Below are positions 1 through 64,000 of a stretch of 64,000 nt of DNA, piece after piece (positions within the stretch are counted from its first letter, which is position 1; the number at the start of each line of letters is the position of its first letter). Both the position numbers and the translations under genes were made by a program. Under the pieces are notes generated by a model. The model saw only the letters and a program-made list of their open reading frames with translations, was not told the DNA's origin and ran no database searches. This stretch comes from Tribonema minus (lineage: Eukaryota; Sar; Xanthophyceae; Tribonematales; Tribonemataceae), in assembly GCA_017506865.1 (NCBI GenBank), contig JAFCMP010000557.1, forward strand, positions 1 through 64,000. Reading direction: 5' to 3'.

Positions 1-708
1 CGCAGTCTGACCAGGTGATGTGGCTGCCGTCGGCGCTTCAACTGCAGCCTGTCGCTGCTTGAAAGCACTACCTTGGCTGTGTTTATGTCACGTCAAATCG
101 TTTCAATAACTCACTACATCGCTGCATGGTAGCATTTTTGTGTGCCACATTGGTGATCTTGCCAAGCACTCTGACAGTGCCTGGCGGTATCAACAATTGG
201 CAGTTGGTCGACTGCTTTGTGATGAACAGCACCAGCACCTGCACGGCTACAACAGGTCACACAGTTCAGTCGTATGGCTGAAGTCATCATCAACAGATGC
301 CAACAGCACCAGTCGGCAGCCCCGACGCCAGCAAAGTGGCATGATTGAGATGTGCCGAGCACAGCGACCTAATTCTGAGTTGCCGAGTGCACGTGCTTTT
401 GCACTGCCCGCAGGGCAACTGGCGCTGCTTCAGTGTGTGGCAGATGCGCTGTTGATATCTAAGACGGCCGATGCATCAGCTGTACGAGATGTTCCCGCTG
501 CTGAAGCCGAAGCCAGCTCACGGTCCGACGTGCGCCTTCGAACCCAAGTACGAGATGTATGCTCATGCTGAGCACAACGTGGTCATGCCCTGTGGCGCAA
601 CGGCATTGCAACGCTTCTGCGACACTTCAGCTGCCTGTCAGGGCAGCAAGTCAGTCTTCTTAGGCGACAAGAGCTGTGGTTGCATTATTCGCTGCATGAT
701 GCAATCAC
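1..708. other. Unresolved stretch, probably intron of the minus-strand gene at 709-1011
   Basis: This stretch lies downstream of the donor of the minus-strand first exon, so it is most likely its first intron and perhaps later exons. I could not identify a following minus-strand exon. A plus-strand open frame at about 471-725 has a fairly protein-like middle part (Cys, Tyr, His, Pro rich) but no recognisable domain and no clear acceptor, so I do not call it a gene. Confidence 0.3.
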
Positions 709-1011
709 CTGTCGTGGGTTCGTGAGCACGCCTTTGAGGATGGTGCACGACAGGGACTCGATGACGGTGGCCGTGGCTCCGATGCGCATCGATGCATAGG
801 AGCGCCGCCTCTCCCTCCCGCTGCTGCTTCTCTGGCCATCGCCGCTGCGTACTGTCAAGGCGGAGCTGGCCAATATATTTGGCAGGCTTGCGCTCCTTTT
901 CACCAGCAGCGCCGCGCCGCCGGTCGCCAAGAATGCATGGCTGAAGGGCGCATGCGCGAGCAATGCAGCCACCACTGTCAGCGACGACCGCCTGCCGTCC
1001 TTCCTGCACAT
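709..1011 (-). CDS. First exon of a plastid-targeted protein (partial)
   Basis: A 101-codon exon begins at an ATG in good context (ACC before it) at 1011 and ends at CGACAG followed by the donor GTGATT at 708, phase 0. The N-terminus has a basic start (CRKDGRR), a hydrophobic core (LTVVAALLAHAPF) and a cleavage-like SHA followed by FLA. This is the signal peptide plus Phe motif used by algae with secondary plastids, and is followed by a Ser/Arg/Ala-rich transit-peptide-like stretch. The mature part begins around residue 75 (RIGATATVIESLS) and was not recognised. Later exons would lie at lower coordinates and I could not place them, so the product is unknown. The targeting call is inference from sequence pattern; the exon itself is reasonably supported by start, donor and the presequence. 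Confidence 0.55.
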
Positions 1012-2171
1012 GGTGCTCTGTGTATTTGGACACAAACGAGTGAGGAAACTTGGAATGTCAGGGCCCCGACAGGGCCTTTAAATTCGCTCTGACTGGATTA
1101 TAGGGGTGTCGCACCCCCCCCTGCTTCCCTCCGAGAAATAAATCAGTCCGGACCACCATTGGGGGCCCCCCCCCCTTTTGGTCATTACGTCACCTGCAGC
1201 TCTTAGGATGCTGTGGGTAGACTGTGTAGGCCTCTGACTTTTTAATTGGTTTCAGCGCAACCATACAACACACCATATGATGCCGGCATACCAATGATCA
1301 CAATCTGAAGACCCCTGATCATATCGAGGGCAGGGGATGCAATATCCAGGCCTGCAAATTGTGTCCACCACGCAGAGCTGTGCAAGGAAGCATTGGCAGC
1401 TAGCTGCCTGCTGTAGACCTGTCATGTGACCCACTGGACCTAACAGCAAAACACTAAACCATGCAGCAGGTGCTGCATCGAGTGTCACACAACGAACAAA
1501 ACCGCAGCATTGGGGCACGAGAGAGACGTCCAGCAGCAGGCACACTAGAAGAAACTGCAGGTCTATTGAGTACAATGGCATGGGACCGCCGGACCAGAAC
1601 GCACGGCGCGCCCGCTGTAAGCGCCGGCTGTCACAGCATGTCTAGCGCCGCTGCCCACACCTACTCGCTGAGCAAGGACTAATGCCCACACGCCAAGGGC
1701 GCGGGATTGGCGCCGCACGATGCAGCTGCGACATGACAAAGAGAAGAATACACACAAATGTGCAACACAGCTGGGCCCTGATGTAATCACCTAGCCGCCC
1801 CAAGAAAGCGCCCGCAGGGCGTGCCTAACCCTTGCCCCCCCCCCCCCCCCCCCCCCCCCTTTCCGCTCCTGATTGTCGGCCCTATTTACAATCCAAGCGG
1901 ATCACCTAACAGAAAAAAATTTTGGTGCCTGGCTGCTGCCATTGCAAGTGCGGCCGCTGCGGCAACGAAGCGCTGCTGCCAGTGGCGCGCTTACAGCAGC
2001 AGCAGCAGCAATCGCAGCAGCGGGCTCGCAAGCCTGCCAGCTTACCCTTTGAACAAGCGCCCCCGTGCCGTTCGCACGATGCGCGTAAGCCGTACGGCCG
2101 CCGCACCCTATTGCTTTGGTGTGCAATTGCCTGATGAGCACTGCCCCCCCCCCCCCTCAAGAGCCCCCCTC
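1012..2171. other. Intergenic, no gene seen; poly-C run
   Basis: This stretch lies between the plastid-targeted exon (start at 1011) and the 3' end of the bZIP gene. It has short C/G homopolymers and a long C run at about 1836-1859. Open frames here are short, Cys-rich or GC-biased and have no recognisable content. It should hold the promoter of the 1011 gene and the 3' UTR of the bZIP gene. Confidence 0.5.
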
Positions 2172-4367
2172 TCAAACGACAAAGCTCACGCCCTGCACGA
2201 CGCGCGCGCTCACGACGTGGCACCCAATCTCCAGCCAGCCCTCGCCGTGCCCCTCCGCCGTCGCGTTGAACATGCCGAGCCCGCCGCTGAGCCGGCCCCA
2301 GTCCACCGATGAACTCGGCACGAGCAGCGTCATGAACTGCTCGGGGAACGGCCTGTCAACGCTGGTGCCGCCGCCGCCGCTCGCGCCGCCTGCACTGCTG
2401 CTGCCGCCGCCGCCGCCGCCGACGTGGTACGCAGACACCGGCCTCTGCAGCACCAGCGACCGCTCCTGCTGCGCGCCCTCCGCGACGGCGGCGGCGGCGG
2501 CAGCGGCGCCGCCGGCGCTGGCCGCGGGGCTCGGCGCCAGAATGGTGCGCGCCGCGTTTGCGACCATGCGCGGCGACATCATCCCGTGCGCGCTCGGGCA
2601 GAACAGGTACGACTTGTCCGCCGGGCTCGCCGCCGCCATGTCGAGCGCTGTGACGCCGCACCGCTGCGCGTCGCCGCCGCCGCTGGCGCCGCCGCCCGCG
2701 CGCCCGCCGCCGCCGCCGCGATACACGTCCACCTCTCCGCCGCTGCTGCCGCCGCCGCGGTAGAAGTCCACGCCGAAGCTGTTGGCAGCGGCGGCAGCGG
2801 CGACGCGGTGCGCGGCGCCGCCGCGCTTCTCCTTGCCGTCGCGCGTCACCGCCGGCGGCCCCATCCACGGCAGGGCGTCGCCGCCGAGCAGGTCCAGCGC
2901 GCGCGCGTACGTCCAGGGCGCGAGGCCCGCGCGCGTCGCCGGCGCGCCGCGCCACGCCGCAGGCACGCGCTCGTTGGGGCTGAAGGCCCAGCCCGGCCGC
3001 GGCGGCGCCGCCGCGGCGGCAGCGGCGCCGTCCGCGTAGTGCCCCGGCCGCACAACTGCTGCTGCCGGGAACATGACGGCTGTGGCGTTCACGCTGCTGC
3101 TCAGGTCCGGCGCGTCGCCGTCGCGGCCGAGGTCGTCAGCGGCGTCGGTGATGGCGCGCAGCACGCGGCCGCGTGGCGCCGCGCCGCCGCCTGCTGCCGC
3201 GCTCCACTGGTTGGGGACGAGCTCGGACCCGATGGGGGCGGGCGTGCGCGACTTTGAGAATATGGTGAAGAGGAACATCATGCCGAACGCGGCCATGCCC
3301 GCAACGCCACTGCGGCGGCTGGCGAATGCGCCGCTGCCGCCGCTGGGTGATGCGGCGGCGGCGGCGGCGGTGGGGCTGGAGCTGCTGAAGCCCATGTCTA
3401 GGACTGTGGGCACATTCTCCACATCGAACATGCCGAGGTCCAGTTCAACTTCGTCGAGATCGTGGGGCCTGCCCTCGTGCAGCGCCATGTCGAATGAGCA
3501 CTGCCGCTGCAGCTGCGCCGGCGGAGGCACCGCCGCCGCCGCCGCGGCTGCGGACGCGGTTGCCGCCATGCCGCCGCCGCCAAGCGCGCAATTGTCCTCG
3601 GGCTCGCTGTCGATGCCGCTGCTGTCCGCACTGGTGCTGTAGTCGGTGGCGGAGGTGGTGCCCGCGCTGTGCTCGCCGTCTGTCGCGCATTCATCCGACG
3701 CCAGCAGCACGGGCGCGACGCTCGTGTGCGCGGGAGCGGCCGCGGCAGCGCCGTCGTCCGACAGGAAGTTAAGCTCCTCCAATCCGGACATGACTGCCAG
3801 GTCAGCGGCGTCATTCATCGCTGCAGCAGCCGTCGCCTCCGACTCCAGCTGCTTCACCCGCCTCATGAGCGCGTCATTGGCGTCCGCCAGGGCGGCCACC
3901 TGGCCCTGGAGGGTAGCGATCTCGGCATTCTTTGCCGCCAGCTGCTGCTCCAGGGTGTCCACGTGGCTTCGCTGCCTCTGGCGGTGCAGCTGCGCGCTGA
4001 TGCGGTTACGAATCTTCCGCCTCTCCTTCCTCTGCTGCGGTGTCAGATCCTTCTCGTCGATCGCCATCATGTCGTCCTCTGCACCGTCTAGATGCTGCTG
4101 GGCCAGCGGCTCTGGCTCAGCTGGATTGAAAGCTGCTGCTGCTGCTGGTGCTCCAGGCGCAAAACCGGGTAACCGCTTCCTTTTCTTGCTCGGGCTCTCG
4201 CAGTCTGCTTCTTGTTGCTTGACTGCGGCGACGGCGGCGGCTGCGATTGCAGCGATGTCGAGACCGGGCCGCTGTTGCTGATGCGCGCCAGCAAAGCTCA
4301 TGTTGACGTCCTCCTGCGCTTCCATCTTGACCAGCGGGCAATACGTTGGCCCCGCCATGGCTGTCAT
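2172..4367 (-). CDS. Membrane-tethered bZIP transcription factor (ATF6/bZIP28-like)
   Basis: This is a single-exon gene of 731 codons. The open frame runs upstream to 4448 without a stop, but the first true ATG is at 4367, with a second in ideal context (GCCATGG) at 4358. Domains in order are an NLS-like SPSKKRKR (about residue 59), a bZIP basic region with the signature NRISAQLHR (about 121-129), a leucine-zipper coiled coil (to about 175), acidic and Ser-rich regions, and one hydrophobic segment VAGMAAFGMMFLFTIF (about 355-370). A long Ala/Gly-rich part follows, ending in a conserved-looking block (FMTLLVPSSSVDWG and WLEIGCHVVSARVVQ). A bZIP followed by one transmembrane helix is the layout of ER- or Golgi-held factors released by intramembrane proteolysis in stress responses. 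RVLR after the helix could be a site-1 protease site; that is inference. The low-complexity polyAla/polyGly tracts are typical of exons here. Confidence 0.88.
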   Translation of the reverse strand: MTAMAGPTYCPLVKMEAQEDVNMSFAGAHQQQRPGLDIAAIAAAAVAAVKQQEADCESPSKKRKRLPGFAPGAPAAAAAFNPAEPEPLAQQHLDGAEDDMMAIDEKDLTPQQRKERRKIRNRISAQLHRQRQRSHVDTLEQQLAAKNAEIATLQGQVAALADANDALMRRVKQLESEATAAAAMNDAADLAVMSGLEELNFLSDDGAAAAAPAHTSVAPVLLASDECATDGEHSAGTTSATDYSTSADSSGIDSEPEDNCALGGGGMAATASAAAAAAAVPPPAQLQRQCSFDMALHEGRPHDLDEVELDLGMFDVENVPTVLDMGFSSSSPTAAAAAASPSGGSGAFASRRSGVAGMAAFGMMFLFTIFSKSRTPAPIGSELVPNQWSAAAGGGAAPRGRVLRAITDAADDLGRDGDAPDLSSSVNATAVMFPAAAVVRPGHYADGAAAAAAAPPRPGWAFSPNERVPAAWRGAPATRAGLAPWTYARALDLLGGDALPWMGPPAVTRDGKEKRGGAAHRVAAAAAANSFGVDFYRGGGSSGGEVDVYRGGGGGRAGGGASGGGDAQRCGVTALDMAAASPADKSYLFCPSAHGMMSPRMVANAARTILAPSPAASAGGAAAAAAAVAEGAQQERSLVLQRPVSAYHVGGGGGGSSSAGGASGGGGTSVDRPFPEQFMTLLVPSSSVDWGRLSGGLGMFNATAEGHGEGWLEIGCHVVSARVVQGVSFVV

Positions 4368-5072
4368 CGCTGCGACGGCCGGTGCGCACTCTGTCCGGTG
4401 TGTGTGCAATATTCGAGAATGAAGTTTCTGGCTAAAGCCGTGCGCCACGCAACGCGTGCGGAGCAGCCGCTCTCACTTGCTGGATTTAATGCCAGCTACC
4501 ACTAGCTATCACAGCGCTGTCGCTCGCTAACGTTCCTTGCGCGTTGTGTCTGAACACGTGTAATGAGCATTTTCTTCCAGAGTTTTGGTCACGAAAACTG
4601 AGCCCACTTTTGGATAAACAAAATCCCAGTTTTGCTGCTGACGTTCAGCATCGCAGGAAGCGGGAGGTGCAGGCGACGCGCAGGACGCGCACGGGCACTG
4701 TTATACGGCGCAGCACGGTGAGTGCTAGCAGGTTCAGCAGTAGCCTCGCTGCTGTATGCGATGATGCGCAAGGCGTGGTAGGTGCACATGAAAACGTGAG
4801 GTTGACTGGCACCATGCGGACGAAGCACACAGCAACATGGGGCAAATTCATCACGTTTGGGGTGTACGACAGCAGATTATGGTACAGCTCATACTGGGCA
4901 TTCAAATCGTGTCTTGCTGTTTGCGCGCTTGCGTGTTGTCACGATGCATGCCCACTTCAAATCCGACATTGGGACCCACGAGGACGTCACTTGCCCTACA
5001 CACTCCTCAACAATGGATCCCTCGCTGTCTGTTGCTGATTTACGGTATTGTTTCATATCTCAGACTACTACG
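4368..5072. promoter_or_regulatory. Divergent intergenic region between bZIP factor and plastid E2
   Basis: These 705 bases separate the start codons of two oppositely oriented genes, so both promoters and 5' UTRs must lie here. I see no clear TATA box. Short plus-strand frames that run into the E2 exon (for example from 4857) lack similarity, and the E2 start was placed at 5073 because the signal peptide begins there. Confidence 0.5.
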
Positions 5073-8000
5073 ATGCCCCCTTCAACGAGGCGAGCGGCCA
5101 GCGTCGCCGCTGTGGCAGCAGTATGTGCTCGGTGCGCCGTAGCATTCGTTCCCGCTTCCACGGCGCTGTGCCAGCGAACAGCCCTGCAGCCGGCATGGTT
5201 CTCTGCGCGCACAGCGGCAGCGAGACCCATGGCCATGTCTGCAGTGCAGGCTGCCACTAAGGAGATCATCATGCCCGCCCTGTCGTCCACCATGACGGAG
5301 GGCAAGATCGTGCAGTGGCTCAAGGAGGTTGGGGACGAAGTGCAGGTGTGTCACTGGACGCATAACATACGTCATATGAATGTACCTCTGATGCTGAAGG
5401 TGCATTGCGGAGCGGGGAAGTGACATCGACAAGCGTACTTCAACTGTCGTCAAAGCGTGACGTTCCAACAGTCACCATCATCGTCGCCTATGCACTCATC
5501 TAACCTAACCTGAACATGTGTATCGCACACATTTCCTCTGGCTTGTGATCCAACAACAGCAGTTGGATCAAGCAATTGTGTAAGCGGTATGTTTTGGTGT
5601 AGCTCCAAGCCGTAGATATGCGTAGGGATTAGGGTTAGGGTTGCACAGATCCCAACCGTGCCGCTGCTGCAATCTGCAACCACCACCCTCTTCATGAATC
5701 ATTGCACTCAAATGTTTCATGAGCACACCATTGCAGCCAAATCAAATACTTCGTCATTGCACTACTGCGCACAACCGCAATCGCATGTCCACAAGGTGTA
5801 CATGCGGCATGAGCAGCCGTGCCGCTCACGTCAACTGGCATGCAAAATGCACGTAGCACCTGCGATTGCTGCAGTTCGCATTCTTTTCAAACCTTCGGCC
5901 AAGCAGACAGGGCATGTACAGCAGTTCTGCACAAAAAACAACGTAGTGAATGTTGAAGTAAGTGTATTGGCGTTCGTGATGAGCCTCTGAGCGCAACACA
6001 TGAATCTGCTGTACGGTCAGTGCTCAGTCCCGATGCCTGGCGAGTACTGTACGTGTGAGTTACGGGGTCGGCGCACATGCGCTTCAGTTGTGCTCACCGA
6101 CACAAACACTTGAAGTGTGTGTGCCTTGGCAGTAAATGTTGACGTTAAGGCTGGTCTGCACCTCTTTTGCAACCAGACTTTGCCGTACACGTTGCGGCAC
6201 ACGCAGCCGCGTTATTGCTCTTCGGCTGCTGATGAGCGCTGACATGACGTGTGTTAGCGGTTTGTCTTCGCAATCAGACAGCAGCAACGGCAGCCAGTTC
6301 CCCGACAAATTGAAACGCGCTCATTAGCTGTGTTCTACGATGCACGCGCACGGATGCTTCGTGCAACCAGGCGGCCATCATTCTCTCGCAAAGCGCGCAC
6401 TCCTTCACAATGCTGCAATTTGCAGGGATGCCATACCCGCATATATACACCAGAACGCGCATACCATTCATGTATGCTCATGAGTGAGTGTAATGTGAGG
6501 AGCACGGCAGTGCCTCAGAGTCACCAGGAACGGGAAGGCTCCAACAGGGTGCGCGTAGGCGGGGGGCGGCGTTTGAAGCGGGCCCTAAACCTAACCCTAA
6601 GCCGGCAGCCGCTCCGACGTGTCGCGCGCTGCATGTGTCATGTCTTCGTCAAGATCGTGCAATGAGACAGTGCTGCTCGTGTGCGTGTCGCATAACTTAG
6701 GGTTAGGGTTAGATTTAGGGTTTTAGGGTTACTACTGCCGGTGCCTTGGGGCTTGGCGGCAGCAGCGGCCTCGCCAGTGCGCCCTCCTCGCTGCTGTGTG
6801 TAGATTGCTCTCGCAGAGCTTGCGGAATGCGCGCAGGGTACGGGATTCAACATGACCGTTACAGATGGATGTGACGAGAGCATGCCCCCACGTTTTCAGT
6901 GCATGGTGCACAGTCGGACAAGGCCGACATGTGGATGCAGAGTCCTTTGAGGCTGTATTATGTATGCATCATAATTGCGTACTTCAAGGTATACTACAAT
7001 AGCACTCCTTACACTTTTGGCGGTACCATATACTTCGAAGTATGTACCATATATGCATGGTAATTACATACTTCAAGGTATACTATAATAACACTCCTTA
7101 CACTTTTGGCGGTACCATTTATGTACCATATATGCGTGGTAATTACATACCTCAAGGTATACTACAACAACACTCAGTACACTTTTGGCTGTACCAAAAG
7201 TGTGCATCATTGCATGGTGGTTACATACTTGAAGGTATGCAACAACAACACTCATTGCACTTTTGGCTGTACCAAAAGTGTGCATCATAATCCATACTTC
7301 AACATATACTTCAACAACACTCGTTTCACAATTATTTGAACATTGTGTACCCCCCCGTCGGCAGGTCGGCGACGCCGTCATGGTGGTCGAATCGGACAAG
7401 GCCGACATGGACGTGGAGTCGTTTGAGGCGGGCTTCCTGGCAGCGATACTCACACCAGAGGGCGAAGCGGCGCCAGTCGGCGCGGCTGTGGCGGTTCTCG
7501 CGGAGAGCAAGGACGGCATCGCGGCGGCGGCGGCAGCGGCGGCATCTGGCGGCGGCGGCGCGGTAAGCAGCCTTCTGCTTCGTAGTATGTGAGTGGTGTG
7601 TCGTATTAAGCAAGGACTTTGGTATGAAGCGTGCATGGTGCGTGATGCATGGGCACCGCACTGGCGGTGGCGGTTCTCGCGGAGGGCAAGGACGGCATCG
7701 CGGCGGCGGTGGCAGTGGCGGCATCTGGCGGCGGCGGCACGGCAAGTAGTCGCATACTTAGAAGTATGTGAGTGGCGTGTTGTGTGTGTCAAGCGAGGAG
7801 TTTGGTGCAAAGCATGCGTGATAGTGGGCGCGGCGGTGGCGGTCCTCGCGGAGAGCAAGGACGGCATTGCGGCGGGGGGGGGAGCAGCTGCTGCTGGCGG
7901 CGGCGGCGGCAGCGGCGGCGCCGTGACCGCGTCACACAGTGGCATGTCCCAGCAAGTGTACAGTATGGCGCACAGCATGCATGATGTTGGGCACGTCAGT

Positions 8001-11000
8001 GGCGGTGCTAGCGGAGACCAGTGGCGCGTTTGGCGGCGGCGGCACTGAGCAGGGATGGGGGCAATGTTGCAGCAGCGGCATAGGCGGCGGCGGCGGCGCT
8101 GCCTGCAGTGCCGTCAGCACGCGCGCGAACAACATGACGCCAGCGCTGCGAGTGAGGTGTCATCCTCTAGCAGCACGTCACGACGTGTGTTGTGTGCGCT
8201 ACGAGCGGAGAGCCTAGACAGCATGCAGATAGTAGTGCGGGTGGCGATGCACTGAGCAAGGATAGGGACTTTGTGTAGCAGCAGCAGCGCCGGCGGCGGC
8301 AGCGGCAGCGGCGCCTCCGCCGCCTCCAACGCCGTCAGCACACGCGCAAAAGACGTGACGCCAATGCTACTTAGTAGTGCTGCCAGTGAGGCGTCATCCT
8401 TCTGCAGTACGTGACGTGTGTTGTATGCGCAACAAGAGGCGGCGTGCCCAATGACCCCTCACAGCGCAACACGAACGCGATACGGCAGCGTGAGCTCACT
8501 CACGCCCACGGTGTGGCGCCAGCGCTGCGAGTGAGGTGTCATTCTGCAGCACACGCGACGACGTGCGCGTTCACGCTACGAGCGGCAGCGCGCGCCGCGG
8601 CGGCAACACTCACAGCACAACACAAACAAAGCGCTGCAGTGCGAGCTCACGCCCACAGCCTCACGCGCAGAGGCGATGCGCGTATTTCTACGCATACGCC
8701 GGTGTGTGTCTTTTGCGAGGTGCGCTGCGCCGTGTCGATGGCACAGCGCACGGCAGCGGCGGCGCCGCTCCTCGCGAAAACCTGGCGCGTCCGCAGCACC
8801 TGCGCACACACCGCTGTGTCGCGGACCCTTGCGCACGCATGCGCATTGCATTCTCTTACAGGAGGCCCGTAAAAGCAGCCACGAAGTCGCTCACAGCCCC
8901 GCCGCTGCCTGCGCAGTTGGCCACACCCCGCCACAAACCCTAATCGCAACCCTAGCTGCGCTCACGGACACGTGCTCGCGCTCCCCCCGCATTGCGCAGG
9001 CGGCAGCGGCGCCGGCGCCCGCAGCGGCGGAGGCGCCTGCTGCCGGCGGCGGCGGCGCCTCGGGCGTGCCCGCCGGCGTGGAGTACGTGCAGAATCGCTC
9101 ACTGCTGCTGCTGCCTGCACACCCCGCCGCAGACCCTAGTTGCAGCGCTGCCTGCGCTTACAGACACGTGCTGCTCGCGCCCCCCCTTTTTTTTGCACAC
9201 ACACGAGCGCAGGCGGCAGCAGCGCCGGCGCCCGCAGCAGCCGAGGCGCCTGCGGCTGGCGGCGGCGGCGCCTCCGGCGTGCCCGATGGCGTGGAGTACG
9301 TGGAGATTGCGATGCCTGCGCTGTCGTCGACCATGACGGAGGGGAAGATTGTGCAGTGGCTCAAGGCGCCCGGCGACAAGGTGTGTACGTAGGCACAAGC
9401 AGGGGGTCTCGCCCCTCCTTGAGGTGTCTCGGCGTATTTGAGGGTCGGGGGAGAGGGCAGGGTGGGGGGGGCGGTCGGCGAGGGGGAGGGGGGGGGGCTG
9501 ATGGGGGACGCCTGACGGTGTTCTTGAAGTGCTCAGCAAGTGGCGCGGCTTGCACCAGCTGTGGACAGAGCATGTGCGGTATAGTGGGCATGGAACCGCT
9601 TGCGACAAGGCTTGGTATAACTCAGGCCCAGTGAGGTTATGATTGACTTGAAGTTGAGCCCGACCGCTGTGTAAATCGCAGCTCTGCATGCGGCGTGTGA
9701 CTGCGGGCGCACCAACAGCCGTTGCGCTGCACCGCGTGCACCACCGCCGCTGCCGTGCGTTGTGCATGTGGATGTTAATGTTATCAGCGCCGCAGTGGGT
9801 GCGCCAGAGCATCAGTCTGAACTTGACAGGCAAGTCGAGCCTGAGCACCGCCACCACTGCCGCTCTTCTTGCAGGCGATTGCCAGCACTGGGCACAACTT
9901 CAGACTGATCTGGAGCGTTGCTGACGCCAGGTGCAGTCTGCTTCAGTTTCCTGCTGGTTTTAGTTATAAAACATAACTACTACTGCTTCTGCAGCGCTTC
10001 GTGTAGGGGTGGCGCCGGTGATTACCGCAAGTGTCAAGCACAAGTTGAAGTTAACATTGAGGGTTCACTCAGCTTGAGCGCTGCGTGCACACAGGTAGAC
10101 TCCGGTGACGCGCTGCTGGTGATTGTGTCCCTCCGACTACGAGTGCTTCACACCGTACAAGGGATTTCAATTCATTCACGACTCCAAAACTGAATGCTGA
10201 GCTTTCGCTCAAGCCTGTGAGCACTGCTGCCGTGCGCAGGTTGAGTCCGGCGACGCACTGCTGGTCATCGAGTCCGACAAGGCCGACATGGACTACGAGT
10301 GCTTTGAGGAGGGCTACCTGGCGCGCATCTTGGTGGAAGAAGGCGCCTCCGCTGCTGTGGGCTCCGCCTTCGCCATCATCGTGAAGTCGGAGGCCGACAT
10401 TGCCAAGGTGCGTCACTGAGACAACACTCGCAGTTACCGACACTTGAACTTTATATCTGGCGGACAGAAATGAATGCTGTGCTAGTGAGCTGATCGAGGA
10501 GGGCACGTCCGCTGCTGTCGGCGCCGCCTTCGCCATCATCGTTAAGTCGGACGCTGACATCGCCAAGGTGCGTCACTGACATAACTGACACTTGAAGTGG
10601 TTGACTTCAGCCGCCGTCGGCGCCCCCTTCGCCATCATCGTCAAGTCGGAGGTGGACATTGCCAAGGTGAGCCGTGGCCGCTGTTGTGGTATTATTGAAG
10701 TCTGCTGTGACGTGCACCGTATGTTTTTGAGCTCTTTTTCAATACTGGTAGCGGACGGCGCCTCCTTTGCCATCATCGTCAAGTCGGAGGCCTCGACATT
10801 GCCAAGGTGCGTCACTGACATAACTGACACTTGAAGTTGTTGACTTCAAGTTCTTGGTCGGATTGAGTGAATGCTGTTCTGATGAACTGGTAGAGGAGGG
10901 CGCGTCCCGCCGCCATCGGCGCCGCCTTCGCCATCATCGTCAAGCCAGAGGCCGATATTGCCAAGGCAGGCCCGTGGTGCCGTGGTACTGTTGAGTTCTC

Positions 11001-14000
11001 CCATGATGCGGTCATGATGTACTTAGTCCTCGTCTTCAGACCTGGTGGAGGAGCGCGCCTCTGTTGCCATCAACACTTGGAGGCTCACATGGCCAAGGTA
11101 GCTTATCGCCCATGGTGACGGTAATGGTTTTACAGTTTTCACCCTGCTCATCTAACTCACTTGGTCAATGCTGGTCCAGCAGGGCACCTGCGCCGCCGTC
11201 GGCGCCGCCTTCTCCATCAGCGTCAAGTCAGATATCGACATTGTTCACATTGCCACGGTGTGTCGCTGCAAGCTCAAAGAGTAATCCCCCGCTGAGCGCC
11301 GTAAACTCCCCCCCCCCCCCCCCCACGCACCAAACCCCCGCAGGTCCAGGACGCGGCGTTCGGCGGCGCCGCCCCCGCCGCCGCCGCCGCGCCCGCCGCC
11401 GCCGCCGCCCCCCGCCGCCGCCGCCGCCCCCGCCCCTGCGGCGCCGCTCAACGACGGCCGCGTCGTCGCCAGCGGCCACGCCAAGAAGCTCGCGTCCGAC
11501 ATGGGCGTGGACCTGCGCGCCGTCGCCGGCAGCGGCCCCGGCGGCCGCATCGTCGCGTCCGACGTCGAGGCGGCCAAGGGCGGCGGCGGCAGCGCTGCTG
11601 CCGCCGCGCCCGCGTGGACGCCCGCCCCCGGCGTCGTCGCAGGTGAGAGATGCGGGCGCGTGCGTCGTTGGTTGTGCTCTGCTGCTGCGCGCGTATTCGA
11701 GAAGAGATGTTGAAGTAGTGCCGAGCAGAGGCGGCCAAGGGCGGCGGCGGCGGCGGCGGCGCTGCCGCGCCCGCGTAGACTCCTTCCCCCGGCGTCGTGA
11801 CAGGTGAGAGCAGCGGGGGCGTGCGGCGTTGGTTGTGCGCTGCTGCTGCGCGCGTATTCGAGAAGAGATGTTGTTGAAGTAGTGCCGAGCGGAGGCAGCC
11901 GAAGGCGGCGGCGGCGGCCGTGTGTGTGTGAGGACACCTTGCTCCCAAGGTCATCGCGGGTGAGAGGGCAAGAGAGAGAGCGGTCCGCAGGGCAGCTTTG
12001 GCGCGCAGGCACGGTGACCGGTGACAGCGCACGGGCTTGTTGCAGAAGCGCCTCGTGAAGTGCGCGCGAAGCGCCTTGCGCGAAGCGCCTTGCGCGCCGT
12101 TCACGCGCACATGTGCGGATGCGTCCGCCGGTGCGCATGACAGTTGAATCTGATCGCACTGACCCCTCTGCATTGTCCGTCTGCCTCGCACGCTGCCGCG
12201 CGCACGCGCACTCCCTGGCATCCCCCGCAATCAGAATCATCGCCCATTGTTGACATCGCCCGCCCACGCATTGACCATTGCCATCGTGACTGGGTGCCAT
12301 AATCACGATGAGCCACCGGTCGCATGCAACACATGCGAGCATGCTACACATTCTCTTGAAATGACCCGTACTGTCGTTGCTGACGCACAACCCTTTCGCT
12401 GCCCCCGCCCGCCCGCCGCTGCCGCGCCGCGCATCCTCTCGAAATGACCCGTACCGCCGTTGCTGACGCACAACCCCCTTTGCCGCCCCCGCCCGCGCTG
12501 CCGCTTCTGCGCCGCTGCTGCCGCGACGCGCAGCAACGCCCCGCGCCAAGGCGCTCGCCAAGAGCAAGGGCATCGACGTCACCACGCTCAAGGGCACGGG
12601 CAACTTTGGCCGCGTGACTGAGGCTGATGTCATGGCGGCGGCGGGCATTGCGCCCAAGAAGGCGGCGGCGCCGGCGCCGGCGGCGGTGGCCGCCAGCAGC
12701 GGGCGCGAGATACCGACGCTGCCGGATGGGCCCAAGGCTATGGACGGGATGCAGAAGGCTGTCGCCAAGAACATGGAAGCAGGTACATTTTCATTTTTCG
12801 TTGACTGTAATGTGGTTTTGGTGGCGGGGAGTAGTTTAATGTGAGCAGGTGCAGTTTGTGTGTTGGTCCTGTGGTGCACAGTGAGAGCCTAGGTGAATGC
12901 GCTTGGAAATCGGCACTGTCCAACAGCCCCAAGGCGATGGACGGCATGTAGAAGGCCGTTGCCAAGAACATGGAAGCAGGTGCGGTTTTGTGGCTTCATT
13001 GAAGTGTGTGTTTCGGCGGCAGGGAGCAGTATGTGGAGCAGGTGCGGTTTGTCGTGGGTGAAAGGTGAAAGGTACGGGTTGAAGCATCCAGTGGCAGACA
13101 GCGAGGGTTATGGTGAATGCACTCACCTTGAACATCGACGCTACCCGCCAGACCTGAGGCTAAAAAAGCACGCAGAAGGCTGCCGGCAACAACATGAAGT
13201 CAGGTGCAGTTTGCCTCACCAAACAAGCATTGAAAGTGCAACAGACATCGGCAAGTCTTGCTGGCTCATTGGTGAATGCACTGTCCCGCACATTGGGTTT
13301 GTGATGAGCGCTACGGCTTTGTCAAGTGTCAAAGGCGCTGTCGGGGTTATTACCGCTGCATCTGACAATCTCCACCGCCGTGTGCCATGATGTGATTCAT
13401 GCCGCATGTTTCCATTACCGGCGCAGCAGCGCGCGCCTGTGCTCTGGCACTGCCCAATGGTGTGAAGTTAAGCTCACTACGCCAGGGATGGTCCACAGCT
13501 CGTGTTGCAGCGCACGCGTGTGCTTGTGTGCTTGGGAGAGAAAATGTACCTAATGGCAGGCACATGACTGACCTCCAGCCTGACAAGCTCTGCCTGACCC
13601 ACTCGACGCATCACGCGCGAAGCGGACGTACCAACACTGTCCTTGTGCACACACACACTCGCTGTTGAAGAGGGCAGCAAGCGCGCATGAGCTGCTGGGC
13701 ACACTGCGAACGTGAACCGCAGTCACATCATCGCTTGTACTTGCGCACTCACTGCCTGATGGTGACGTGCAGTTGAAGTTGACGTGCCACTCTGCTGCGA
13801 CGCACGCGCGCTCACTCAAGAAGGGGCTAGCAAGGGAGGCGCATGGCTCCGGCACGCTCTACTCAAGCTGCTCTGCGCGTCACAGCCAGCCTGTCACAAC
13901 ACAGTCTCATCAAGGCTTGTGCTTGCGCATGCATTCCCCGTTGGCGCGCGCGCGCAGGCATGGACGTACCCGTCTTCCGCGTCTCGCGCAGGATCCGCAC

Positions 14001-14568
14001 AGACGCGTTCGACGACCTGTACCGCCAGCTCAAGCCGCGCGGCGTCACCGTCTCGGCGCTGCTCGCCAAGGCCGCGGCGCTCGCGCTCGAGGCGCACCCC
14101 ATCGTGAACGCTGCGTACGCGCCGGGGCAGATCGTCTACAAGGGCGAGATCAACATAGCCATGGCGGTCGCGATCGACGGCGGGCTCATGACGCCGACGC
14201 TCAAGCGCGCGAACGAGATGTCCATCCTCGCGCTCTCCGCCGCGTGGAAGGACCTCGTGGGCAAGGCCAAGGCCAAGTCGCTCAAGCCGGACGAGTACAA
14301 CTCGGGCACGTTCTACATCTCCAACCTCGGCATGTTCGGCGTCTCGGACTTCGGCGCGCTGCTGCCGTCCGGCGCGGGCTCCATCCTCGCCATCGGCGGC
14401 GCGCTGCCGACCGTCGTGCAGCGCGCGGATGGTACCTTTGGGACCGTCAAGGAGATGACGGTCACCATCACGTGCGACCACCGCCACATCTACGGCGCGG
14501 ACGCCGCGGAGTTCCTGCGCACGTTCGCGGACCTGCTCGAGAACAACTGCGCGCAGCTGCTGCTGTGA
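5073..14568 (+). CDS. Dihydrolipoyl acetyltransferase (E2) of the plastid pyruvate dehydrogenase complex
   Basis: Seven exons: 5073-5345, 7365-7562, 9213-9380, 10240-10407, 11344-11642, 12534-12782 and 13958-14568, about 654 residues. E2 moves the acetyl group from pyruvate to CoA for plastid fatty-acid synthesis. Residues 1-57 are a presequence: signal peptide ending CAVA, then FVP, then a Ser/Arg/Ala-rich transit peptide. Lipoyl domain 1 carries MPALSSTMTEGK and the lipoyl lysine in ESDKADM (K103, exon 2). Lipoyl domain 2 repeats both (K227, exon 4). Next come two E3-binding-like domains (ASGHAKKLASDMGVD in exon 5, TPRAKALAKSKGID in exon 6). The catalytic domain (exon 7) carries STMTEG-type plastid E2 features, NSGTFYISNLGMFGV and the active-site histidine motif DHRHIYGAD. 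All phases agree except one surplus base in the C6 run at 11408-11413 of exon 5. Introns hold many partial exon copies. Confidence 0.93.
6957..7335 (+). repeat. Degenerate tandem repeat of about 65-75 bp in E2 intron 1
   Basis: About five AT-rich units each contain a core like CTTCAAGGTATACTACAA, then AACACT and CACTTTTGGCNGTACCA. They end just before the acceptor of E2 exon 2. Just upstream, at about 6908-6955, is a decayed copy of the exon 2 lipoyl-lysine region (TCGGACAAGGCCGACATG). Confidence 0.75.
7662..8047 (+). repeat. Partial copies of the 3' edge of E2 exon 2
   Basis: After exon 2 (donor at 7563) the sequence encoding AVAVLAESKDGIAA and the following Ala/Gly tract recurs at about 7662-7741, 7824-7880 and, more decayed, 7991-8047. 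The first copy is still followed by a GCAAGT donor-like site. The spacers between copies also resemble each other, so the duplicated unit includes the start of the intron. Confidence 0.8.
8041..8590 (+). repeat. Degenerate repeats of about 200-220 bp in E2 intron 2
   Basis: Two units starting near 8041 and 8252 share CACTGAGCAAGG-like starts, a GGCGGCGGC tract, GCCGTCAGCACNCGCG, and a GTGAGGTGTCATCC block followed by GCAGNACGTGACGTGTGTTGT. A partial third unit lies at about 8515-8590. They are not coding and look like a local duplication series. Confidence 0.6.
8999..9093 (+). repeat. Copy of the acceptor and 5' edge of E2 exon 3
   Basis: An AG acceptor followed by an Ala/Pro-rich linker ending GGGASGVP, then GVEYV, precedes the true exon 3 (9213) by about 214 bases. 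The copy agrees almost base for base with the exon start but diverges after GTGGAGTACGTG. The block between the copies (CTGCGCTNACGGACACGTGCT) is also duplicated. Use of the upstream acceptor would not give a lipoyl domain. Confidence 0.8.
10489..11257 (+). repeat. Six partial copies of the 3' edge of E2 exon 4
   Basis: The end of exon 4 (encoding VGSAFAIIVKSEADIAK, then donor GTGCGTCACTGA) recurs at 10489-10567, 10606-10666, 10753-10806, 10888-10965, 11041-11097 and 11180-11257. Three of the copies keep the GCCAAGGTGCGTCACTGA or GCCAAGGTGAGC junction. The later ones are more decayed (GCCAAGGCAGG, GGCCAAGGTAGC, GCCACGGTGTGT). Spacers repeat ACTGACACTTGAAGT. A decayed copy of the exon's 5' part sits upstream at about 10090-10162. 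Confidence 0.9.
11719..11960 (+). repeat. Two partial copies of the 3' edge of E2 exon 5
   Basis: The exon 5 end (GAGGCGGCCAAGGGCGGC through GGCGTCGTCGCAG, donor GTGAGAG) is repeated at about 11719-11802 and 11880-11959. The first 75 bases of the intron (GCGCGTATTCGAGAAGAGAT, then TTGAAGTAGTGCCGAGC) repeat too, so the unit spans the junction. The first copy contains an in-frame TAG. Confidence 0.85.
12907..13202 (+). repeat. Two partial copies of the 3' edge of E2 exon 6
   Basis: The exon 6 end (CCCAAGGCTATGGACGGGAT through AACATGGAAGCAG, donor GTACAT) recurs at 12907-12979, with a TAG replacing a CAG codon, and in more decayed form at about 13156-13202. Both copies are followed by GTGCNGTTTG donor-like sequence. 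Confidence 0.85.
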
Positions 14569-15602
14569 GCGTCGCCGCCGCCGTCGCAGCGCGCCATGCC
14601 GCCGCGTTCGCGTCGCCTCGCCGCTAGCGTAGCTACTTAGTGTAAGCGCGCGCGCGCTCATGCCTTCGTTGCTGCTCACATATCCACTGCGGCGGCAGGC
14701 AGCGGCGGCAGGCAGTGGTCGCGGCAGCAGCAGCAGCGCCACGCGCTCTCATCGTCGCTGGCGCTTGCCCCCCCCACCCCACCCCACCCCCCACTGACCC
14801 TGTCCCCGTACCCTGAAGCCGTTCGCAACAACAAACGCTTACTCCGTCTTCTGTGCACTAGTGTCAGTCGCTTCAACGGACCAGTAGTGGATCGCGTGTG
14901 GGACCAACGGTACATTAATATGCGGCACAGCAGTGCCGACTGTGGGGTGTCATGTCAATGAGGCAGAAGGGGGGGGGGTAAGGGGGGTCTGCCCCCCTAC
15001 CTGGGGGGGGGGGAGGGGAGGAAGCTCACCTAGCTCATCTGGTCGCAACTTGCACAGTTTCATGGGGTGACTGCCACACACATGGTAGGCTGCATAAGGC
15101 ACTTGATTCAGGACGTTTACCACAACACCATTACGTCACATTCATGTATGGCAGCGCTGGCAAATGGCCGGACCACACTCTGCTTCAGCTGGTCTCTCTT
15201 GTATGAATTGCTCGACTTTGTGCTTGCATTCTGTGCATCATCTGTTGACACTGCAGAGCACAATATCGAAAGCAATTGGATTGATTGCCAGCGGCAGCTC
15301 AATACGTCATATGCTCTTACCTTGTTGGTGTGTTGCCTCAGTCAAGCAAATCAATACCTACTGTGCTCAGCATGTAGCTAGGGGAGGTGAGCTGTTGGTG
15401 CATACTTGAAGTTGAATGTTACCCTTGGGAAGAAAGCTCGAAGAGCGGCTGCCGTGCGCCGTCTATGTGCGAGAGATCTAACGTCTACAGTGGAAACAGC
15501 ATGATCTGTCTAGCTGGTCGCGCTGGGTTCTGTTGCTGTTCCGGCAGCAAAGATCCACAGCACGAGTTTCACATCAACGAAAGTTGAGCCAGCGCCTGGG
15601 CG
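14569..15602. other. Intergenic between E2 and helicase-like gene
   Basis: This is about 1 kb with no recognisable gene: a C-rich stretch at about 14767-14800, G runs at about 14968-15018, and AT-richer sequence beyond. It should hold the E2 3' UTR and the promoter of the next gene. Confidence 0.5.
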
Positions 15603-15773
15603 ATGGCAGACCAGCTTGCGACCGCCTTGGTCGATGCCTTGGGCCAGACCTTGGGCCAGAACAATATATTCTTGTGCTTGGCGGAGCATGGCAATGTGAA
15701 TGTGCCGGCCGACAGCGTTAGCGGAGTCGTCCACTGCACCACCCCCGACAGTTTGTACCCGCCATGGAGGTAG
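15603..15773 (+). other. 56-codon ORF overlapping the helicase-like start; possible true N-terminus
   Basis: An ATG at 15603 opens a frame whose product reads like real protein (LATALVDALGQTLG, NNIFLCLAEHGNVNV) and stops at 15771-15773, ten bases inside the next frame. The frame starting at 15764 is also open upstream as far as the C5 run at 15742-15746. A 1-base change in that run would join them (HCTTPRQFVPAMEVALS). So this is either an upstream ORF or the true N-terminus of the helicase-like protein cut by an indel. Confidence 0.4.
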
Positions 15774-18700
15774 CTCTGAGCTACCCCTACCCCGCCACAG
15801 CACACATTGTGGGCCTGCTGGGCCCGAATGTGCCCCCCCCTCGCGCTATGGGTACTTTTTTTGCGCAAAAGCTGGCTGAAGCGCAGGCTGGCGAGGGCGC
15901 CGTTGTGCAAGCCATTACGGCAGCACTCCCGGCCGGCACCCAATGCTTTCCCGGGACTCCCCACTCGTTCCTGTGCCCTGGAGGGTACAACGTCATTGTG
16001 TTCATGGTGGGTGTTGCCGAAGGTGGCCGGCGCCGGGTTCGCGCCGATTCCATGGATATAGAGCCCAGGGAGGTGGCTCCGCGCTTGGAGGAGGGGGGCG
16101 ACTTGGATCCGGAGGAGGACGACGAAAGCAGTGACGGTGGGGACCTGCAGGATGCACTGTCGTCGGGGTCCGAGCCCAGCGATGACGATGAACTGGGCGA
16201 TGACCTGTACGACGAGTCCATCGAAGGCAACCGTGCATACCAGCAGGAGGCACCCACGCGCTGTCTGCAGCCGGGCGAGCACCCGATGGTGAGGACCATC
16301 TACACGGTGCTGGGCGCGAGCGGCATCGCCGCGCCCTTCAACGTGCTGGAGGCGCTGCGCAAGATCCAGAAGCTGACCGACGGGGTGCGCGCAGAGCGGG
16401 CGGCGGGCAACCGCGCCGCCACTGCGCGCATGGTCGCCGGCGGCCACTGCCAGAGCGGCAAGTCGGTGATCATCTTTCTCGTCAGCCTGGTTGCCGCCTA
16501 CCACAGGATCCCGCACTTTGTCATCGCCAGGGTGCGTGCACGACAACTCGCCACTCTTGAAGTACTTGTTGAAGCAGTGACCGGACGCGTCTGTGCGCTG
16601 CATAGACGTTCACCCTCTGCTGCTAGACATGTGCAGTATGTATGCAGCAAGTAGGTGCAGCTTATCTAAGGCGCTGTTTCTGGTAATGTCAGTGGCGGCT
16701 TCACTAGCCTCGCTTCAAGGCTGATAACTTGTCTAGCACAAAATGGCCCTCACAACTGACTGCGCTGCTTGCTGGTGCCGCTCGTGCACCACGCAGTTTG
16801 TGAATGGCCGCCGCGACGCCGTTCAGAAGCTTAACAGGTTCCTGGGCCATGCGGTGGCGCACGAGCGCTGGGCGCAGCAGGACATCATGGATTGCCTCGC
16901 TCGCAACAGTGGCTTGCGGGAGGGGTGAGTGACAGCAACACCACCGCATGGCGAATGCAGCTGCTGCCATGAACAATGCACCATTTTGGACTTGTGCCTG
17001 CGGCTGACCATGCTCACCTTGCCAAGTATAGTATGATACAACTTAACCACTGCCGCGCTGCAGTGCAGTCTACAGCAGCACACGGTTTCTAGGTGTGACG
17101 GTAGTTGTAAGAAGCGACTATTAGTAGTAGCATGTGGTGCGCGTAGCGGCTTTGGCGTGCACTGTGACAGTAACTTCATCTTCTGGCTTTCAATCTGGCG
17201 CTGTGCCAACATGGCGCGCTTTCCGTAGGGTTATGATTAGGTTTAACCCACCTAACCCTAAGTCTAACCCCAACCCTAACCCTTGTTGCCGCTCCACCCT
17301 GCCGACAGGAAGCTGCACAGCCTCATGGATGGCGCCACCATGGTCGGCAACGACTCCGGCTACGCCATCAACAACATGTGCCAGATGTACCACGCGCTCC
17401 TGTTCCACGTGCGCAACACGGAGCCCGAGCTGCGCCGCTACGAGTACTTTGTCACGCACGACGAGGCAGACACCCGCTTCCGCTCGCCCGACCGGCAGCT
17501 TCAAGTTGAAGTGGCAACCCGGAACTTCATGTCCAACCCCAACCACTACCCCCTGCTGTCGCTGGAAGTTTCGGGCACCATCGCGCCTCTGCTCATCAAG
17601 ATGCCCGACAAGGAGAACTTTGGGTGGGACAATGTTATCTTCACGGAGCCCGACCTCGACTACGTGTGAGTGTCTGCACGGCTGACGATGCTGCGCAAGC
17701 GAAAAAAACGCAATCTGAGATAGTGGCCGTCACGTACGCGCCTAGCCCTAACCCTTAGGCTATTCCTAACCCAGCGCTTAAACACCATGGTCTGGCACAG
17801 GCTCTTGATCACCTGGCTTCTGCCATCGCCAGACGACGGTGATCGCGGCTAAGGCCGCTTGTGTACACCACGGTGTTCGCGGATAAGACCGCTTGTGTAG
17901 TGTGACGTTCGAGTGTTGAGGCACTTACTAAGTACTCCCAGTAGTACGCCAGGCGCGCACCGCTGCCGTTGACCCGGTCTGCGCACAACGAGTGCGCGCG
18001 TGTGCTCTGGCCGCCGCCGCTGCCGCTCCAACGTCATCCGCCCCCCGTGCTCATTGCGCAGCGGCACCGGCGACATTGACGTACTGCGCGACGTCGCCGG
18101 AAACGCCATCTACCTGGAAGATGGCAACCTCACCCAGGGCAACGGCTACAGCAGCCCGGCCATGCAGACCATGATGGACACTGCCGCAGTCACGCCGCGC
18201 GCGCTGCACATACTCATGGTGACCAGCTACCAGTTCGGCTCTAAGCACAACAACTTCACGCTGGCGCAGCGCGCCCACCGGCACTACCACCGCCACGGCC
18301 AGCCCATTGCCACCGTCATGTTCCACGGCTCCGGCAAGCTCTTCTTTGCGCCGCACGCCGAGGCGCACACTGAAGTGACGCAGGAGTGGGAGGCGGTGGC
18401 CAACGCGCAGCGCGCCGCGCGCGGGCTGCGCGCCGTCCGCGCCGCCGAGTGCGGCGACACCATCAAGTACCTGGACCGCGCGTACCCCGGCGTGCCCATC
18501 TTCGTCTTCTGCTACAAGCCGTACATGCGCTCCATGTCGATGCGCGGCGACGCGCGCGTGCCCACGCACATCACGCTGTACGCCACGCGCGGCATCGCGC
18601 TCGTGGAGGTCATACAGGGCATGCAGCGCGGCTGCGGCAACCAGAGCCAGGCGCTGCGCGCGCAGGGCTTTGCCAAGGTGACCATCCTGACGCAGAAGGC

Positions 18701-20784
18701 GGACTTCGAGTCTGTGGTCGCCAACGCGGTGAGTGCGACGCCGCGCATGGTGCTGCGGTGCCGCACGTGCATGAATCATGGCGCAGCAGAGGGCGCGCCG
18801 AGGGGGCCCACATGCAGCCCGAGCGTTGCACTCTGCGCTGCACACGGCTGGTTGCACAAGACGCCATGACTGCCAGCGCTTGTTGGCGCCTGCAGTGCCG
18901 GTGTGCCCCCGTGCATGTCACTCGTGTTCATTCACAACGCGCCAAGCCAACTGCCACTGCACACCTGTATTGTGCCGCAAAAATAAGTCGCTGAACGGTC
19001 TGTCTGTCCGCGCGCTGCTGCATGACGATAGGCATTTGGTGTTGCAGCCGTTGAGGAATGCGTGTTGACCTCTGTGCGCAAACTTCAAGGTGCAGTAAAC
19101 TTATAAAAAGCATTTTTGCCCCTGACTAATCAATCATTTTGCCCCTGACTAAGAGTGATTGATATTGGAGTGCAAGCCTTACATTCTAGTAGATCAGGGT
19201 GTCTCACAACCCTGACAGTGTGCGCAAAGAACTCGGTCTGCTGCATCACTTCTGGTTCTGTAGGAACACTTGGCCTGTGCATTGCATCGAGTTAACAGTG
19301 TGCAAAAGCCACTGTGGGACCTAGATGCCTTGCGTCATGTTGAGAGCAAGTCCAGGTTGGCCACACAAAATCATGTACTTCGAAGAAGTACTTCCGAAGT
19401 GCTTCATCAAAAGAGTCCGCCGGCGTGCTCATGATTCAATCCGTTGGCGTGCTCATGATTCAAAGTGCGTCATTGCCACTGCGCACCGCCGCCGCCACGC
19501 CACTGGCGGCCAGGCCCTGCTGGACGTCATCCAGGTGCGCCTGCGCAGCGGCCAGAACCTGGCGCAGGCCATCGTGAACCTGCCCGACGACGCCAACCTC
19601 TGCCTCAACCAGCAGCGCAGGCTCGTGCAGCGCGACGCCGTCGACCCCGGCGGCCTCGCCTTCAGCGCGCGCGAGCCCGGCGCGCCGCCGCGCCACGCGC
19701 CGGAGGAGCTCGCCGCGCGCGCTTCGCCGACCTCGACGCCGCCGCGCAGCCCGCGTACATGCCGCCGCCGGAGACGGCGCGGCGCACGCGGCGCGCGCAG
19801 CTGCGGCGCGAGCGCGCCCTGGGCCGCCCGCTGTACCGGCCCGTGCCCGCGCACGAGGTCCTGGCGAAGCTGCTGCGCGGCGTCATGGGGGGCAATGTGC
19901 TCCTCATCGTTGACGATGCGCTGGCCATGCGGCTGCACACCGACGCGCGCAGGGACTGGCAGTACGTCATGGACCGCGTGACGGAGGCCAACGACGGCGG
20001 CGGCAGCGCCGCCCCCTCGCTGCTGGCCCTGCTGCACGGCGCAATCAACCACTTTGCGGACCGCCACGCCGGGCCGTTTGCGCACCCCGGCAGAGTGCCC
20101 TTCGACGCCGAAGCTCTGGTGCTCGGGGATGAGAACATGGTGCTGAGCAGAGCTAGGGGTGCAGACGCGCCGCCGCCGTGCCGCGACCACATCGTGTGGG
20201 ACACGGGCGCGATGGCGGTGCGCGGCGACGCCTATGATCACATGCTGCGCCTGCGCTTTGCCGGCCAGTCGCAGCCCTCCTCCAAGCGCGAGCTCGACAC
20301 CATGCTTCGGCTGGCGTATGACGCTGCACTTGGTCCGGCGGGCGCAGGCGGCGGCGGCGGCGGCGCCACCGCCGCCGCTGCGCTGCCGAAGCGCGCGTCC
20401 GCGGCCGAGGTGTGCAGCATCACTATGCGGGCCTTCTGCAGAGATCTGCGCAGTCTGGTGCGCACTGTCGGCAGCGCGGCGGCGGCGGCGCTGGGCCGCG
20501 GCGGCGGCGGCGGCGGCAACGGGGACAGCAGCGGCGACACCGCCACGTGCAGCGCTGAGTGGCTGATGGCGAACCTGCAGCTGAGCCCGGATCACGCGTG
20601 CCTGACTGACGCCTTCGGGCCCCGCGCGGAATGCCCGCGGCCATTCCAGGTGCTGCCGCTGTACGTGCCCGTCAGCGCGCGCGGCGTCGTGCTGTTGATG
20701 GAGGCGGCGGGCACGCACCACGTCGCCGGCTACCGCCTGAGCGACTTCTTCCTCACCCGCCATGACCCCTTGGAGGCAGTCTGA
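15764..20784 (+). CDS. SF2 helicase-like P-loop ATPase, family not identified
   Basis: Exons: 15764-16531, 16737-16924, 17309-17665, 18062-18728 and 19466-20784; about 1100 residues. The start at 15764 has ideal context (GCCATGG), though the protein may begin at 15603. After an acidic linker there is a Walker A motif GHCQSGKS (residues 227-234), a DEAD-box-like HDEAD (369-373), a motif III-like SGT (407-409) and a later QGMQRGCGNQ in exon 4 that may be motif VI. This order is that of superfamily 2 helicases. The C-terminal 430 residues have no match I recognise. Exon 5 needs two bases removed in the (CG)n run at 19714-19722 (its length is 3n+2); the frame then reads FADLDAAAQPAY and continues to the stop. 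A mobile-element or algal-virus origin is possible but not shown. Introns carry TTAGGG-like motifs, and a small duplication (GCGTGCTCATGATTCAA twice) abuts the last acceptor. Confidence 0.7.
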
Positions 20785-23700
20785 CTGCGCTCTCGTGGGG
20801 GTTGGCGGCGGCTTGGTGACGATGCACTTGTGGAAAAACCAGTGGCAGCAGCTGTGTGCACGGGGGGGAATACCGTGGTAGAGGCATGCAGTGTCTTTCG
20901 ACAAATCATGAAGTTTGCCAGCGACCGCAGTAGTGGGCTGCAATGGTGGTAAGCACACCAACAGGTGTTGATGTGTCCAAAGGTGGAAGCAGCGGCGCGA
21001 CAAAGATGTATGTGCTTCCGAGTACGTGCATGAGTCAGCAGGTATGGACAATGCGCATGCGGTTTGCTATACGATTGGTGGCAAAATAAGGACCAAACTG
21101 TTGCAGCAGTACAACCTGGTTGGCAGTGTCTAAGACTTGGCAATGTAAGGATTACGTTTTGGGGTCACTGTGGTGGCAGCAGCAGGGGGGCGGGGACCAG
21201 GGCAACAGGTCACTGCAGACGACTAGCCAGCTGTTCATTCCTAGTTGGCGGCGGCAGTCATATGGGTGACACATGATAAATAGATGGCGTATTTGCCATG
21301 TGCATCAGAACTTATAGGTGCTATGTACCTCTGACATCACTGTGTACCTTTGCTTGCTGGAGCTTGTCCCGACGCCAATGTCAAACTTCTTACTCTGTAA
21401 AGACGCCAATTGCATTCTCCTTGTTGACAACTACTGCAGTGTACTGTTCAATATCCTTGCTTCGGGCGCAAGAAAGCCCAGATGGCGGATGTCCAGCCTG
21501 CTACCAGACAGTGTCTCAGTGCGCATTACAGCACCTTTTTACAGGGCTACGCCAGGTGCATTGTACATGTGAGTGTTGGCTGAAGACTGATTGATCAACC
21601 ATGAGTGTTGACACACTTGGTCTAAAAATATACATACACTTATTGGACTACACTCTCAGACTATAGGTAGTAGAATCATTGATTTGTGACGCCGGCATGC
21701 TCAGCACCTTACGTGTGTGGCAGCAAGTGCCGTCCCGTCTGTGCCGTTCGATGGTGCGCGCCTTTGTTGAGACACGCACCCCAGTCCCCACATGAGTGTC
21801 AAACAGGTACCGAGATGTGTTGTAATGTATACAAGAATTGGGAAGTCACCCACCAGGGTCTGTGCAAAGTCAGATCATGAAGCACAGGTCAGACTATAGT
21901 TCTAAACAACAAAGCTATCGAGTTAAACCTTAGGCTACATATACTGCTGCTGCTGTTCTTTAAGAGCGTCATTGGAGTACAGCGACAAGCGCCACAATGG
22001 AGTGGGTGCGGCGTAAGATTAGGGTTAGGGTTACGCTGACACTGATGCTTGGCCAGGGGTGCTTCATTCCCCCCCCCCAATTGTGACACCGTATCTTCAG
22101 GTCACCGTGACTTCAAGACCGCGTTTTCTGGCCATCAGTGTGCTTCGAGAATGCCATTTATGAAACCAGATGAAGTCCTCGTCTTTCCTGAGCATCATTG
22201 CTGTCGTCATGCGGCCATTGAGCGATGCTCGCTTTGAAGTACCAGGCAAGACGGACAGCGAGCTCTAATACTAATCGCTCTGTCGGGAACAGCTCACTGC
22301 CGTGAATGTGTAGAAGTCATGTGGAACAACAGCACCGTCAGCCAACTCTGCTCTGCAGTGAGTGCGCGTGTAGTCTGAGCGGTCAGACAGAGGCTCGCAC
22401 TGCTCAACTTGTACTCGGGGTACTGCGCCGCAAAGTCACTGCTCAGTTGGCGACTGTATGTAGGGCACAGGGCTGAGGGAGATTGTCAGCGAACGACCCG
22501 ATGAGCACCACAACAAAACCCTAACCCTAACCCAAAGACCACCCACGAACCCGCTGCACAGGGGCCAGCGCCCTCGCCAGCACACAGCCAGCTGTGAAGC
22601 GTCCACTGCGCAGCCGTGCCTGCCTTCCGGTCATACTTTCTCAACACGGATGCTCCACTTGAGCGTTGTGCATACACCATCAAGTTGCGAGCACAGGCAA
22701 AAATAACTGCCAATTGGCGTGGCAGCCACAATTGTAGCACTGCTCAGCAAACTGAGCTTGAAAAACAATAAAACGGAGGGGGTCATGTCAGCGAGCAACG
22801 CAGCGGTGTCCGCCCCTCACACACGGCAGGGCATGCATGCAAAGCGTGCATTCGGGTGCAGAGCACCAGTGAGTCGACCACAGGCCGCGAGCGCATTCGG
22901 TAAAGCAAGACGTGTCATTTGCCGCGAAAGGCGCCGAATCAAAAGCGTACCCCCGTCAAGGCGGGTGCAGCCCCCGCCGGGGGGGCCAAAATTGAAGTTC
23001 CTGAGAACCGTTCCTCCCCACACTACTACCGCCACACCACACATTGCACGCAGCGAGAGGGCGGGGGTGCACTACGCAGTGCAGATGGAAAATTGGGAAG
23101 TCAGCCCAAGGGCGTGACCCCCTTCCCGTCCCCCTCTTTGCGTGCCCCCCCCCCCCCCCCCGCCCCCTCAAAGAACCCTACAGGGCCCCCTCGCAATCCG
23201 CACCCAAGGGTACGCGGAAACGCGGGGGCACCGCACGCACGGCGCTCAGCAGCTCCCCCCGCCACCAAGCGGAGGTGCCATGAGCCCCGCAGCGCGCGCG
23301 CGCGCGCGCGTGGCTGGCACGCTTGCCAAAAGCCCCCCCCCCCCCCCCCCCCAAACACCCCGCCCCCTCTGCGGGCGCTCAAGAAGAGCGCCGCACGGCA
23401 TCGGGGGGCGGATCCTCGATCGATCGCTTGTTAATCCTCGTGGCTCGTTACGCGCGCGCGCGCGCGCGCCGCCACGCTGTGTGGAGCGCTGCCGCGTTGA
23501 CAACTGCGGCGGCGGCGGCGGCGCGGCGCGATCGGCCTACTAGTCCTACATCACGGCACTCGTTGAGATTGACCTGCCCCTCCCCCCTGCGGAGAGGGGG
23601 GGCACGGGGGGGGACACGCTGGCCCAAGGGCTCAGCAATAGTCCCCCCTCCCCCCCTCAAGCCCTGATGCACAGGGGCAAGGGGGGGGGTTGGTCTCCTA

Positions 23701-24106
23701 CAATAATGGTTCCTGCTGTGTGTGTGTGTCGGGGAGCAAGTAGCGGGGGGGAGGCGGCAAGACTGGCCCAAGGGCGCAATCCCCTTCGCCCCCCCCCGCC
23801 CTTCCCCCCATACACGCTGTGATGCCGCTGCTGCTGTCACGCACTCGAGAAAATTGGGACCGCCAGGCGCGCCGCGGGGCGCGCCGAAAACTGCGTGTGA
23901 AACGACCCTGCCTGCCTGCCTGCGGACGCTGAACTACGGAAAAGTTACGCTCCCCCCCCCCCCCCCCCCCTGGAAGTGTTACGCTGCCACCCCCCTAGCC
24001 CCCCTAGTTGCTGGCCCGCAGCCCAGGCGCAGAGGGCAGCCAGGACCCCCCCCGCCTCGGTGGCTATGGGCAGCTGCCCCCCCCCCTCGCCCCCCCGGCG
24101 CTAGAG
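20785..24106. other. 3.3 kb without a recognisable gene, low-complexity 3' half
   Basis: The first half is AT-richer and unremarkable, with single TTAGGG-like motifs near 22017 and 22516. From about 23100 the sequence is dominated by C and G homopolymers (for example 23145-23161, 23333-23351, 23953-23970), CCCCTTCCCG-type runs and (CG)n tracts (23288-23309, 23451-23469). Open frames there are Pro/Arg/Gly-rich composition artefacts. Confidence 0.6.
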
Positions 24107-25771
24107 CTAGAGGTGCGTCACGGCGGGCGGCATGGAGACGGCGCGGAGGACGGCGAGGGGGCCGCGCTCGCGCAGCGCGCGCGCCTGCGCCTCCCCCTTC
24201 GTCAGCAGGCACCCCAGGAAGCCCATCGCGTTGACGTCGATGCCGGTGGCGGGGTCCGCGGCGCGCGCGCGCGCGCGACGACGAACATGTAGTCACGCGT
24301 CAGCACCAGGTTGTAGCCGGCGGCGGCGCCGCCGCCGCGGCGCGCGCCGCCGCACTGCTGCGCCTCGGCGGCGGCGGCGCCGGCGATGTCGTCGAACGGC
24401 GCCTGCCCCGTGAACGAGTTGGCGCGCAGCACGGGGAACGCGTAGCCGACGTCGCGCAGCAGCTCATCGTACTGGCGCTTGAGGTACGCGCCGACGGCCG
24501 CCGCGCCGCCGCCGCCGCCGCCGCTGCCGCCGCAGTCGCCCGCCACCGCGGGGTCCAGCAGCCGCACCGCGTGGCGCAGCTTGAGCTGCGGCAGCGTGAA
24601 GGTGGCGCCCGGGCGCGGGGCGCGGCGCGCGGCGGCGGCGGCGGCGCGCACGAGTGTGTTGAGCGGCAGCGCGGGCGTCGTCGCGTCCGCGTGCAGCGCG
24701 CGCAGCGTGTCGTACGGCACGAGCTGCATGTGGCGGTGGCGCTGGCTCGCGCCGCTCTGGGGGCCGCTGCGAACGAGGGGGGGGTAGGGGGGTAGGGGGC
24801 GGAAAGGGGGGCGTCAGTGCCTGTGCGGAACTTCAACTGTGGTCGGATTCGGTGTGTCTGCACGATTATTATTTCAAAGCACTATGCAGCTGTTCATGTC
24901 GGCTGCGCCATGCTGGCTCGAGAGCCGGCGGCCTGGCCTTGACACATGTGCAGGCATTCACAAAGGCTACAGCGCTTTTGACGGGCATGGCGAGCAGACG
25001 ATGCCATCATGACAGCATGAGAAAACAGGACCCCTCGGCGGCAGCAGCAACTGCTGTCGGTTGCAGCTCACCTATTGAAGAAGCCCACCCCAGGCAGGGC
25101 CGTAACCCCCGCAAAAAAGGCCGCCAGGTCGTCCGCGGTCAGCGGCGCGCTCTGGGGCTCAAAACTGTTTGTGATGATGAGGGCCTGAGGGCGTTTCGGA
25201 AGCACAGCAAGGGGGGGGTAGGTTTGTCAGGTGCCGCCTGTCAAATCCGCAAAAAGTGCGCTGAGCTGAGCGGAGCCATGGCCGCAATAGGTATGATGGC
25301 CTACGGAGTTTGGATCTGATGAATGGCACGTGCTCCAGCAGAAGCGACACTAAATCACTGCACGCAATGTCAGTGTCAACGACGTAACGCTTATTCACTG
25401 CTGTGTTTGGCAAGCAAAAGGTTCAGGCCGAGACTCACGTGGTCGTCCAGGACGTTAAATTTGTTGAGTATACAGGTATGCCTGTTACCCACGTCGCCCA
25501 CCACCAGCGCTGGGTCCCTGTTCTCCCCCGCGAAGGGATTCGGTGGCAAACCGCTGAACCTCTGCTTTCGTCCACACACGGACGCACCACCCCGCTTCTT
25601 TGCAGCCAGCGCTTTCTCGTCAAGCGAGAAGACGGTGAACGGGATGCCACCGTCCTGCACGACTGTATGGCTGGTGGCCAGGGGTCGCAATGAGCCGCCT
25701 GCCAGCGCTGCCTTGCTGGTCTGCCTTGCCCGCTCCCGCAGAGGGAACTTTTGCGTTGTGTCGATGCACAT
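24107..25771 (-). CDS. ATP adenylyltransferase / Ap4A phosphorylase
   Basis: Three exons: 25439-25771, 25072-25184 and 24107-24766, about 368 residues. The enzyme phosphorolyses diadenosine tetraphosphate to ADP and ATP (HIT superfamily). Exon 1 has the N-terminal domain hallmarks VVQDGGIPFTVF, NPFAGENRDPALVVGDVG and NKFNVLDDH. Exon 2 continues ALIITNSFEPQ. Exon 3 carries the catalytic block NSGPQSGASQRHRHMQLVPYD split over the junction, with the HxHxQ motif. The C-terminal domain reads YNLVLTRDYMFVV and, after a correction, GIDVNAMGFLGCLLTK and GPLAVLRAVSMPPAVTHL. The correction is a 2-base shift in the (GC)n run at about 24258-24278; joined length is 3n+2. Start chosen at the only upstream ATG. 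All splice phases agree. It stands alone in its region. Confidence 0.88.
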
Positions 25772-27047
25772 GGTGTGTGTGTGTGACAGGCTGCAAGTGC
25801 CTTGCGGAGCTACGCTAGTGAATTGACCGCTTTGGGCACGCCGCGTCTCAGGCTATGCCGTTGCTGCTGCGCCGTCGAGAGAGTGTGACTGTCTCGGATG
25901 TCCCAAACCCCGTCCCAAAAAGCCAGTCAGAGAACGAACACGCGCGGCAGTTACAAAAAGGGGAATTCTCCCGATGGTGGGGTGTGGGGGGAGGTTTCTG
26001 CGCATACATGTGTGCAAAACCCTCTATATACGGAATGTCTTGACCTGACAAAGGCAATTTAAAAAGACAATGATCTCTTTGCAGATGGGTTCCAGGTGTT
26101 CAGGAGGTCGTGTTTGATGTAAGTGTGTTGATGTATGCACAGCCTGAGTGTTTGAAACATGGTAGCTGTCAGTGGCAGACGAAGCTGCAGTTGAGCACTG
26201 TGGCAACCTTCAAAGCGATGCAGTCACGCCATTGGCCAGCGGTGCAGACATCAGAGCAGAGCATGCCTGCTACGCGAGACAACTTCTGAATGACGGAATG
26301 ACCCAGGGGTATGCGACGCTGCGCTGCAAGAAACACGCAACATAATGCCGACCGTTTTTGTGAGCATACATATGTATACATCACACATTGCGCTCTACAT
26401 GGCGTGTATTCTGAGGGCAGTTGACATGCAAGGCGGACCCAGAGAATGCGGGCAGGTAGACGAGGCTGCTGAAAAGGGCCCGGCGCAATTTGAGCACTGC
26501 GCGCAGCATCAAACACATCATCTACTGGCAGCATCAACAGCAAGGGCGATGCTTCTTGTCGCAATCATGAACAAGTCTTCACTGTAAATGATGGTGTAAT
26601 TACAAATGCTGGTTTGCGTTTGCAAGCGCCGCTCCGCCTGCGGGCCCTGCGGCGCTTTACTTATCCTTCGAGCACACCCTGCTGCCAACGCCGCCGCTGC
26701 CGCTGCTGCTGCTGCTGCCATAGCAGCAACTTCTCAGCTCCCGTGGAGCTGCCTGCAGCCGTATGTACACACACTACTCATCAGTTGCCGCAATGCTCGC
26801 ACAGCAAGCATAATTCACCGCCCCAGGCCCAACCACCAGAGCGCTGCATTTCGCAGCAATGCGCTCATGTCGCCGCCGCGCAGGGCACTCCGCACCGCTC
26901 TGCAGAGCGCCGCCATTGTCACAGACGCGGACGCGCCCACCGTACCACCGGCACGTTTACGCCATAGCTCTGCATGTTCTGCCGCCCCCACAGGAAGGGC
27001 TAGCACTGCTGCCGCGGTCCGTGCCACGCCGGCGCTGCTCGCCGCCA

Positions 27048-27078
<31 letters not shown>

Positions 27079-27216
27079 TGCCGCTGCCGCCGCGCCTTTT
27101 CCACAGCCTCAGCGACCTCGAGTTGCCGCTGCGACGACTCCGCGCAGCGATGCCGCCGCCGCCGCCGCAGCAGCAGCGGCGGCGGCGGCGGCGGCGACTC
27201 CCGCCAATTTGGCTCC
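25772..27216. other. Intergenic between Ap4A phosphorylase and cathepsin genes
   Basis: The two minus-strand genes are separated by about 1.4 kb. The left part is AT-richer with no similarity. The right part (from about 26960) is GCC/GCT-repeat DNA just after the cathepsin stop codon. The long plus-strand frame across it is polyalanine and antisense to the cathepsin exon. Confidence 0.5.
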
Positions 27217-30200
27217 CTACGCGACCTCCGCGACCTCGTGCTGCTGCTGCCGCGGCGCCGCCGCGCGCGCGTCCGCGTCTGCGAACGGGTCGACGCCCGC
27301 GCTGCGCAGCGCGACGGCGCCGAGCGCTGCCTCGCGGGTCAGCGCCCCGCGCGGTGCGGCGGAGGCGGCGGCGCCGCGCGGGTGCGGCGGCGGCACGACG
27401 GGCGTCTGCGAGTTGACGTCTGTCCACGCGCCGGGGACGCCCCACGCGCAGTTGGACTCGATGAGCAGCTGGTTCTCGCCGCGCACGAGGCGGAACCAGC
27501 CCTGCTCGCCCCAGTACTCGCCTGGGGGGTGGGGGCGGGGAGGGGGGTGGGGGGGGGGCAGAGGGCGTGTCAGCATGGCGGCTGGGCTGCAAAACGTCAG
27601 TGGTTGACAGGAGCGGTGTGCTCTGAATGGTGGCTAGTCTGCACTGTGGCAGGCAAGCAGCTGCATGTACCAGGTGGGGGGGGCGGGGGGGGGGGGGGGG
27701 GGGGGGGGGGTTGCAGCGTTGCATGTGCTGTGGTCATGCGTCCGCGCTGCGTTTCTTGCACGCGTGCCACTTTTGCGAGACGACGCGCACGAGGGGAGTG
27801 CATGTCAGCACCTCTTGCCCGGCTCCGGCGGGCTCACACGGCCAACGCAGTGCCATCCACAGCCATCCAGTGCGTGATACATGTAGGCAGCTCGCTAAGC
27901 AGCAACGGCGCCCTCCGCTGCCGTCGTCATCACGCTTGACGCCCACGCACCGCACAAATTGCGCACGACTTGAGAGTAATATTGCGCCCATCCAGCGCGC
28001 CCCGCACCACGACAGGCACGACAGAATTATATGCGCAGCGCAGCGCAGCGGCAGCGCTCGACCGCCAGCGCCGCGGCAGCGCAGCGCCCACTGACTCACC
28101 CCAAGAGTTGCGCACGACCCAGTACTTCTTGCCGCCGTCCGTGACGCCCCACCCCACGATTGACACGACGTGGTTCGTCCCGGGCGACTTCTGCGGCCAG
28201 TCGAGAACCCCCCCCGTGTACTCGTGCAGCGGGTCGGCGTCGATGTCGCACGCGATGGGGCCGCGCGCAAAGACCTCCTTCATGATGGCCCTCTCGCCGA
28301 CCGCGTCGCCGAACTCGGCGACCGTGGCGTTGGGGTAGGGGGCGACGGGCTGGGGGGGGGGGAGAGGGGGGTGACGGGGGGGGGTAGGGAGGGGGGGGTC
28401 AGGTGATGCGAACCGGCGGTTTGCGTGAAGGTCGAGGTTTGCAAAAGCTGCAGAGGGAAGGATCGCGTCGCCGAACTCGGCGACCGTGGCGTTGGGGTAG
28501 GGGGCGACGGGCTGCGCGCTGTGGGGGGGGGGGGGGGGGGGGGTCAGGTGATGGGAAGTGGCGGTTTGCATGAAGTTTTTGAGGTTCACAAAAGCTGCAG
28601 GGGGAAGGATGACATTGACGAAGACAGCAACCGTGGCGTTGGCGGCCGGGTGCGCGTTGGGGGGTGGGGTGGGGGGGGAGGGTGATGGGAAGTAGCAGTT
28701 TGCGTGAAGATTGAGGTTCAAAAAAGCTGCAGAGGGGAGGATGACCTTAATCATGACAGGGAGGGGGAAGGCGGTCTGTGAAGGTGTCTGATGCTGCACT
28801 GGCGTCAGGTGATAGGAAGTGGCTCGCGTGAAGGTTGAGATCTGCGAAAGCTGCAGAGGACAGGATGACTTTGTGATGATGACAGGGAGGGGGGAGGTGG
28901 TGTGTGAGGGTATCTGATGTTGCTCTGCCTGGAGTTGATGGGTCAAAGAAAGCGCTGTGAGCAACAGCGTTGCATCATTGTGGGTTTGGGTCAAGGGTGC
29001 ATGCAAAGGGTGGGGTACCCTTGCAGTGATCCTGACCTTGACCCTGTTTGACGCCGTGCGCAGTGCTCTTCACAATCAAGACAAACTTGACTCCAAGTGA
29101 CCCGCCTCGAACAAGTCACAGGTGAGTCAAATCATACTACATGGACGTGACTGCATGGGGCCACACCAGCACTCACGATGCACGCGTGGGCAAACGTCCA
29201 ACACGTGCGGCACACACTGAGCAACTTGCACTCAATTCATGACAAAACTGACTCCAAGTGACTCTCTCGTACGGTTTACAATCGAGTCAAATCACGCTGC
29301 CTCTACTCCACCAGCACTCACGATGCATGTATCGTCGAAGGTCCAGCACGTGCGGCACACGTTGAGCGGCTCGCACTCAATGACGAATGCAACTCCAGGT
29401 GACTCGCCTCAAACGAGTCGCAGGCGAGTCAAATCACGCTACCTACTGTACCAGCACCAGTCCACTTCTCAAAAGACTAATTAAATTTGGCACTCACGAT
29501 GCACGTGTCATCGAAGGTCCAGCACGTGCGGCACAGGTTGAGCGGCTCACACTTCAACATTGTGACGAACGCGAATCCAAACGATTGGAGAACGTCAAAC
29601 GCGACCGCATGTGGACACACTAGCACTCACGATGCACGTGTCGTCGAAGGTCCAGCACGTGCGGCACACGTTGAGCGGCTCGCACTTTTCGTCGCGCGCC
29701 TTGTACTGCTGGCACGTGTCAAAGGGGATCGCGTTCTCCGTCCCCCACTCGAAGACCCCCTTGGCGAACCCCCCGTGGCACGACCCCGCCGTCGCCGTTG
29801 CGCAGTTGAGAATCACCTACACAAGGAAGGGGGGGGGGGGGGGGTATGTGGTTATGTGCTGCAGCGATTGTGCATACCCAAAAAGCGATCGCCGCGATCA
29901 CCGGCGGCTACCGCGGCTTTGTGCGGCGAACACGCAATGTATCCATTGCGTGCACAATCAGTAGGGGATCGCCTGCAGAAGCGGGAGGTGTGGAAGGTTG
30001 TGATGGCCGGTGAACTTGAACATTGCAAGCGCCGCAGAGCCAGTTGAAGTTCGCAGGCTGCGACAGGAGGCGGCGCCAAGAGGTAGTACCGGCATGCGCC
30101 GTGCTTGCCATTGGAAGCAGTGACGTGCCACGGTGAAAGCCTCCGATGGCCACACCTTGCGTCATTGCAGTCGCGCACGAGGTGTTTCAAGGTACAAAGC

Positions 30201-33164
30201 AAACGAGACACCTCGCATCATTGCTACTCAGAAGCAAGTACTTCAATGTGCACAACGAACGAGACCGCGCAGGATCTCAATGCAGTCACTGAACCCTGAC
30301 CGTGATCCTGACCCTAAACCTGAGCGGTGCACACCAGCGCTGAGCGCTGCCGCAGACGCAGGTGCGCGGCCCCGGTGCTTCAGCTCGTCGTCAGCCCGTA
30401 ACTGCCAATGCTCCTGAGCAATGCGCATGAGTGAGCCACCGAGCTCGTCGGCATTTATACCTGCGCGCTAAGGTCAATGTCGACAGCACTAGCACTTTTT
30501 TCATTTTTCCACTCCTCCAATTATTCACGAATAGATATAGTTATAACTACTCCTAATTGTGAGCCTGTTCACCTGCACGCTGAGGTTGATGTCGAGCCCC
30601 GCGCCGCCGCGTAGGATCTTGATGCGGTCGCCGAGGCTGCTGAGCGCGCCGTGCGCCCAGCACGAGCCGCAGTACTGCGGGATGTGCTGGTTGAGGTTCT
30701 TGGTCACGAGCGACCTGCCTGGGGGTGCGCACGCGGGAGGGGGGAGGCAATGGGGGAGGTTGGTGCATGGCAAGGAGTGCAAGGATGGGGGCAGGTCGTG
30801 AAAGCAGGGGGGTTGAAGCGTGAGCGCCGCGGCGGCGACATTGGAACGAGCCCCAACGCTAACTAGAGCCTTGGTGACGAGCGACCTGCCTGCGCGCCGC
30901 GCAGTGCGCGGGGAAGCATGGTATGTATGTATGTGAGCGGTAAAGTAGGCGTTGAAGTAGGCGCTGACGTGCGTGCGTTGCGATGACGAGGGTTTGCGGG
31001 TGGGGTCGGGGCGTGAAAGCGCGAGCCACAGTACTGCGGGATGTGCTGGTTTGAGGTTCTTGGTCACGAGCGACCTGCCTGGGGTGCGCACGCCGGGGGG
31101 GGGCGATGGGGAAGATTGGCGCATGGCAAGGAGGTCAAGGATGGGGGCGGGGCGTGAAAGCAGGGGGGTTGAAGCGTGAACGTTGCGGCGGCAACGTTGC
31201 AATGAACCCCAACCCTAACAAGTGCTCCGGCTCAAAATGACACGACACCCACCCAGCGTCGTGAGGACTCGAGGCGGGGGGGGGGGGGGGGGGGGGGGGA
31301 GGGGGATGAAAGGGCAGGATGAGTCACATGAAGATGGGTGTCGAAGAAAGCCGCATTGCAGCAGCGACAGGTGCTGACGGTGAGGTCGTCTTGATCAGCA
31401 ATGAAACAAGGCAATGCCCGGCGCAGGCGTCTATGCTGTGGGATGCGCCGGCGATGATGCGCGGGTCACCAACCCTAACCCTAAGGGGCCTAGCCTGCCT
31501 GCCCTCACCGCTGCACACAGGGGAGCTAGCAAAACGCGGAAAGGCGCTCATCGGGCCGGCAACGGCTTAGGGTTAGGGTTACGCGCGGCGCGAGCAAGAA
31601 TGCAATCTGCAGAGCGACCCTGTATGGCCTCAGCAGGTGCGGCGCAGTGCGCTCTAAAGGATCAATGTGCGAGCCCCTGCTTGGCAGTTGCTCAGCAAAA
31701 GCCATGATACCCCCTGGCAGCTGCAGGGGCCCCTGTGACCCCCGCAAAGCCGGATCGCTCGTAGAGTCTCATGGCATCAACAGCAGCCAGCTGGTATGGC
31801 GTGTGACGACTAGCAAAGGACCGGCGACGTACAGACTGCGATCGCGGGGCTGTGGCAGACCCACGCTTCCCATCCATGAGCGCAACATTCGATTGCGCCA
31901 CTGCAGAACATTCGGACCGCAGGCATTACCGCCGTGTGCGTGTAGCGTCGCCGCACTGGGTGCGGAGTAGACGCGCAATCGCAGCGATTCTTCCCAGCAC
32001 TGATACGGAACACCCAGCTGAAGCGCAGGTGCTGAGCGCTGCTGGTGACCACTTGCGCCCTGACAGCCTGCTGCGGCGCGCTTGCGATTTGTTGCGCATG
32101 TGAGCGCGCTCTTGGGCGCTGGCGCAGCTTGAGAGGTGCACTGCGAGCGACTTCCCCACATACACACGCAGGTGTGGCGCGTGTGAACATTCTGTGCACA
32201 GCATTGCACACACACTCTGATTCGAAACAAAGAAAAAAAAATGGGAACTGCCGCAAATCGGTACCATCACGATCTTGGCTGTGGCGTATCTGCTCGGAGA
32301 CTGGCTGGAGGCGTGACACACACGCACCGACCATTTTAATGCCTCGGCGGCCCTCTGCAGTCATGGCTGAAGCGCCACCAAGAAGGAAAGACTTCCAATA
32401 AATTCTGTCGCGCAGGCAGCCTGTGTGCAGGCCACCAGCAACGTTCCCCCCCCCCAGCAATAGTGTCTATGATGGCTTCCAGCAGCGACGTGCGTGGGAG
32501 GATTAGCTCGTGCGCTCACACGCCCTAGTGGCACATTCACAAACCAGAGTTTGTGTGCAAAATTATGGCGCTGGACATGGTCCACTTCTTCGTCAGGGAC
32601 AGAGTCAGAGACTTGTTGATGTTGCAGCCATGTAACAGCGCCCACCGTCAGAGATGACAAATGCCTGCAGTACTTTCAAGACATGAAGTTGATGAGCGTC
32701 ACCAATGTGAACCAACATAATCTGCTCTGAAGCTTTTGCTATGTACTTCACGTATCAGCATGCTAGCACTATGCAACGCCTGCATTGAACACGATTCAGA
32801 CTGTAAGCTGCAGTTGTCGACAGCGATTATTGCTGCAAGTGCAAACGATTAACGTTCATCGACAGCAGGCGCTCATGCACCAGGGTTGCAAGGTGTGCGT
32901 GCAGCAGCACTTTCATCATTGGCACTCACAACCTGACACACAAGTGAAAGCGCTGACTGACACGCACGCACACACACCTGCGATGTCGTCCCAGCGGAAG
33001 TTGGCAGGCAGGTCCACCGAGCGGAGATACGTGTGCGGCATGGGCGACGTGATGACCTCCTTAATGTGCTCCCCCTCCGGCACGAATATCTCATTGCGTT
33101 GCTTGTGCGCGAGGCACAGGGTGATTGCTGCCGCCAAAGCAACAGCAGCGACGGTTGCTCTCAT
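27217..33164 (-). CDS. Cathepsin X/Z-type papain-family cysteine peptidase
   Basis: Five exons: 32978-33164, 30573-30718, 29631-29816, 28100-28349 and 27217-27521; 357 residues, all phases consistent. The protein starts with a signal peptide (RATVAAVALAAAITLCLA), then a very short pro-region and the mature start around LPANFRWDDI. Exon 2 holds NQHIPQYCGSCWAH: the catalytic Cys and the HIP insertion in the mini-loop, diagnostic of cathepsin X/Z. Exon 3 carries the Cys-rich segment (CQQYKARDEKCEPLNVCRTC). Exon 4 carries the catalytic His (TNHVVSIVGWG) and Asn (RNSWGE), with exon 5 completing YWGEQGWFRLVRG. A Pro/Ala-rich tail of about 60 residues extends beyond the usual C-terminus. Expected in lysosome/vacuole or secreted, acting as a carboxypeptidase. 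Introns hold exon-edge copies. Divergent from the dynein light chain gene. Confidence 0.94.
28466..28660 (-). repeat. Copies of the acceptor and 5' edge of cathepsin exon 4
   Basis: On the minus strand the exon 4 start (CAG, then CCCGTCGCCCCCTACCCCAA and on to GAGTTCGGCGACGCG) is repeated at about 28466-28515 and, decayed, at 28600-28660, upstream of the real exon (28349). The following TTCCNTCTGCAGCTTTTGNA spacer recurs four times up to about 28870, so a unit of roughly 120-140 bases has been multiplied. Confidence 0.85.
29173..29560 (-). repeat. Three copies of the 3' edge of cathepsin exon 3
   Basis: The exon 3 end encoding CEPLNVCRTCWTFDDTC with its GTGAGTGC donor recurs in the following intron at about 29497-29555, 29311-29385 and 29173-29240 (minus strand). 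The first two copies keep nearly every base. The farthest is clearly more diverged. The intervening spacer (GAGTCAAATCACG, CTACTGCACCAG) is also repeated. Confidence 0.88.
30867..31082 (-). repeat. Copies of the acceptor and 5' edge of cathepsin exon 2
   Basis: Upstream of exon 2 (30718) the minus strand repeats GCAGGTCGCTCGTGACCAAG at about 30867-30895, and a longer copy covers NQHIPQYCG at 31021-31082. The intron stretch between (CCTGCTTTCACGCCCCGCCC type) is repeated as well. The longer copy has an extra base in the NLNQ region. Confidence 0.82.
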
Positions 33165-33411
33165 GCTCTCTCCTTCGTATGGCGAGCAGCTGCAGCGAAT
33201 GGGCGCGACACAGGGGCTTCCTAACGCTGTCTCCTCCTCCCTCGTTCGCAGCTAGAGTTTTGAAGTTTCGCCTTGCACTTGAAGTTCTGTTTTTGCAGAA
33301 CCGCATCACATCACGCATAGGACTGCCCTACCACGCCCGCGTAAGACCTTAAAGGCGTCAACAGCAGACAGGAACTTATTTCAAGTGCCTGAACACCGAG
33401 GTCCTGCCAGG
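33165..33411. promoter_or_regulatory. Short divergent promoter region: cathepsin X / dynein light chain
   Basis: Only 247 bases separate the two start codons, so both promoters overlap or are shared. No clear TATA box. TTGAAGT-type motifs occur here on both strands (TTTTGAAGTTTCG, ACTTGAAGTTCTG). Confidence 0.55.
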
Positions 33412-34568
33412 ATGCCAGGATCGCCAACAACAACAACACCCTCCTTTGCCAATCTGCAAGAAGAGGCCAGGAAAGCGATCACACAGGTATGCAGACCTGC
33501 ATTGAAATAAGTGACTTGAGTAGGAACGGCCTTTACTCATTTCTGTATGTACATAACACCATAGTGATGAGAATGCTTCTGTGCTACGCCTGGGCTCGCT
33601 ACAGCAGTCAAAATGACGAAAGCATCTGCGCTGATGCCTGGCTCGCTACTGCAGTTGTTGGACGAGACATTGAAAGGACAAGCCTATGAGCCGGATGCAG
33701 CCAAGGAATGGGCAGCGAAACTGAGCAGTGGGGCGGTCACAGCGCTACAGGGACTCTCTCAACACTTCAAATATATAGGCAAGATGTTGCTTGAGAGCAG
33801 CGATATGTTGATTTGAATGTTAACCCTGGTGAAATAAGCTGCTGGAATCTCCAGCCAGAACTGCGTGACCGGTATTGATGCAGTATAAGCACGTCAGTAT
33901 AAGCACATTGTGGGTGAAGCGTTGACCTTCGCATCTGTCGAGTTTCATCGTGCATTCTGCTTTGGGCGCTGCCATGATATACGCCACGCAATGTGCCACC
34001 CTCGACGCAACCCAGTCACGGGCAGAGCCTCAGCTATACTTCCTAGAATTGGTCGGCCCCAAACTCCCATGTATGTCAGGGTCTTCAGTCCAGCCCTCGT
34101 ACTAGCCTCGCTTTCCGATCCACGCCCTTGTGGACTGAGGAGCAGATGCTGCTGTAACGTCTCGTGGTCCCCCCAATGGGCTGCTTCAGACATCGCAATA
34201 GTATTTTGTAAGCTTCCAATGTTCCAGGGTCAAGACCACTGACGCGTACACCAGGCCCCGGGGGGCAACGCATAAAAATCGTGCCCATCCTGGAACGCAA
34301 ACGCGCCCTGAGGAACGGCACTCTCAGGCTTGGCAAGTACAAGCATTGTGCCGGAACTTCAACTTCAATGCGCGCTGCTGCTGAGCGCTGCTGCTGCCCC
34401 CCTTCCGCAGCGACGTGCACCATCGCTCAGAAGTGCGGCGGCGGGCTGCACAGCGAGAGCGCCGCGAGCTGGGACCCCGCGCGCGACGGCTGCTGCGACG
34501 TCGCGTGGGAGGGCGACGGCATGTCGGCGACCGTCGTGGCGTTTGCAACGAGCACTGCACGGCGATAG
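33412..34568 (+). CDS. Tctex1-type dynein light chain
   Basis: Three exons: 33412-33486, 33655-33778 and 34411-34568; 118 residues, about the family's usual length (near 113). Light chains of this family bind the dynein intermediate chain and cargo, in cytoplasm or axoneme. Exon 1 gives FANLQEEARKAITQ. Exon 2 gives LLDETLKGQAYEPDAAKEW and LSQHFKYI. Exon 3 gives TCTIAQKCGGGLHSESAASW and the final beta strands DVAWEGDGMSATVVAFATS. FKYI followed by (V/A)TC.I.QK.G.GLH and a cysteine- or aspartate-rich SSCYW-like region is the Tctex1 signature. Intron 2 starts with GCAAGA rather than GT, a GC-AG intron: exon 2 ends ATA G, and G plus CG gives the Ala that joins KYI to TCT. Divergent from the cathepsin gene. 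Confidence 0.92.
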
Positions 34569-35552
34569 CGCACTCTCAAGTTGTGTATATAATATTTACA
34601 AATACATGAAAGACAAAGCGGCGCTCTTTGTTGGCTGGCGACAGCATGCTCCTGACTTCTTTCGTGTACATATCAAAGACACAGCGATGTGTGGCAGCAA
34701 TCTTGTTGTGTCCTGGTTCTGTGAGGGTGTGTGCGTGTGTGTGTGCCTGAGACCAGAGGCGTGTTGCTGCCGGGGCATGTCTATGCGTGCCTTCAGAAGG
34801 GCTGTTTCTGCCCCCTCACACACACGCTGTGCAGCTGCTTCTGTATTGCTTTAGAGCCCCACACTGTAGTGGACACTGGCTACGCTATCAAATGGAGCAT
34901 GCTGCGGCCCCTTGGTTAGAAGTTAGTGCTCACTTTGGCCCTGTCACCCAAGTGCATCTGCGAGGACCCGCTTCCATGTTCGAGTGAAGGGGTGTACGCA
35001 GCTGGCCGCCTGTGAAGTGCTCATGTGAGAGTAGTCTGACACCACCCGTGAGACTTTGAAGTTCCCATGCAAACTTCAACTGGCAAGTTCAACTGTGGGA
35101 CTGGGAGAAGCTTGTGACACCCATTTTCCTGCATGGTGAGTGCAATAGTCATGGCTATGCAATACGGGGCGTTCGTCGGTACCATTGGCTGGACGGAAGG
35201 CTGGGCTGATCTGGATCGCTGTTTGTCTAGATCGCACAGTATCACCCACCCCGGGCGGTCATCAGGGATCATAAGCCTATAGAGCAGACTCAAAGCTCTT
35301 CCTGGCGCGATCACAGTGCGGCTTTTGTTCTCATTGTCTTGCCCGTATCGAACCAGCTCCAGATGTCGCACAGAGTAAGTTTTCATGCAGACTTTGCGGT
35401 GTGTGAAAACAAAATCCTAGCGCTCCCTTGCCAGCCCCCGATGCAACCCGAAACTTCTCAATTGTGTCGCCTTCTCCTGACCCCATCGCGCCGCACCGCG
35501 CTCTTGTTGCCTCTGGCAGGCTCTCAGCCGCTGATCGCTGTGAGGAAGTGCG
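34569..35552. other. Intergenic, no gene seen
   Basis: About 1 kb between the dynein light chain and the SEC-C gene. It contains several TTGAAGT / ACTTCAA motifs (around 35055-35097) and a microsatellite-like GTGTGTGCGTGTGTGTG at about 34726-34744. No open frame has recognisable content. Confidence 0.5.
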
Positions 35553-38500
35553 ATGGTACGAACATGGCCGGCGCTCGCTGCCTGCCTGTGCTGCTGCCAG
35601 CCGGCGTCCCTCTCTCACGCCTTCAACCAGCACAGCCTGACAGCGATGCTGGATGCACTCCGCTGCCGCCGCGGCAGCCACTTCGCTGTCGCCGGCCCAC
35701 CTCCGCCGCTGCTGCCACAGCGCCGCTCATCGCTGCTGCTACGGAAAGCCGCCAATGGCGGCGGCGGCGCTGATGCGTCCGATGACCCCGCCTGGAATGA
35801 GGAGGACACGGCGTGGCTGCGCCGGCGGCAGCGCGCGCGCGGCGTCACGGCCGCGGAGCCGCTGGTCGATGCTGCAGCGTTCAACCAGCAGCGGCAGCAG
35901 CGGCAGCAGCAGCAGCAGCAGCGCGCCGGCGAGCCGCAGCAGCAGCAGCGGCGGCGGCGGCAGTCGCGCGACGCGGAGGGCGATGTCGACGAGGCGGGCG
36001 TCATGCGCACGACGCTGCTGTGGGCGCTGCTGCACGGGCCCGTCGCCGCGGCAGCGCTGCCCGCGCTCATGCTGCTGGACATGGACAAGCGGCGCGCGGG
36101 GCAGCCCGGCGGGCTGCGCAACATGCTGGGCTTCCTCTTCAAGCAAGAGCCTCAGCAGCAGCAGCAGTCGCCGCCGCCGCCGCAGCCCGCCGCCGCAGCA
36201 GCGCCAGCAGCGGAGTCAGCGGCGGTGGCAGCGGCGGCGGACGCTGCGCAGCGGCTGCTGCCGGGCGACCCCTGCCCCTGCGGCTCCGCGCTGCGCTACG
36301 GCCGCTGCTGCCTGCCGCTGCACGCGGGCGACGGCGCCGCAGCGGCGGCGGCGGGGCCGACGCAGCTGCTGCGCGCGCGCTTCGCGGCGTATGCGGCGCT
36401 GCGGCCGGAGTTCGTGGTCGCGAGCACCGCGCGCGACAGCGCGGAGTGGCATGCGGACACGGACGCGTGGCTGGCGGAGCTCGCCGCGTACAGTCGGCGG
36501 CACAGGTGCGTGATTGTGTGTGCATGCATGTGTGCTGATTAAGAATCACAATTCCTTTTCAGTTCACAACGACATGTGCCGTGGTGTCGGCAGATGATCA
36601 GCGGCGGCACAGGTGCGTGCTGTGTGCGTGCTCAAGTGCGGATGATAAGTCACAGTTTATGCTCGTTTCGCAATGGCGTGTATCGTGGTGTTGTGAGCCT
36701 TGTGACTGCGACGGTTTCCAATGTCCCGACATGTATCGTGGTGTTGTGAGCCTCGTGGTTGCAACGATTTCAAATGCCCCCAACCCAAAACCTGAGCAGC
36801 CGGTTCGTCGCGAGTAGCGCGAACCGAGGGTCAGGGTAAGGGCTAGTGATTAGGGCCCGTAACGACGCTCTAAGTGGTGTGGAGATACGACGGACACGGG
36901 CGGGCGGTCTCAGGTGTGTGTGTGCGTGCGTCAGTGCGGACGACAAATCACAATGTTTTTTTAATCCACCACGACATTTGTCGTGGTGTCGTGAGCCTTG
37001 TGGCAGATGCTCAGCAAGAGCGCACGTATCAGGCGTGACGATGGCTGCCGCTGGCGGGGACGCAGCGCGGGGGGGGCGCGCACTTGCGCGAGCGGCGATG
37101 CCGGGGGACGGCAGCAGCAGCAGCGGCTCAGCAGGCGCGGCGGCTGCGATGACTCATACATGACTCGTACACTGACTCAGAGTCGTGCAACTGGAAGCGG
37201 GCGCACTCCTGCGCAAGCACGGCTTTGAGCGCTGCAACGCGCGCCTACGGAGCCTCGTGCGCGCGGCGTTGTCCGCAGCGCCTGCGGCAGAAGTCGCCGT
37301 GGCCGCGCGGCGATGGCGCACGCGTGCGTGCCCGGAGTCGGAGTGCTGCCACCACACAGCGAGTGGCCTCAGGGCCGTAGCTGGACGAGCCAGTGGGATT
37401 TGTGCAAGCACTGGCGCTCTGTAGGGGGGGGGGGGTAAATGCGTGTGCTTGCGTGTCGCATAGGGTGCGCGGATCATGCACCAAGTACCCCAAGTGGCCA
37501 TAGTTGTGGGGAGCAGAAAGTGGTAGGGCGGTGCACGCTCGTGGCCGTGTGCACCACAGCCACACAGCAAAGCTTCAGGTCATGGGCCGATGGCTGCTGC
37601 AGCCGTGCACCGTGACGCAGGTAACGCCCCCAGGTACATGCATGTCATCCCCCGTATTCGTACCGTGCTTGTACTCGTTTACTCGTCTCGTCCCAACCGT
37701 GGATGGTGTTTGTCTCGTCATGTTCAGCGCGGCCGACACTTGCCCACAGGGGCACCATACACCAGAGCCGGTTTGACTGCGTAACCCCCCCCCACGCACA
37801 CACCGCATCCCTTCTTGCTGTATATGGGCCATCTGCATGATCAACCACAGTGCTCAGTCAACTTCCCACTGTTTCGTGCGCGCCGCGCCGCGCAGATTCA
37901 TAGGGCTCGATCTCGGGCCAGAGAAGCGGGGGGTCAGCGACGCGGGGGAGGCTACAGCAACGCTCATCTTCACCGCCACGCTGGAGTCACTGGAGGTAAG
38001 GGAGGCACGTCATCTACAAGTGCTTGAAGTTTGGAAGGCAAGCAGTGCTGCTGTAACGCCGGCCGCGCTTTGCCAGTTGCGTTTGCGGTTGCATGCGGCG
38101 GGGAGCTGTCGCGCGCGCCCGCTCTCTGTCGCAGACACTGCATTCTCTCTCTCTCTCACTTGCACGGTCATGTGTGCAGACATTGCGTTCTCTCTCTCGT
38201 TTGCGCGGTCGTGTGTGCGCTTTCTGCCAAGCGGTGCTGAGGGCGTGACGGCTGTGCTGCTGTGGTGCCTCTTGAATACATTCCGCTTGAGGCTATGGAA
38301 TTGTTGGCCTGGTTTTCACTCTGTTGCGCGTCCGTTGTGCCCATGACCTATGACAGCAGGCAGTGACTTTGAGCTGTGTTGGCAATCTGCGTACATGCAC
38401 AGCGGTACTGCAACTCTGCATGTTCAACATGCTGCTGCCTCGTCCACTCTGTCACCGCCTGTGCAGGCACCGGGCGAGGAGATTGTGTTCACCGCGCATA

Positions 38501-38687
38501 CACGGACTGTACTTCAAGTATATATTGAACCTGTCTTAACTAAAAAGCATATTGCATTCTTTCAACTCTGTTGCCGCCTGTGCAGGCACCGGGCGAGGAG
38601 ATTGTGTTCACCGAGCGCTCCTTCTTTGTCCAGCGCGCGGGCTGCTGGTACTATGCCGGCGGAGCACTGCTGAGCGCGTTCCCCTGA
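35553..38687 (+). CDS. Plastid-targeted SEC-C / YchJ-like metal-binding protein
   Basis: Three exons: 35553-36505, 37896-37995 and 38586-38687; 384 residues with matching phases (2, 0). The N-terminus is a signal peptide (WPALAACLCCCQPASLSHA) followed by FNQ, the Phe-at-cleavage plastid signature. Then come Ser/Arg-rich sequence, polyglutamine tracts from CAG repeats (about residues 112-136), and a hydrophobic segment LLWALLHGPVAAAALPALML (about 155-174). A SEC-C motif with the spacing CxC-x8-CC follows (CPCGSALRYGRCC, residues 241-253), continuing LHAGD and LLRARFAAYAALRPEFVVAS. Exons 2-3 complete the NTF2-like fold typical of YchJ/UPF0225 proteins: RFIGLDLG, ATLIFTATLESLE, FTERSFFVQRAGCWYYAGG. 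SEC-C motifs bind zinc; the family's role is not settled. The polyQ tracts and hydrophobic segment are additions relative to bacterial members. Confidence 0.85.
36497..37010 (+). repeat. Copies of the 3' edge of SEC-C gene exon 1 and intron start
   Basis: The exon 1 end CGGCGGCACAG and donor GTGCGTG recur at about 36597-36625 and, decayed, near 36903-36930. About 90 bases of following intron are repeated each time (GATNANAAATCACA, CGACATNTGTCGTGGTGTCG, TGAGCCTTGTG). So the duplicated unit spans the exon-intron junction. Confidence 0.75.
38456..38520 (+). repeat. Copy of the acceptor and 5' edge of the last SEC-C exon
   Basis: ACCGCCTGTGCAGGCACCGG and the following GCGAGGAGATTGTGTTCACCG occur here and again at the real exon (acceptor at 38585), 118 bases apart. 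Sequence after the copied edge diverges, and the copy's frame does not lead to a proper C-terminus. Confidence 0.88.
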
Positions 38688-40281
38688 GCGCTCCGCAGAG
38701 CTCCGCAGGGCCTGCGCTTCTGGCCCGCTCCTATTCAAGGGCGTGAGCTGTGCGCTGCCGAGTTGACTCGTGTGTGTGCAGCGTGCGTGACGCACGGCGG
38801 GCGCTGCATGTGCCGAGTAGTCACAAGATAGAGCTTTATCCTCGGAGTATCAGTACGTCGGAGCAAGGTCCAAGAGAGCTCGAGTTCGCACACGCGTGTA
38901 CTTTTTACACGCATGCGCGTGTGTACCGACTGCCCATGAGCTTGCGCCGCTATTAAGGAGGCACATCCTGGGGACGGCCTGGGCTACAGTCACAAGCAGG
39001 CGTCACGTCACGTCGCTAGAAGTGGCGCAGCGGTGCGGGGGCCCGGCCGACGGCTTGTTGGTTTCGAAACATCTTTAGAAAGTTACAGCGCATGTGCTGT
39101 GCCGGCCTCAATATAGCCATTCACTAATAAGCTCTCAGCAGCGGCAGCAGCGCTCCACGTGTAGCACAAGGCGTGCGTGATGACGGCCGCAGCAAACGCG
39201 GGTGCCGCGGCAGCATGGCAGTGCGCGCAGCACAGCCGCCCTGACAGTCGGACGCACAGGGTGCACAACAATAAGGCCTGCATGTGCGTGAAGGGGGGTT
39301 TCGTCATGTGAATTGCACCCCATGCCCTATGGTTAGGGTTAGGCCACTGTCAAAGCAGTGCCGCGCTGCGGCATGCAAGGCGCTGCTGCAGGGTGCACAA
39401 CAATAAGGCCTGCATGTGCGTGAAGGGGGGTTTCGTCGTGTGAACGGCCATTGCACTCCATGCCCTATGGTTAGGGTTAGGGCACTGTCAGAGCAGTGCC
39501 GCGCTGCGGCATGCAAGGCGCTGCTGCGGCGGCAGACTGCGGCGCCGCCGACGCTGTCGCCGTGCCAGCGGCGCTGCCCCTATACGTCAGCGACAAGCCA
39601 CGGCTGCTGCTGCTACTGCTGTTGCTGTGCCTGTGGAGCGTTGCTGAGGCACATAGAGCGCTGCTGCAGCCCACATGCGGCACTGTGCTGGCGCCGCCTG
39701 CTTGCTGCCAATCGACATATGAGCGCCCTGCATCAAGCGGCACCAGCAGCAGGGCGCGCAGCTGCCGTTCTGCGGCCCTCAAAGCAGCAGCAGCGGCTGC
39801 GGCTCAACGAGGGCCACCGGAGGCACCGGTGCTGAGAGCACATCCATGATGCTTCAATGCGCGGCAGCGCCAGCGCCGTCGCAGCTTCCAGCACCACCGC
39901 AGCGGCCGCCACCGCACCAAGCCAGCAATGTTGGCGCTGCGCAGCCGGTCCGCTGCAGGCGACGGCGCCCGCCAACAGCAGCAGCGGCAGCAGCAGCAGC
40001 GGTGGCGCCATGACCGTCGTGTTGGCGACCCCTGGGTGCAACACGCGGCACATGACGCTGATGCACAGCGTCATCCAGCCGCCGCGCGCCGCCGTGACCG
40101 CGGAATTGCCGCCATCGGCGCGTGTCCGCCGCGTGCTGCTGCTGCGGGGTGCGCCTCTGCTGCGGCGGGGCGCGAAGCGCCGCGCAGCGGTGCCGTTTGG
40201 CGCAGCCGCAGCGCCGCCACCGCCACAACATCACATGCGTCCGCCCGCGCCGCCGCCGCTGCTGCCGCCGCCGCGCGCCCC
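38688..40281. other. Intergenic region between converging genes, with a tandem duplication
   Basis: The two flanking genes converge here. A direct tandem duplication of about 132 bp covers 39261-39392 and 39393-39524 (GTGCACAACAATAAGGCCTG, then TATGGTTAGGGTTAGG, then GTGCCGCGCTGCGGCATGCA). From about 39500 on, the sequence is GCTGCC-type low complexity. The long plus-strand frame at 39857-40642 is antisense to the coiled-coil gene's last exon. Confidence 0.55.
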
Positions 40282-43200
40282 CTACGCCAGAGCGCGGTGG
40301 AGCGTCACGGTGCCGCTCAGCGCCGCCGCGCCGCCGCTGCCGCCATCGCCAAAGTCGTGGACGCGCGCGAGCGACGCGACGGCGACGGCGTCGCCGCGGC
40401 GCCGCCCCTTGACGCGGTCCGCGAGGTGGTCGCCGTGCGCGGCGCTCGCCGTCGCGGCGTGGTGCGCGCGCTCGCGCCACAGCGCGGACGGGCGCGCGGC
40501 GAGCTCCGGCTTTCTGTGTGACGAGACGGATGGGCGCGCGGCGAGCTCTGATTTGTGCGCGATGAGACGAGGGGGCGGGGGGCCCCGGGGGGGGGGAGGG
40601 GGATGGGGATGGGATGCCGTGATTGGTGTGAAGTTGTGCTAATGAAGAGGTTGCGAATTTGAACGCCAAGTTCACGCTGTGCTGTGTGTGACGGGCTGCT
40701 GCTGCCGCTGCTGGCGTGTCGTTTCGATGCTGGTGCGCGGTTGGCGCTGCTGCTGCTGCGGGCTCCCGCGTGTGCATGCGCCAGCGCCTGTCGCTGGCTT
40801 GTTCGTGCCAAGAGCAAGCAATGTAGAAGTATGTGTTAGGGCTATATTTGATGAGTTGGGCTTTCAATTTGCGCATCTGGTATGTCAGCGCGCCTTCCCA
40901 CGCCTTCTCCGTGTGCCGTTCGCTGCCGTAATGACATCAAGCGAATACCCTCATGCGCATACCATGAAGTATCGGAGTTTGCAAGCTTGAAGAGATGGTA
41001 CTTTTGTGTTGGGACTCACTTGAGGGCGATCATGGCGTGCGCGTGCGCCATGTCGGAGGCGACGTGGTCGAGCCGCGCGCGCGTCACGGCGAGCGCCGCG
41101 CGCGCCTCGCGCTGAGCACTGAGGCGAGCCTCGCGCAGCCCCTGCCCTAGCCGCGCCCTGCGCGCACACGTGACAGCACCAGCACCTTCCGCTGTTAGTA
41201 TCAAAACGAATCCAAAGATCATAGAGCTCTAGGTGACAAGGGGTGGTTAGCCGCAAGCGCCTTCCACCAAAAGTATATTGTTGATCGATGGTGACAGCCG
41301 CTTGAGGGGCGGACACCTTATTAGTACTGATGCGCAGCCCCTGTCCGAGTCGCGCCCTGCGCGCACACGTGGCAGCGGGCAGTGGCTTTTACTGTTAGTA
41401 TGATGTTGCTTGGATAGTTACTGCAGCTTGAGGGCGGGACACCTTGTTGTACTCATGCGCAGCGCCTGCAGATGCGGCACACCACGTGCGCGCATAGCAA
41501 TACCGCAGCTTCCACTGTCACCACCAGCGTTAGTTGTATCTGGTGCGGCTTGAGCGGGTGCAAACCCTCCTGTGGTGATGTGAGCAGCAGATGCAGAGCA
41601 GTTGCCGAGCCGAGTCGTGCCCTGCATGCAAGCGCAGTGGCACCACCAGACCTTCACCCTTATACGTCACAGCGCATCAGTGCAGTAATCACGTCGGCTG
41701 CATGCCTGATCATGTACCGTGTGTGGCGCACGTACACACCGCTTCGGCAGCAGAAGCAGATTGCGCAGAAACGCCGCCCCGCGCCGAGTGCCTACCATTC
41801 CTCCGCCTGCGTCGTCGCGAGGTCGCGGCGCCGCGCGTCGTTCGCGCGCGCACACCTGTTGCAGCTGCTCCTCTTTGCGCGTTCATATATGTGCGTATGT
41901 ACTTTTTATTAGTTCTCGCTCAGGGCGCGAAAAAGCCCAGATGAATGGCAGTACGGAATCTACATGTCGCGTGACAGTCTGAAAGTGTCTCAACGACAAC
42001 CACTCAAACGCCGCCGCCGCCAAATGGCGCATGTACATGCATGCATACTGCTCTACAGCAATGAATTATAACAGCACACAGAGGCGCTGTCCGTGCGCGC
42101 TCACCGTTCCTCCGCCTGCTTGGTATCGAGGTCGCAGCGCCGCGCGTCGACCGCGCGCGCGCACTTGTTGAAGCATACATACATATGTACGCACATGTGT
42201 GCGTTGTATTCTACAGCAATAAAGCATCAGAGTGCATACAGAGGCGCTGCTGTGCGTGCTCACCGTTCCTCCGCCTGCGTGGTATCGAGGTCGCGGCGCC
42301 GCGCGTCGACCGCGCGCGCGCACCTGTGCGCGTGCGCCGCCTCCTCCTTGGGCCTGCGCTTGTCCAGTGCGCGCCGCACGAGCTGCGCCTCGTGGTACTG
42401 ACGCAACTTCACGAGGCTCTTCTCTGCCTGTGTGGGTTGCAACCAGGGTTAGGGTTTGGGTAAGGTTTAGGCGGCTTCGGGATAGGGGTAGGATTCAGGA
42501 TGACGAGGCTCGTGCTACTGCCGGAGCTTCACCTAGCTCTTCTCTGCCTGTGAGGGTTGCATTCAGGGTTAGGGTTTGGGTAAGGGTTGAAGTTGGGGTC
42601 CAGGAGGATGAGGCCTCATGGTACTGCCGCAGGTTCACAGGCTCTTCTCTGCCTGCAAAGGTGGCAATTGAGGTGAGGTTGGACGTTAAAACTTGGGCCC
42701 GCGCTTGTCCAGCGCGCGCCGCACGAGCTGCGCCTCGTTGTACTGACGCAGCTTCACGAGGCTCTTCTCTGCCTGCGTTTGGGTAAGGGTTAGAATTAGG
42801 GTTTGGGTAAGGATTAGGGTTACGGTTCAGGAGGATGAGTGGTTTACAATTAGTTTTAGGGTTTGGGTCAGGGTTAAGGTTGGGGTGCAGTAGGACAAGG
42901 CCTCGTGGTACTGCCTCAGCTTCACCAGGCTCTTCTCTGCCTGTGAGGGTTGCAATGAGGGTTAGGCTGAGGTGAGCATTAAGGGTTGAGACTAGGGTTC
43001 GCTAGGGTCAGGCCTTGTGGTACTGCGGCAGCTTTATCAGGCTCTTCGCTGCCCGAAGGGGCGATCGTGTATATTGGAACACGGGCTAGGGCGAGGGGTG
43101 TGAGAGAACAGAATTGAAAGTATGGCTTGTGTCGCTGCCGCATTCTGCACCGTCACGGCGCCTCACACGAATCTGTGCCCATGACTCTGACTCGCGACTT

Positions 43201-46200
43201 ACGTGCTGCAGCTCCAGCAATGTACTGCTGAAAACCTCAACTTGCGCAGCTGTGTCCATCGCGCACCGGTGGCGCCGTGCCCGGTCTCTGCAACACCCTC
43301 CTGGCATCTCACGACTACTTGGGGTCTGAATTATCATCAGCATGCCCCGCAACTCCGACTCGCGACTCACGTGCTGCAGCTCCAGGAACGCGCGGCTGTA
43401 CTTGATACCTGCCACACCCTGTGCAGCTGTATACAATGCGCATATGCGGCACTTGGCATATTGGGCGTTGCCGTCATACTCCGCAACACCCGCTCCGCAC
43501 CTCATATCTCGAGGGCTGCAGCTAGAGGGGTCTCAATCACCATTAGCGACTCCGATTCGCAACTCACGTGCTGCAGCTCCAGGAATGCGCGGCTGTACTT
43601 GACGCGCGGCGGCGGCGCCCAGCCGATGCGCAGCTCCAGGTTGTCGCGCTCGATGTCGTGCGCGTGCGCGGCGTCGCGCTCCGCGCGCGCGCACGCCTCC
43701 GTGACAGCGCTCAGCTCGTGCGCCGCGTCCGCCGTCGCCGCGCGCAGCACGCGCGCGCTTGCCGCTGAATATGCGGCCCTCTGGCGTTCGCGCTCTTCTG
43801 CCTGGTCGCGCATCTGCGGAGTGCGCGCGCCGTACGCAGCGGTTACGATTAGCGCAACGGCGTTAGTGTAACGGTATTAGGGTGAGGATTAGGGTTACGA
43901 GAAGGGGATTAGGGCTAGGGTTACAAGTAGGGTTAGAATCGCCACCACGTACGCCGCCCTCTGGCGGTCGCGCTCCTCCGCCTGGCCGCGCAGCTGCGGC
44001 GCACACCATGCGTAGCGTTGAAACTATAGTTACAAGTACTAGGTCTGGGGTTTAGCGTGCACCATGCGCAGGATTACGGTGAGGGTTAGGGTCAGGGTTA
44101 GGGTCGCCGCCGCGCACGCGGCCCTCTGGCGCTCGCGCTCCTCCGCCTGGTCGCACATCTGCGGAGCGCGCACCATGCATTGCGTTTATATCACAATCAC
44201 TAGTGGGTCCAGGGTTTAGCACACGCCATGCGCAGGTTTGCGGTCAGGTGGTGACGGCATTGGGGTTGGGGTTAGGGTTAGGGTTAGGGGTAAAATACTG
44301 TTTAGGTTTAGGGTCGGCGCCGCGCACGCCGCCCTCTGGCGGTCGCGCTCCTCCGCCTGGTTGCGCATCTGCAGGGCGCGCGTGCCACGCGCAGGGTTGC
44401 GGTTGGGGTAATGGTGTTAGGGTCAGGACAAGGGTTAGGGCTAGGTTGACGATGTTAGGGTTAGGGCTATGGCTAGGGTCGCCGCCGCGCATGCTGTGTG
44501 GTTGAAGCAGCGGCGGCTTTGTGTGCAGGTCAGAGCGCGAGGGTGAAAATCGGCATTTCAGGGTTTGGGGCGGTCACGCATAGCGTTACAATCACGATTA
44601 CAAGTGGGTGGAGCTACCTGCGCGCGCCACGACAAGGGCACTGCATGAAGTAGCGGGTGTGTCGCTTACTAGGCCTAAATTGAGACTAGCTTTGGGCTAG
44701 GGTTGAGACTAGCTTTGGATCTGAGTGCTCCGGACGGCCATCAGGCGCTTTGAGTGCTGCCCTGCACAGTCTGTGACAGTCACAGACTGTGCAGTGTACC
44801 CTTGCGGCGCGATGGGGCTCAAGCGTCGCATCAGCCCTCGAGTACGACAGGTAAGTTCGTGATGTACTACCGGGCCTTGTTGAAGTTGCACGCTGCGCAT
44901 CAGCGCGTTGCACGCCGCGGCCAGATGCGGTAACACCGCTACCGCTCAGAGGCTAGATGCTGTGATCATTACACATGCACCGGCGCCAATCTGTGCTGCC
45001 ATGTGCAAGCGCCATCAGTGTCTGTAACCCTAAGCCTAACTCTAACCCTAACCCTAAGCTGTGCGGCTTGCTCCGGTGGCGCGCAGACTTTCACGTGCTC
45101 AGGCAGTTGCACATAGAATACGCTGAGCGTCATCAGCATGGCCAGTGCTTGGCATGCAGAAGGCCGTGCGGCGCAGCCAGGATGGTCCGGTGCTGCGCGT
45201 GAGCTCGCAGCAGCTCCAGTGGTAGCGGTGCGCGTGACCTCTTGGAGCACAAGGGTGCCTGCCGTATGGGCGTGAAGGCATTATAGGGGAGTAGGGGGGT
45301 GAACTGCCAAGCAGTGCTCAGCGCGACCGCCGCTGCAGCGCGCAGCTCGCACCGTCAAAAGCACGGCACGGCACTTGCACCGTTCGGCTGTCACCAGCAG
45401 AGCAGGTGCTGCTCTGAGGCTTAAGGGGTGTGGCACGGGGGGGGGGGGGGGGAGGGGGGCACAAAGGGACTGCCTGCAGCTGCGCATGCACAAGCCCTTT
45501 CAAGATGGTGTTCCAGATCAAGGTTGAGGGAACACTTTCCAAAGCTGTTGATCGCGTGCCCCCTGCACGCAAAAGAGCCCCCCCTCCCCCATTTGTGCGG
45601 TAGTTTTAATACCTGTAACTGTTGGAACTCGGCACGCATGCCCAGTTCTGATGCCATTCCAGACAACACTGCTGCATGAACACGCCTCCGAAGCTGATTG
45701 AGCGTGTGCCCCACACGGAAAGCGTAGCCCCCCCCCCCCCCCCCAAAAAAAACGGTAGTTTCATCACCTGCAGCGGTTGGAACGCTTTGCGCATGCCGTC
45801 GAGCTTGACCTCCAGCCCCTGACCTCGTCATAGTGTGGTTGCTAGCATACCAGGGCTTGGCAGAGCGCACACACTGCACAGGGTTTGCCCTCCCCTGCGT
45901 ATGCCGCAGTTTCATCACCTGTAACTGCTGGAACTCGGTGCGCATGCCGTCAAGTGCGACCTCCAGCTCTTTGACCTCGTCATAGTCGCCGCGCCGCACC
46001 AGCTTGTCCTTCCTGTCCTCGATCGCGCGCTCCACGTGGCGGTATATGGACACCTGCGATCGCGGACAGTGGCGCCATGCCTATCAAGACAAATCTTTCA
46101 CAGGTTGCTGAGACTAGTTGTTTTTGACAGTTCTCATTGTGCTTCCCGTAGGAACTGAACTCGCGTTCAAGGCCTTGTCAGCCCCACAAGTGCGCAGTTA

Positions 46201-47035
46201 AGGATGTGTCTGCGGGCGCACACGCTGGGCCGGCCACTTTGTATGTTTCAAAAAGTGTTTGCTGAGGTGAGTTTGATGACAAACTGGCTGGGTTTTCTCG
46301 GTCGACAGCGTGGTGTCAGCACCTTGCAAGATGCAGTGTATTGGTATGCGAATGTAGCTTATAGTATATGCAGGGAAGCATTATGCGGATGCTTGTGCGC
46401 GGCTGTCCAGACCACACCCGCTCACCCTTTGACTGGGGATGTTTGGCCTCATGACACATGTGCAAGCAAGAGCCGGAATCTTCCAGTTGACAGCAATGGC
46501 TCGGCCAGGATTATCTTTGTTGTTGGCGTAATGCAGGTGCACACGCCTGCAGGCGCTGAAGCAGCGATTGCCATTACACCTTGTTGCCACAGCCGGTAAG
46601 CTGATGCCATGAGCTACTGCGTGTCTGTTCACCTCTCTGGCGCCCATTACTTATGCATAAGAAGCTAACTCTGCATATTCATGTTGGCGACTCCGCAGCG
46701 ACGAGTGAGGCGGCGCGTGCATGGGTCCTCGCACCCAGTGTGAGCCGGTGCTGCCTCTGATCGTGACCTCATTCTGCCTTGTTTGTGCGGCATGTGTGCG
46801 TTGCGCCGGTGGCGATTGCATAGCACTGGTAGCGACATCGGATGTTCCAGCTAGACCTCACCTGCTCTCGTCTGGGTATATGATCACGCGGACTGAAACC
46901 ATACTTCGCCACCGCCTCCGCCAGGCACTTGACCTGCCACAAGTCAGGGAGCGCTGCTCGTTGCTCGAAGTGACTGGCGTCAACTTCCTGGCCAGGTTGA
47001 ATAGGCGCCTCCTCACCAACGGTAGCGGGCCTCAT
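40282..47035 (-). CDS. Coiled-coil protein of unknown function
   Basis: Six exons: 46862-47035, 45919-46053, 43568-43813, 42264-42427, 41020-41157 and 40282-40513; 362 residues, phases 0,0,0,2,2 all consistent. The first exon (58 codons, ATG at 47035, donor GTGAGG) is inferred from start, phase and donor only. The rest reads as long charged helices: YRHVERAIEDRKDKLVRRGD, YDEVKELEVALDGMRTEF, DQAEERERQRAAY, RVKYSRAFLELQHAEKSL, VKLRQYHEAQLVRRALDKR and ARAALAVTRARLDHVASDM. Segments of the type YDEVKELE and EKSLVKLRQYHEAQLV recur in cytoskeletal or centrosomal coiled-coil proteins, but I cannot name the family. It ends DFGDGGSGGAAALSG, TVTLHRALA. Nearly every intron holds exon-edge copies mixed with TTAGGG-like motifs. 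The gene is divergent from the ankyrin gene. Confidence 0.7.
41337..41640 (-). repeat. Copies of the acceptor and 5' edge of coiled-coil exon 5
   Basis: The junction CACGTGTGCGCGCAGGGCGC of exon 5 (acceptor at 41158) is repeated at about 41337-41376 (minus strand, GGGCGCGACTCGGACAGGGG after the AG) and, decayed, at about 41590-41640. The following AACAGTAAAAG/GCTGTCACC spacers also resemble each other. Confidence 0.72.
41790..42165 (-). repeat. Copies of the 3' edge of coiled-coil exon 4
   Basis: The exon end GCGCGGCGCCGCGACCTCGA through GCGGAGGAACG with donor GTGAGC recurs downstream (minus strand) at about 42095-42165 and 41790-41860. The copies share intron start sequence, including CAGCGCCTCTGTGTGC and GCTGTAGA. 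Confidence 0.85.
42504..43056 (-). repeat. Five copies of the acceptor and 5' edge of coiled-coil exon 4
   Basis: Upstream of exon 4 (first base 42427) the minus strand repeats CAGGCAGAGAAGAGCCTCGT and AGTACCACGAGGC at about 42504-42550, 42610-42656, 42696-42776 (the longest and best copy, reaching GCGCGCTGGACAAGCGC), 42898-42943 and 43011-43056. Spacers are TTAGGG-like sequence. All copies keep an AG acceptor. Confidence 0.9.
43185..43410 (-). repeat. Two copies of the 3' edge of coiled-coil exon 3
   Basis: The exon end encoding SRAFLELQH with its GTGAGT donor and the following TGCGAGTCGGAGTC recurs at about 43355-43410 (nearly exact) and 43185-43235 (decayed, with GTAAGT). Confidence 0.85.
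43870..44480. repeat. Interstitial TTAGGG-like arrays in a coiled-coil gene intron
   Basis: Short runs of GGGTTAGGGTTAGGG and variants (GGGTTA, GGGCTA, GGGTCA) alternate with exon-edge copies here, with further runs at 42440-42870. The same motif occurs singly elsewhere (for example 5626-5643, 17258-17282, 31566-31580, 63652-63667). The motif matches the common TTAGGG telomere repeat, but no run is long enough to be a chromosome end. Confidence 0.7.
43955..44375 (-). repeat. Three copies of the acceptor and 5' edge of coiled-coil exon 3
   Basis: On the minus strand CGCAG or TGCAG, then ATGCGCNACCAGGCGGAGGA and GCGCGACCGCCAGAGGGC, recurs at about 43960-44000, 44117-44165 and 44325-44375 upstream of the real exon (first base 43813). 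The units are about 160-210 bases apart and embedded in TTAGGG-like sequence. Confidence 0.88.
45610..45800 (-). repeat. Two copies of the 3' edge of coiled-coil exon 2
   Basis: The exon 2 end GGCATGCGCACCGAGTTCCA, then GCAGTTACAG with donor GTGATGAAACT, recurs at about 45765-45800 (GTGATGAAACTACC) and 45610-45665 (GTATTAAAACTACC). Each is followed by a similar poly-G/C spacer. Confidence 0.85.
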
Positions 47036-47263
47036 GTTTCCACCGTCGACCCCAAGCTTTGCTGCCAGAGAAGACCACTATGTACGTATACCCACCTTGC
47101 ACCTCACCTCACTGCGACGGTTACGTTTGGTGAAAAAGTTCAACTGCATTGCAAGCATGGGCAATGGCCCACAGCTGACAGCTGACCGCGTCCGGCAAGT
47201 AGGTCGTACACAGAGCCGTCTGTCAGCTGACCGGGACCCGCTCTTGTCGGTGCTACTTAGGAG
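47036..47263. promoter_or_regulatory. Short divergent promoter region: coiled-coil / ankyrin genes
   Basis: Only 228 bases separate the inferred start codons, much like the cathepsin/dynein pair. A near-perfect internal duplication is visible (CAGCTGACAGCTGACCG, then TCTGTCAGCTGACCG). No clear TATA box. Confidence 0.4.
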
Positions 47264-50200
47264 ATGCGGGTGGCCCCAGAACACGGTAACACATTGCCGG
47301 CCCAGGAGGAGGCTCGCGCTGTTGCTGGCCAGGATGTGGCTGTCAAGGCGCCGACAGCAAATCTGGCGCAGCAAAGCGAGAATCTTACGGAGCAGATGCT
47401 GGCTGATTACTATGCAAAACCTCAGGTGAAGGGTCATGTAAATCGTAGCCTTGGGTCAGCATGCTCGCTGAACCCGATGAGAGCGTAGTCACGTTTACCT
47501 GCACTCTGTTAGGCTTGCCTATTTTTAAGGGATTGAAGCATGTCGCACACACCAGCAAAAACGGGGTTATGGACTCGGTGATACCAGCGCTGGGTACTCA
47601 ACAGCGACGTCGCCCACTCACGTGCGCAGCCTCACAGTGGCTGCCACCTTGCTTTGTGGTGGAGGCAGCTCTTCCTGACAGCCGTAAATTTCAGGAGATG
47701 AACAGAACTTGAAGCAAAGTGAACAGGCGAGCCCGTGCATAGGGAAAGCATCAGGGCGAGGCTTGTAGGCCGGGAGGCGTAGAGTTGGGACAAGGGTTCT
47801 GATGGCGGCATGCATTCATTCATTCACTATACGTGTATAAATTTGCACGCATGCGGATAGGGACGAGGGCCCCGCGCGCGAGCGGCGCTGGCCACTGTAC
47901 GCGCTGATGAACCTTATTCTACCCCTAAGTAACCTTAAATGGCGCGACGCCACAGGACGCACCTATGATCGTGTACCCTCCTGCATACTACAGTGTGACC
48001 CCTTCTTCATACCCCAATAATTTGCATGTTTGCAGGTTGACGCTTCTCACTTCTCGAGGCGGCATGCACCATGTATAAAATACTGACGCTTCTCACTTCT
48101 CGAGGCGGCATGCACTATTTAATAATTATGCAGGCGGACAGGGACGAGGGTCCCGCGCGCGAGCGGCGCTGGCCGCTGTACGCGCTGCGCAAACGCAGTA
48201 GGCAATGACCCTGCGTATTCCACCAACTCGGGTTTTTGTCTCAAACACTGCTTACTTCTAGAGGCGGCATTTACTCTTTAAAGTAATTCATCATAGCATG
48301 TATGAACTTGCGCACAGGCAGACAAGGATGACGGCCCTGCGCGCGAGCGGCGCTGGCCGCTGTACGCGCTGCGCAAGGCCGTCGGCTGCGCGCAGCTGGG
48401 GCTGCACGAGGCAGTGCTCGACGGCGACGCCTACGTGGTGCGCGCCACGGCGCTGCGCCTCGGACGCCGCAACGCAAAGCTGGTCAACGAGCGGGACGCA
48501 GGTGTGCGCGGTTGAAGTTGAAGATCTGAGTGTCCATACTTCAAGTGTGCAGTGCTCACTGCGACGCCTACGTGGTGTGCGCCACTGCGCTGCGCCTCGG
48601 CCGCCGCAACGCAAAGCTGGTCAACGAGCGCGACGCAGGTGCTCACGGTTGAAGTTGAAGTTGAAGTTCTGAAAGGTCCGTACATCAAGTGTGCAGTGCT
48701 CGACGGCGACGCCTACGTGGTGCGCGCCACGGCGCTGCGCCGCGGCCCCGCAACGCAAAGCTGGTCAACGGGCGGGACGCAGGTGCGCAGTTGAAGTGCT
48801 GCTTGTCCGTACTTCAAGTGTGCAGTGCTCAGCGGCAACGCTCCGCCCGAGCAGATGCGCCGAAGGGTGGAAATGGGCCAGTGTGCGGCACGGTCGTGGT
48901 GGCAATAGTCATTCCGCATGCTTGACGTGAGAGCGTGTCACCAAATCGACTGGGGCTCTGCTGCGCTGAGCGCCACACTCAAGAACTCATACGGCGCTTT
49001 CACGTGTACGACCATGTCCTGGGCGAACGTGGTAGCACGATGGCGTCATTTCAACGACTCCGTCCGTGGCGACGACAGCCGTTCTGCGCAATTTTCCTGA
49101 GAGCCACAATCTTTCAAAAACTTTGCTTTTGCTGCTGCTCTCATGCTGAGCGCTGCTGCAGACGGCCGCACGGCGCTGTCGCTGGCGGTGAAGATCGGCG
49201 ACGAAAACGTGGCAGTGCAGCTGATTGGCCTGCCCAAGGTCGACCTCGACGCCGCCGACGCAACCACGGGACTGACGCCGCTGCACCACGCCGTGCAGCT
49301 CAACCTGAGCCGTGTGGTGAGTGAGTCACAAATAAGGCACATCTGGAACATACATGCCGCCGAGTGTGCGCCGCAAATAAGACTTGTCTGGAAAACACAT
49401 GCTGCCGACGCGACCGCGGGACTCATGCCGCTGCACCACGCCGTGCAGCTCAACCTGAGCCGTGTTGTGAGTGTTGCAGCAGTGCTCGAGGAGAATGGCA
49501 GCATTTTGGGGGTTAGGGTCGGAATTTAGGGTGACAATAGGGTTTTAAAAGATAGGGGATGGGGCTAGGTTTTCAGACTCAGGGCTAACGGAACTCAAGC
49601 CGCCGCGCCACGCCGTGCAGCTCCACCTGAGCCGTGTGGTAAGTGTGCTGCAAATAAGACACATCTGGAAACTATATGCTGCCGACGCGACGTCAGGACT
49701 GACGCTGCTGCACCACGCCGTGCAGCTCAACCTGTGCCGTGGTGGAAGTGCTGCAGCAGCGCTCAGGGGAAACACAGCAATTGGATTAGGGTCAGAATTC
49801 AGGGTTAGGATAAAAGATAGGGCTAGGGTAGGGTCGGAAGTTACAGGACTCACTCTGCTGCACCGCGCCGTGCAGATCAACCTGAGGCGTGTGGTGAGTA
49901 CGCCGCAAATAAGACACCTGGGATACACATGCCGCTAAGCCGTGCCGTGCAGCTCAATCTGAGCCGTGTGAATGGCGTTGCAGCAGTGCTCACGGTCAAG
50001 CGTACCGTTTGGGTTGTGATTGAAGTCAAAGGTAGGACTAAGATGATGACTATAGTGAGGTTTGAGGCTAGGAAGCACAGGCTTCACGCTGCTGCTCAGT
50101 CTGAGCCGTGTGGTGAGTGCGCCGCGAATAAAACACATACGGAATATACACGCCGCACGCCATGGTGAGCAGCTCAACCTGAGCCATGTGGAAAGTGCTC

Positions 50201-51767
50201 CACTAAAAATACACATCACGAATACAAAGGCCGCTGCGCCGCGCGTGCAGCTCAAGCTGAGCCGTGTGGTGAGTGCGGTGCTCAGCGTTAGGGTTAGGCT
50301 GAGCGTTGAGATAAGGTGGGGTCAAGGATAGGGTCAAGGGTCAAGGGCAATGGTGCTCGCACCACTGCACCCCGGTATACACACCCTGGAACTCGGACGC
50401 ATGTGGGTTGTTGTAGTAGACTCCAACATCTTCTGAAGTAGCTGTTGTCGAGGAATGTGTGTGTGGGGAGGGGGCTGAGAACGTGAGCGCGCATGCAGCG
50501 ACGCAGCATTCAGCAAGTTGCAAGCGGCGAAGCGTCCAGCGAGCTTCACTTAAGCACTGCATCTGACAGTGCTCCGCAAGCTGTGAAGCATTCAGCAAGC
50601 TTCATGTATGCGCTGCGCGTATGCACTGCACCTGACAGTTCTCTACAATGCCTACATGCTCTGATGGCCTTGCAGACAAGTCACCTGTGCAAGGCAGGCG
50701 CGGCGGCGGACCGCGCTGACGCCGCCGGCATGACGCCCCTCATGCTGGCCTGCCGCCTAGGGCACCAGGACATGCAGGTATGTTGCTGAGCCTTGCCATA
50801 GTCGAGCACAGTGCCGTTCAGAACTTCAGGCGTGTTGGCGGTGCCTGTCGTGTCGTGCAGGTACCGAGGTGCATTCCATTGCCGCGCATTGCATCGCATC
50901 TAGCGATGTCTGAACGACGTCGGTCGCCGCCACGATGCGTGTGTGTGTTGCTGAGTATCCATCACTGCAGAGCATCACCACGATGCGCGACCATCGCTGA
51001 GCATCATCACTTGCATCGTGGAGCATCATCACTATGCAGGTGCATCGCCGAGCATCACCAACCTACTGCACTGCTGGACACCATCACCGTAATGCAGTGC
51101 CTGGCTGACCATCATCATGATGCAACGGCATCGCTGAGCTCCATGTCGCTCAGGTCGTCTCGGTACGGCGCACGCATTGCGATGCCTGTCTCTAGGCGCA
51201 CTGCGACGGGGCGGCCATGCCGACACCCCATCCGTGACCTCCTAGCATTTTTGCATGGCTTACGCTTTTCCTATTGTGTACATGGGCTCAAGCTCATCCC
51301 CCCCCCATGGGCTCAACCCCCCCCCACCTCAACCCCATCTCTCACCTCAACCCCAGCCCCCCTTCTACCTCCCCCCGTCTGGACCAGCCTTGCATCACAA
51401 TGATCTTTACACGGCACGCGCTTTCATGTGGCAGCGCCGCGCCTCCCCCCCTTCCCTCTGAACTCGGCTCCATCGTTAGCATCGATGGTCACCTCAACCC
51501 CTATCCCCCCCACACGCGCAGGCGATACTGGTAGAGACGGGCGGCGCGTCGCTGCACGCGCGCGACGCCGCGGGCTGGACCGCGCTGCACTACGCGGCCT
51601 ACCACGGCGAGGGCGAGTGCGCAGACTACCTGCTGCACAGGGGCGCGGACGCCGCAGCGCGCGACGCGCGCGGCCTCGCGCCGCTCGACTGGGCGGACGC
51701 CATGGGCTACGGTGACGTCGCCGCGTACCTCGAGAGCTACGCGCGCGCGGCGCAGGGGCGCCTGTGA
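47264..51767 (+). CDS. Ankyrin-repeat protein
   Basis: Five exons: 47264-47425, 48318-48501, 49162-49316, 50676-50777 and 51522-51767; 282 residues with consistent phases (0,1,0,0). Exon 1 (54 residues, acidic/Ala-rich, ending LADYYAKPQ) is the least certain. The rest forms about five ankyrin repeats: a divergent first one around YALRKAVGCAQLGLHEAVLD, then DGRTALSLAVKIGDENVAVQ, TTGLTPLHHAVQLNLSRV, AAGMTPLMLACRLGHQDMQ, AAGWTALHYAAYHGEGECAD and ARGLAPLDWADAMGYGDVAA. Ankyrin repeats mediate protein-protein binding; partners cannot be told. No signal peptide or membrane segment. The third repeat looks shortened at the exon 3-4 junction. Introns 1-3 carry long series of exon-edge copies. Confidence 0.85.
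47850..48195 (+). repeat. Copies of the acceptor and 5' edge of ankyrin-gene exon 2
   Basis: GCGGACAGGGACGAGGGTCC and CGCGCGCGAGCGGCGCTGGC, then CGCTGTACGCGCTG, occur at about 47852-47912 and 48130-48192 before the real exon 2 (48318). Flanks (ACTTCTCGAGGCGGCATGCA) are also repeated. Both copies run into stops or diverge soon after TACGCGCTG. Confidence 0.88.
48546..48860 (+). repeat. Three copies of the 3' edge of ankyrin-gene exon 2
   Basis: The last 95 bases of exon 2 (GCAGTGCTCGACGGCGACGC through CTGGTCAACGAGCGGGACGC, then AG and the donor) recur at 48546-48638, 48688-48782 and, truncated, 48820-48860. Spacers hold GGTTGAAGTTGAAG and TACTTCAAGTGTGCAGTGCT, so each unit is about 145 bases and spans the junction. 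Confidence 0.92.
49404..50268 (+). repeat. Eight copies of the 3' edge of ankyrin-gene exon 3
   Basis: CACGCCGTGCAGCTCAACCT, then GAGCCGTGTG and GTGAGT, recurs at about 49404-49466, 49591-49638, 49681-49743, 49842-49893, 49931-49970, 50078-50112, 50150-50190 and 50231-50268. Most keep a GTGAGT or GTAAGT donor, followed by the intron-start block GCAAATAAGACACATCTGGA. They range from nearly exact to barely recognisable. Confidence 0.93.
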
Positions 51768-54057
51768 CCGCTGTTCATACCTACTTACCCCCAATGGCGA
51801 AAGTGGGTCGCCGGGCTGCGGCGGCGGCGATGCGTACCCCGAGGGCTGCGCGCGTGCCGAAACGCCTGCATGCCCTGGCGCGCGCGTGAGGGGTGCGCGC
51901 GGCTGCGGCGGCGGCGGCGGCGCACGCGCGTCTGCGCGGTCGCTGCTCGGGGGCGCTGTGAGATTGACGTCTGCCTGCTCGCCTGCGCCGTATATTCAGT
52001 ACGCGTCTGCAAGCCTGCCGCCTGCATGCGGGACCGATGCATAGCTACGCACGCGCCCTGGAAGCCCTAAGCGTGCAAGGTCGGGGGGGGGGGGGGTGCG
52101 AGGGAGCGCCTTTGACGAACACGCGCCTACGCACGACCCTGACGCCTGCGAGTGAGCCCGGTGCTTGCTTATCCACGCTCGTGCAAATACAAGCACGCAA
52201 GCGCGGGTGGCCGTGACGGGCGGCACACTACCATCTCTCCTCCAGTTGCCTGGCTTTGAGCGTGCGACACACGCGGCGCTGCACGAGCAGGGCACAAGGC
52301 CGTCATCACAGGGCGTTGGATCGGTCTGCTCACGGCGCTCGCATGGCGCAGTTTGTGGCCGATTCTCGCCTGCCATGCTGCGGCAGCGTGCGACAAGCAG
52401 CACCAAGCAGCAGCGCTCAAGCAGGCCCGCCGCATTGTTGAGCACTGCTCAAGTGGGGGACGCCGCCGTCGATGGCCGCACGTGCTTCGTGAGCCGCGCA
52501 CATGCCATGCGGCCCAGGGGGGCGCTACCTGCCTACACGCCTGCTGCAGCGCTGCGCGTCTACATACCCTGACGCACCTACTCACATTGTGCTGCCGCGG
52601 AGCTCATCAAAGCGGCGGCTTCGGGCTGCAGCGGCGCGGCGCGGCACGCATCCACGGCTGTCATGAGCGCGCGCACCGTGCAGGGGGTGCCTGTCAGAGC
52701 GCTGCTGCAGAGCCTCGCGCTACTGCGCGGACATGCGCAGGGTCCACCGCCGCCGCCGCCGCCGCCGCGCGCTGCACTCAACCATTTGCCGCAGAGCGCT
52801 GATCTGATGAGGCATGCTGCTGAGCACTGACTCACATGCTTTAATGGCAAGAGGACAGTCGCGGCACGGACCCGCGCCTCAAGGTGCTGTTCCGTCCGCT
52901 ATGACGATGGCCAACGCAGCTGGTGCATCACTGACTAGCAGCAGCATGAGCGCCGTTGGCGATAAGCCCCCGTATTCTCTGCACGATGGTTTGCACCAGC
53001 CTATGTCGCTAGCACATGGCTTGGCGATGCATACCACGGATGTTACAGCGGTGACAAGGTCCGTGGCTGAGCAGTGCTCGATGACGAAAGGCAGTAAGAT
53101 TTATGAATGAAAGCATTAGCCAGTACCGAGCACAGTACACACGTGGAGCGCGAATGCTGGGCTGTGTTGCGGCGCCGGTATCCAAGCTCCTAGGGCACAG
53201 CGCAGACTAGGCTGCTGCGTTGACGCAAGCTTTTCGATTGCATAGGCAACCCGGCCTCCCTTGGGCCTTTATAAATACAAGTCCATACGTACCGAGCACA
53301 GAGGGTGCTGCTGGCCTGCGGCAACGCGTTTCTTTGGATTGCCAAGAACCACTGCTCAATACAACGGCTGCGAGAACACCTGGCTAAGCTGGCCCGGCAA
53401 ACTGTAATGAGTCAGAGCATGAAGTTCTCTTCTGATCTAAGTCGCCTCATACCAGAGTGCCTTCTGTGATGTCGTCTAGAGTGGCATGTCCATGATTTAC
53501 ATGCCGGGTTTGTGGCATTTGCCTCAGTGGATTAGGCTTGTATTGGCCCAAGCAAAGGTCAGTGGCAGTCCCCTGTATGCCAGCATGCATATACATACAC
53601 TTCCCCGCAGACTGTTGATCGGTCGGTGTCCAAAACTGCTGTACGCATGCGTTCTAATCTAGTGAGACAGGCGCTGTCATTGTGGGTGTGTTGCACAAGA
53701 AGGTTCAGGTGTCACTGCAGTGAAGCTCCCCCAAAACTCATAACCATTGTCACTATGAGTGGCAGCGTGACATCGATAGGCTATGTATGCATGATGGACC
53801 TCCCGAGTTCTCAGCACAATCGCGCCGTTTTCGCAAACTAGAGCGACATACGCTGAAGAATAGGGGTGCTTCAATGATCTGAAACTTCACGTGTGAAGTG
53901 AAGTCCCCTTCTTGGTACCGTATGTAGAGCTGCACCGTTGCGACTCTAGGAGAGACGTGCACGGGCGCAGCGATCATCAGCTGCAGGGGCGGCGGGATCA
54001 ACGGCAAAGAAGCGCTAGGCGCAGGAGCTCCGCCGCAGCTGGTGTCGGCTGGCGAGG
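51768..54057. other. Intergenic between ankyrin gene and RER1
   Basis: About 2.3 kb. The first 1.1 kb is GC-rich with homopolymers (G run about 52083-52096) and Ala/Arg/Cys-rich chance frames. The rest is AT-richer. No gene, RNA or repeat family recognised. It should hold the RER1 promoter. Confidence 0.5.
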
Positions 54058-57000
54058 ATGATTGACGGCGACAGCGCCCCCACGCCGGGCAAGCTGGAGC
54101 AGCTGCGTGCGCAAGTATCAAGGTGAGTGAAGCAGTGCATCGTTATGAATTTGTACCAGCAGCAAATTTGCCAGCCATTGCTCGCGTATCACTTGGTGCC
54201 ATGGTGCCCCTACTGTGGCAGTGCTGAATCAAGGCAGTTGGAGGTTTCCCAGAAGCATCGCAAACCACGCCAAGTGTCTATTGTTTGGAGTGAAGCGCCG
54301 GCAGTCAAAGCTGCCTCGTAGGTGAGGGAGAATGCTGGCAGGGAGCGTGCGTCAAAAGCATCATACATACTGCCGTCTGTCGGTGCTTGCTGAAACACGT
54401 GCGCGATTCAAAGTGTCGAACGACGACGTTATCGGTGGCTCTTGCAGCGAGAAGGAGACCTCAGTGCACATAGCAATGCTTCTGGCCGAGGGGCGTCGGG
54501 AAGTGCAGCACCATTGCACTGCACCGCCTTCTGCTATGGCACCAGCTGCAGCACACGAATCCTCCGCCTCCGGTCAACAGAGCTGTCACTTGCCTGGTGT
54601 GCTATCAGAGTGAGTATCCAAGGCAACAAGCACTTTCCTCTCCTGCGACCTCGTGTGAACAACCCATATCAAAAGCCTCATGAAAATAGAGTTTGTCAAG
54701 CACAATGATATGTCCAATGATATGGGTGCTAGTGCCCTCCAATGTCAGAACCTGGTTCCTGGTTCTCCGGTGTTTGCTGCGACAGCGCAGCTGCTGCTTG
54801 AGTAACACGAAGGGTGTATTTACGAACAGTCATTTATATGACAAGCAGGAATGCTCCGCGTGATGGAGCATCCAAATGTTTGTTCTATTGTAGGGAGAAC
54901 AACAGGCTCCAATGTCACAGCTGCTGATGAGCAGTTGACGACATCTCCTGAGGTTCCTCGTGTTGCTAAAACCATCACTTAAGGTTGTTCAAGAAGGTTT
55001 ATGATTACTGTATGTACTGTTGTCGCTGCTGCGCGGTACAGTGCTCATCGCTGAATGATCACACACAACACAGCCACTGCCGCGGCGACTGCGGCTGCAA
55101 GCAGAAGCTTGTTGGACACACACATTGCATGTGCTACACCACGCATGCGTGCTTTGCGCACGCGATACCATACGCTGAGCCTTCATATACACGTGAATAG
55201 TCACAAGCGCGCTTCTGACGTGGGTAACTGTGGTGGCGCAACGGTGCTTCCATGTAGCAGCGCATGAAGGCGGTTTCCAGCGCCATTGCTACGCTCTGCG
55301 CTTGCAGCGATGTACATTGTTGTTAGTGAGCTTAGCCAAACCTTATCTGACCTCATCAGACTGATGCAGAGCCTATCCCAGTCAGCGGAACACCTAGCAA
55401 CACCCTGGCACACGCATGTCAGACTGTTTGCAAACTTGTTGGTCGCCAATGCTGAAGGCCACTTGTTTGGAATGGGTTTGCGGCACAGCTGGGCAACAGC
55501 GCGTGTCTTCAAACTCCACAAGGCCTGGTGCAGTTTCACGGCGATCGCACGGCGATCGCAATTAGAGCAGATGTCCACACCAGCGCGGCGGCAGATACCC
55601 GACGTCGGCTTCGCCGAAAAGCAGTGCTCAGCTTGTCACAGGGTCTTCATTGTCCGCTACATTGATCCCAGAAACCCCAGTCAAAAATAGCATGGTGGCT
55701 GCTTACCAACCGGTAGTGCAACCACTACAACTACCTACGCAACCGCGCCAAACACGCCGCCGGTCGCACACATAGCCGTCGCGCTTCGAGCGCGCTCAGA
55801 TGCGCGCCGCAACTCGTGGTCAGTGCGCAGAGCTGTCGTGTGCGCACAGCGTCAGCGTTCGATGCGCAGCGCGCCGTGCAGCAGACGGCTTGTCTGTTGG
55901 CTGCAGCGCACGCTCGGCGGCCACGCAAGCGTTGGCGCGACGCGCACTGCGCGCCTGCGCGCGCACTGCAGCCTGCGTGTTCCGCGCCACGAGCTTCGTG
56001 CGGGCCCCTCCGCGGCCGCTACTGCACACGCCATGATGCTCGTCCAAGGCAGACACGTCTGCGTGAAGCGGTCGTCCAGGGGCGCTGCGGCGCCTGCCGT
56101 GCGCGTGCCTGCTCTGCATCACCGCCACCACGTGCTCATACGCACGCGCGCGTGCGTGACACCGTATCGATCCGGCCTCCGCGGCCGCTGCAGCACGCGC
56201 CTCTCTAAAGCCGCGTCGCGCTCGCGGAAGGCAGTACGCGCAGGCGTGTGCGTGAAGCGGTCGGCAGCGGGTGGTACGCGAAACGGCGACTGCTGCCGTG
56301 CGCGCACCCGCTTTGCATCGCAGTCGACATGAAGTCACACTCACACGCACGCGTACACACACGCGCGCACGCGCGCTAGGACATGGTGCGCCCTCGTGTC
56401 GATCTCACGTTGACTCGCTGCCAGCGCTGTCAGGGGACGGGCAACTGCGCAACGAGGTACACGCGCGCGCGCTGCTGGCGCGTCAGCGCTGAGCACTGCA
56501 CACGCCTGCGCTGCGCTCTGCACCACGACATCTGCTTGAGGAGTGGGACCCACTCCCTTGAACATCGGCGACTGGTGCGCTGCTGAGCGCGCATGGACTC
56601 GCGCCGCACACATGCGCCCAACTGCGCTGGTGACGCGCCAGTGTTGAGCGCTGCTCACGCGCGTGTGCGTCGTCGAATGCCGTCTCGCCATTCGGCAGCG
56701 GGTGTCGCGCCTCACGGCTCGCTGCTGCGGCCAGCACACGCCATGTGCTTGCGTGAATGTTCAGTTTTGGCCCACCATTTGATGACACTGTCTTGCGAGC
56801 CGCTCGCTACGGTCGGTGGACGCTTGCAGCCTGCACATGCTGCGGCTCGCCATCGCTTGTTGAAGCACCTAAGCAGCGCTTACCTGCCCCTTGGTCGCCC
56901 GGAACCCCCCCCCTGTCCCGTCCCGTCCCGCCATTCGGCAGCGGGCGTCGCGCCTCGCGGCTCGCTGCTGCGGCCTGCAGACGCTCCGAGCTTGTGCGGA

Positions 57001-59996
57001 TGCCCAGTTTTGGCATTGTGGCCAATCATTCGACGGCGCGGTCTTGCGAGCGGCTTGATTCGGTTGGCAGACGCTCGAAGCCTGCATGAGCTGCGGCTCG
57101 CCATCACGTATTGAAATAAGCGGCGTTACCTGCCCCTTGGTCGCCCGGATCCCCCTCCCCCCGGCCCGCCCCCGCCTGCAGGACATATCAATGCATGCCT
57201 GACCACCCCCATTCTGAATTCCCCCCCCCCCCCGCCCCCCCCTGCAGGACATATCAACATTGGCTCGACAGATCGGTCATCTACCACACGGGGCGCTGGG
57301 TGGGGTTCGGCGTGCTGCTCGGCGTGTACCTCCTGCGCGTGTACATCATACAGGGCTGGTTCATCGTCACATATGGCCTGGGCATCTTCCTCCTCAACAA
57401 CTTCATAGGATTCCTCTCGCCGCAAGTGGACCCGGAGATGGATGGGCCGGGGCTGCCGACGGCGAGCACGGACGAATTCCGGCCGTTCACGCGGCGCCTG
57501 CCGGAGTTCCAGTTTTGGCACAGCAGCACCAGGTGACTCTCCCCTATCCATATATTGAAGTTGGTGCGCCGTGGTGCGCAGAGCTCAAGCTGTAGCTCAT
57601 GCGTACGAAGAGAGATGCATGTTCGGCGAGCATGGACGAGTTTCGGCCGTTCAAGCGGCGCCTGCCGCAATTCCAGTTCTGGCATAGCAGCACCAGGCGA
57701 CTCTCCCCTGTCTGTAAACTGCGTTGAAGCGTGGTGCGCAGACTTCAAGTTGCTGTAGCTGATGTGTAGACTCGAGTTGCTGTAGCTGATGTGGTCAAAG
57801 AGAGATGCGGCGAGCACGGACGAGTTCCGGCCGTTCACGCGGCGCCTGCCAGAGTTCCAGTTCTGGCACAGTGTGCGCCCAGGTGTTGTCGATGCAACGC
57901 ATCTCGGTACCTGTACGACATTAATTAATTGATGCAACGCATCTCGGTACCTGGGGGACATTAATTAATCACTTAATGCCGTACAGGTACCGATCAATTA
58001 ATGTCGTACAGGTACCGAGATGCGTTGATGAATTAATGCCGTACAGGTACCGAGATGCGTTGCATCGACATTAATTTATTCATGTCGTACAGGTACCGAG
58101 ATGCGTTGCATCGACAACATCTGGGGCGCACAAAAGCAGCAACAGGTGTCTCTCCCCGACCGTTGTAGCTGGGGTGCGCAGACCTCTTGCTGTAGCTGAT
58201 GCGGACGAAGAGATATGCATGTTTGACAAACACGGACAAGCCCAGCCGTGTTACGCAGCGGCTGCTGGAATTCCAGTTCTGGCACAGCAGCACCAGGTGA
58301 CTCGCCACTGTCCGAAAACTGCGCAGACCTCATGCTGTAGCTGATGCGGACAAAGACAGATGCACGTCGGCAAACACGGACAAAGAGAGATGCATGTTCC
58401 GCGGACACGGATGAATTCCGGCCGTTCACGCGGCGCCTGCCGGAGTTTCAGTTCTGGCACGGCAGCACCAGGTGACTCTCCCCTTTCCATCAACCGTTGA
58501 AGCGTGGTGCGCAGACCTCATGCTGTGGCTGAAGTGTACAGAGAGAGCACATGCGGTGAGCACGGACGAGTACCGGCCATTCACGCGGCGCCTGCCGGAG
58601 TTCCAGTTCTGGCACAGCAGCACAAGGCGACTCTGCCCTGTTCATGAACTGAGTTGAAGTAGCACCAGGTGACTCTCCTCTGTCCATGAACGTCGAAGCT
58701 GGTGCGTAGACCCCACGCCGCTGTAGCTGATTCGTACACAGAGAGTGCATTCGGCAACACGCACGAGTTCCGGCCGTTCGCGCGGCGGCTGCCAGAGTTC
58801 CAGTTCTGGCACAGCAGCACCAGGTGACTCTCCCCTCGCCCGTGATTCGTTCGAAGCGTGGTTCGCAGACCTCAAGCTGTAGCCGATGCGTACAGAGCGG
58901 TTGCATTCGGCGAGCACTGACGCGCTTCGGCCGCGGCCGCGTGTTGCGCGGTGGCTGCATTCGCGCACTGCTTGTGCTAACCAGCCTGGCCATGCAGGGC
59001 GCCGCTCTGCTGGTTCAACTTCAACTTCAAATGTCAACTGCGCTGACACATTTCAATACGCCGCATCGCCGCGCTCCGCGCTGTCGCAGGGGGGTGCTGA
59101 CGGCGCTGGTGATGACGCACTTCAGCCTGTTCGACGTGCCCGTCTTCTGGCCGATACTGCTGGTCTACTTTGTCGTCCTCTTCTTCCTCACCATGAAGCG
59201 GCAAATCAAGCACATGATCAAACACAGGTGCGCAAACTCCTCGTCGTTTGGGCCGCCTGCACGTTCATTGTCGCATGGATTTCCGGGCAGCACCAATCAT
59301 GTCGCTTGCTTGACACGCCGCTCGGTGCGCGCGCACACCTGCTACATAGCGTGCTACAGGGCGTGATACTGTGCATTGTGTGCTCACAGAAGGCACCATC
59401 GCGTGTGCAGGACAGGGTCAGCTGGGTGCTAGCAGTCGTGTCCCTGTCCCCATCGGAAGAACATATGTGTTGCAGAGCACTGCCGCGCATGGCAGTGCTC
59501 ATCCACCTGATGTCTGGAGTGCCCCTCCCCCCCCGCTGACTTGAAGTTGCAACTGATGTGAAACCAGACATGTTCTAGTATCAGTTCTGGCATGCATGTC
59601 ATCATGACCAGCACGACAGTTGCCTAGGTATGCCAGTGTACGCTCATCGTTCAGCCTTGATGCATGTGAACTGTGCCAGCACAGCGAGTGGCGCGTACAT
59701 GGTCCTGGGGTGCCATTAGCGTCTTCTCATGGCGTGCAGGCAGTGGCTAAGACGGCAACTACATATGCAAACGCCTGTGCCATACACCCCATCTCCGACT
59801 GCTCGGCAAGCACTTGGCAGCGGGCGTCGATGCTCATCATCGCCGCTGCTTGCATGACTGTCACCGGTGCTTTATGGCTCACTTCTCGCCTCATCCCCCC
59901 ACGATCTGCAGATACGTGCCGTGGAACTGGGGCAAAGCAAAATATCGCGGCGGCGATGGGGGGACACCAGGGTCGGTGAAGATGGGGAAAAGCTAG
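54058..59996 (+). CDS. RER1: RER1, Golgi-to-ER retrieval receptor
   Basis: Four exons: 54058-54122, 57248-57532, 59090-59227 and 59912-59996; exactly 191 codons, 190 residues, the usual RER1 length. RER1 sits in the cis-Golgi membrane and returns escaped ER membrane proteins via COPI vesicles. Exon 1 gives [10 protein letters not shown]. Exon 2 starts [18 protein letters not shown], then transmembrane helices around [20 protein letters not shown] and [19 protein letters not shown], the family motif SPQVDPE, and [19 protein letters not shown]. Exon 3 gives [20 protein letters not shown] and [13 protein letters not shown]. Exon 4 gives [15 protein letters not shown]. All junctions fall in phase 2. 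The first intron is 3.1 kb; the second holds seven copies of the exon 2 edge and a palindromic element. Confidence 0.95.
57622..58940 (+). repeat. Seven copies of the 3' edge of RER1 exon 2
   Basis: The last about 75 bases of exon 2 (GCGAGCACGGACGAATTCCG through TTTTGGCACAGCAGCACCAG, donor GTGACTCTCCCC) recur at 57622-57696, 57810-57882, 58226-58296, 58400-58471, 58555-58626, 58751-58823 and, partial, 58909-58940, plus a bare AGCACCAGGTGACTCTCC at 58661. The intron start (GTGGTGCGCAGACCTCA, GCTGTAGCTGATGCG) repeats with each. A copy of the exon's 5' edge (CCTGCAGGACATATCAA) lies at 57177-57193, before the real acceptor. Confidence 0.93.
57872..58132. repeat. Palindromic element of nested inverted repeats
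   Basis: The arms 57872-57921 and 58082-58132 are inverted repeats; the inner 37 bases (GTTGTCGATGCAACGCATCT, then CGGTACCTGTACGACAT) match perfectly. Between them lie further units, one more forward and three more reversed, each with GGTACC and ATTAATT. The element interrupts one of the RER1 exon-edge copies (57810-57882). It has no coding capacity and resembles a small hairpin or MITE-like insertion that then grew by duplication. Confidence 0.88.
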
Positions 59997-60945
59997 GCTC
60001 TGGTGTGCATATGAGGGAGCTGTTGCATGGTCACGTGTGCACGTGGCGATTTGCAATGGAGACCTTAAATTACGTGGCACATCAAGTGGTGTTGTGTTCC
60101 CTGTACTGTGTTGTCAATTCTCTTGCTGTGGGCACGGATCACATCCCACAACGCCTTTGTGTCCATTTGAGATAGTAGAGAAATGCCCAGCTCAATGTTG
60201 CTGATGGCATATGTACATATTGTCACACCAGGGCACCTGCACCTGAAGTCAGCCACACCTTGTTGCTGCTTGAGGAACTGTCAGGTTGATGTCATTCATC
60301 GAGATCATCAGCGGATACCGCAGGGTCGTGTTCAGCGGTGGCATGAAACAGCAGACGTGCTGACCGTCGCGGCACGGTGCAACGAAGCAAGTCCTGATGC
60401 TGATCTGATATGCTGATTGAACGTTGACAAACGGTGCCGCTCAGCAGCGCGCAGTTCTGGTGCTTCCTCCAGCCTGAGGCTCACAGCATGGTTTGGCCAT
60501 TTCAGGCCTGGTACACGCGCAGTTTGGCCGCGAGTGCCCTACCGACGTGCTGCTGTGTAACAAACACCGTGACACAGTCAAATGAGATGAGTTGCGCCAT
60601 GTATCCCCGCCCCGTCACAGCCACTTGCTTGGAGGCCACGTCGTCAAAGGCGGGTGATCCTCACGGCTGGGCGGCTTTGATGTTCAAGTCCGGTGTGTAG
60701 CGGCAGCGCCGCCCCCGAGCGGGAGCCTCGGCCCAAGTTAGCCGCCAGGTCCAGGTCGCATTGTGCTCTGAAATGCTCTTGCTTCCGCCACTCGCCGCCC
60801 GCCTGAGTGTCCTAGAAAAAAACTTTTGGGCGTTTCCTTCCGAGCTGAGCACTTGAAGCTAGAAAAATATGAAACCCATTTTGTTCATACTCCCTCGCAC
60901 ACACACGCCTAGGACACTACAGCAGCCCAGCATCCCTGCAGCACC
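59997..60945. other. Intergenic between RER1 and lactonase genes
   Basis: Just under 1 kb, moderately AT-rich. No recognisable gene or repeat. It should carry the RER1 3' UTR and the promoter of the next gene. Confidence 0.5.
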
Positions 60946-63900
60946 ATGGCCTCCACTGAATCATGCATGGACCCCCTTGTGTTCGTGGGCTGCTACAACA
61001 GGCAAGTGATCACCACTAAGAGCAAGCACACACACACCGATTTTCTGTGGAGAGGTAACCGATTAGCTAGCTGTGTCACACGTTGGGTTGTGTCGCTTAC
61101 TGGCTGACGATGGTATACGCTTGGCCAAATGCGCCTTGCGTCCACTTTGCGTTCCCTTGCGTGTGAGTGCGCCTGCGCACCGCACCGGTTCAGAAATATA
61201 TCTTGTCGCACGCCATGTCGGGCAGTGTCACCTGGCTACCGGTGCGCGTTCTTGCTTGAAGCCGCCAGCCTCTTTGTACAGACCTAGGAACTCGCCTCTC
61301 CTGACTTCGACTCCAATAGCTGATGTGTATTGAGACCGCCGACCGGCTGCTTTGTCTCTTGGTTCGTGAAGGCCTGAAAAACTTCGTTATTGTATTTCTG
61401 TGTGGTGCGATGCGTTGTTACTGACCTTGTAGCCAATTTAGTCACTTGCTCGCTACATTTTCATGTCCAAAAAGACCAAGGACAGCAGCAGGGCACTTCC
61501 TTCAGCTTATTCGCGCACCCACCTCTCTTTTCTTGTTCGCCTTGTTGAAGCTCGCCTCAAGTAGCCGAGATCCACGACGATATGCGCAAAACGCCTTCAA
61601 TGTCTATCCGTACCCTTCCATGCCCGTGCTGCACCAATTCACCAGAGCATGTCGTTGTTCTTAACCTCTTCTATGCAGGTTTGACAACCTCGCGCACGCA
61701 CCAAAGGGCACCCCCGCGAAGCAGTCGTTGTACGTGTATCGGCTCCACCGCGCCACCGGCACCATGACGCTGCTCACCGTGGACAACACGCTGGAGGTGT
61801 GACTCTCCCTCATTGCTCAACTGTCGACTTTGCTTGCGTTGCGAAGTGGATAGCGTGCACAGGGTTGCTGCGCCGCACATTAGTTTTGTGTGTGGTGAGA
61901 TCCATTTGTGTTGTGACAGTTTGTGCTCCTCTGGCAGCGTGCTGGTCTCACTCCAGCACCTTACAAGTACGTCGCGTACCTGTCTTATTTCACGCGTGTC
62001 ATGCTTCCCTCGCTGATGATCATTTACAGCGACAGTGAGCGTCCTGAAGCAGCAGCTCACATTTATTGCTGCAGTTCCTGTAGTCGTGCACGCCCGAGAT
62101 CCACAGTCACCGAACAACCGCCTGCAGACAGTTCCAAACTGCAGGGGGGGGCACGTGGCATCTTTGGGCAGCAACTGCGCTCTAATTAGGAAAGTGTGGT
62201 TGTTGTGAGCAGGCGGCGTACGGCTTTAGTTACAGATGCCCTGGAATTACCATTGTGGTGAGCTCAACGCAGGCATCAGTGTAGTGCAGCACGATTTGTG
62301 GGAAACAGCGATATAATCGTAGCAGGCGGCACACGCCTTTACTTATGGGTACTCTGGAATCACAATGGTAGCAATGAGCTTCACGCAAACACTCTCATGG
62401 TGTAGCACGAATTGCGCAGCGCGCGGCGCAGTGCCCCACGGTATCAACCGGCACCATCGAGACGCACGTCTCACTTCCGCTCTAACTTCAACGCCGCGAC
62501 GCCCCCCTCGCGCGCAGAACCCCGCGTTCTTCCGCTACCACCCCACCAAGAACGTCCTGTATGCGTGCACGGAGGACATCACCAAGGACAACCTCGTGGC
62601 GGCGTTCGCAGTGAGCCCCGTCAGCGGCGAGCTCACGCACATGGTCAGCCGCTCCGCCATGGGCAAGAGCACGTGCTACCTGACAATAGACGCGCCCGCG
62701 GATCACATGCTGTTCTGCAACTACTGGGACTCTGTCATCGGCACGGTGAGTCGCGTGGTCGCCGCGAGGGTGAAGGTCACAGCTACATGTCAGTTGCCCG
62801 TAACCCCCCGGCGTTTGGTGTGCGCTGGTGGTGTTGCATCTTGGCCATCCGATGTCCCGCAGCGCTCGTGCGCTGACGCGCAGCGGGCAGCTGCGCAACT
62901 GCAACAGCGCGATCCAGCTGGCAGTAACACTGCCACGCGACGCTCACATCAGCAGCAGCGCTCAGTTCACCACAGAAGCGCTTCTCCGGTTTTCGCGGTC
63001 GTGCGTACACTGTCGTCGCGGCGCGCACCCCTCACCCCCCCCCCTCTTGTTCCCCTTTCTAGATGCCCATGAAGCCCTGCGGCATGCTGGAGGACGTCTC
63101 CGTCAAGCTGGAGCCGCCGAAGCGCGTCGTCGCGCGCGGCATCTCGGACCACCTCGCCAACCGCCAGTCGGAGCCGCACGCGCACGCGATCGTGCTGGAC
63201 CCGTTCTTTGGGCGCGTCGCCTTTGTGCCCGATCTCGGCGACGATGACATCAAGCAGCACCTGTACGACGAGAAGACGGGAACGCTCACGCCCACGTGCA
63301 CGATACCGTGCGGCCCGGAGGGGGTGGGCGCGCATGGCCCCAGGTCAGTTTCGCTGCTTGTGTTGCTCTTGCTTCTGAGTTGAAGTTTAAGGTTGAAGTA
63401 GTGTCAAGATCGTGACGCTCACGCGCACGCTCCCGTGGTCACTTGAACTCCCCTGCTAGGCAAGTGAGGTCGCTGGTCAATGCAAAGTTGAACTTTCCTA
63501 CACATTGCAGGCAAATTGCGAGCACAGGCACGCATCCGCTGCGACGCCGTGGCGCGAGCATGCGCGACCTGTGCATCAATTGAAACCCACCACCTTCGCG
63601 CCACACTGCACACAGCGACTGCCACTGCTGCACGCTCACACAACCGCGCATGACCCTAACCCTAACCCGTGCTACCGTCCGTACGTGCAGGTACATCTGC
63701 TTCCACCCTACGCTCAACACGGTCTACGTCATCAACGAGCTGTCCTCCACCGTCTCCGTCTTCGAGTTCAACGCGAACATCGCCGAGACGCTCGAAGCGG
63801 GCTCGAGCAAGTCCACGCTGCGCCTCGTGCAGAACATTTCCACGATCCCCTCGGCATTCCCGCGCAAGCTCAACACGTGCGGGCGCATCTGCATCGACCC

Positions 63901-64000
63901 GTCGGGCCGCCACGTGCTCGTGTCGAACCGCGGCCACGACTCCATCGCCGTCTTCGCGATCCACTCGGACACGGACGCGTGCGGCGAGGGCGGCAAGCTG
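60946..64000 (+). CDS. 6-phosphogluconolactonase-type beta-propeller protein (5' part)
   Basis: Exons so far: 60946-61001, 61679-61796, 62518-62745, 63063-63343 and 63691 to the window edge, 331 codons; the 3' end is outside. The family (YbhE-type, seven-bladed propeller) hydrolyses 6-phosphogluconolactone in the oxidative pentose phosphate pathway. The protein begins MDPLVFVGCYN, then AKQSLYVYRLHRATGTMTLL, NPAFFRYHPTKNVLYACTED, SGELTHMVSRSAMGKSTCYL, HAHAIVLDPFFGRVAFVPDL, YICFHPTLNTVYVINELSST and RICIDPSGRHVLVSNRGHDS. The H.NP.FL..HP, HAH.....P and NRGHDSIAVF-like blocks are hallmarks of the lactonase family. Intron 1 begins with GCAAGT, a second GC-AG intron; with exon end AG it yields Arg. 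No targeting peptide, so likely cytosolic. Related propellers can have other substrates. Confidence 0.88.
62211..62417 (+). repeat. Imperfect tandem duplication in lactonase intron 2
   Basis: Two units of about 92 bases (AGGCGGCGTACGGCTTTAG and AGGCGGCACACGCCTTTA starts, then TCTGGAATNACNATNGT and GTGTAGNNCAGCACGANTTG) start about 114 bases apart. They are intronic and not exon-derived as far as I can see. Confidence 0.65.

Follow-up and report, generated by a model that had tools for sequence, protein, structure and literature searches.

Exon edges and their copies in the window

The window, by which we mean the whole 64,000-nt stretch of DNA analysed, consists of positions 1 to 64,000 of contig 554 in a Tribonema minus assembly of 158 Mb and 554 contigs. 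An earlier note on this DNA had claimed that partial copies of exon edges, each with its splice site, fill the neighbouring introns of six multi-exon genes and had proposed self-dotplots as a check; self-comparison of the window showed dense local direct copies in the genes it had named. The identity of the E2 (dihydrolipoamide acyltransferase) gene is backed by homology of its pieces, and two further genes are presumably RER1 and a cathepsin, names that we take over from the earlier note (the one cathepsin open reading frame examined had no Pfam match). All window junctions were placed by reading the sequence, without a family model, and E2 intron 5 was excluded owing to the ambiguous frame of exon 5. 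The features are as follows.

5073..5345, + strand: E2 exon 1, placed by homology of E2 pieces and by sequence; real donor after 5345
5346..7364, + strand: E2 intron 1; acceptor edge passes the copy test, with no extracted copy within 12 nt of the junction
7365..7562, + strand: E2 exon 2, placed by sequence; real donor GTAAGC after 7562
7563..9212, + strand: E2 intron 2; copies of the donor edge, at offsets 179, 348 and 520 counted from the real donor, one copy of the acceptor edge ahead of exon 3 (offset 213), and more matches at offsets 1494 and 935 that are GC-rich and doubtful
9213..9380, + strand: E2 exon 3, placed by sequence
9381..10239, + strand: E2 intron 3; one copy of the acceptor edge, at offset 145
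10240..10407, + strand: E2 exon 4, placed by sequence; real donor GTGCGT after 10407
10408..11343, + strand: E2 intron 4; copies of the donor edge, at offsets 160, 259, 399 (GT), 558 (GC) and 841
11344..11642, + strand: E2 exon 5, frame ambiguous; tandem copies behind its end (11567-11918, period 161)
12783..13957, + strand: E2 intron 6; copies of the donor edge, at offsets 197 and 421
28350..29321, - strand: intron of the cathepsin-like gene; donor-side copy at offset 145, acceptor-side copies at offsets 162 and 310
30715..32977, - strand: intron of the cathepsin-like gene; acceptor-side copy at offset 360, with another partial copy in between, seen by eye
41789..42353, - strand: putative coiled-coil gene; segment 42257-42353 with copies at 41789-41880 and 42099-42168
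49261..50275, + strand: ankyrin gene, exon end with predicted donor GTGAGT and eight copies downstream
57533..59089, + strand: RER1 intron; copies of the donor edge, at offsets 164, 348 (ending 9 nt before the junction), 764, 939, 1094 and 1291

In the E2, RER1 and cathepsin-like genes the sequence reads as extra units of exon end, donor and intron start behind an exon, and as extra units of intron end, acceptor and exon start before one. Under the criterion given below, copies were found at 10/16 edges of the eight modelled window introns (five from E2, one from RER1 and two from the cathepsin-like gene) and at none of the control positions (reverse complements 0/16; far exon ends 0/15), so that the claimed order of exon-edge copies is borne out for these three genes. 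The ankyrin gene, backed by an Ank match, can be added to them with its eight donor-side copies of 80–93% identity. The figure of six genes does not stand in full, as the SEC-C gene holds a single weak 30-nt copy that does not establish the pattern, and the coiled-coil array amounts to two copies of one segment in a gene whose model is only putative (the one open reading frame examined had no Pfam match). Local duplication was absent from the 1-kb bins at 0-5, 14-26, 32-35, 40, 46, 52-55 and 59-63 kb; these bins are partly genic, with bin 32 belonging to a cathepsin-like intron and 62-63 kb matching a lactonase.

Exon-edge copies in conserved gene families

Conserved families were sampled because the gene choice of the earlier note was to be avoided. 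A Pfam search of the genome for PF00118, PF00133 and PF00012 (chaperonin, tRNA synthetase and HSP70) was used, and introns were modelled from continuous model position, phase and splice consensus, which gave 64 pairs of adjacent exons separated by at most 25 model positions (32 chaperonin, 10 tRNA synthetase and 22 HSP70). From these, 56 were used and eight were dropped, their junction being ambiguous or none being acceptable. Pfam matches read as copies (contigs C5, C51, C135, C445 and C527) were excluded when exons were chained, with the longer match counted as the exon, and C51 yielded no usable intron. For intron C544.1 the second-ranked acceptor, 12 nt away, was chosen, and model gap differences were 5 in C279b.1, 2 in C135.3 and H522a.2, and 1 in C279a.3 and H41.5. 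The tRNA-synthetase sample consists of six pieces from four contigs, and the four modelled HSP70 genes include two on C522 that are paralogues and therefore not independent. Pfam model positions and reading phase were continuous across the joined exons outside the window, in agreement with the statement that real exons keep phase.

A copy was accepted at a local score of at least 20 and z of at least 5 against dinucleotide shuffles, with the same criterion for edges and controls; this cut-off was set after the results of a looser z 4 criterion were known, under which 5/70 reverse complements and 1/62 far ends also pass. Outside the window, copies of an exon edge were present in its own intron at 23/112 edges of 56 introns (14/56 donor and 9/56 acceptor edges), distributed over 18/56 introns and 10/19 genes or gene pieces. 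By family, this corresponds to 14/54 edges in chaperonins, 7/18 in tRNA synthetases and 2/40 in HSP70 genes. Controls were near zero, with one match among 112 reverse complements and none among the far ends of these exons when compared to the adjoining intron (0/103; edge versus far end, Fisher P 1.0e-7, edges within one gene not being independent). Overall, the comparison of exon edges with their own introns confirmed that exon-edge copies are real and extend beyond the window.

A tally based on HMM matches only, covering chaperonin, tRNA-synthetase, HSP70, kinesin and SNF2 families and leaving out PF00227 and PF00504, comprised 371 matches, with seven pairs ordered as predicted, one pair ordered the other way (two copies of one C51 array) and nine other overlaps. 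No arrays were seen in the aligned HSP70 paralogue pair on C522.

Intron length

The length of introns is usually attributed to transposons. Median intron length in our sample was 918 nt with edge copies and 459 nt without them (P 1.3e-6), and the proportion of introns with edge copies rose from 0/9 at 0–299 nt through 1/16 at 300–499 nt and 6/19 at 500–799 nt to 8/9 at 800–1499 nt and 3/3 at 1500 nt or longer (pooled, 1/25 below 500 nt and 11/12 at 800 nt or longer). Local duplication occupied more than 5% of the length of 25/56 introns, eight of them without an edge copy, and one intron had an edge copy with local duplication over 5% of its length or less. With the window included, local duplication covered 22% of the modelled introns (47.7 kb in total) and none of the same introns after block-shuffling. 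Repeated local duplications of approximately 75–220 nt seem to be a main route to long introns in this genome, and local duplication, often spanning a junction, is present in 11/12 sampled introns of at least 800 nt.

Anatomy and spacing of the duplicated units

Copy counts, spacing, site-conservation and nearest-copy statistics include the window introns, and codon-position figures exclude them. From 31 of the 33 passing edges (23 plus 10 in the window) we obtained 78 copies that come to within 12 nt of the junction, with a median exonic part of 59 nt and a median intronic part of 68 nt. The exonic parts differed from the real exon by 0–29%, with a tendency to increase with distance. Copy-to-copy spacing had a median of 156.5 nt (interquartile range 134–186), and 69/78 spacings lay between 75 and 224 nt, the nine larger ones being such that they may skip a missed copy. 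No frame preference was found in the spacings (residues modulo 3 of 22, 25 and 31). Introns outside the window showed no self-similarity at offsets of 15–44 nt (0 of ~954,000 pairs of scan windows, where the low-complexity filter conceals only very short periods), rare self-similarity at 45–74 nt and more from 75 to ~200 nt with further peaks above; the introns of the 64-kb window did show some at 15–44 nt (51 of ~312,000 pairs).

The copies are head-to-tail direct copies, as in tandem genomic duplication, and the repeats span the exon-intron boundary in the manner of boundary minisatellites (ITR). The clearest unit lies in intron H41.3 of an HSP70 gene on C41, where 47 exonic and 38 intronic nt form a contiguous head-to-tail unit repeated at offset 85, with TTG both at the unit start and at the start of the sequence after the unit. 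The unit looks young and has ends that share ~3 bp of microhomology, which may hint at the mutational mechanism.

Paralogue comparisons and the direction of change

Two pairs of paralogues bear on the order of events. The Cpn60 paralogues of C511 and C516 share an intron in position and phase, which measures 2382 nt with four acceptor-side copies in C516 and 357 nt without copies in C511. At 47 sites where the two exons differ, the C516 copies carry the C516 base in 44 cases, the C511 base in none and another base in three, although the four copies overlap and the 47 sites are not independent. In a light-harvesting complex (LHC) gene on C1, two acceptor-side copies lie at offsets 176 and 312 from a junction placed by eye; a search of the 800 nt upstream of the corresponding exon in the C79 paralogue did not find them, and of 24 differing sites in the copies, 18 show the C1 base, five the C79 base and one neither. 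Since the copies are limited to one paralogue and mostly share its private bases, the partial copies are derived and it is the intron that grew. Rogers-type intron gain, in which duplication makes a new intron, was rejected for the Cpn60 pair, which shares its intron and has derived copies; the resemblance of an intron start to the next exon start that a Rogers-type origin entails was, by eye, a poor fit in E2 and RER1.

The copy nearest to the exon was more similar to it than the others were (identity 0.914 versus 0.847; 19 arrays, P 0.0014), and identity correlated negatively with distance in 8/9 arrays of at least three copies. Judging by these gradients of similarity, growth of the arrays seems to proceed outward from the exon, with the real edge being duplicated repeatedly. 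A further difference was seen in the near-identical stretches of C90 and C179 (98.5%), where a 29-bp tandem duplication distinguishes the two inside an HSP70 intron, away from the edge.

When three LHC exons were compared to PDB chains, two matched best to multi-domain LHCI chains of 9vfj, followed by single-domain chains that included ACP and CAC, and the third had FCP chains on top. We take the ACP/CAC and FCP names to stand for cryptophyte and fucoxanthin proteins and read the LHC matches as belonging to a red-lineage plastid.

Proposed mechanism of intron growth

Copies, their order, their spacing, their decay and their derived state in two paralogue pairs were all observed. Together with the absence of far-end copies and the neutral look of donor-copy decay, this supports the reading, already put forward in the earlier note, of tandem duplication across junctions, and we consider it probable that introns in this genome grow by recurrent junction-spanning tandem duplication that is tolerated as the outer sites are spliced. 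Tandem duplication of a segment of ~75–220 nt, about the size of a nucleosome unit, would recur in introns. Where it falls over a donor, the real exon end would stay in place and a second unit of exon end, donor and intron start would follow behind it, and where it falls over an acceptor, a second unit of intron end, acceptor and exon start would arise in front. Splicing from the first donor to the last acceptor would leave the protein as it was, and use of these outer sites is suggested by the continuity of the predicted protein. The extra units would then be half-exons, lacking a preceding acceptor on the donor side and a following donor on the acceptor side, which pairing of sites across the exon would skip; it is this want of a partner site from which we infer exon definition as the reason for tolerance. 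Once tolerated, such duplications could happen again at the real edge and move the older units inward, where these would decay. The HSP70 genes, with copies at only 2/40 edges, are a counterpoint to the general form of this proposal.

Exon junctions, intron interiors and gene flanks

Duplication coverage was 0.25 at the edge, 0.12–0.19 in the intron interior and 0.01–0.03 at 80–120 nt inside the exon. The excess at the edge is not evidence for a hotspot, because slow exon change makes exonic copies easier to recognise; the junction is not clearly a hotspot, and interiors were duplicated almost as often. This allows an alternative in which the arrays are ordinary intron minisatellites, that is, the product of a general local tandem-repeat process with no special role for the junction or the unit size. 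Interior coverage close to that of the junction agrees with such a process, as do the eight introns of 56 with internal duplication only, the self-similarity at short offsets within the window introns and the 29-bp duplication that separates two near-identical introns. However, offsets of 15–44 nt were empty outside the window, the nearest copies look youngest, which argues for repeated use of the real edge, and flanks beside four array-bearing genes were free of arrays. We regard minisatellites as a real possibility that falls somewhat short of an even chance; the alternative overlaps with junction-spanning duplication, and the two are not exclusive.

The flanks require separate consideration. 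No duplication was found in 8464 nt adjoining the four array-bearing genes, and at ten chaperonin loci it covered 604 of 12407 nt on the 5' side and 465 of 10610 nt on the 3' side, sums that take in 8 nt from an HSP70 locus. The covered chaperonin flank lies in C51, C511 and C544, where the C51 and C544 flanks probably hold undetected terminal exons and the C511 flank may not. Of seven loci of undefined context (L002-L008), four (L003, L005, L007 and L008) contained short duplicated runs. Five further stretches of 4 kb or 2 kb were sampled at round coordinates (L084-L088), in which L087 had one duplicated run and L086 and L088 had none; L085 showed arrays in a gene with proteasome repeats, and L084 showed in-frame LRR coding repeats. 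As the intergenic sample is small and the flanks may be constrained or genic, a restriction of duplication to introns is no more than possible. Uniform mutation combined with tolerance does not predict array-free flanks unless these are constrained or young, and the unit size range together with the array-free flanks goes beyond what tolerance alone explains.

Recurrent junction-spanning duplication may accordingly be given a narrower form, in which a process of this lineage with a characteristic, nucleosome-like unit acts in introns and re-copies the real edge, conveyor-belt arrays of half-exons make up most long introns, and splicing proceeds by exon definition. We put this forward tentatively and at modest odds, because the loci of undefined context also hold short duplicated runs.

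Splice sites within the copies

Donor copies retained GT in 35/53 cases and had GC in seven, and acceptor copies retained AG in 21/25. Identity between real and copied donors was 97–100% at positions -2, +1 and +5, 80% at +2 and 70% at +3. These values could suggest that the copies are functional decoys, with splice sites kept to regulate or slow splicing or to recruit U1 or U2AF, particularly as several consensus positions were nearer to the real site than the flanking intron was. When donor copies were compared with each other, however, GT was no better kept than the intron flank (0.748 versus 0.733), so donor-side copies show no sign of selection on their splice sites and the high identity at donor positions is read as constraint on the real site alone. 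AG in acceptor copies was better kept than the intron flank (0.875 versus 0.612 in six arrays; 95% interval of the difference 0.115–0.406), which would favour a function, but no better than their own exon part (0.75 versus 0.83 in seven arrays). Spacing without regard to frame and copies private to one paralogue in two pairs speak against decoys, and we judge such a function unlikely. Exonic differences between copy and exon were 0.078, 0.058 and 0.137 at codon positions 1, 2 and 3, a pattern that would be expected for a constrained real exon and a free copy.

The remaining alternatives are much weaker. Tandem exon duplication, or the decay of mutually exclusive exons, would account for partial exons in tandem, but the far ends of the tested exons (0/103 and, in the window, 0/15) give no sign of complete exon copies with acceptor and donor and largely refute this very improbable origin. 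An assembly artefact through haplotype or repeat collapse could be proposed on the grounds that local repeats are hard to assemble and that near-identical stretches occur (C296/C490 and C90/C179); it was rejected, as hardly to be expected, on the graded divergence of the exonic parts with distance from the exon and the recurrence of the pattern on many contigs. Introners in some algae have units of 100–200 nt, and the present arrays are likewise intronic with units of that size, but introner-like or other mobile elements are largely refuted and scarcely credible here, given that the copies hold the exon's own sequence, that they are private to their own gene (0/128 matches when both edges of 64 introns, including the eight of the window, were each compared to one foreign intron of nearest length from another sequence) and that inverted repeats near junctions were almost absent (direct versus inverted, 339 versus 6 of 2334 scan windows).

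Comparison to known systems

In one study of human alternative introns, introns were reportedly linked to tandem arrays. Intron gain by tandem duplication is established in the cases described in PMC3443670, PMC4974935 and PMC2891723, and the potato case has a duplicated segment that extends across an intron-exon junction (PMC4974935). The cases set out in two of these sources resemble ours in that short genic duplications re-use original or copied splice signals, but a new intron results there, whereas an existing intron lengthens here with the copied sites apparently unused, and our arrays consist of recurring units in many genes (PMC3443670, PMC4974935). The Drosophila novel introns likewise involve partial exon duplication with a splice motif followed by intronisation; the five cases in that account concern duplication within coding exons at proto-splice sites (PMC2891723). 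There is also a likeness to human segmental duplicates, in which variable internal tandem repeats at exon-intron boundaries are described as lengthening or creating introns in recent paralogues (PMC2812944). That account gives 27 intron modifications with units of mean 30 bp, ascribed to minisatellite expansion, compared to a median unit of ~157 nt and edge copies in 11/12 sampled introns of at least 800 nt in the present genome. Tandem and mutually exclusive exons share with our arrays the duplication of an exon and adjacent intron, but as portrayed in PMC6071210 they are complete exons with both sites, which were not found here. Introners, as described for Amoebophrya in an account that also names Micromonas and Aureococcus, are similar as recurrent repeat-linked intron change in algae and protists, and differ in forming dispersed families where our copies are gene-private (PMC7789003).

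The earlier note had known of no description of such arrays. In the open-access full texts searched, a body that leaves subscription papers mostly and preprints wholly outside, we found no account in which intron length stems mainly from arrays of exon edges; boundary-spanning duplications as such are already known, and what looks new, beyond single cases of junction duplication, is arrays that build most long introns. The order of units within an array is readable, and two paralogue pairs show the direction of change. The arrays also constitute a natural experiment in splice choice, since near-identical sites occur in one pre-mRNA with one used and several presumably ignored, and they can separate local sequence from exon context in splice-site choice. 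If conveyor-belt growth by a lineage-specific unit were true, splicing must ignore many good decoy sites by means of exon definition.

Local duplications and identical stretches

Pairwise comparison of the HSP70 regions from two contigs of the assembly (L089, C179:221900-222700; L090, C90:847000-847900) showed 98.5% identity, the difference in one intron being a 29-bp tandem duplication. A duplication that distinguishes near-identical introns indicates that short local duplication in this genome is recent or still ongoing. A further pair of stretches, L050 (C296) and L051 (C490), shared 3411 identical bases in opposite orientation on separate contigs, which reflects either a haplotype contig or a recent duplication.

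Local duplicated runs with unassigned gene context were located in individual stretches of the assembly as follows:

L003 2495-3077
L005 50-159
L007 582-755
L008 2270-2555
L087 610-859

A Pfam search with two ORFs from L003 and L008 returned no match. The repeat at L084 2464-2872, with a period of 66/72, was rejected as an intron array, being a coding leucine-rich repeat.

Sequence features of the window

The duplication scan of the window detected no local duplication in 15700-21000, a region of large open frames where a Pfam search with four of these frames gave no match at 0.01 and one frame contained a P-loop-like GHCQSGKS. Other features of the window were:

44069-44105 and 45025-45057, telomere-like CAGGGTTAGGGT and TAACCC runs, coiled-coil gene region
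57872-58132, near-palindrome of 260 bases (79%), RER1 intron array

In the dihydrolipoamide acyltransferase (E2) gene, exon 5 appears to change frame over a C-rich run at 11344-11460, which may be a sequencing error, a polymorphism or another junction. Additionally, TTGAAG/CTTCAA strings were repeatedly present at 48411-48797 and in introns of several chaperonin genes.
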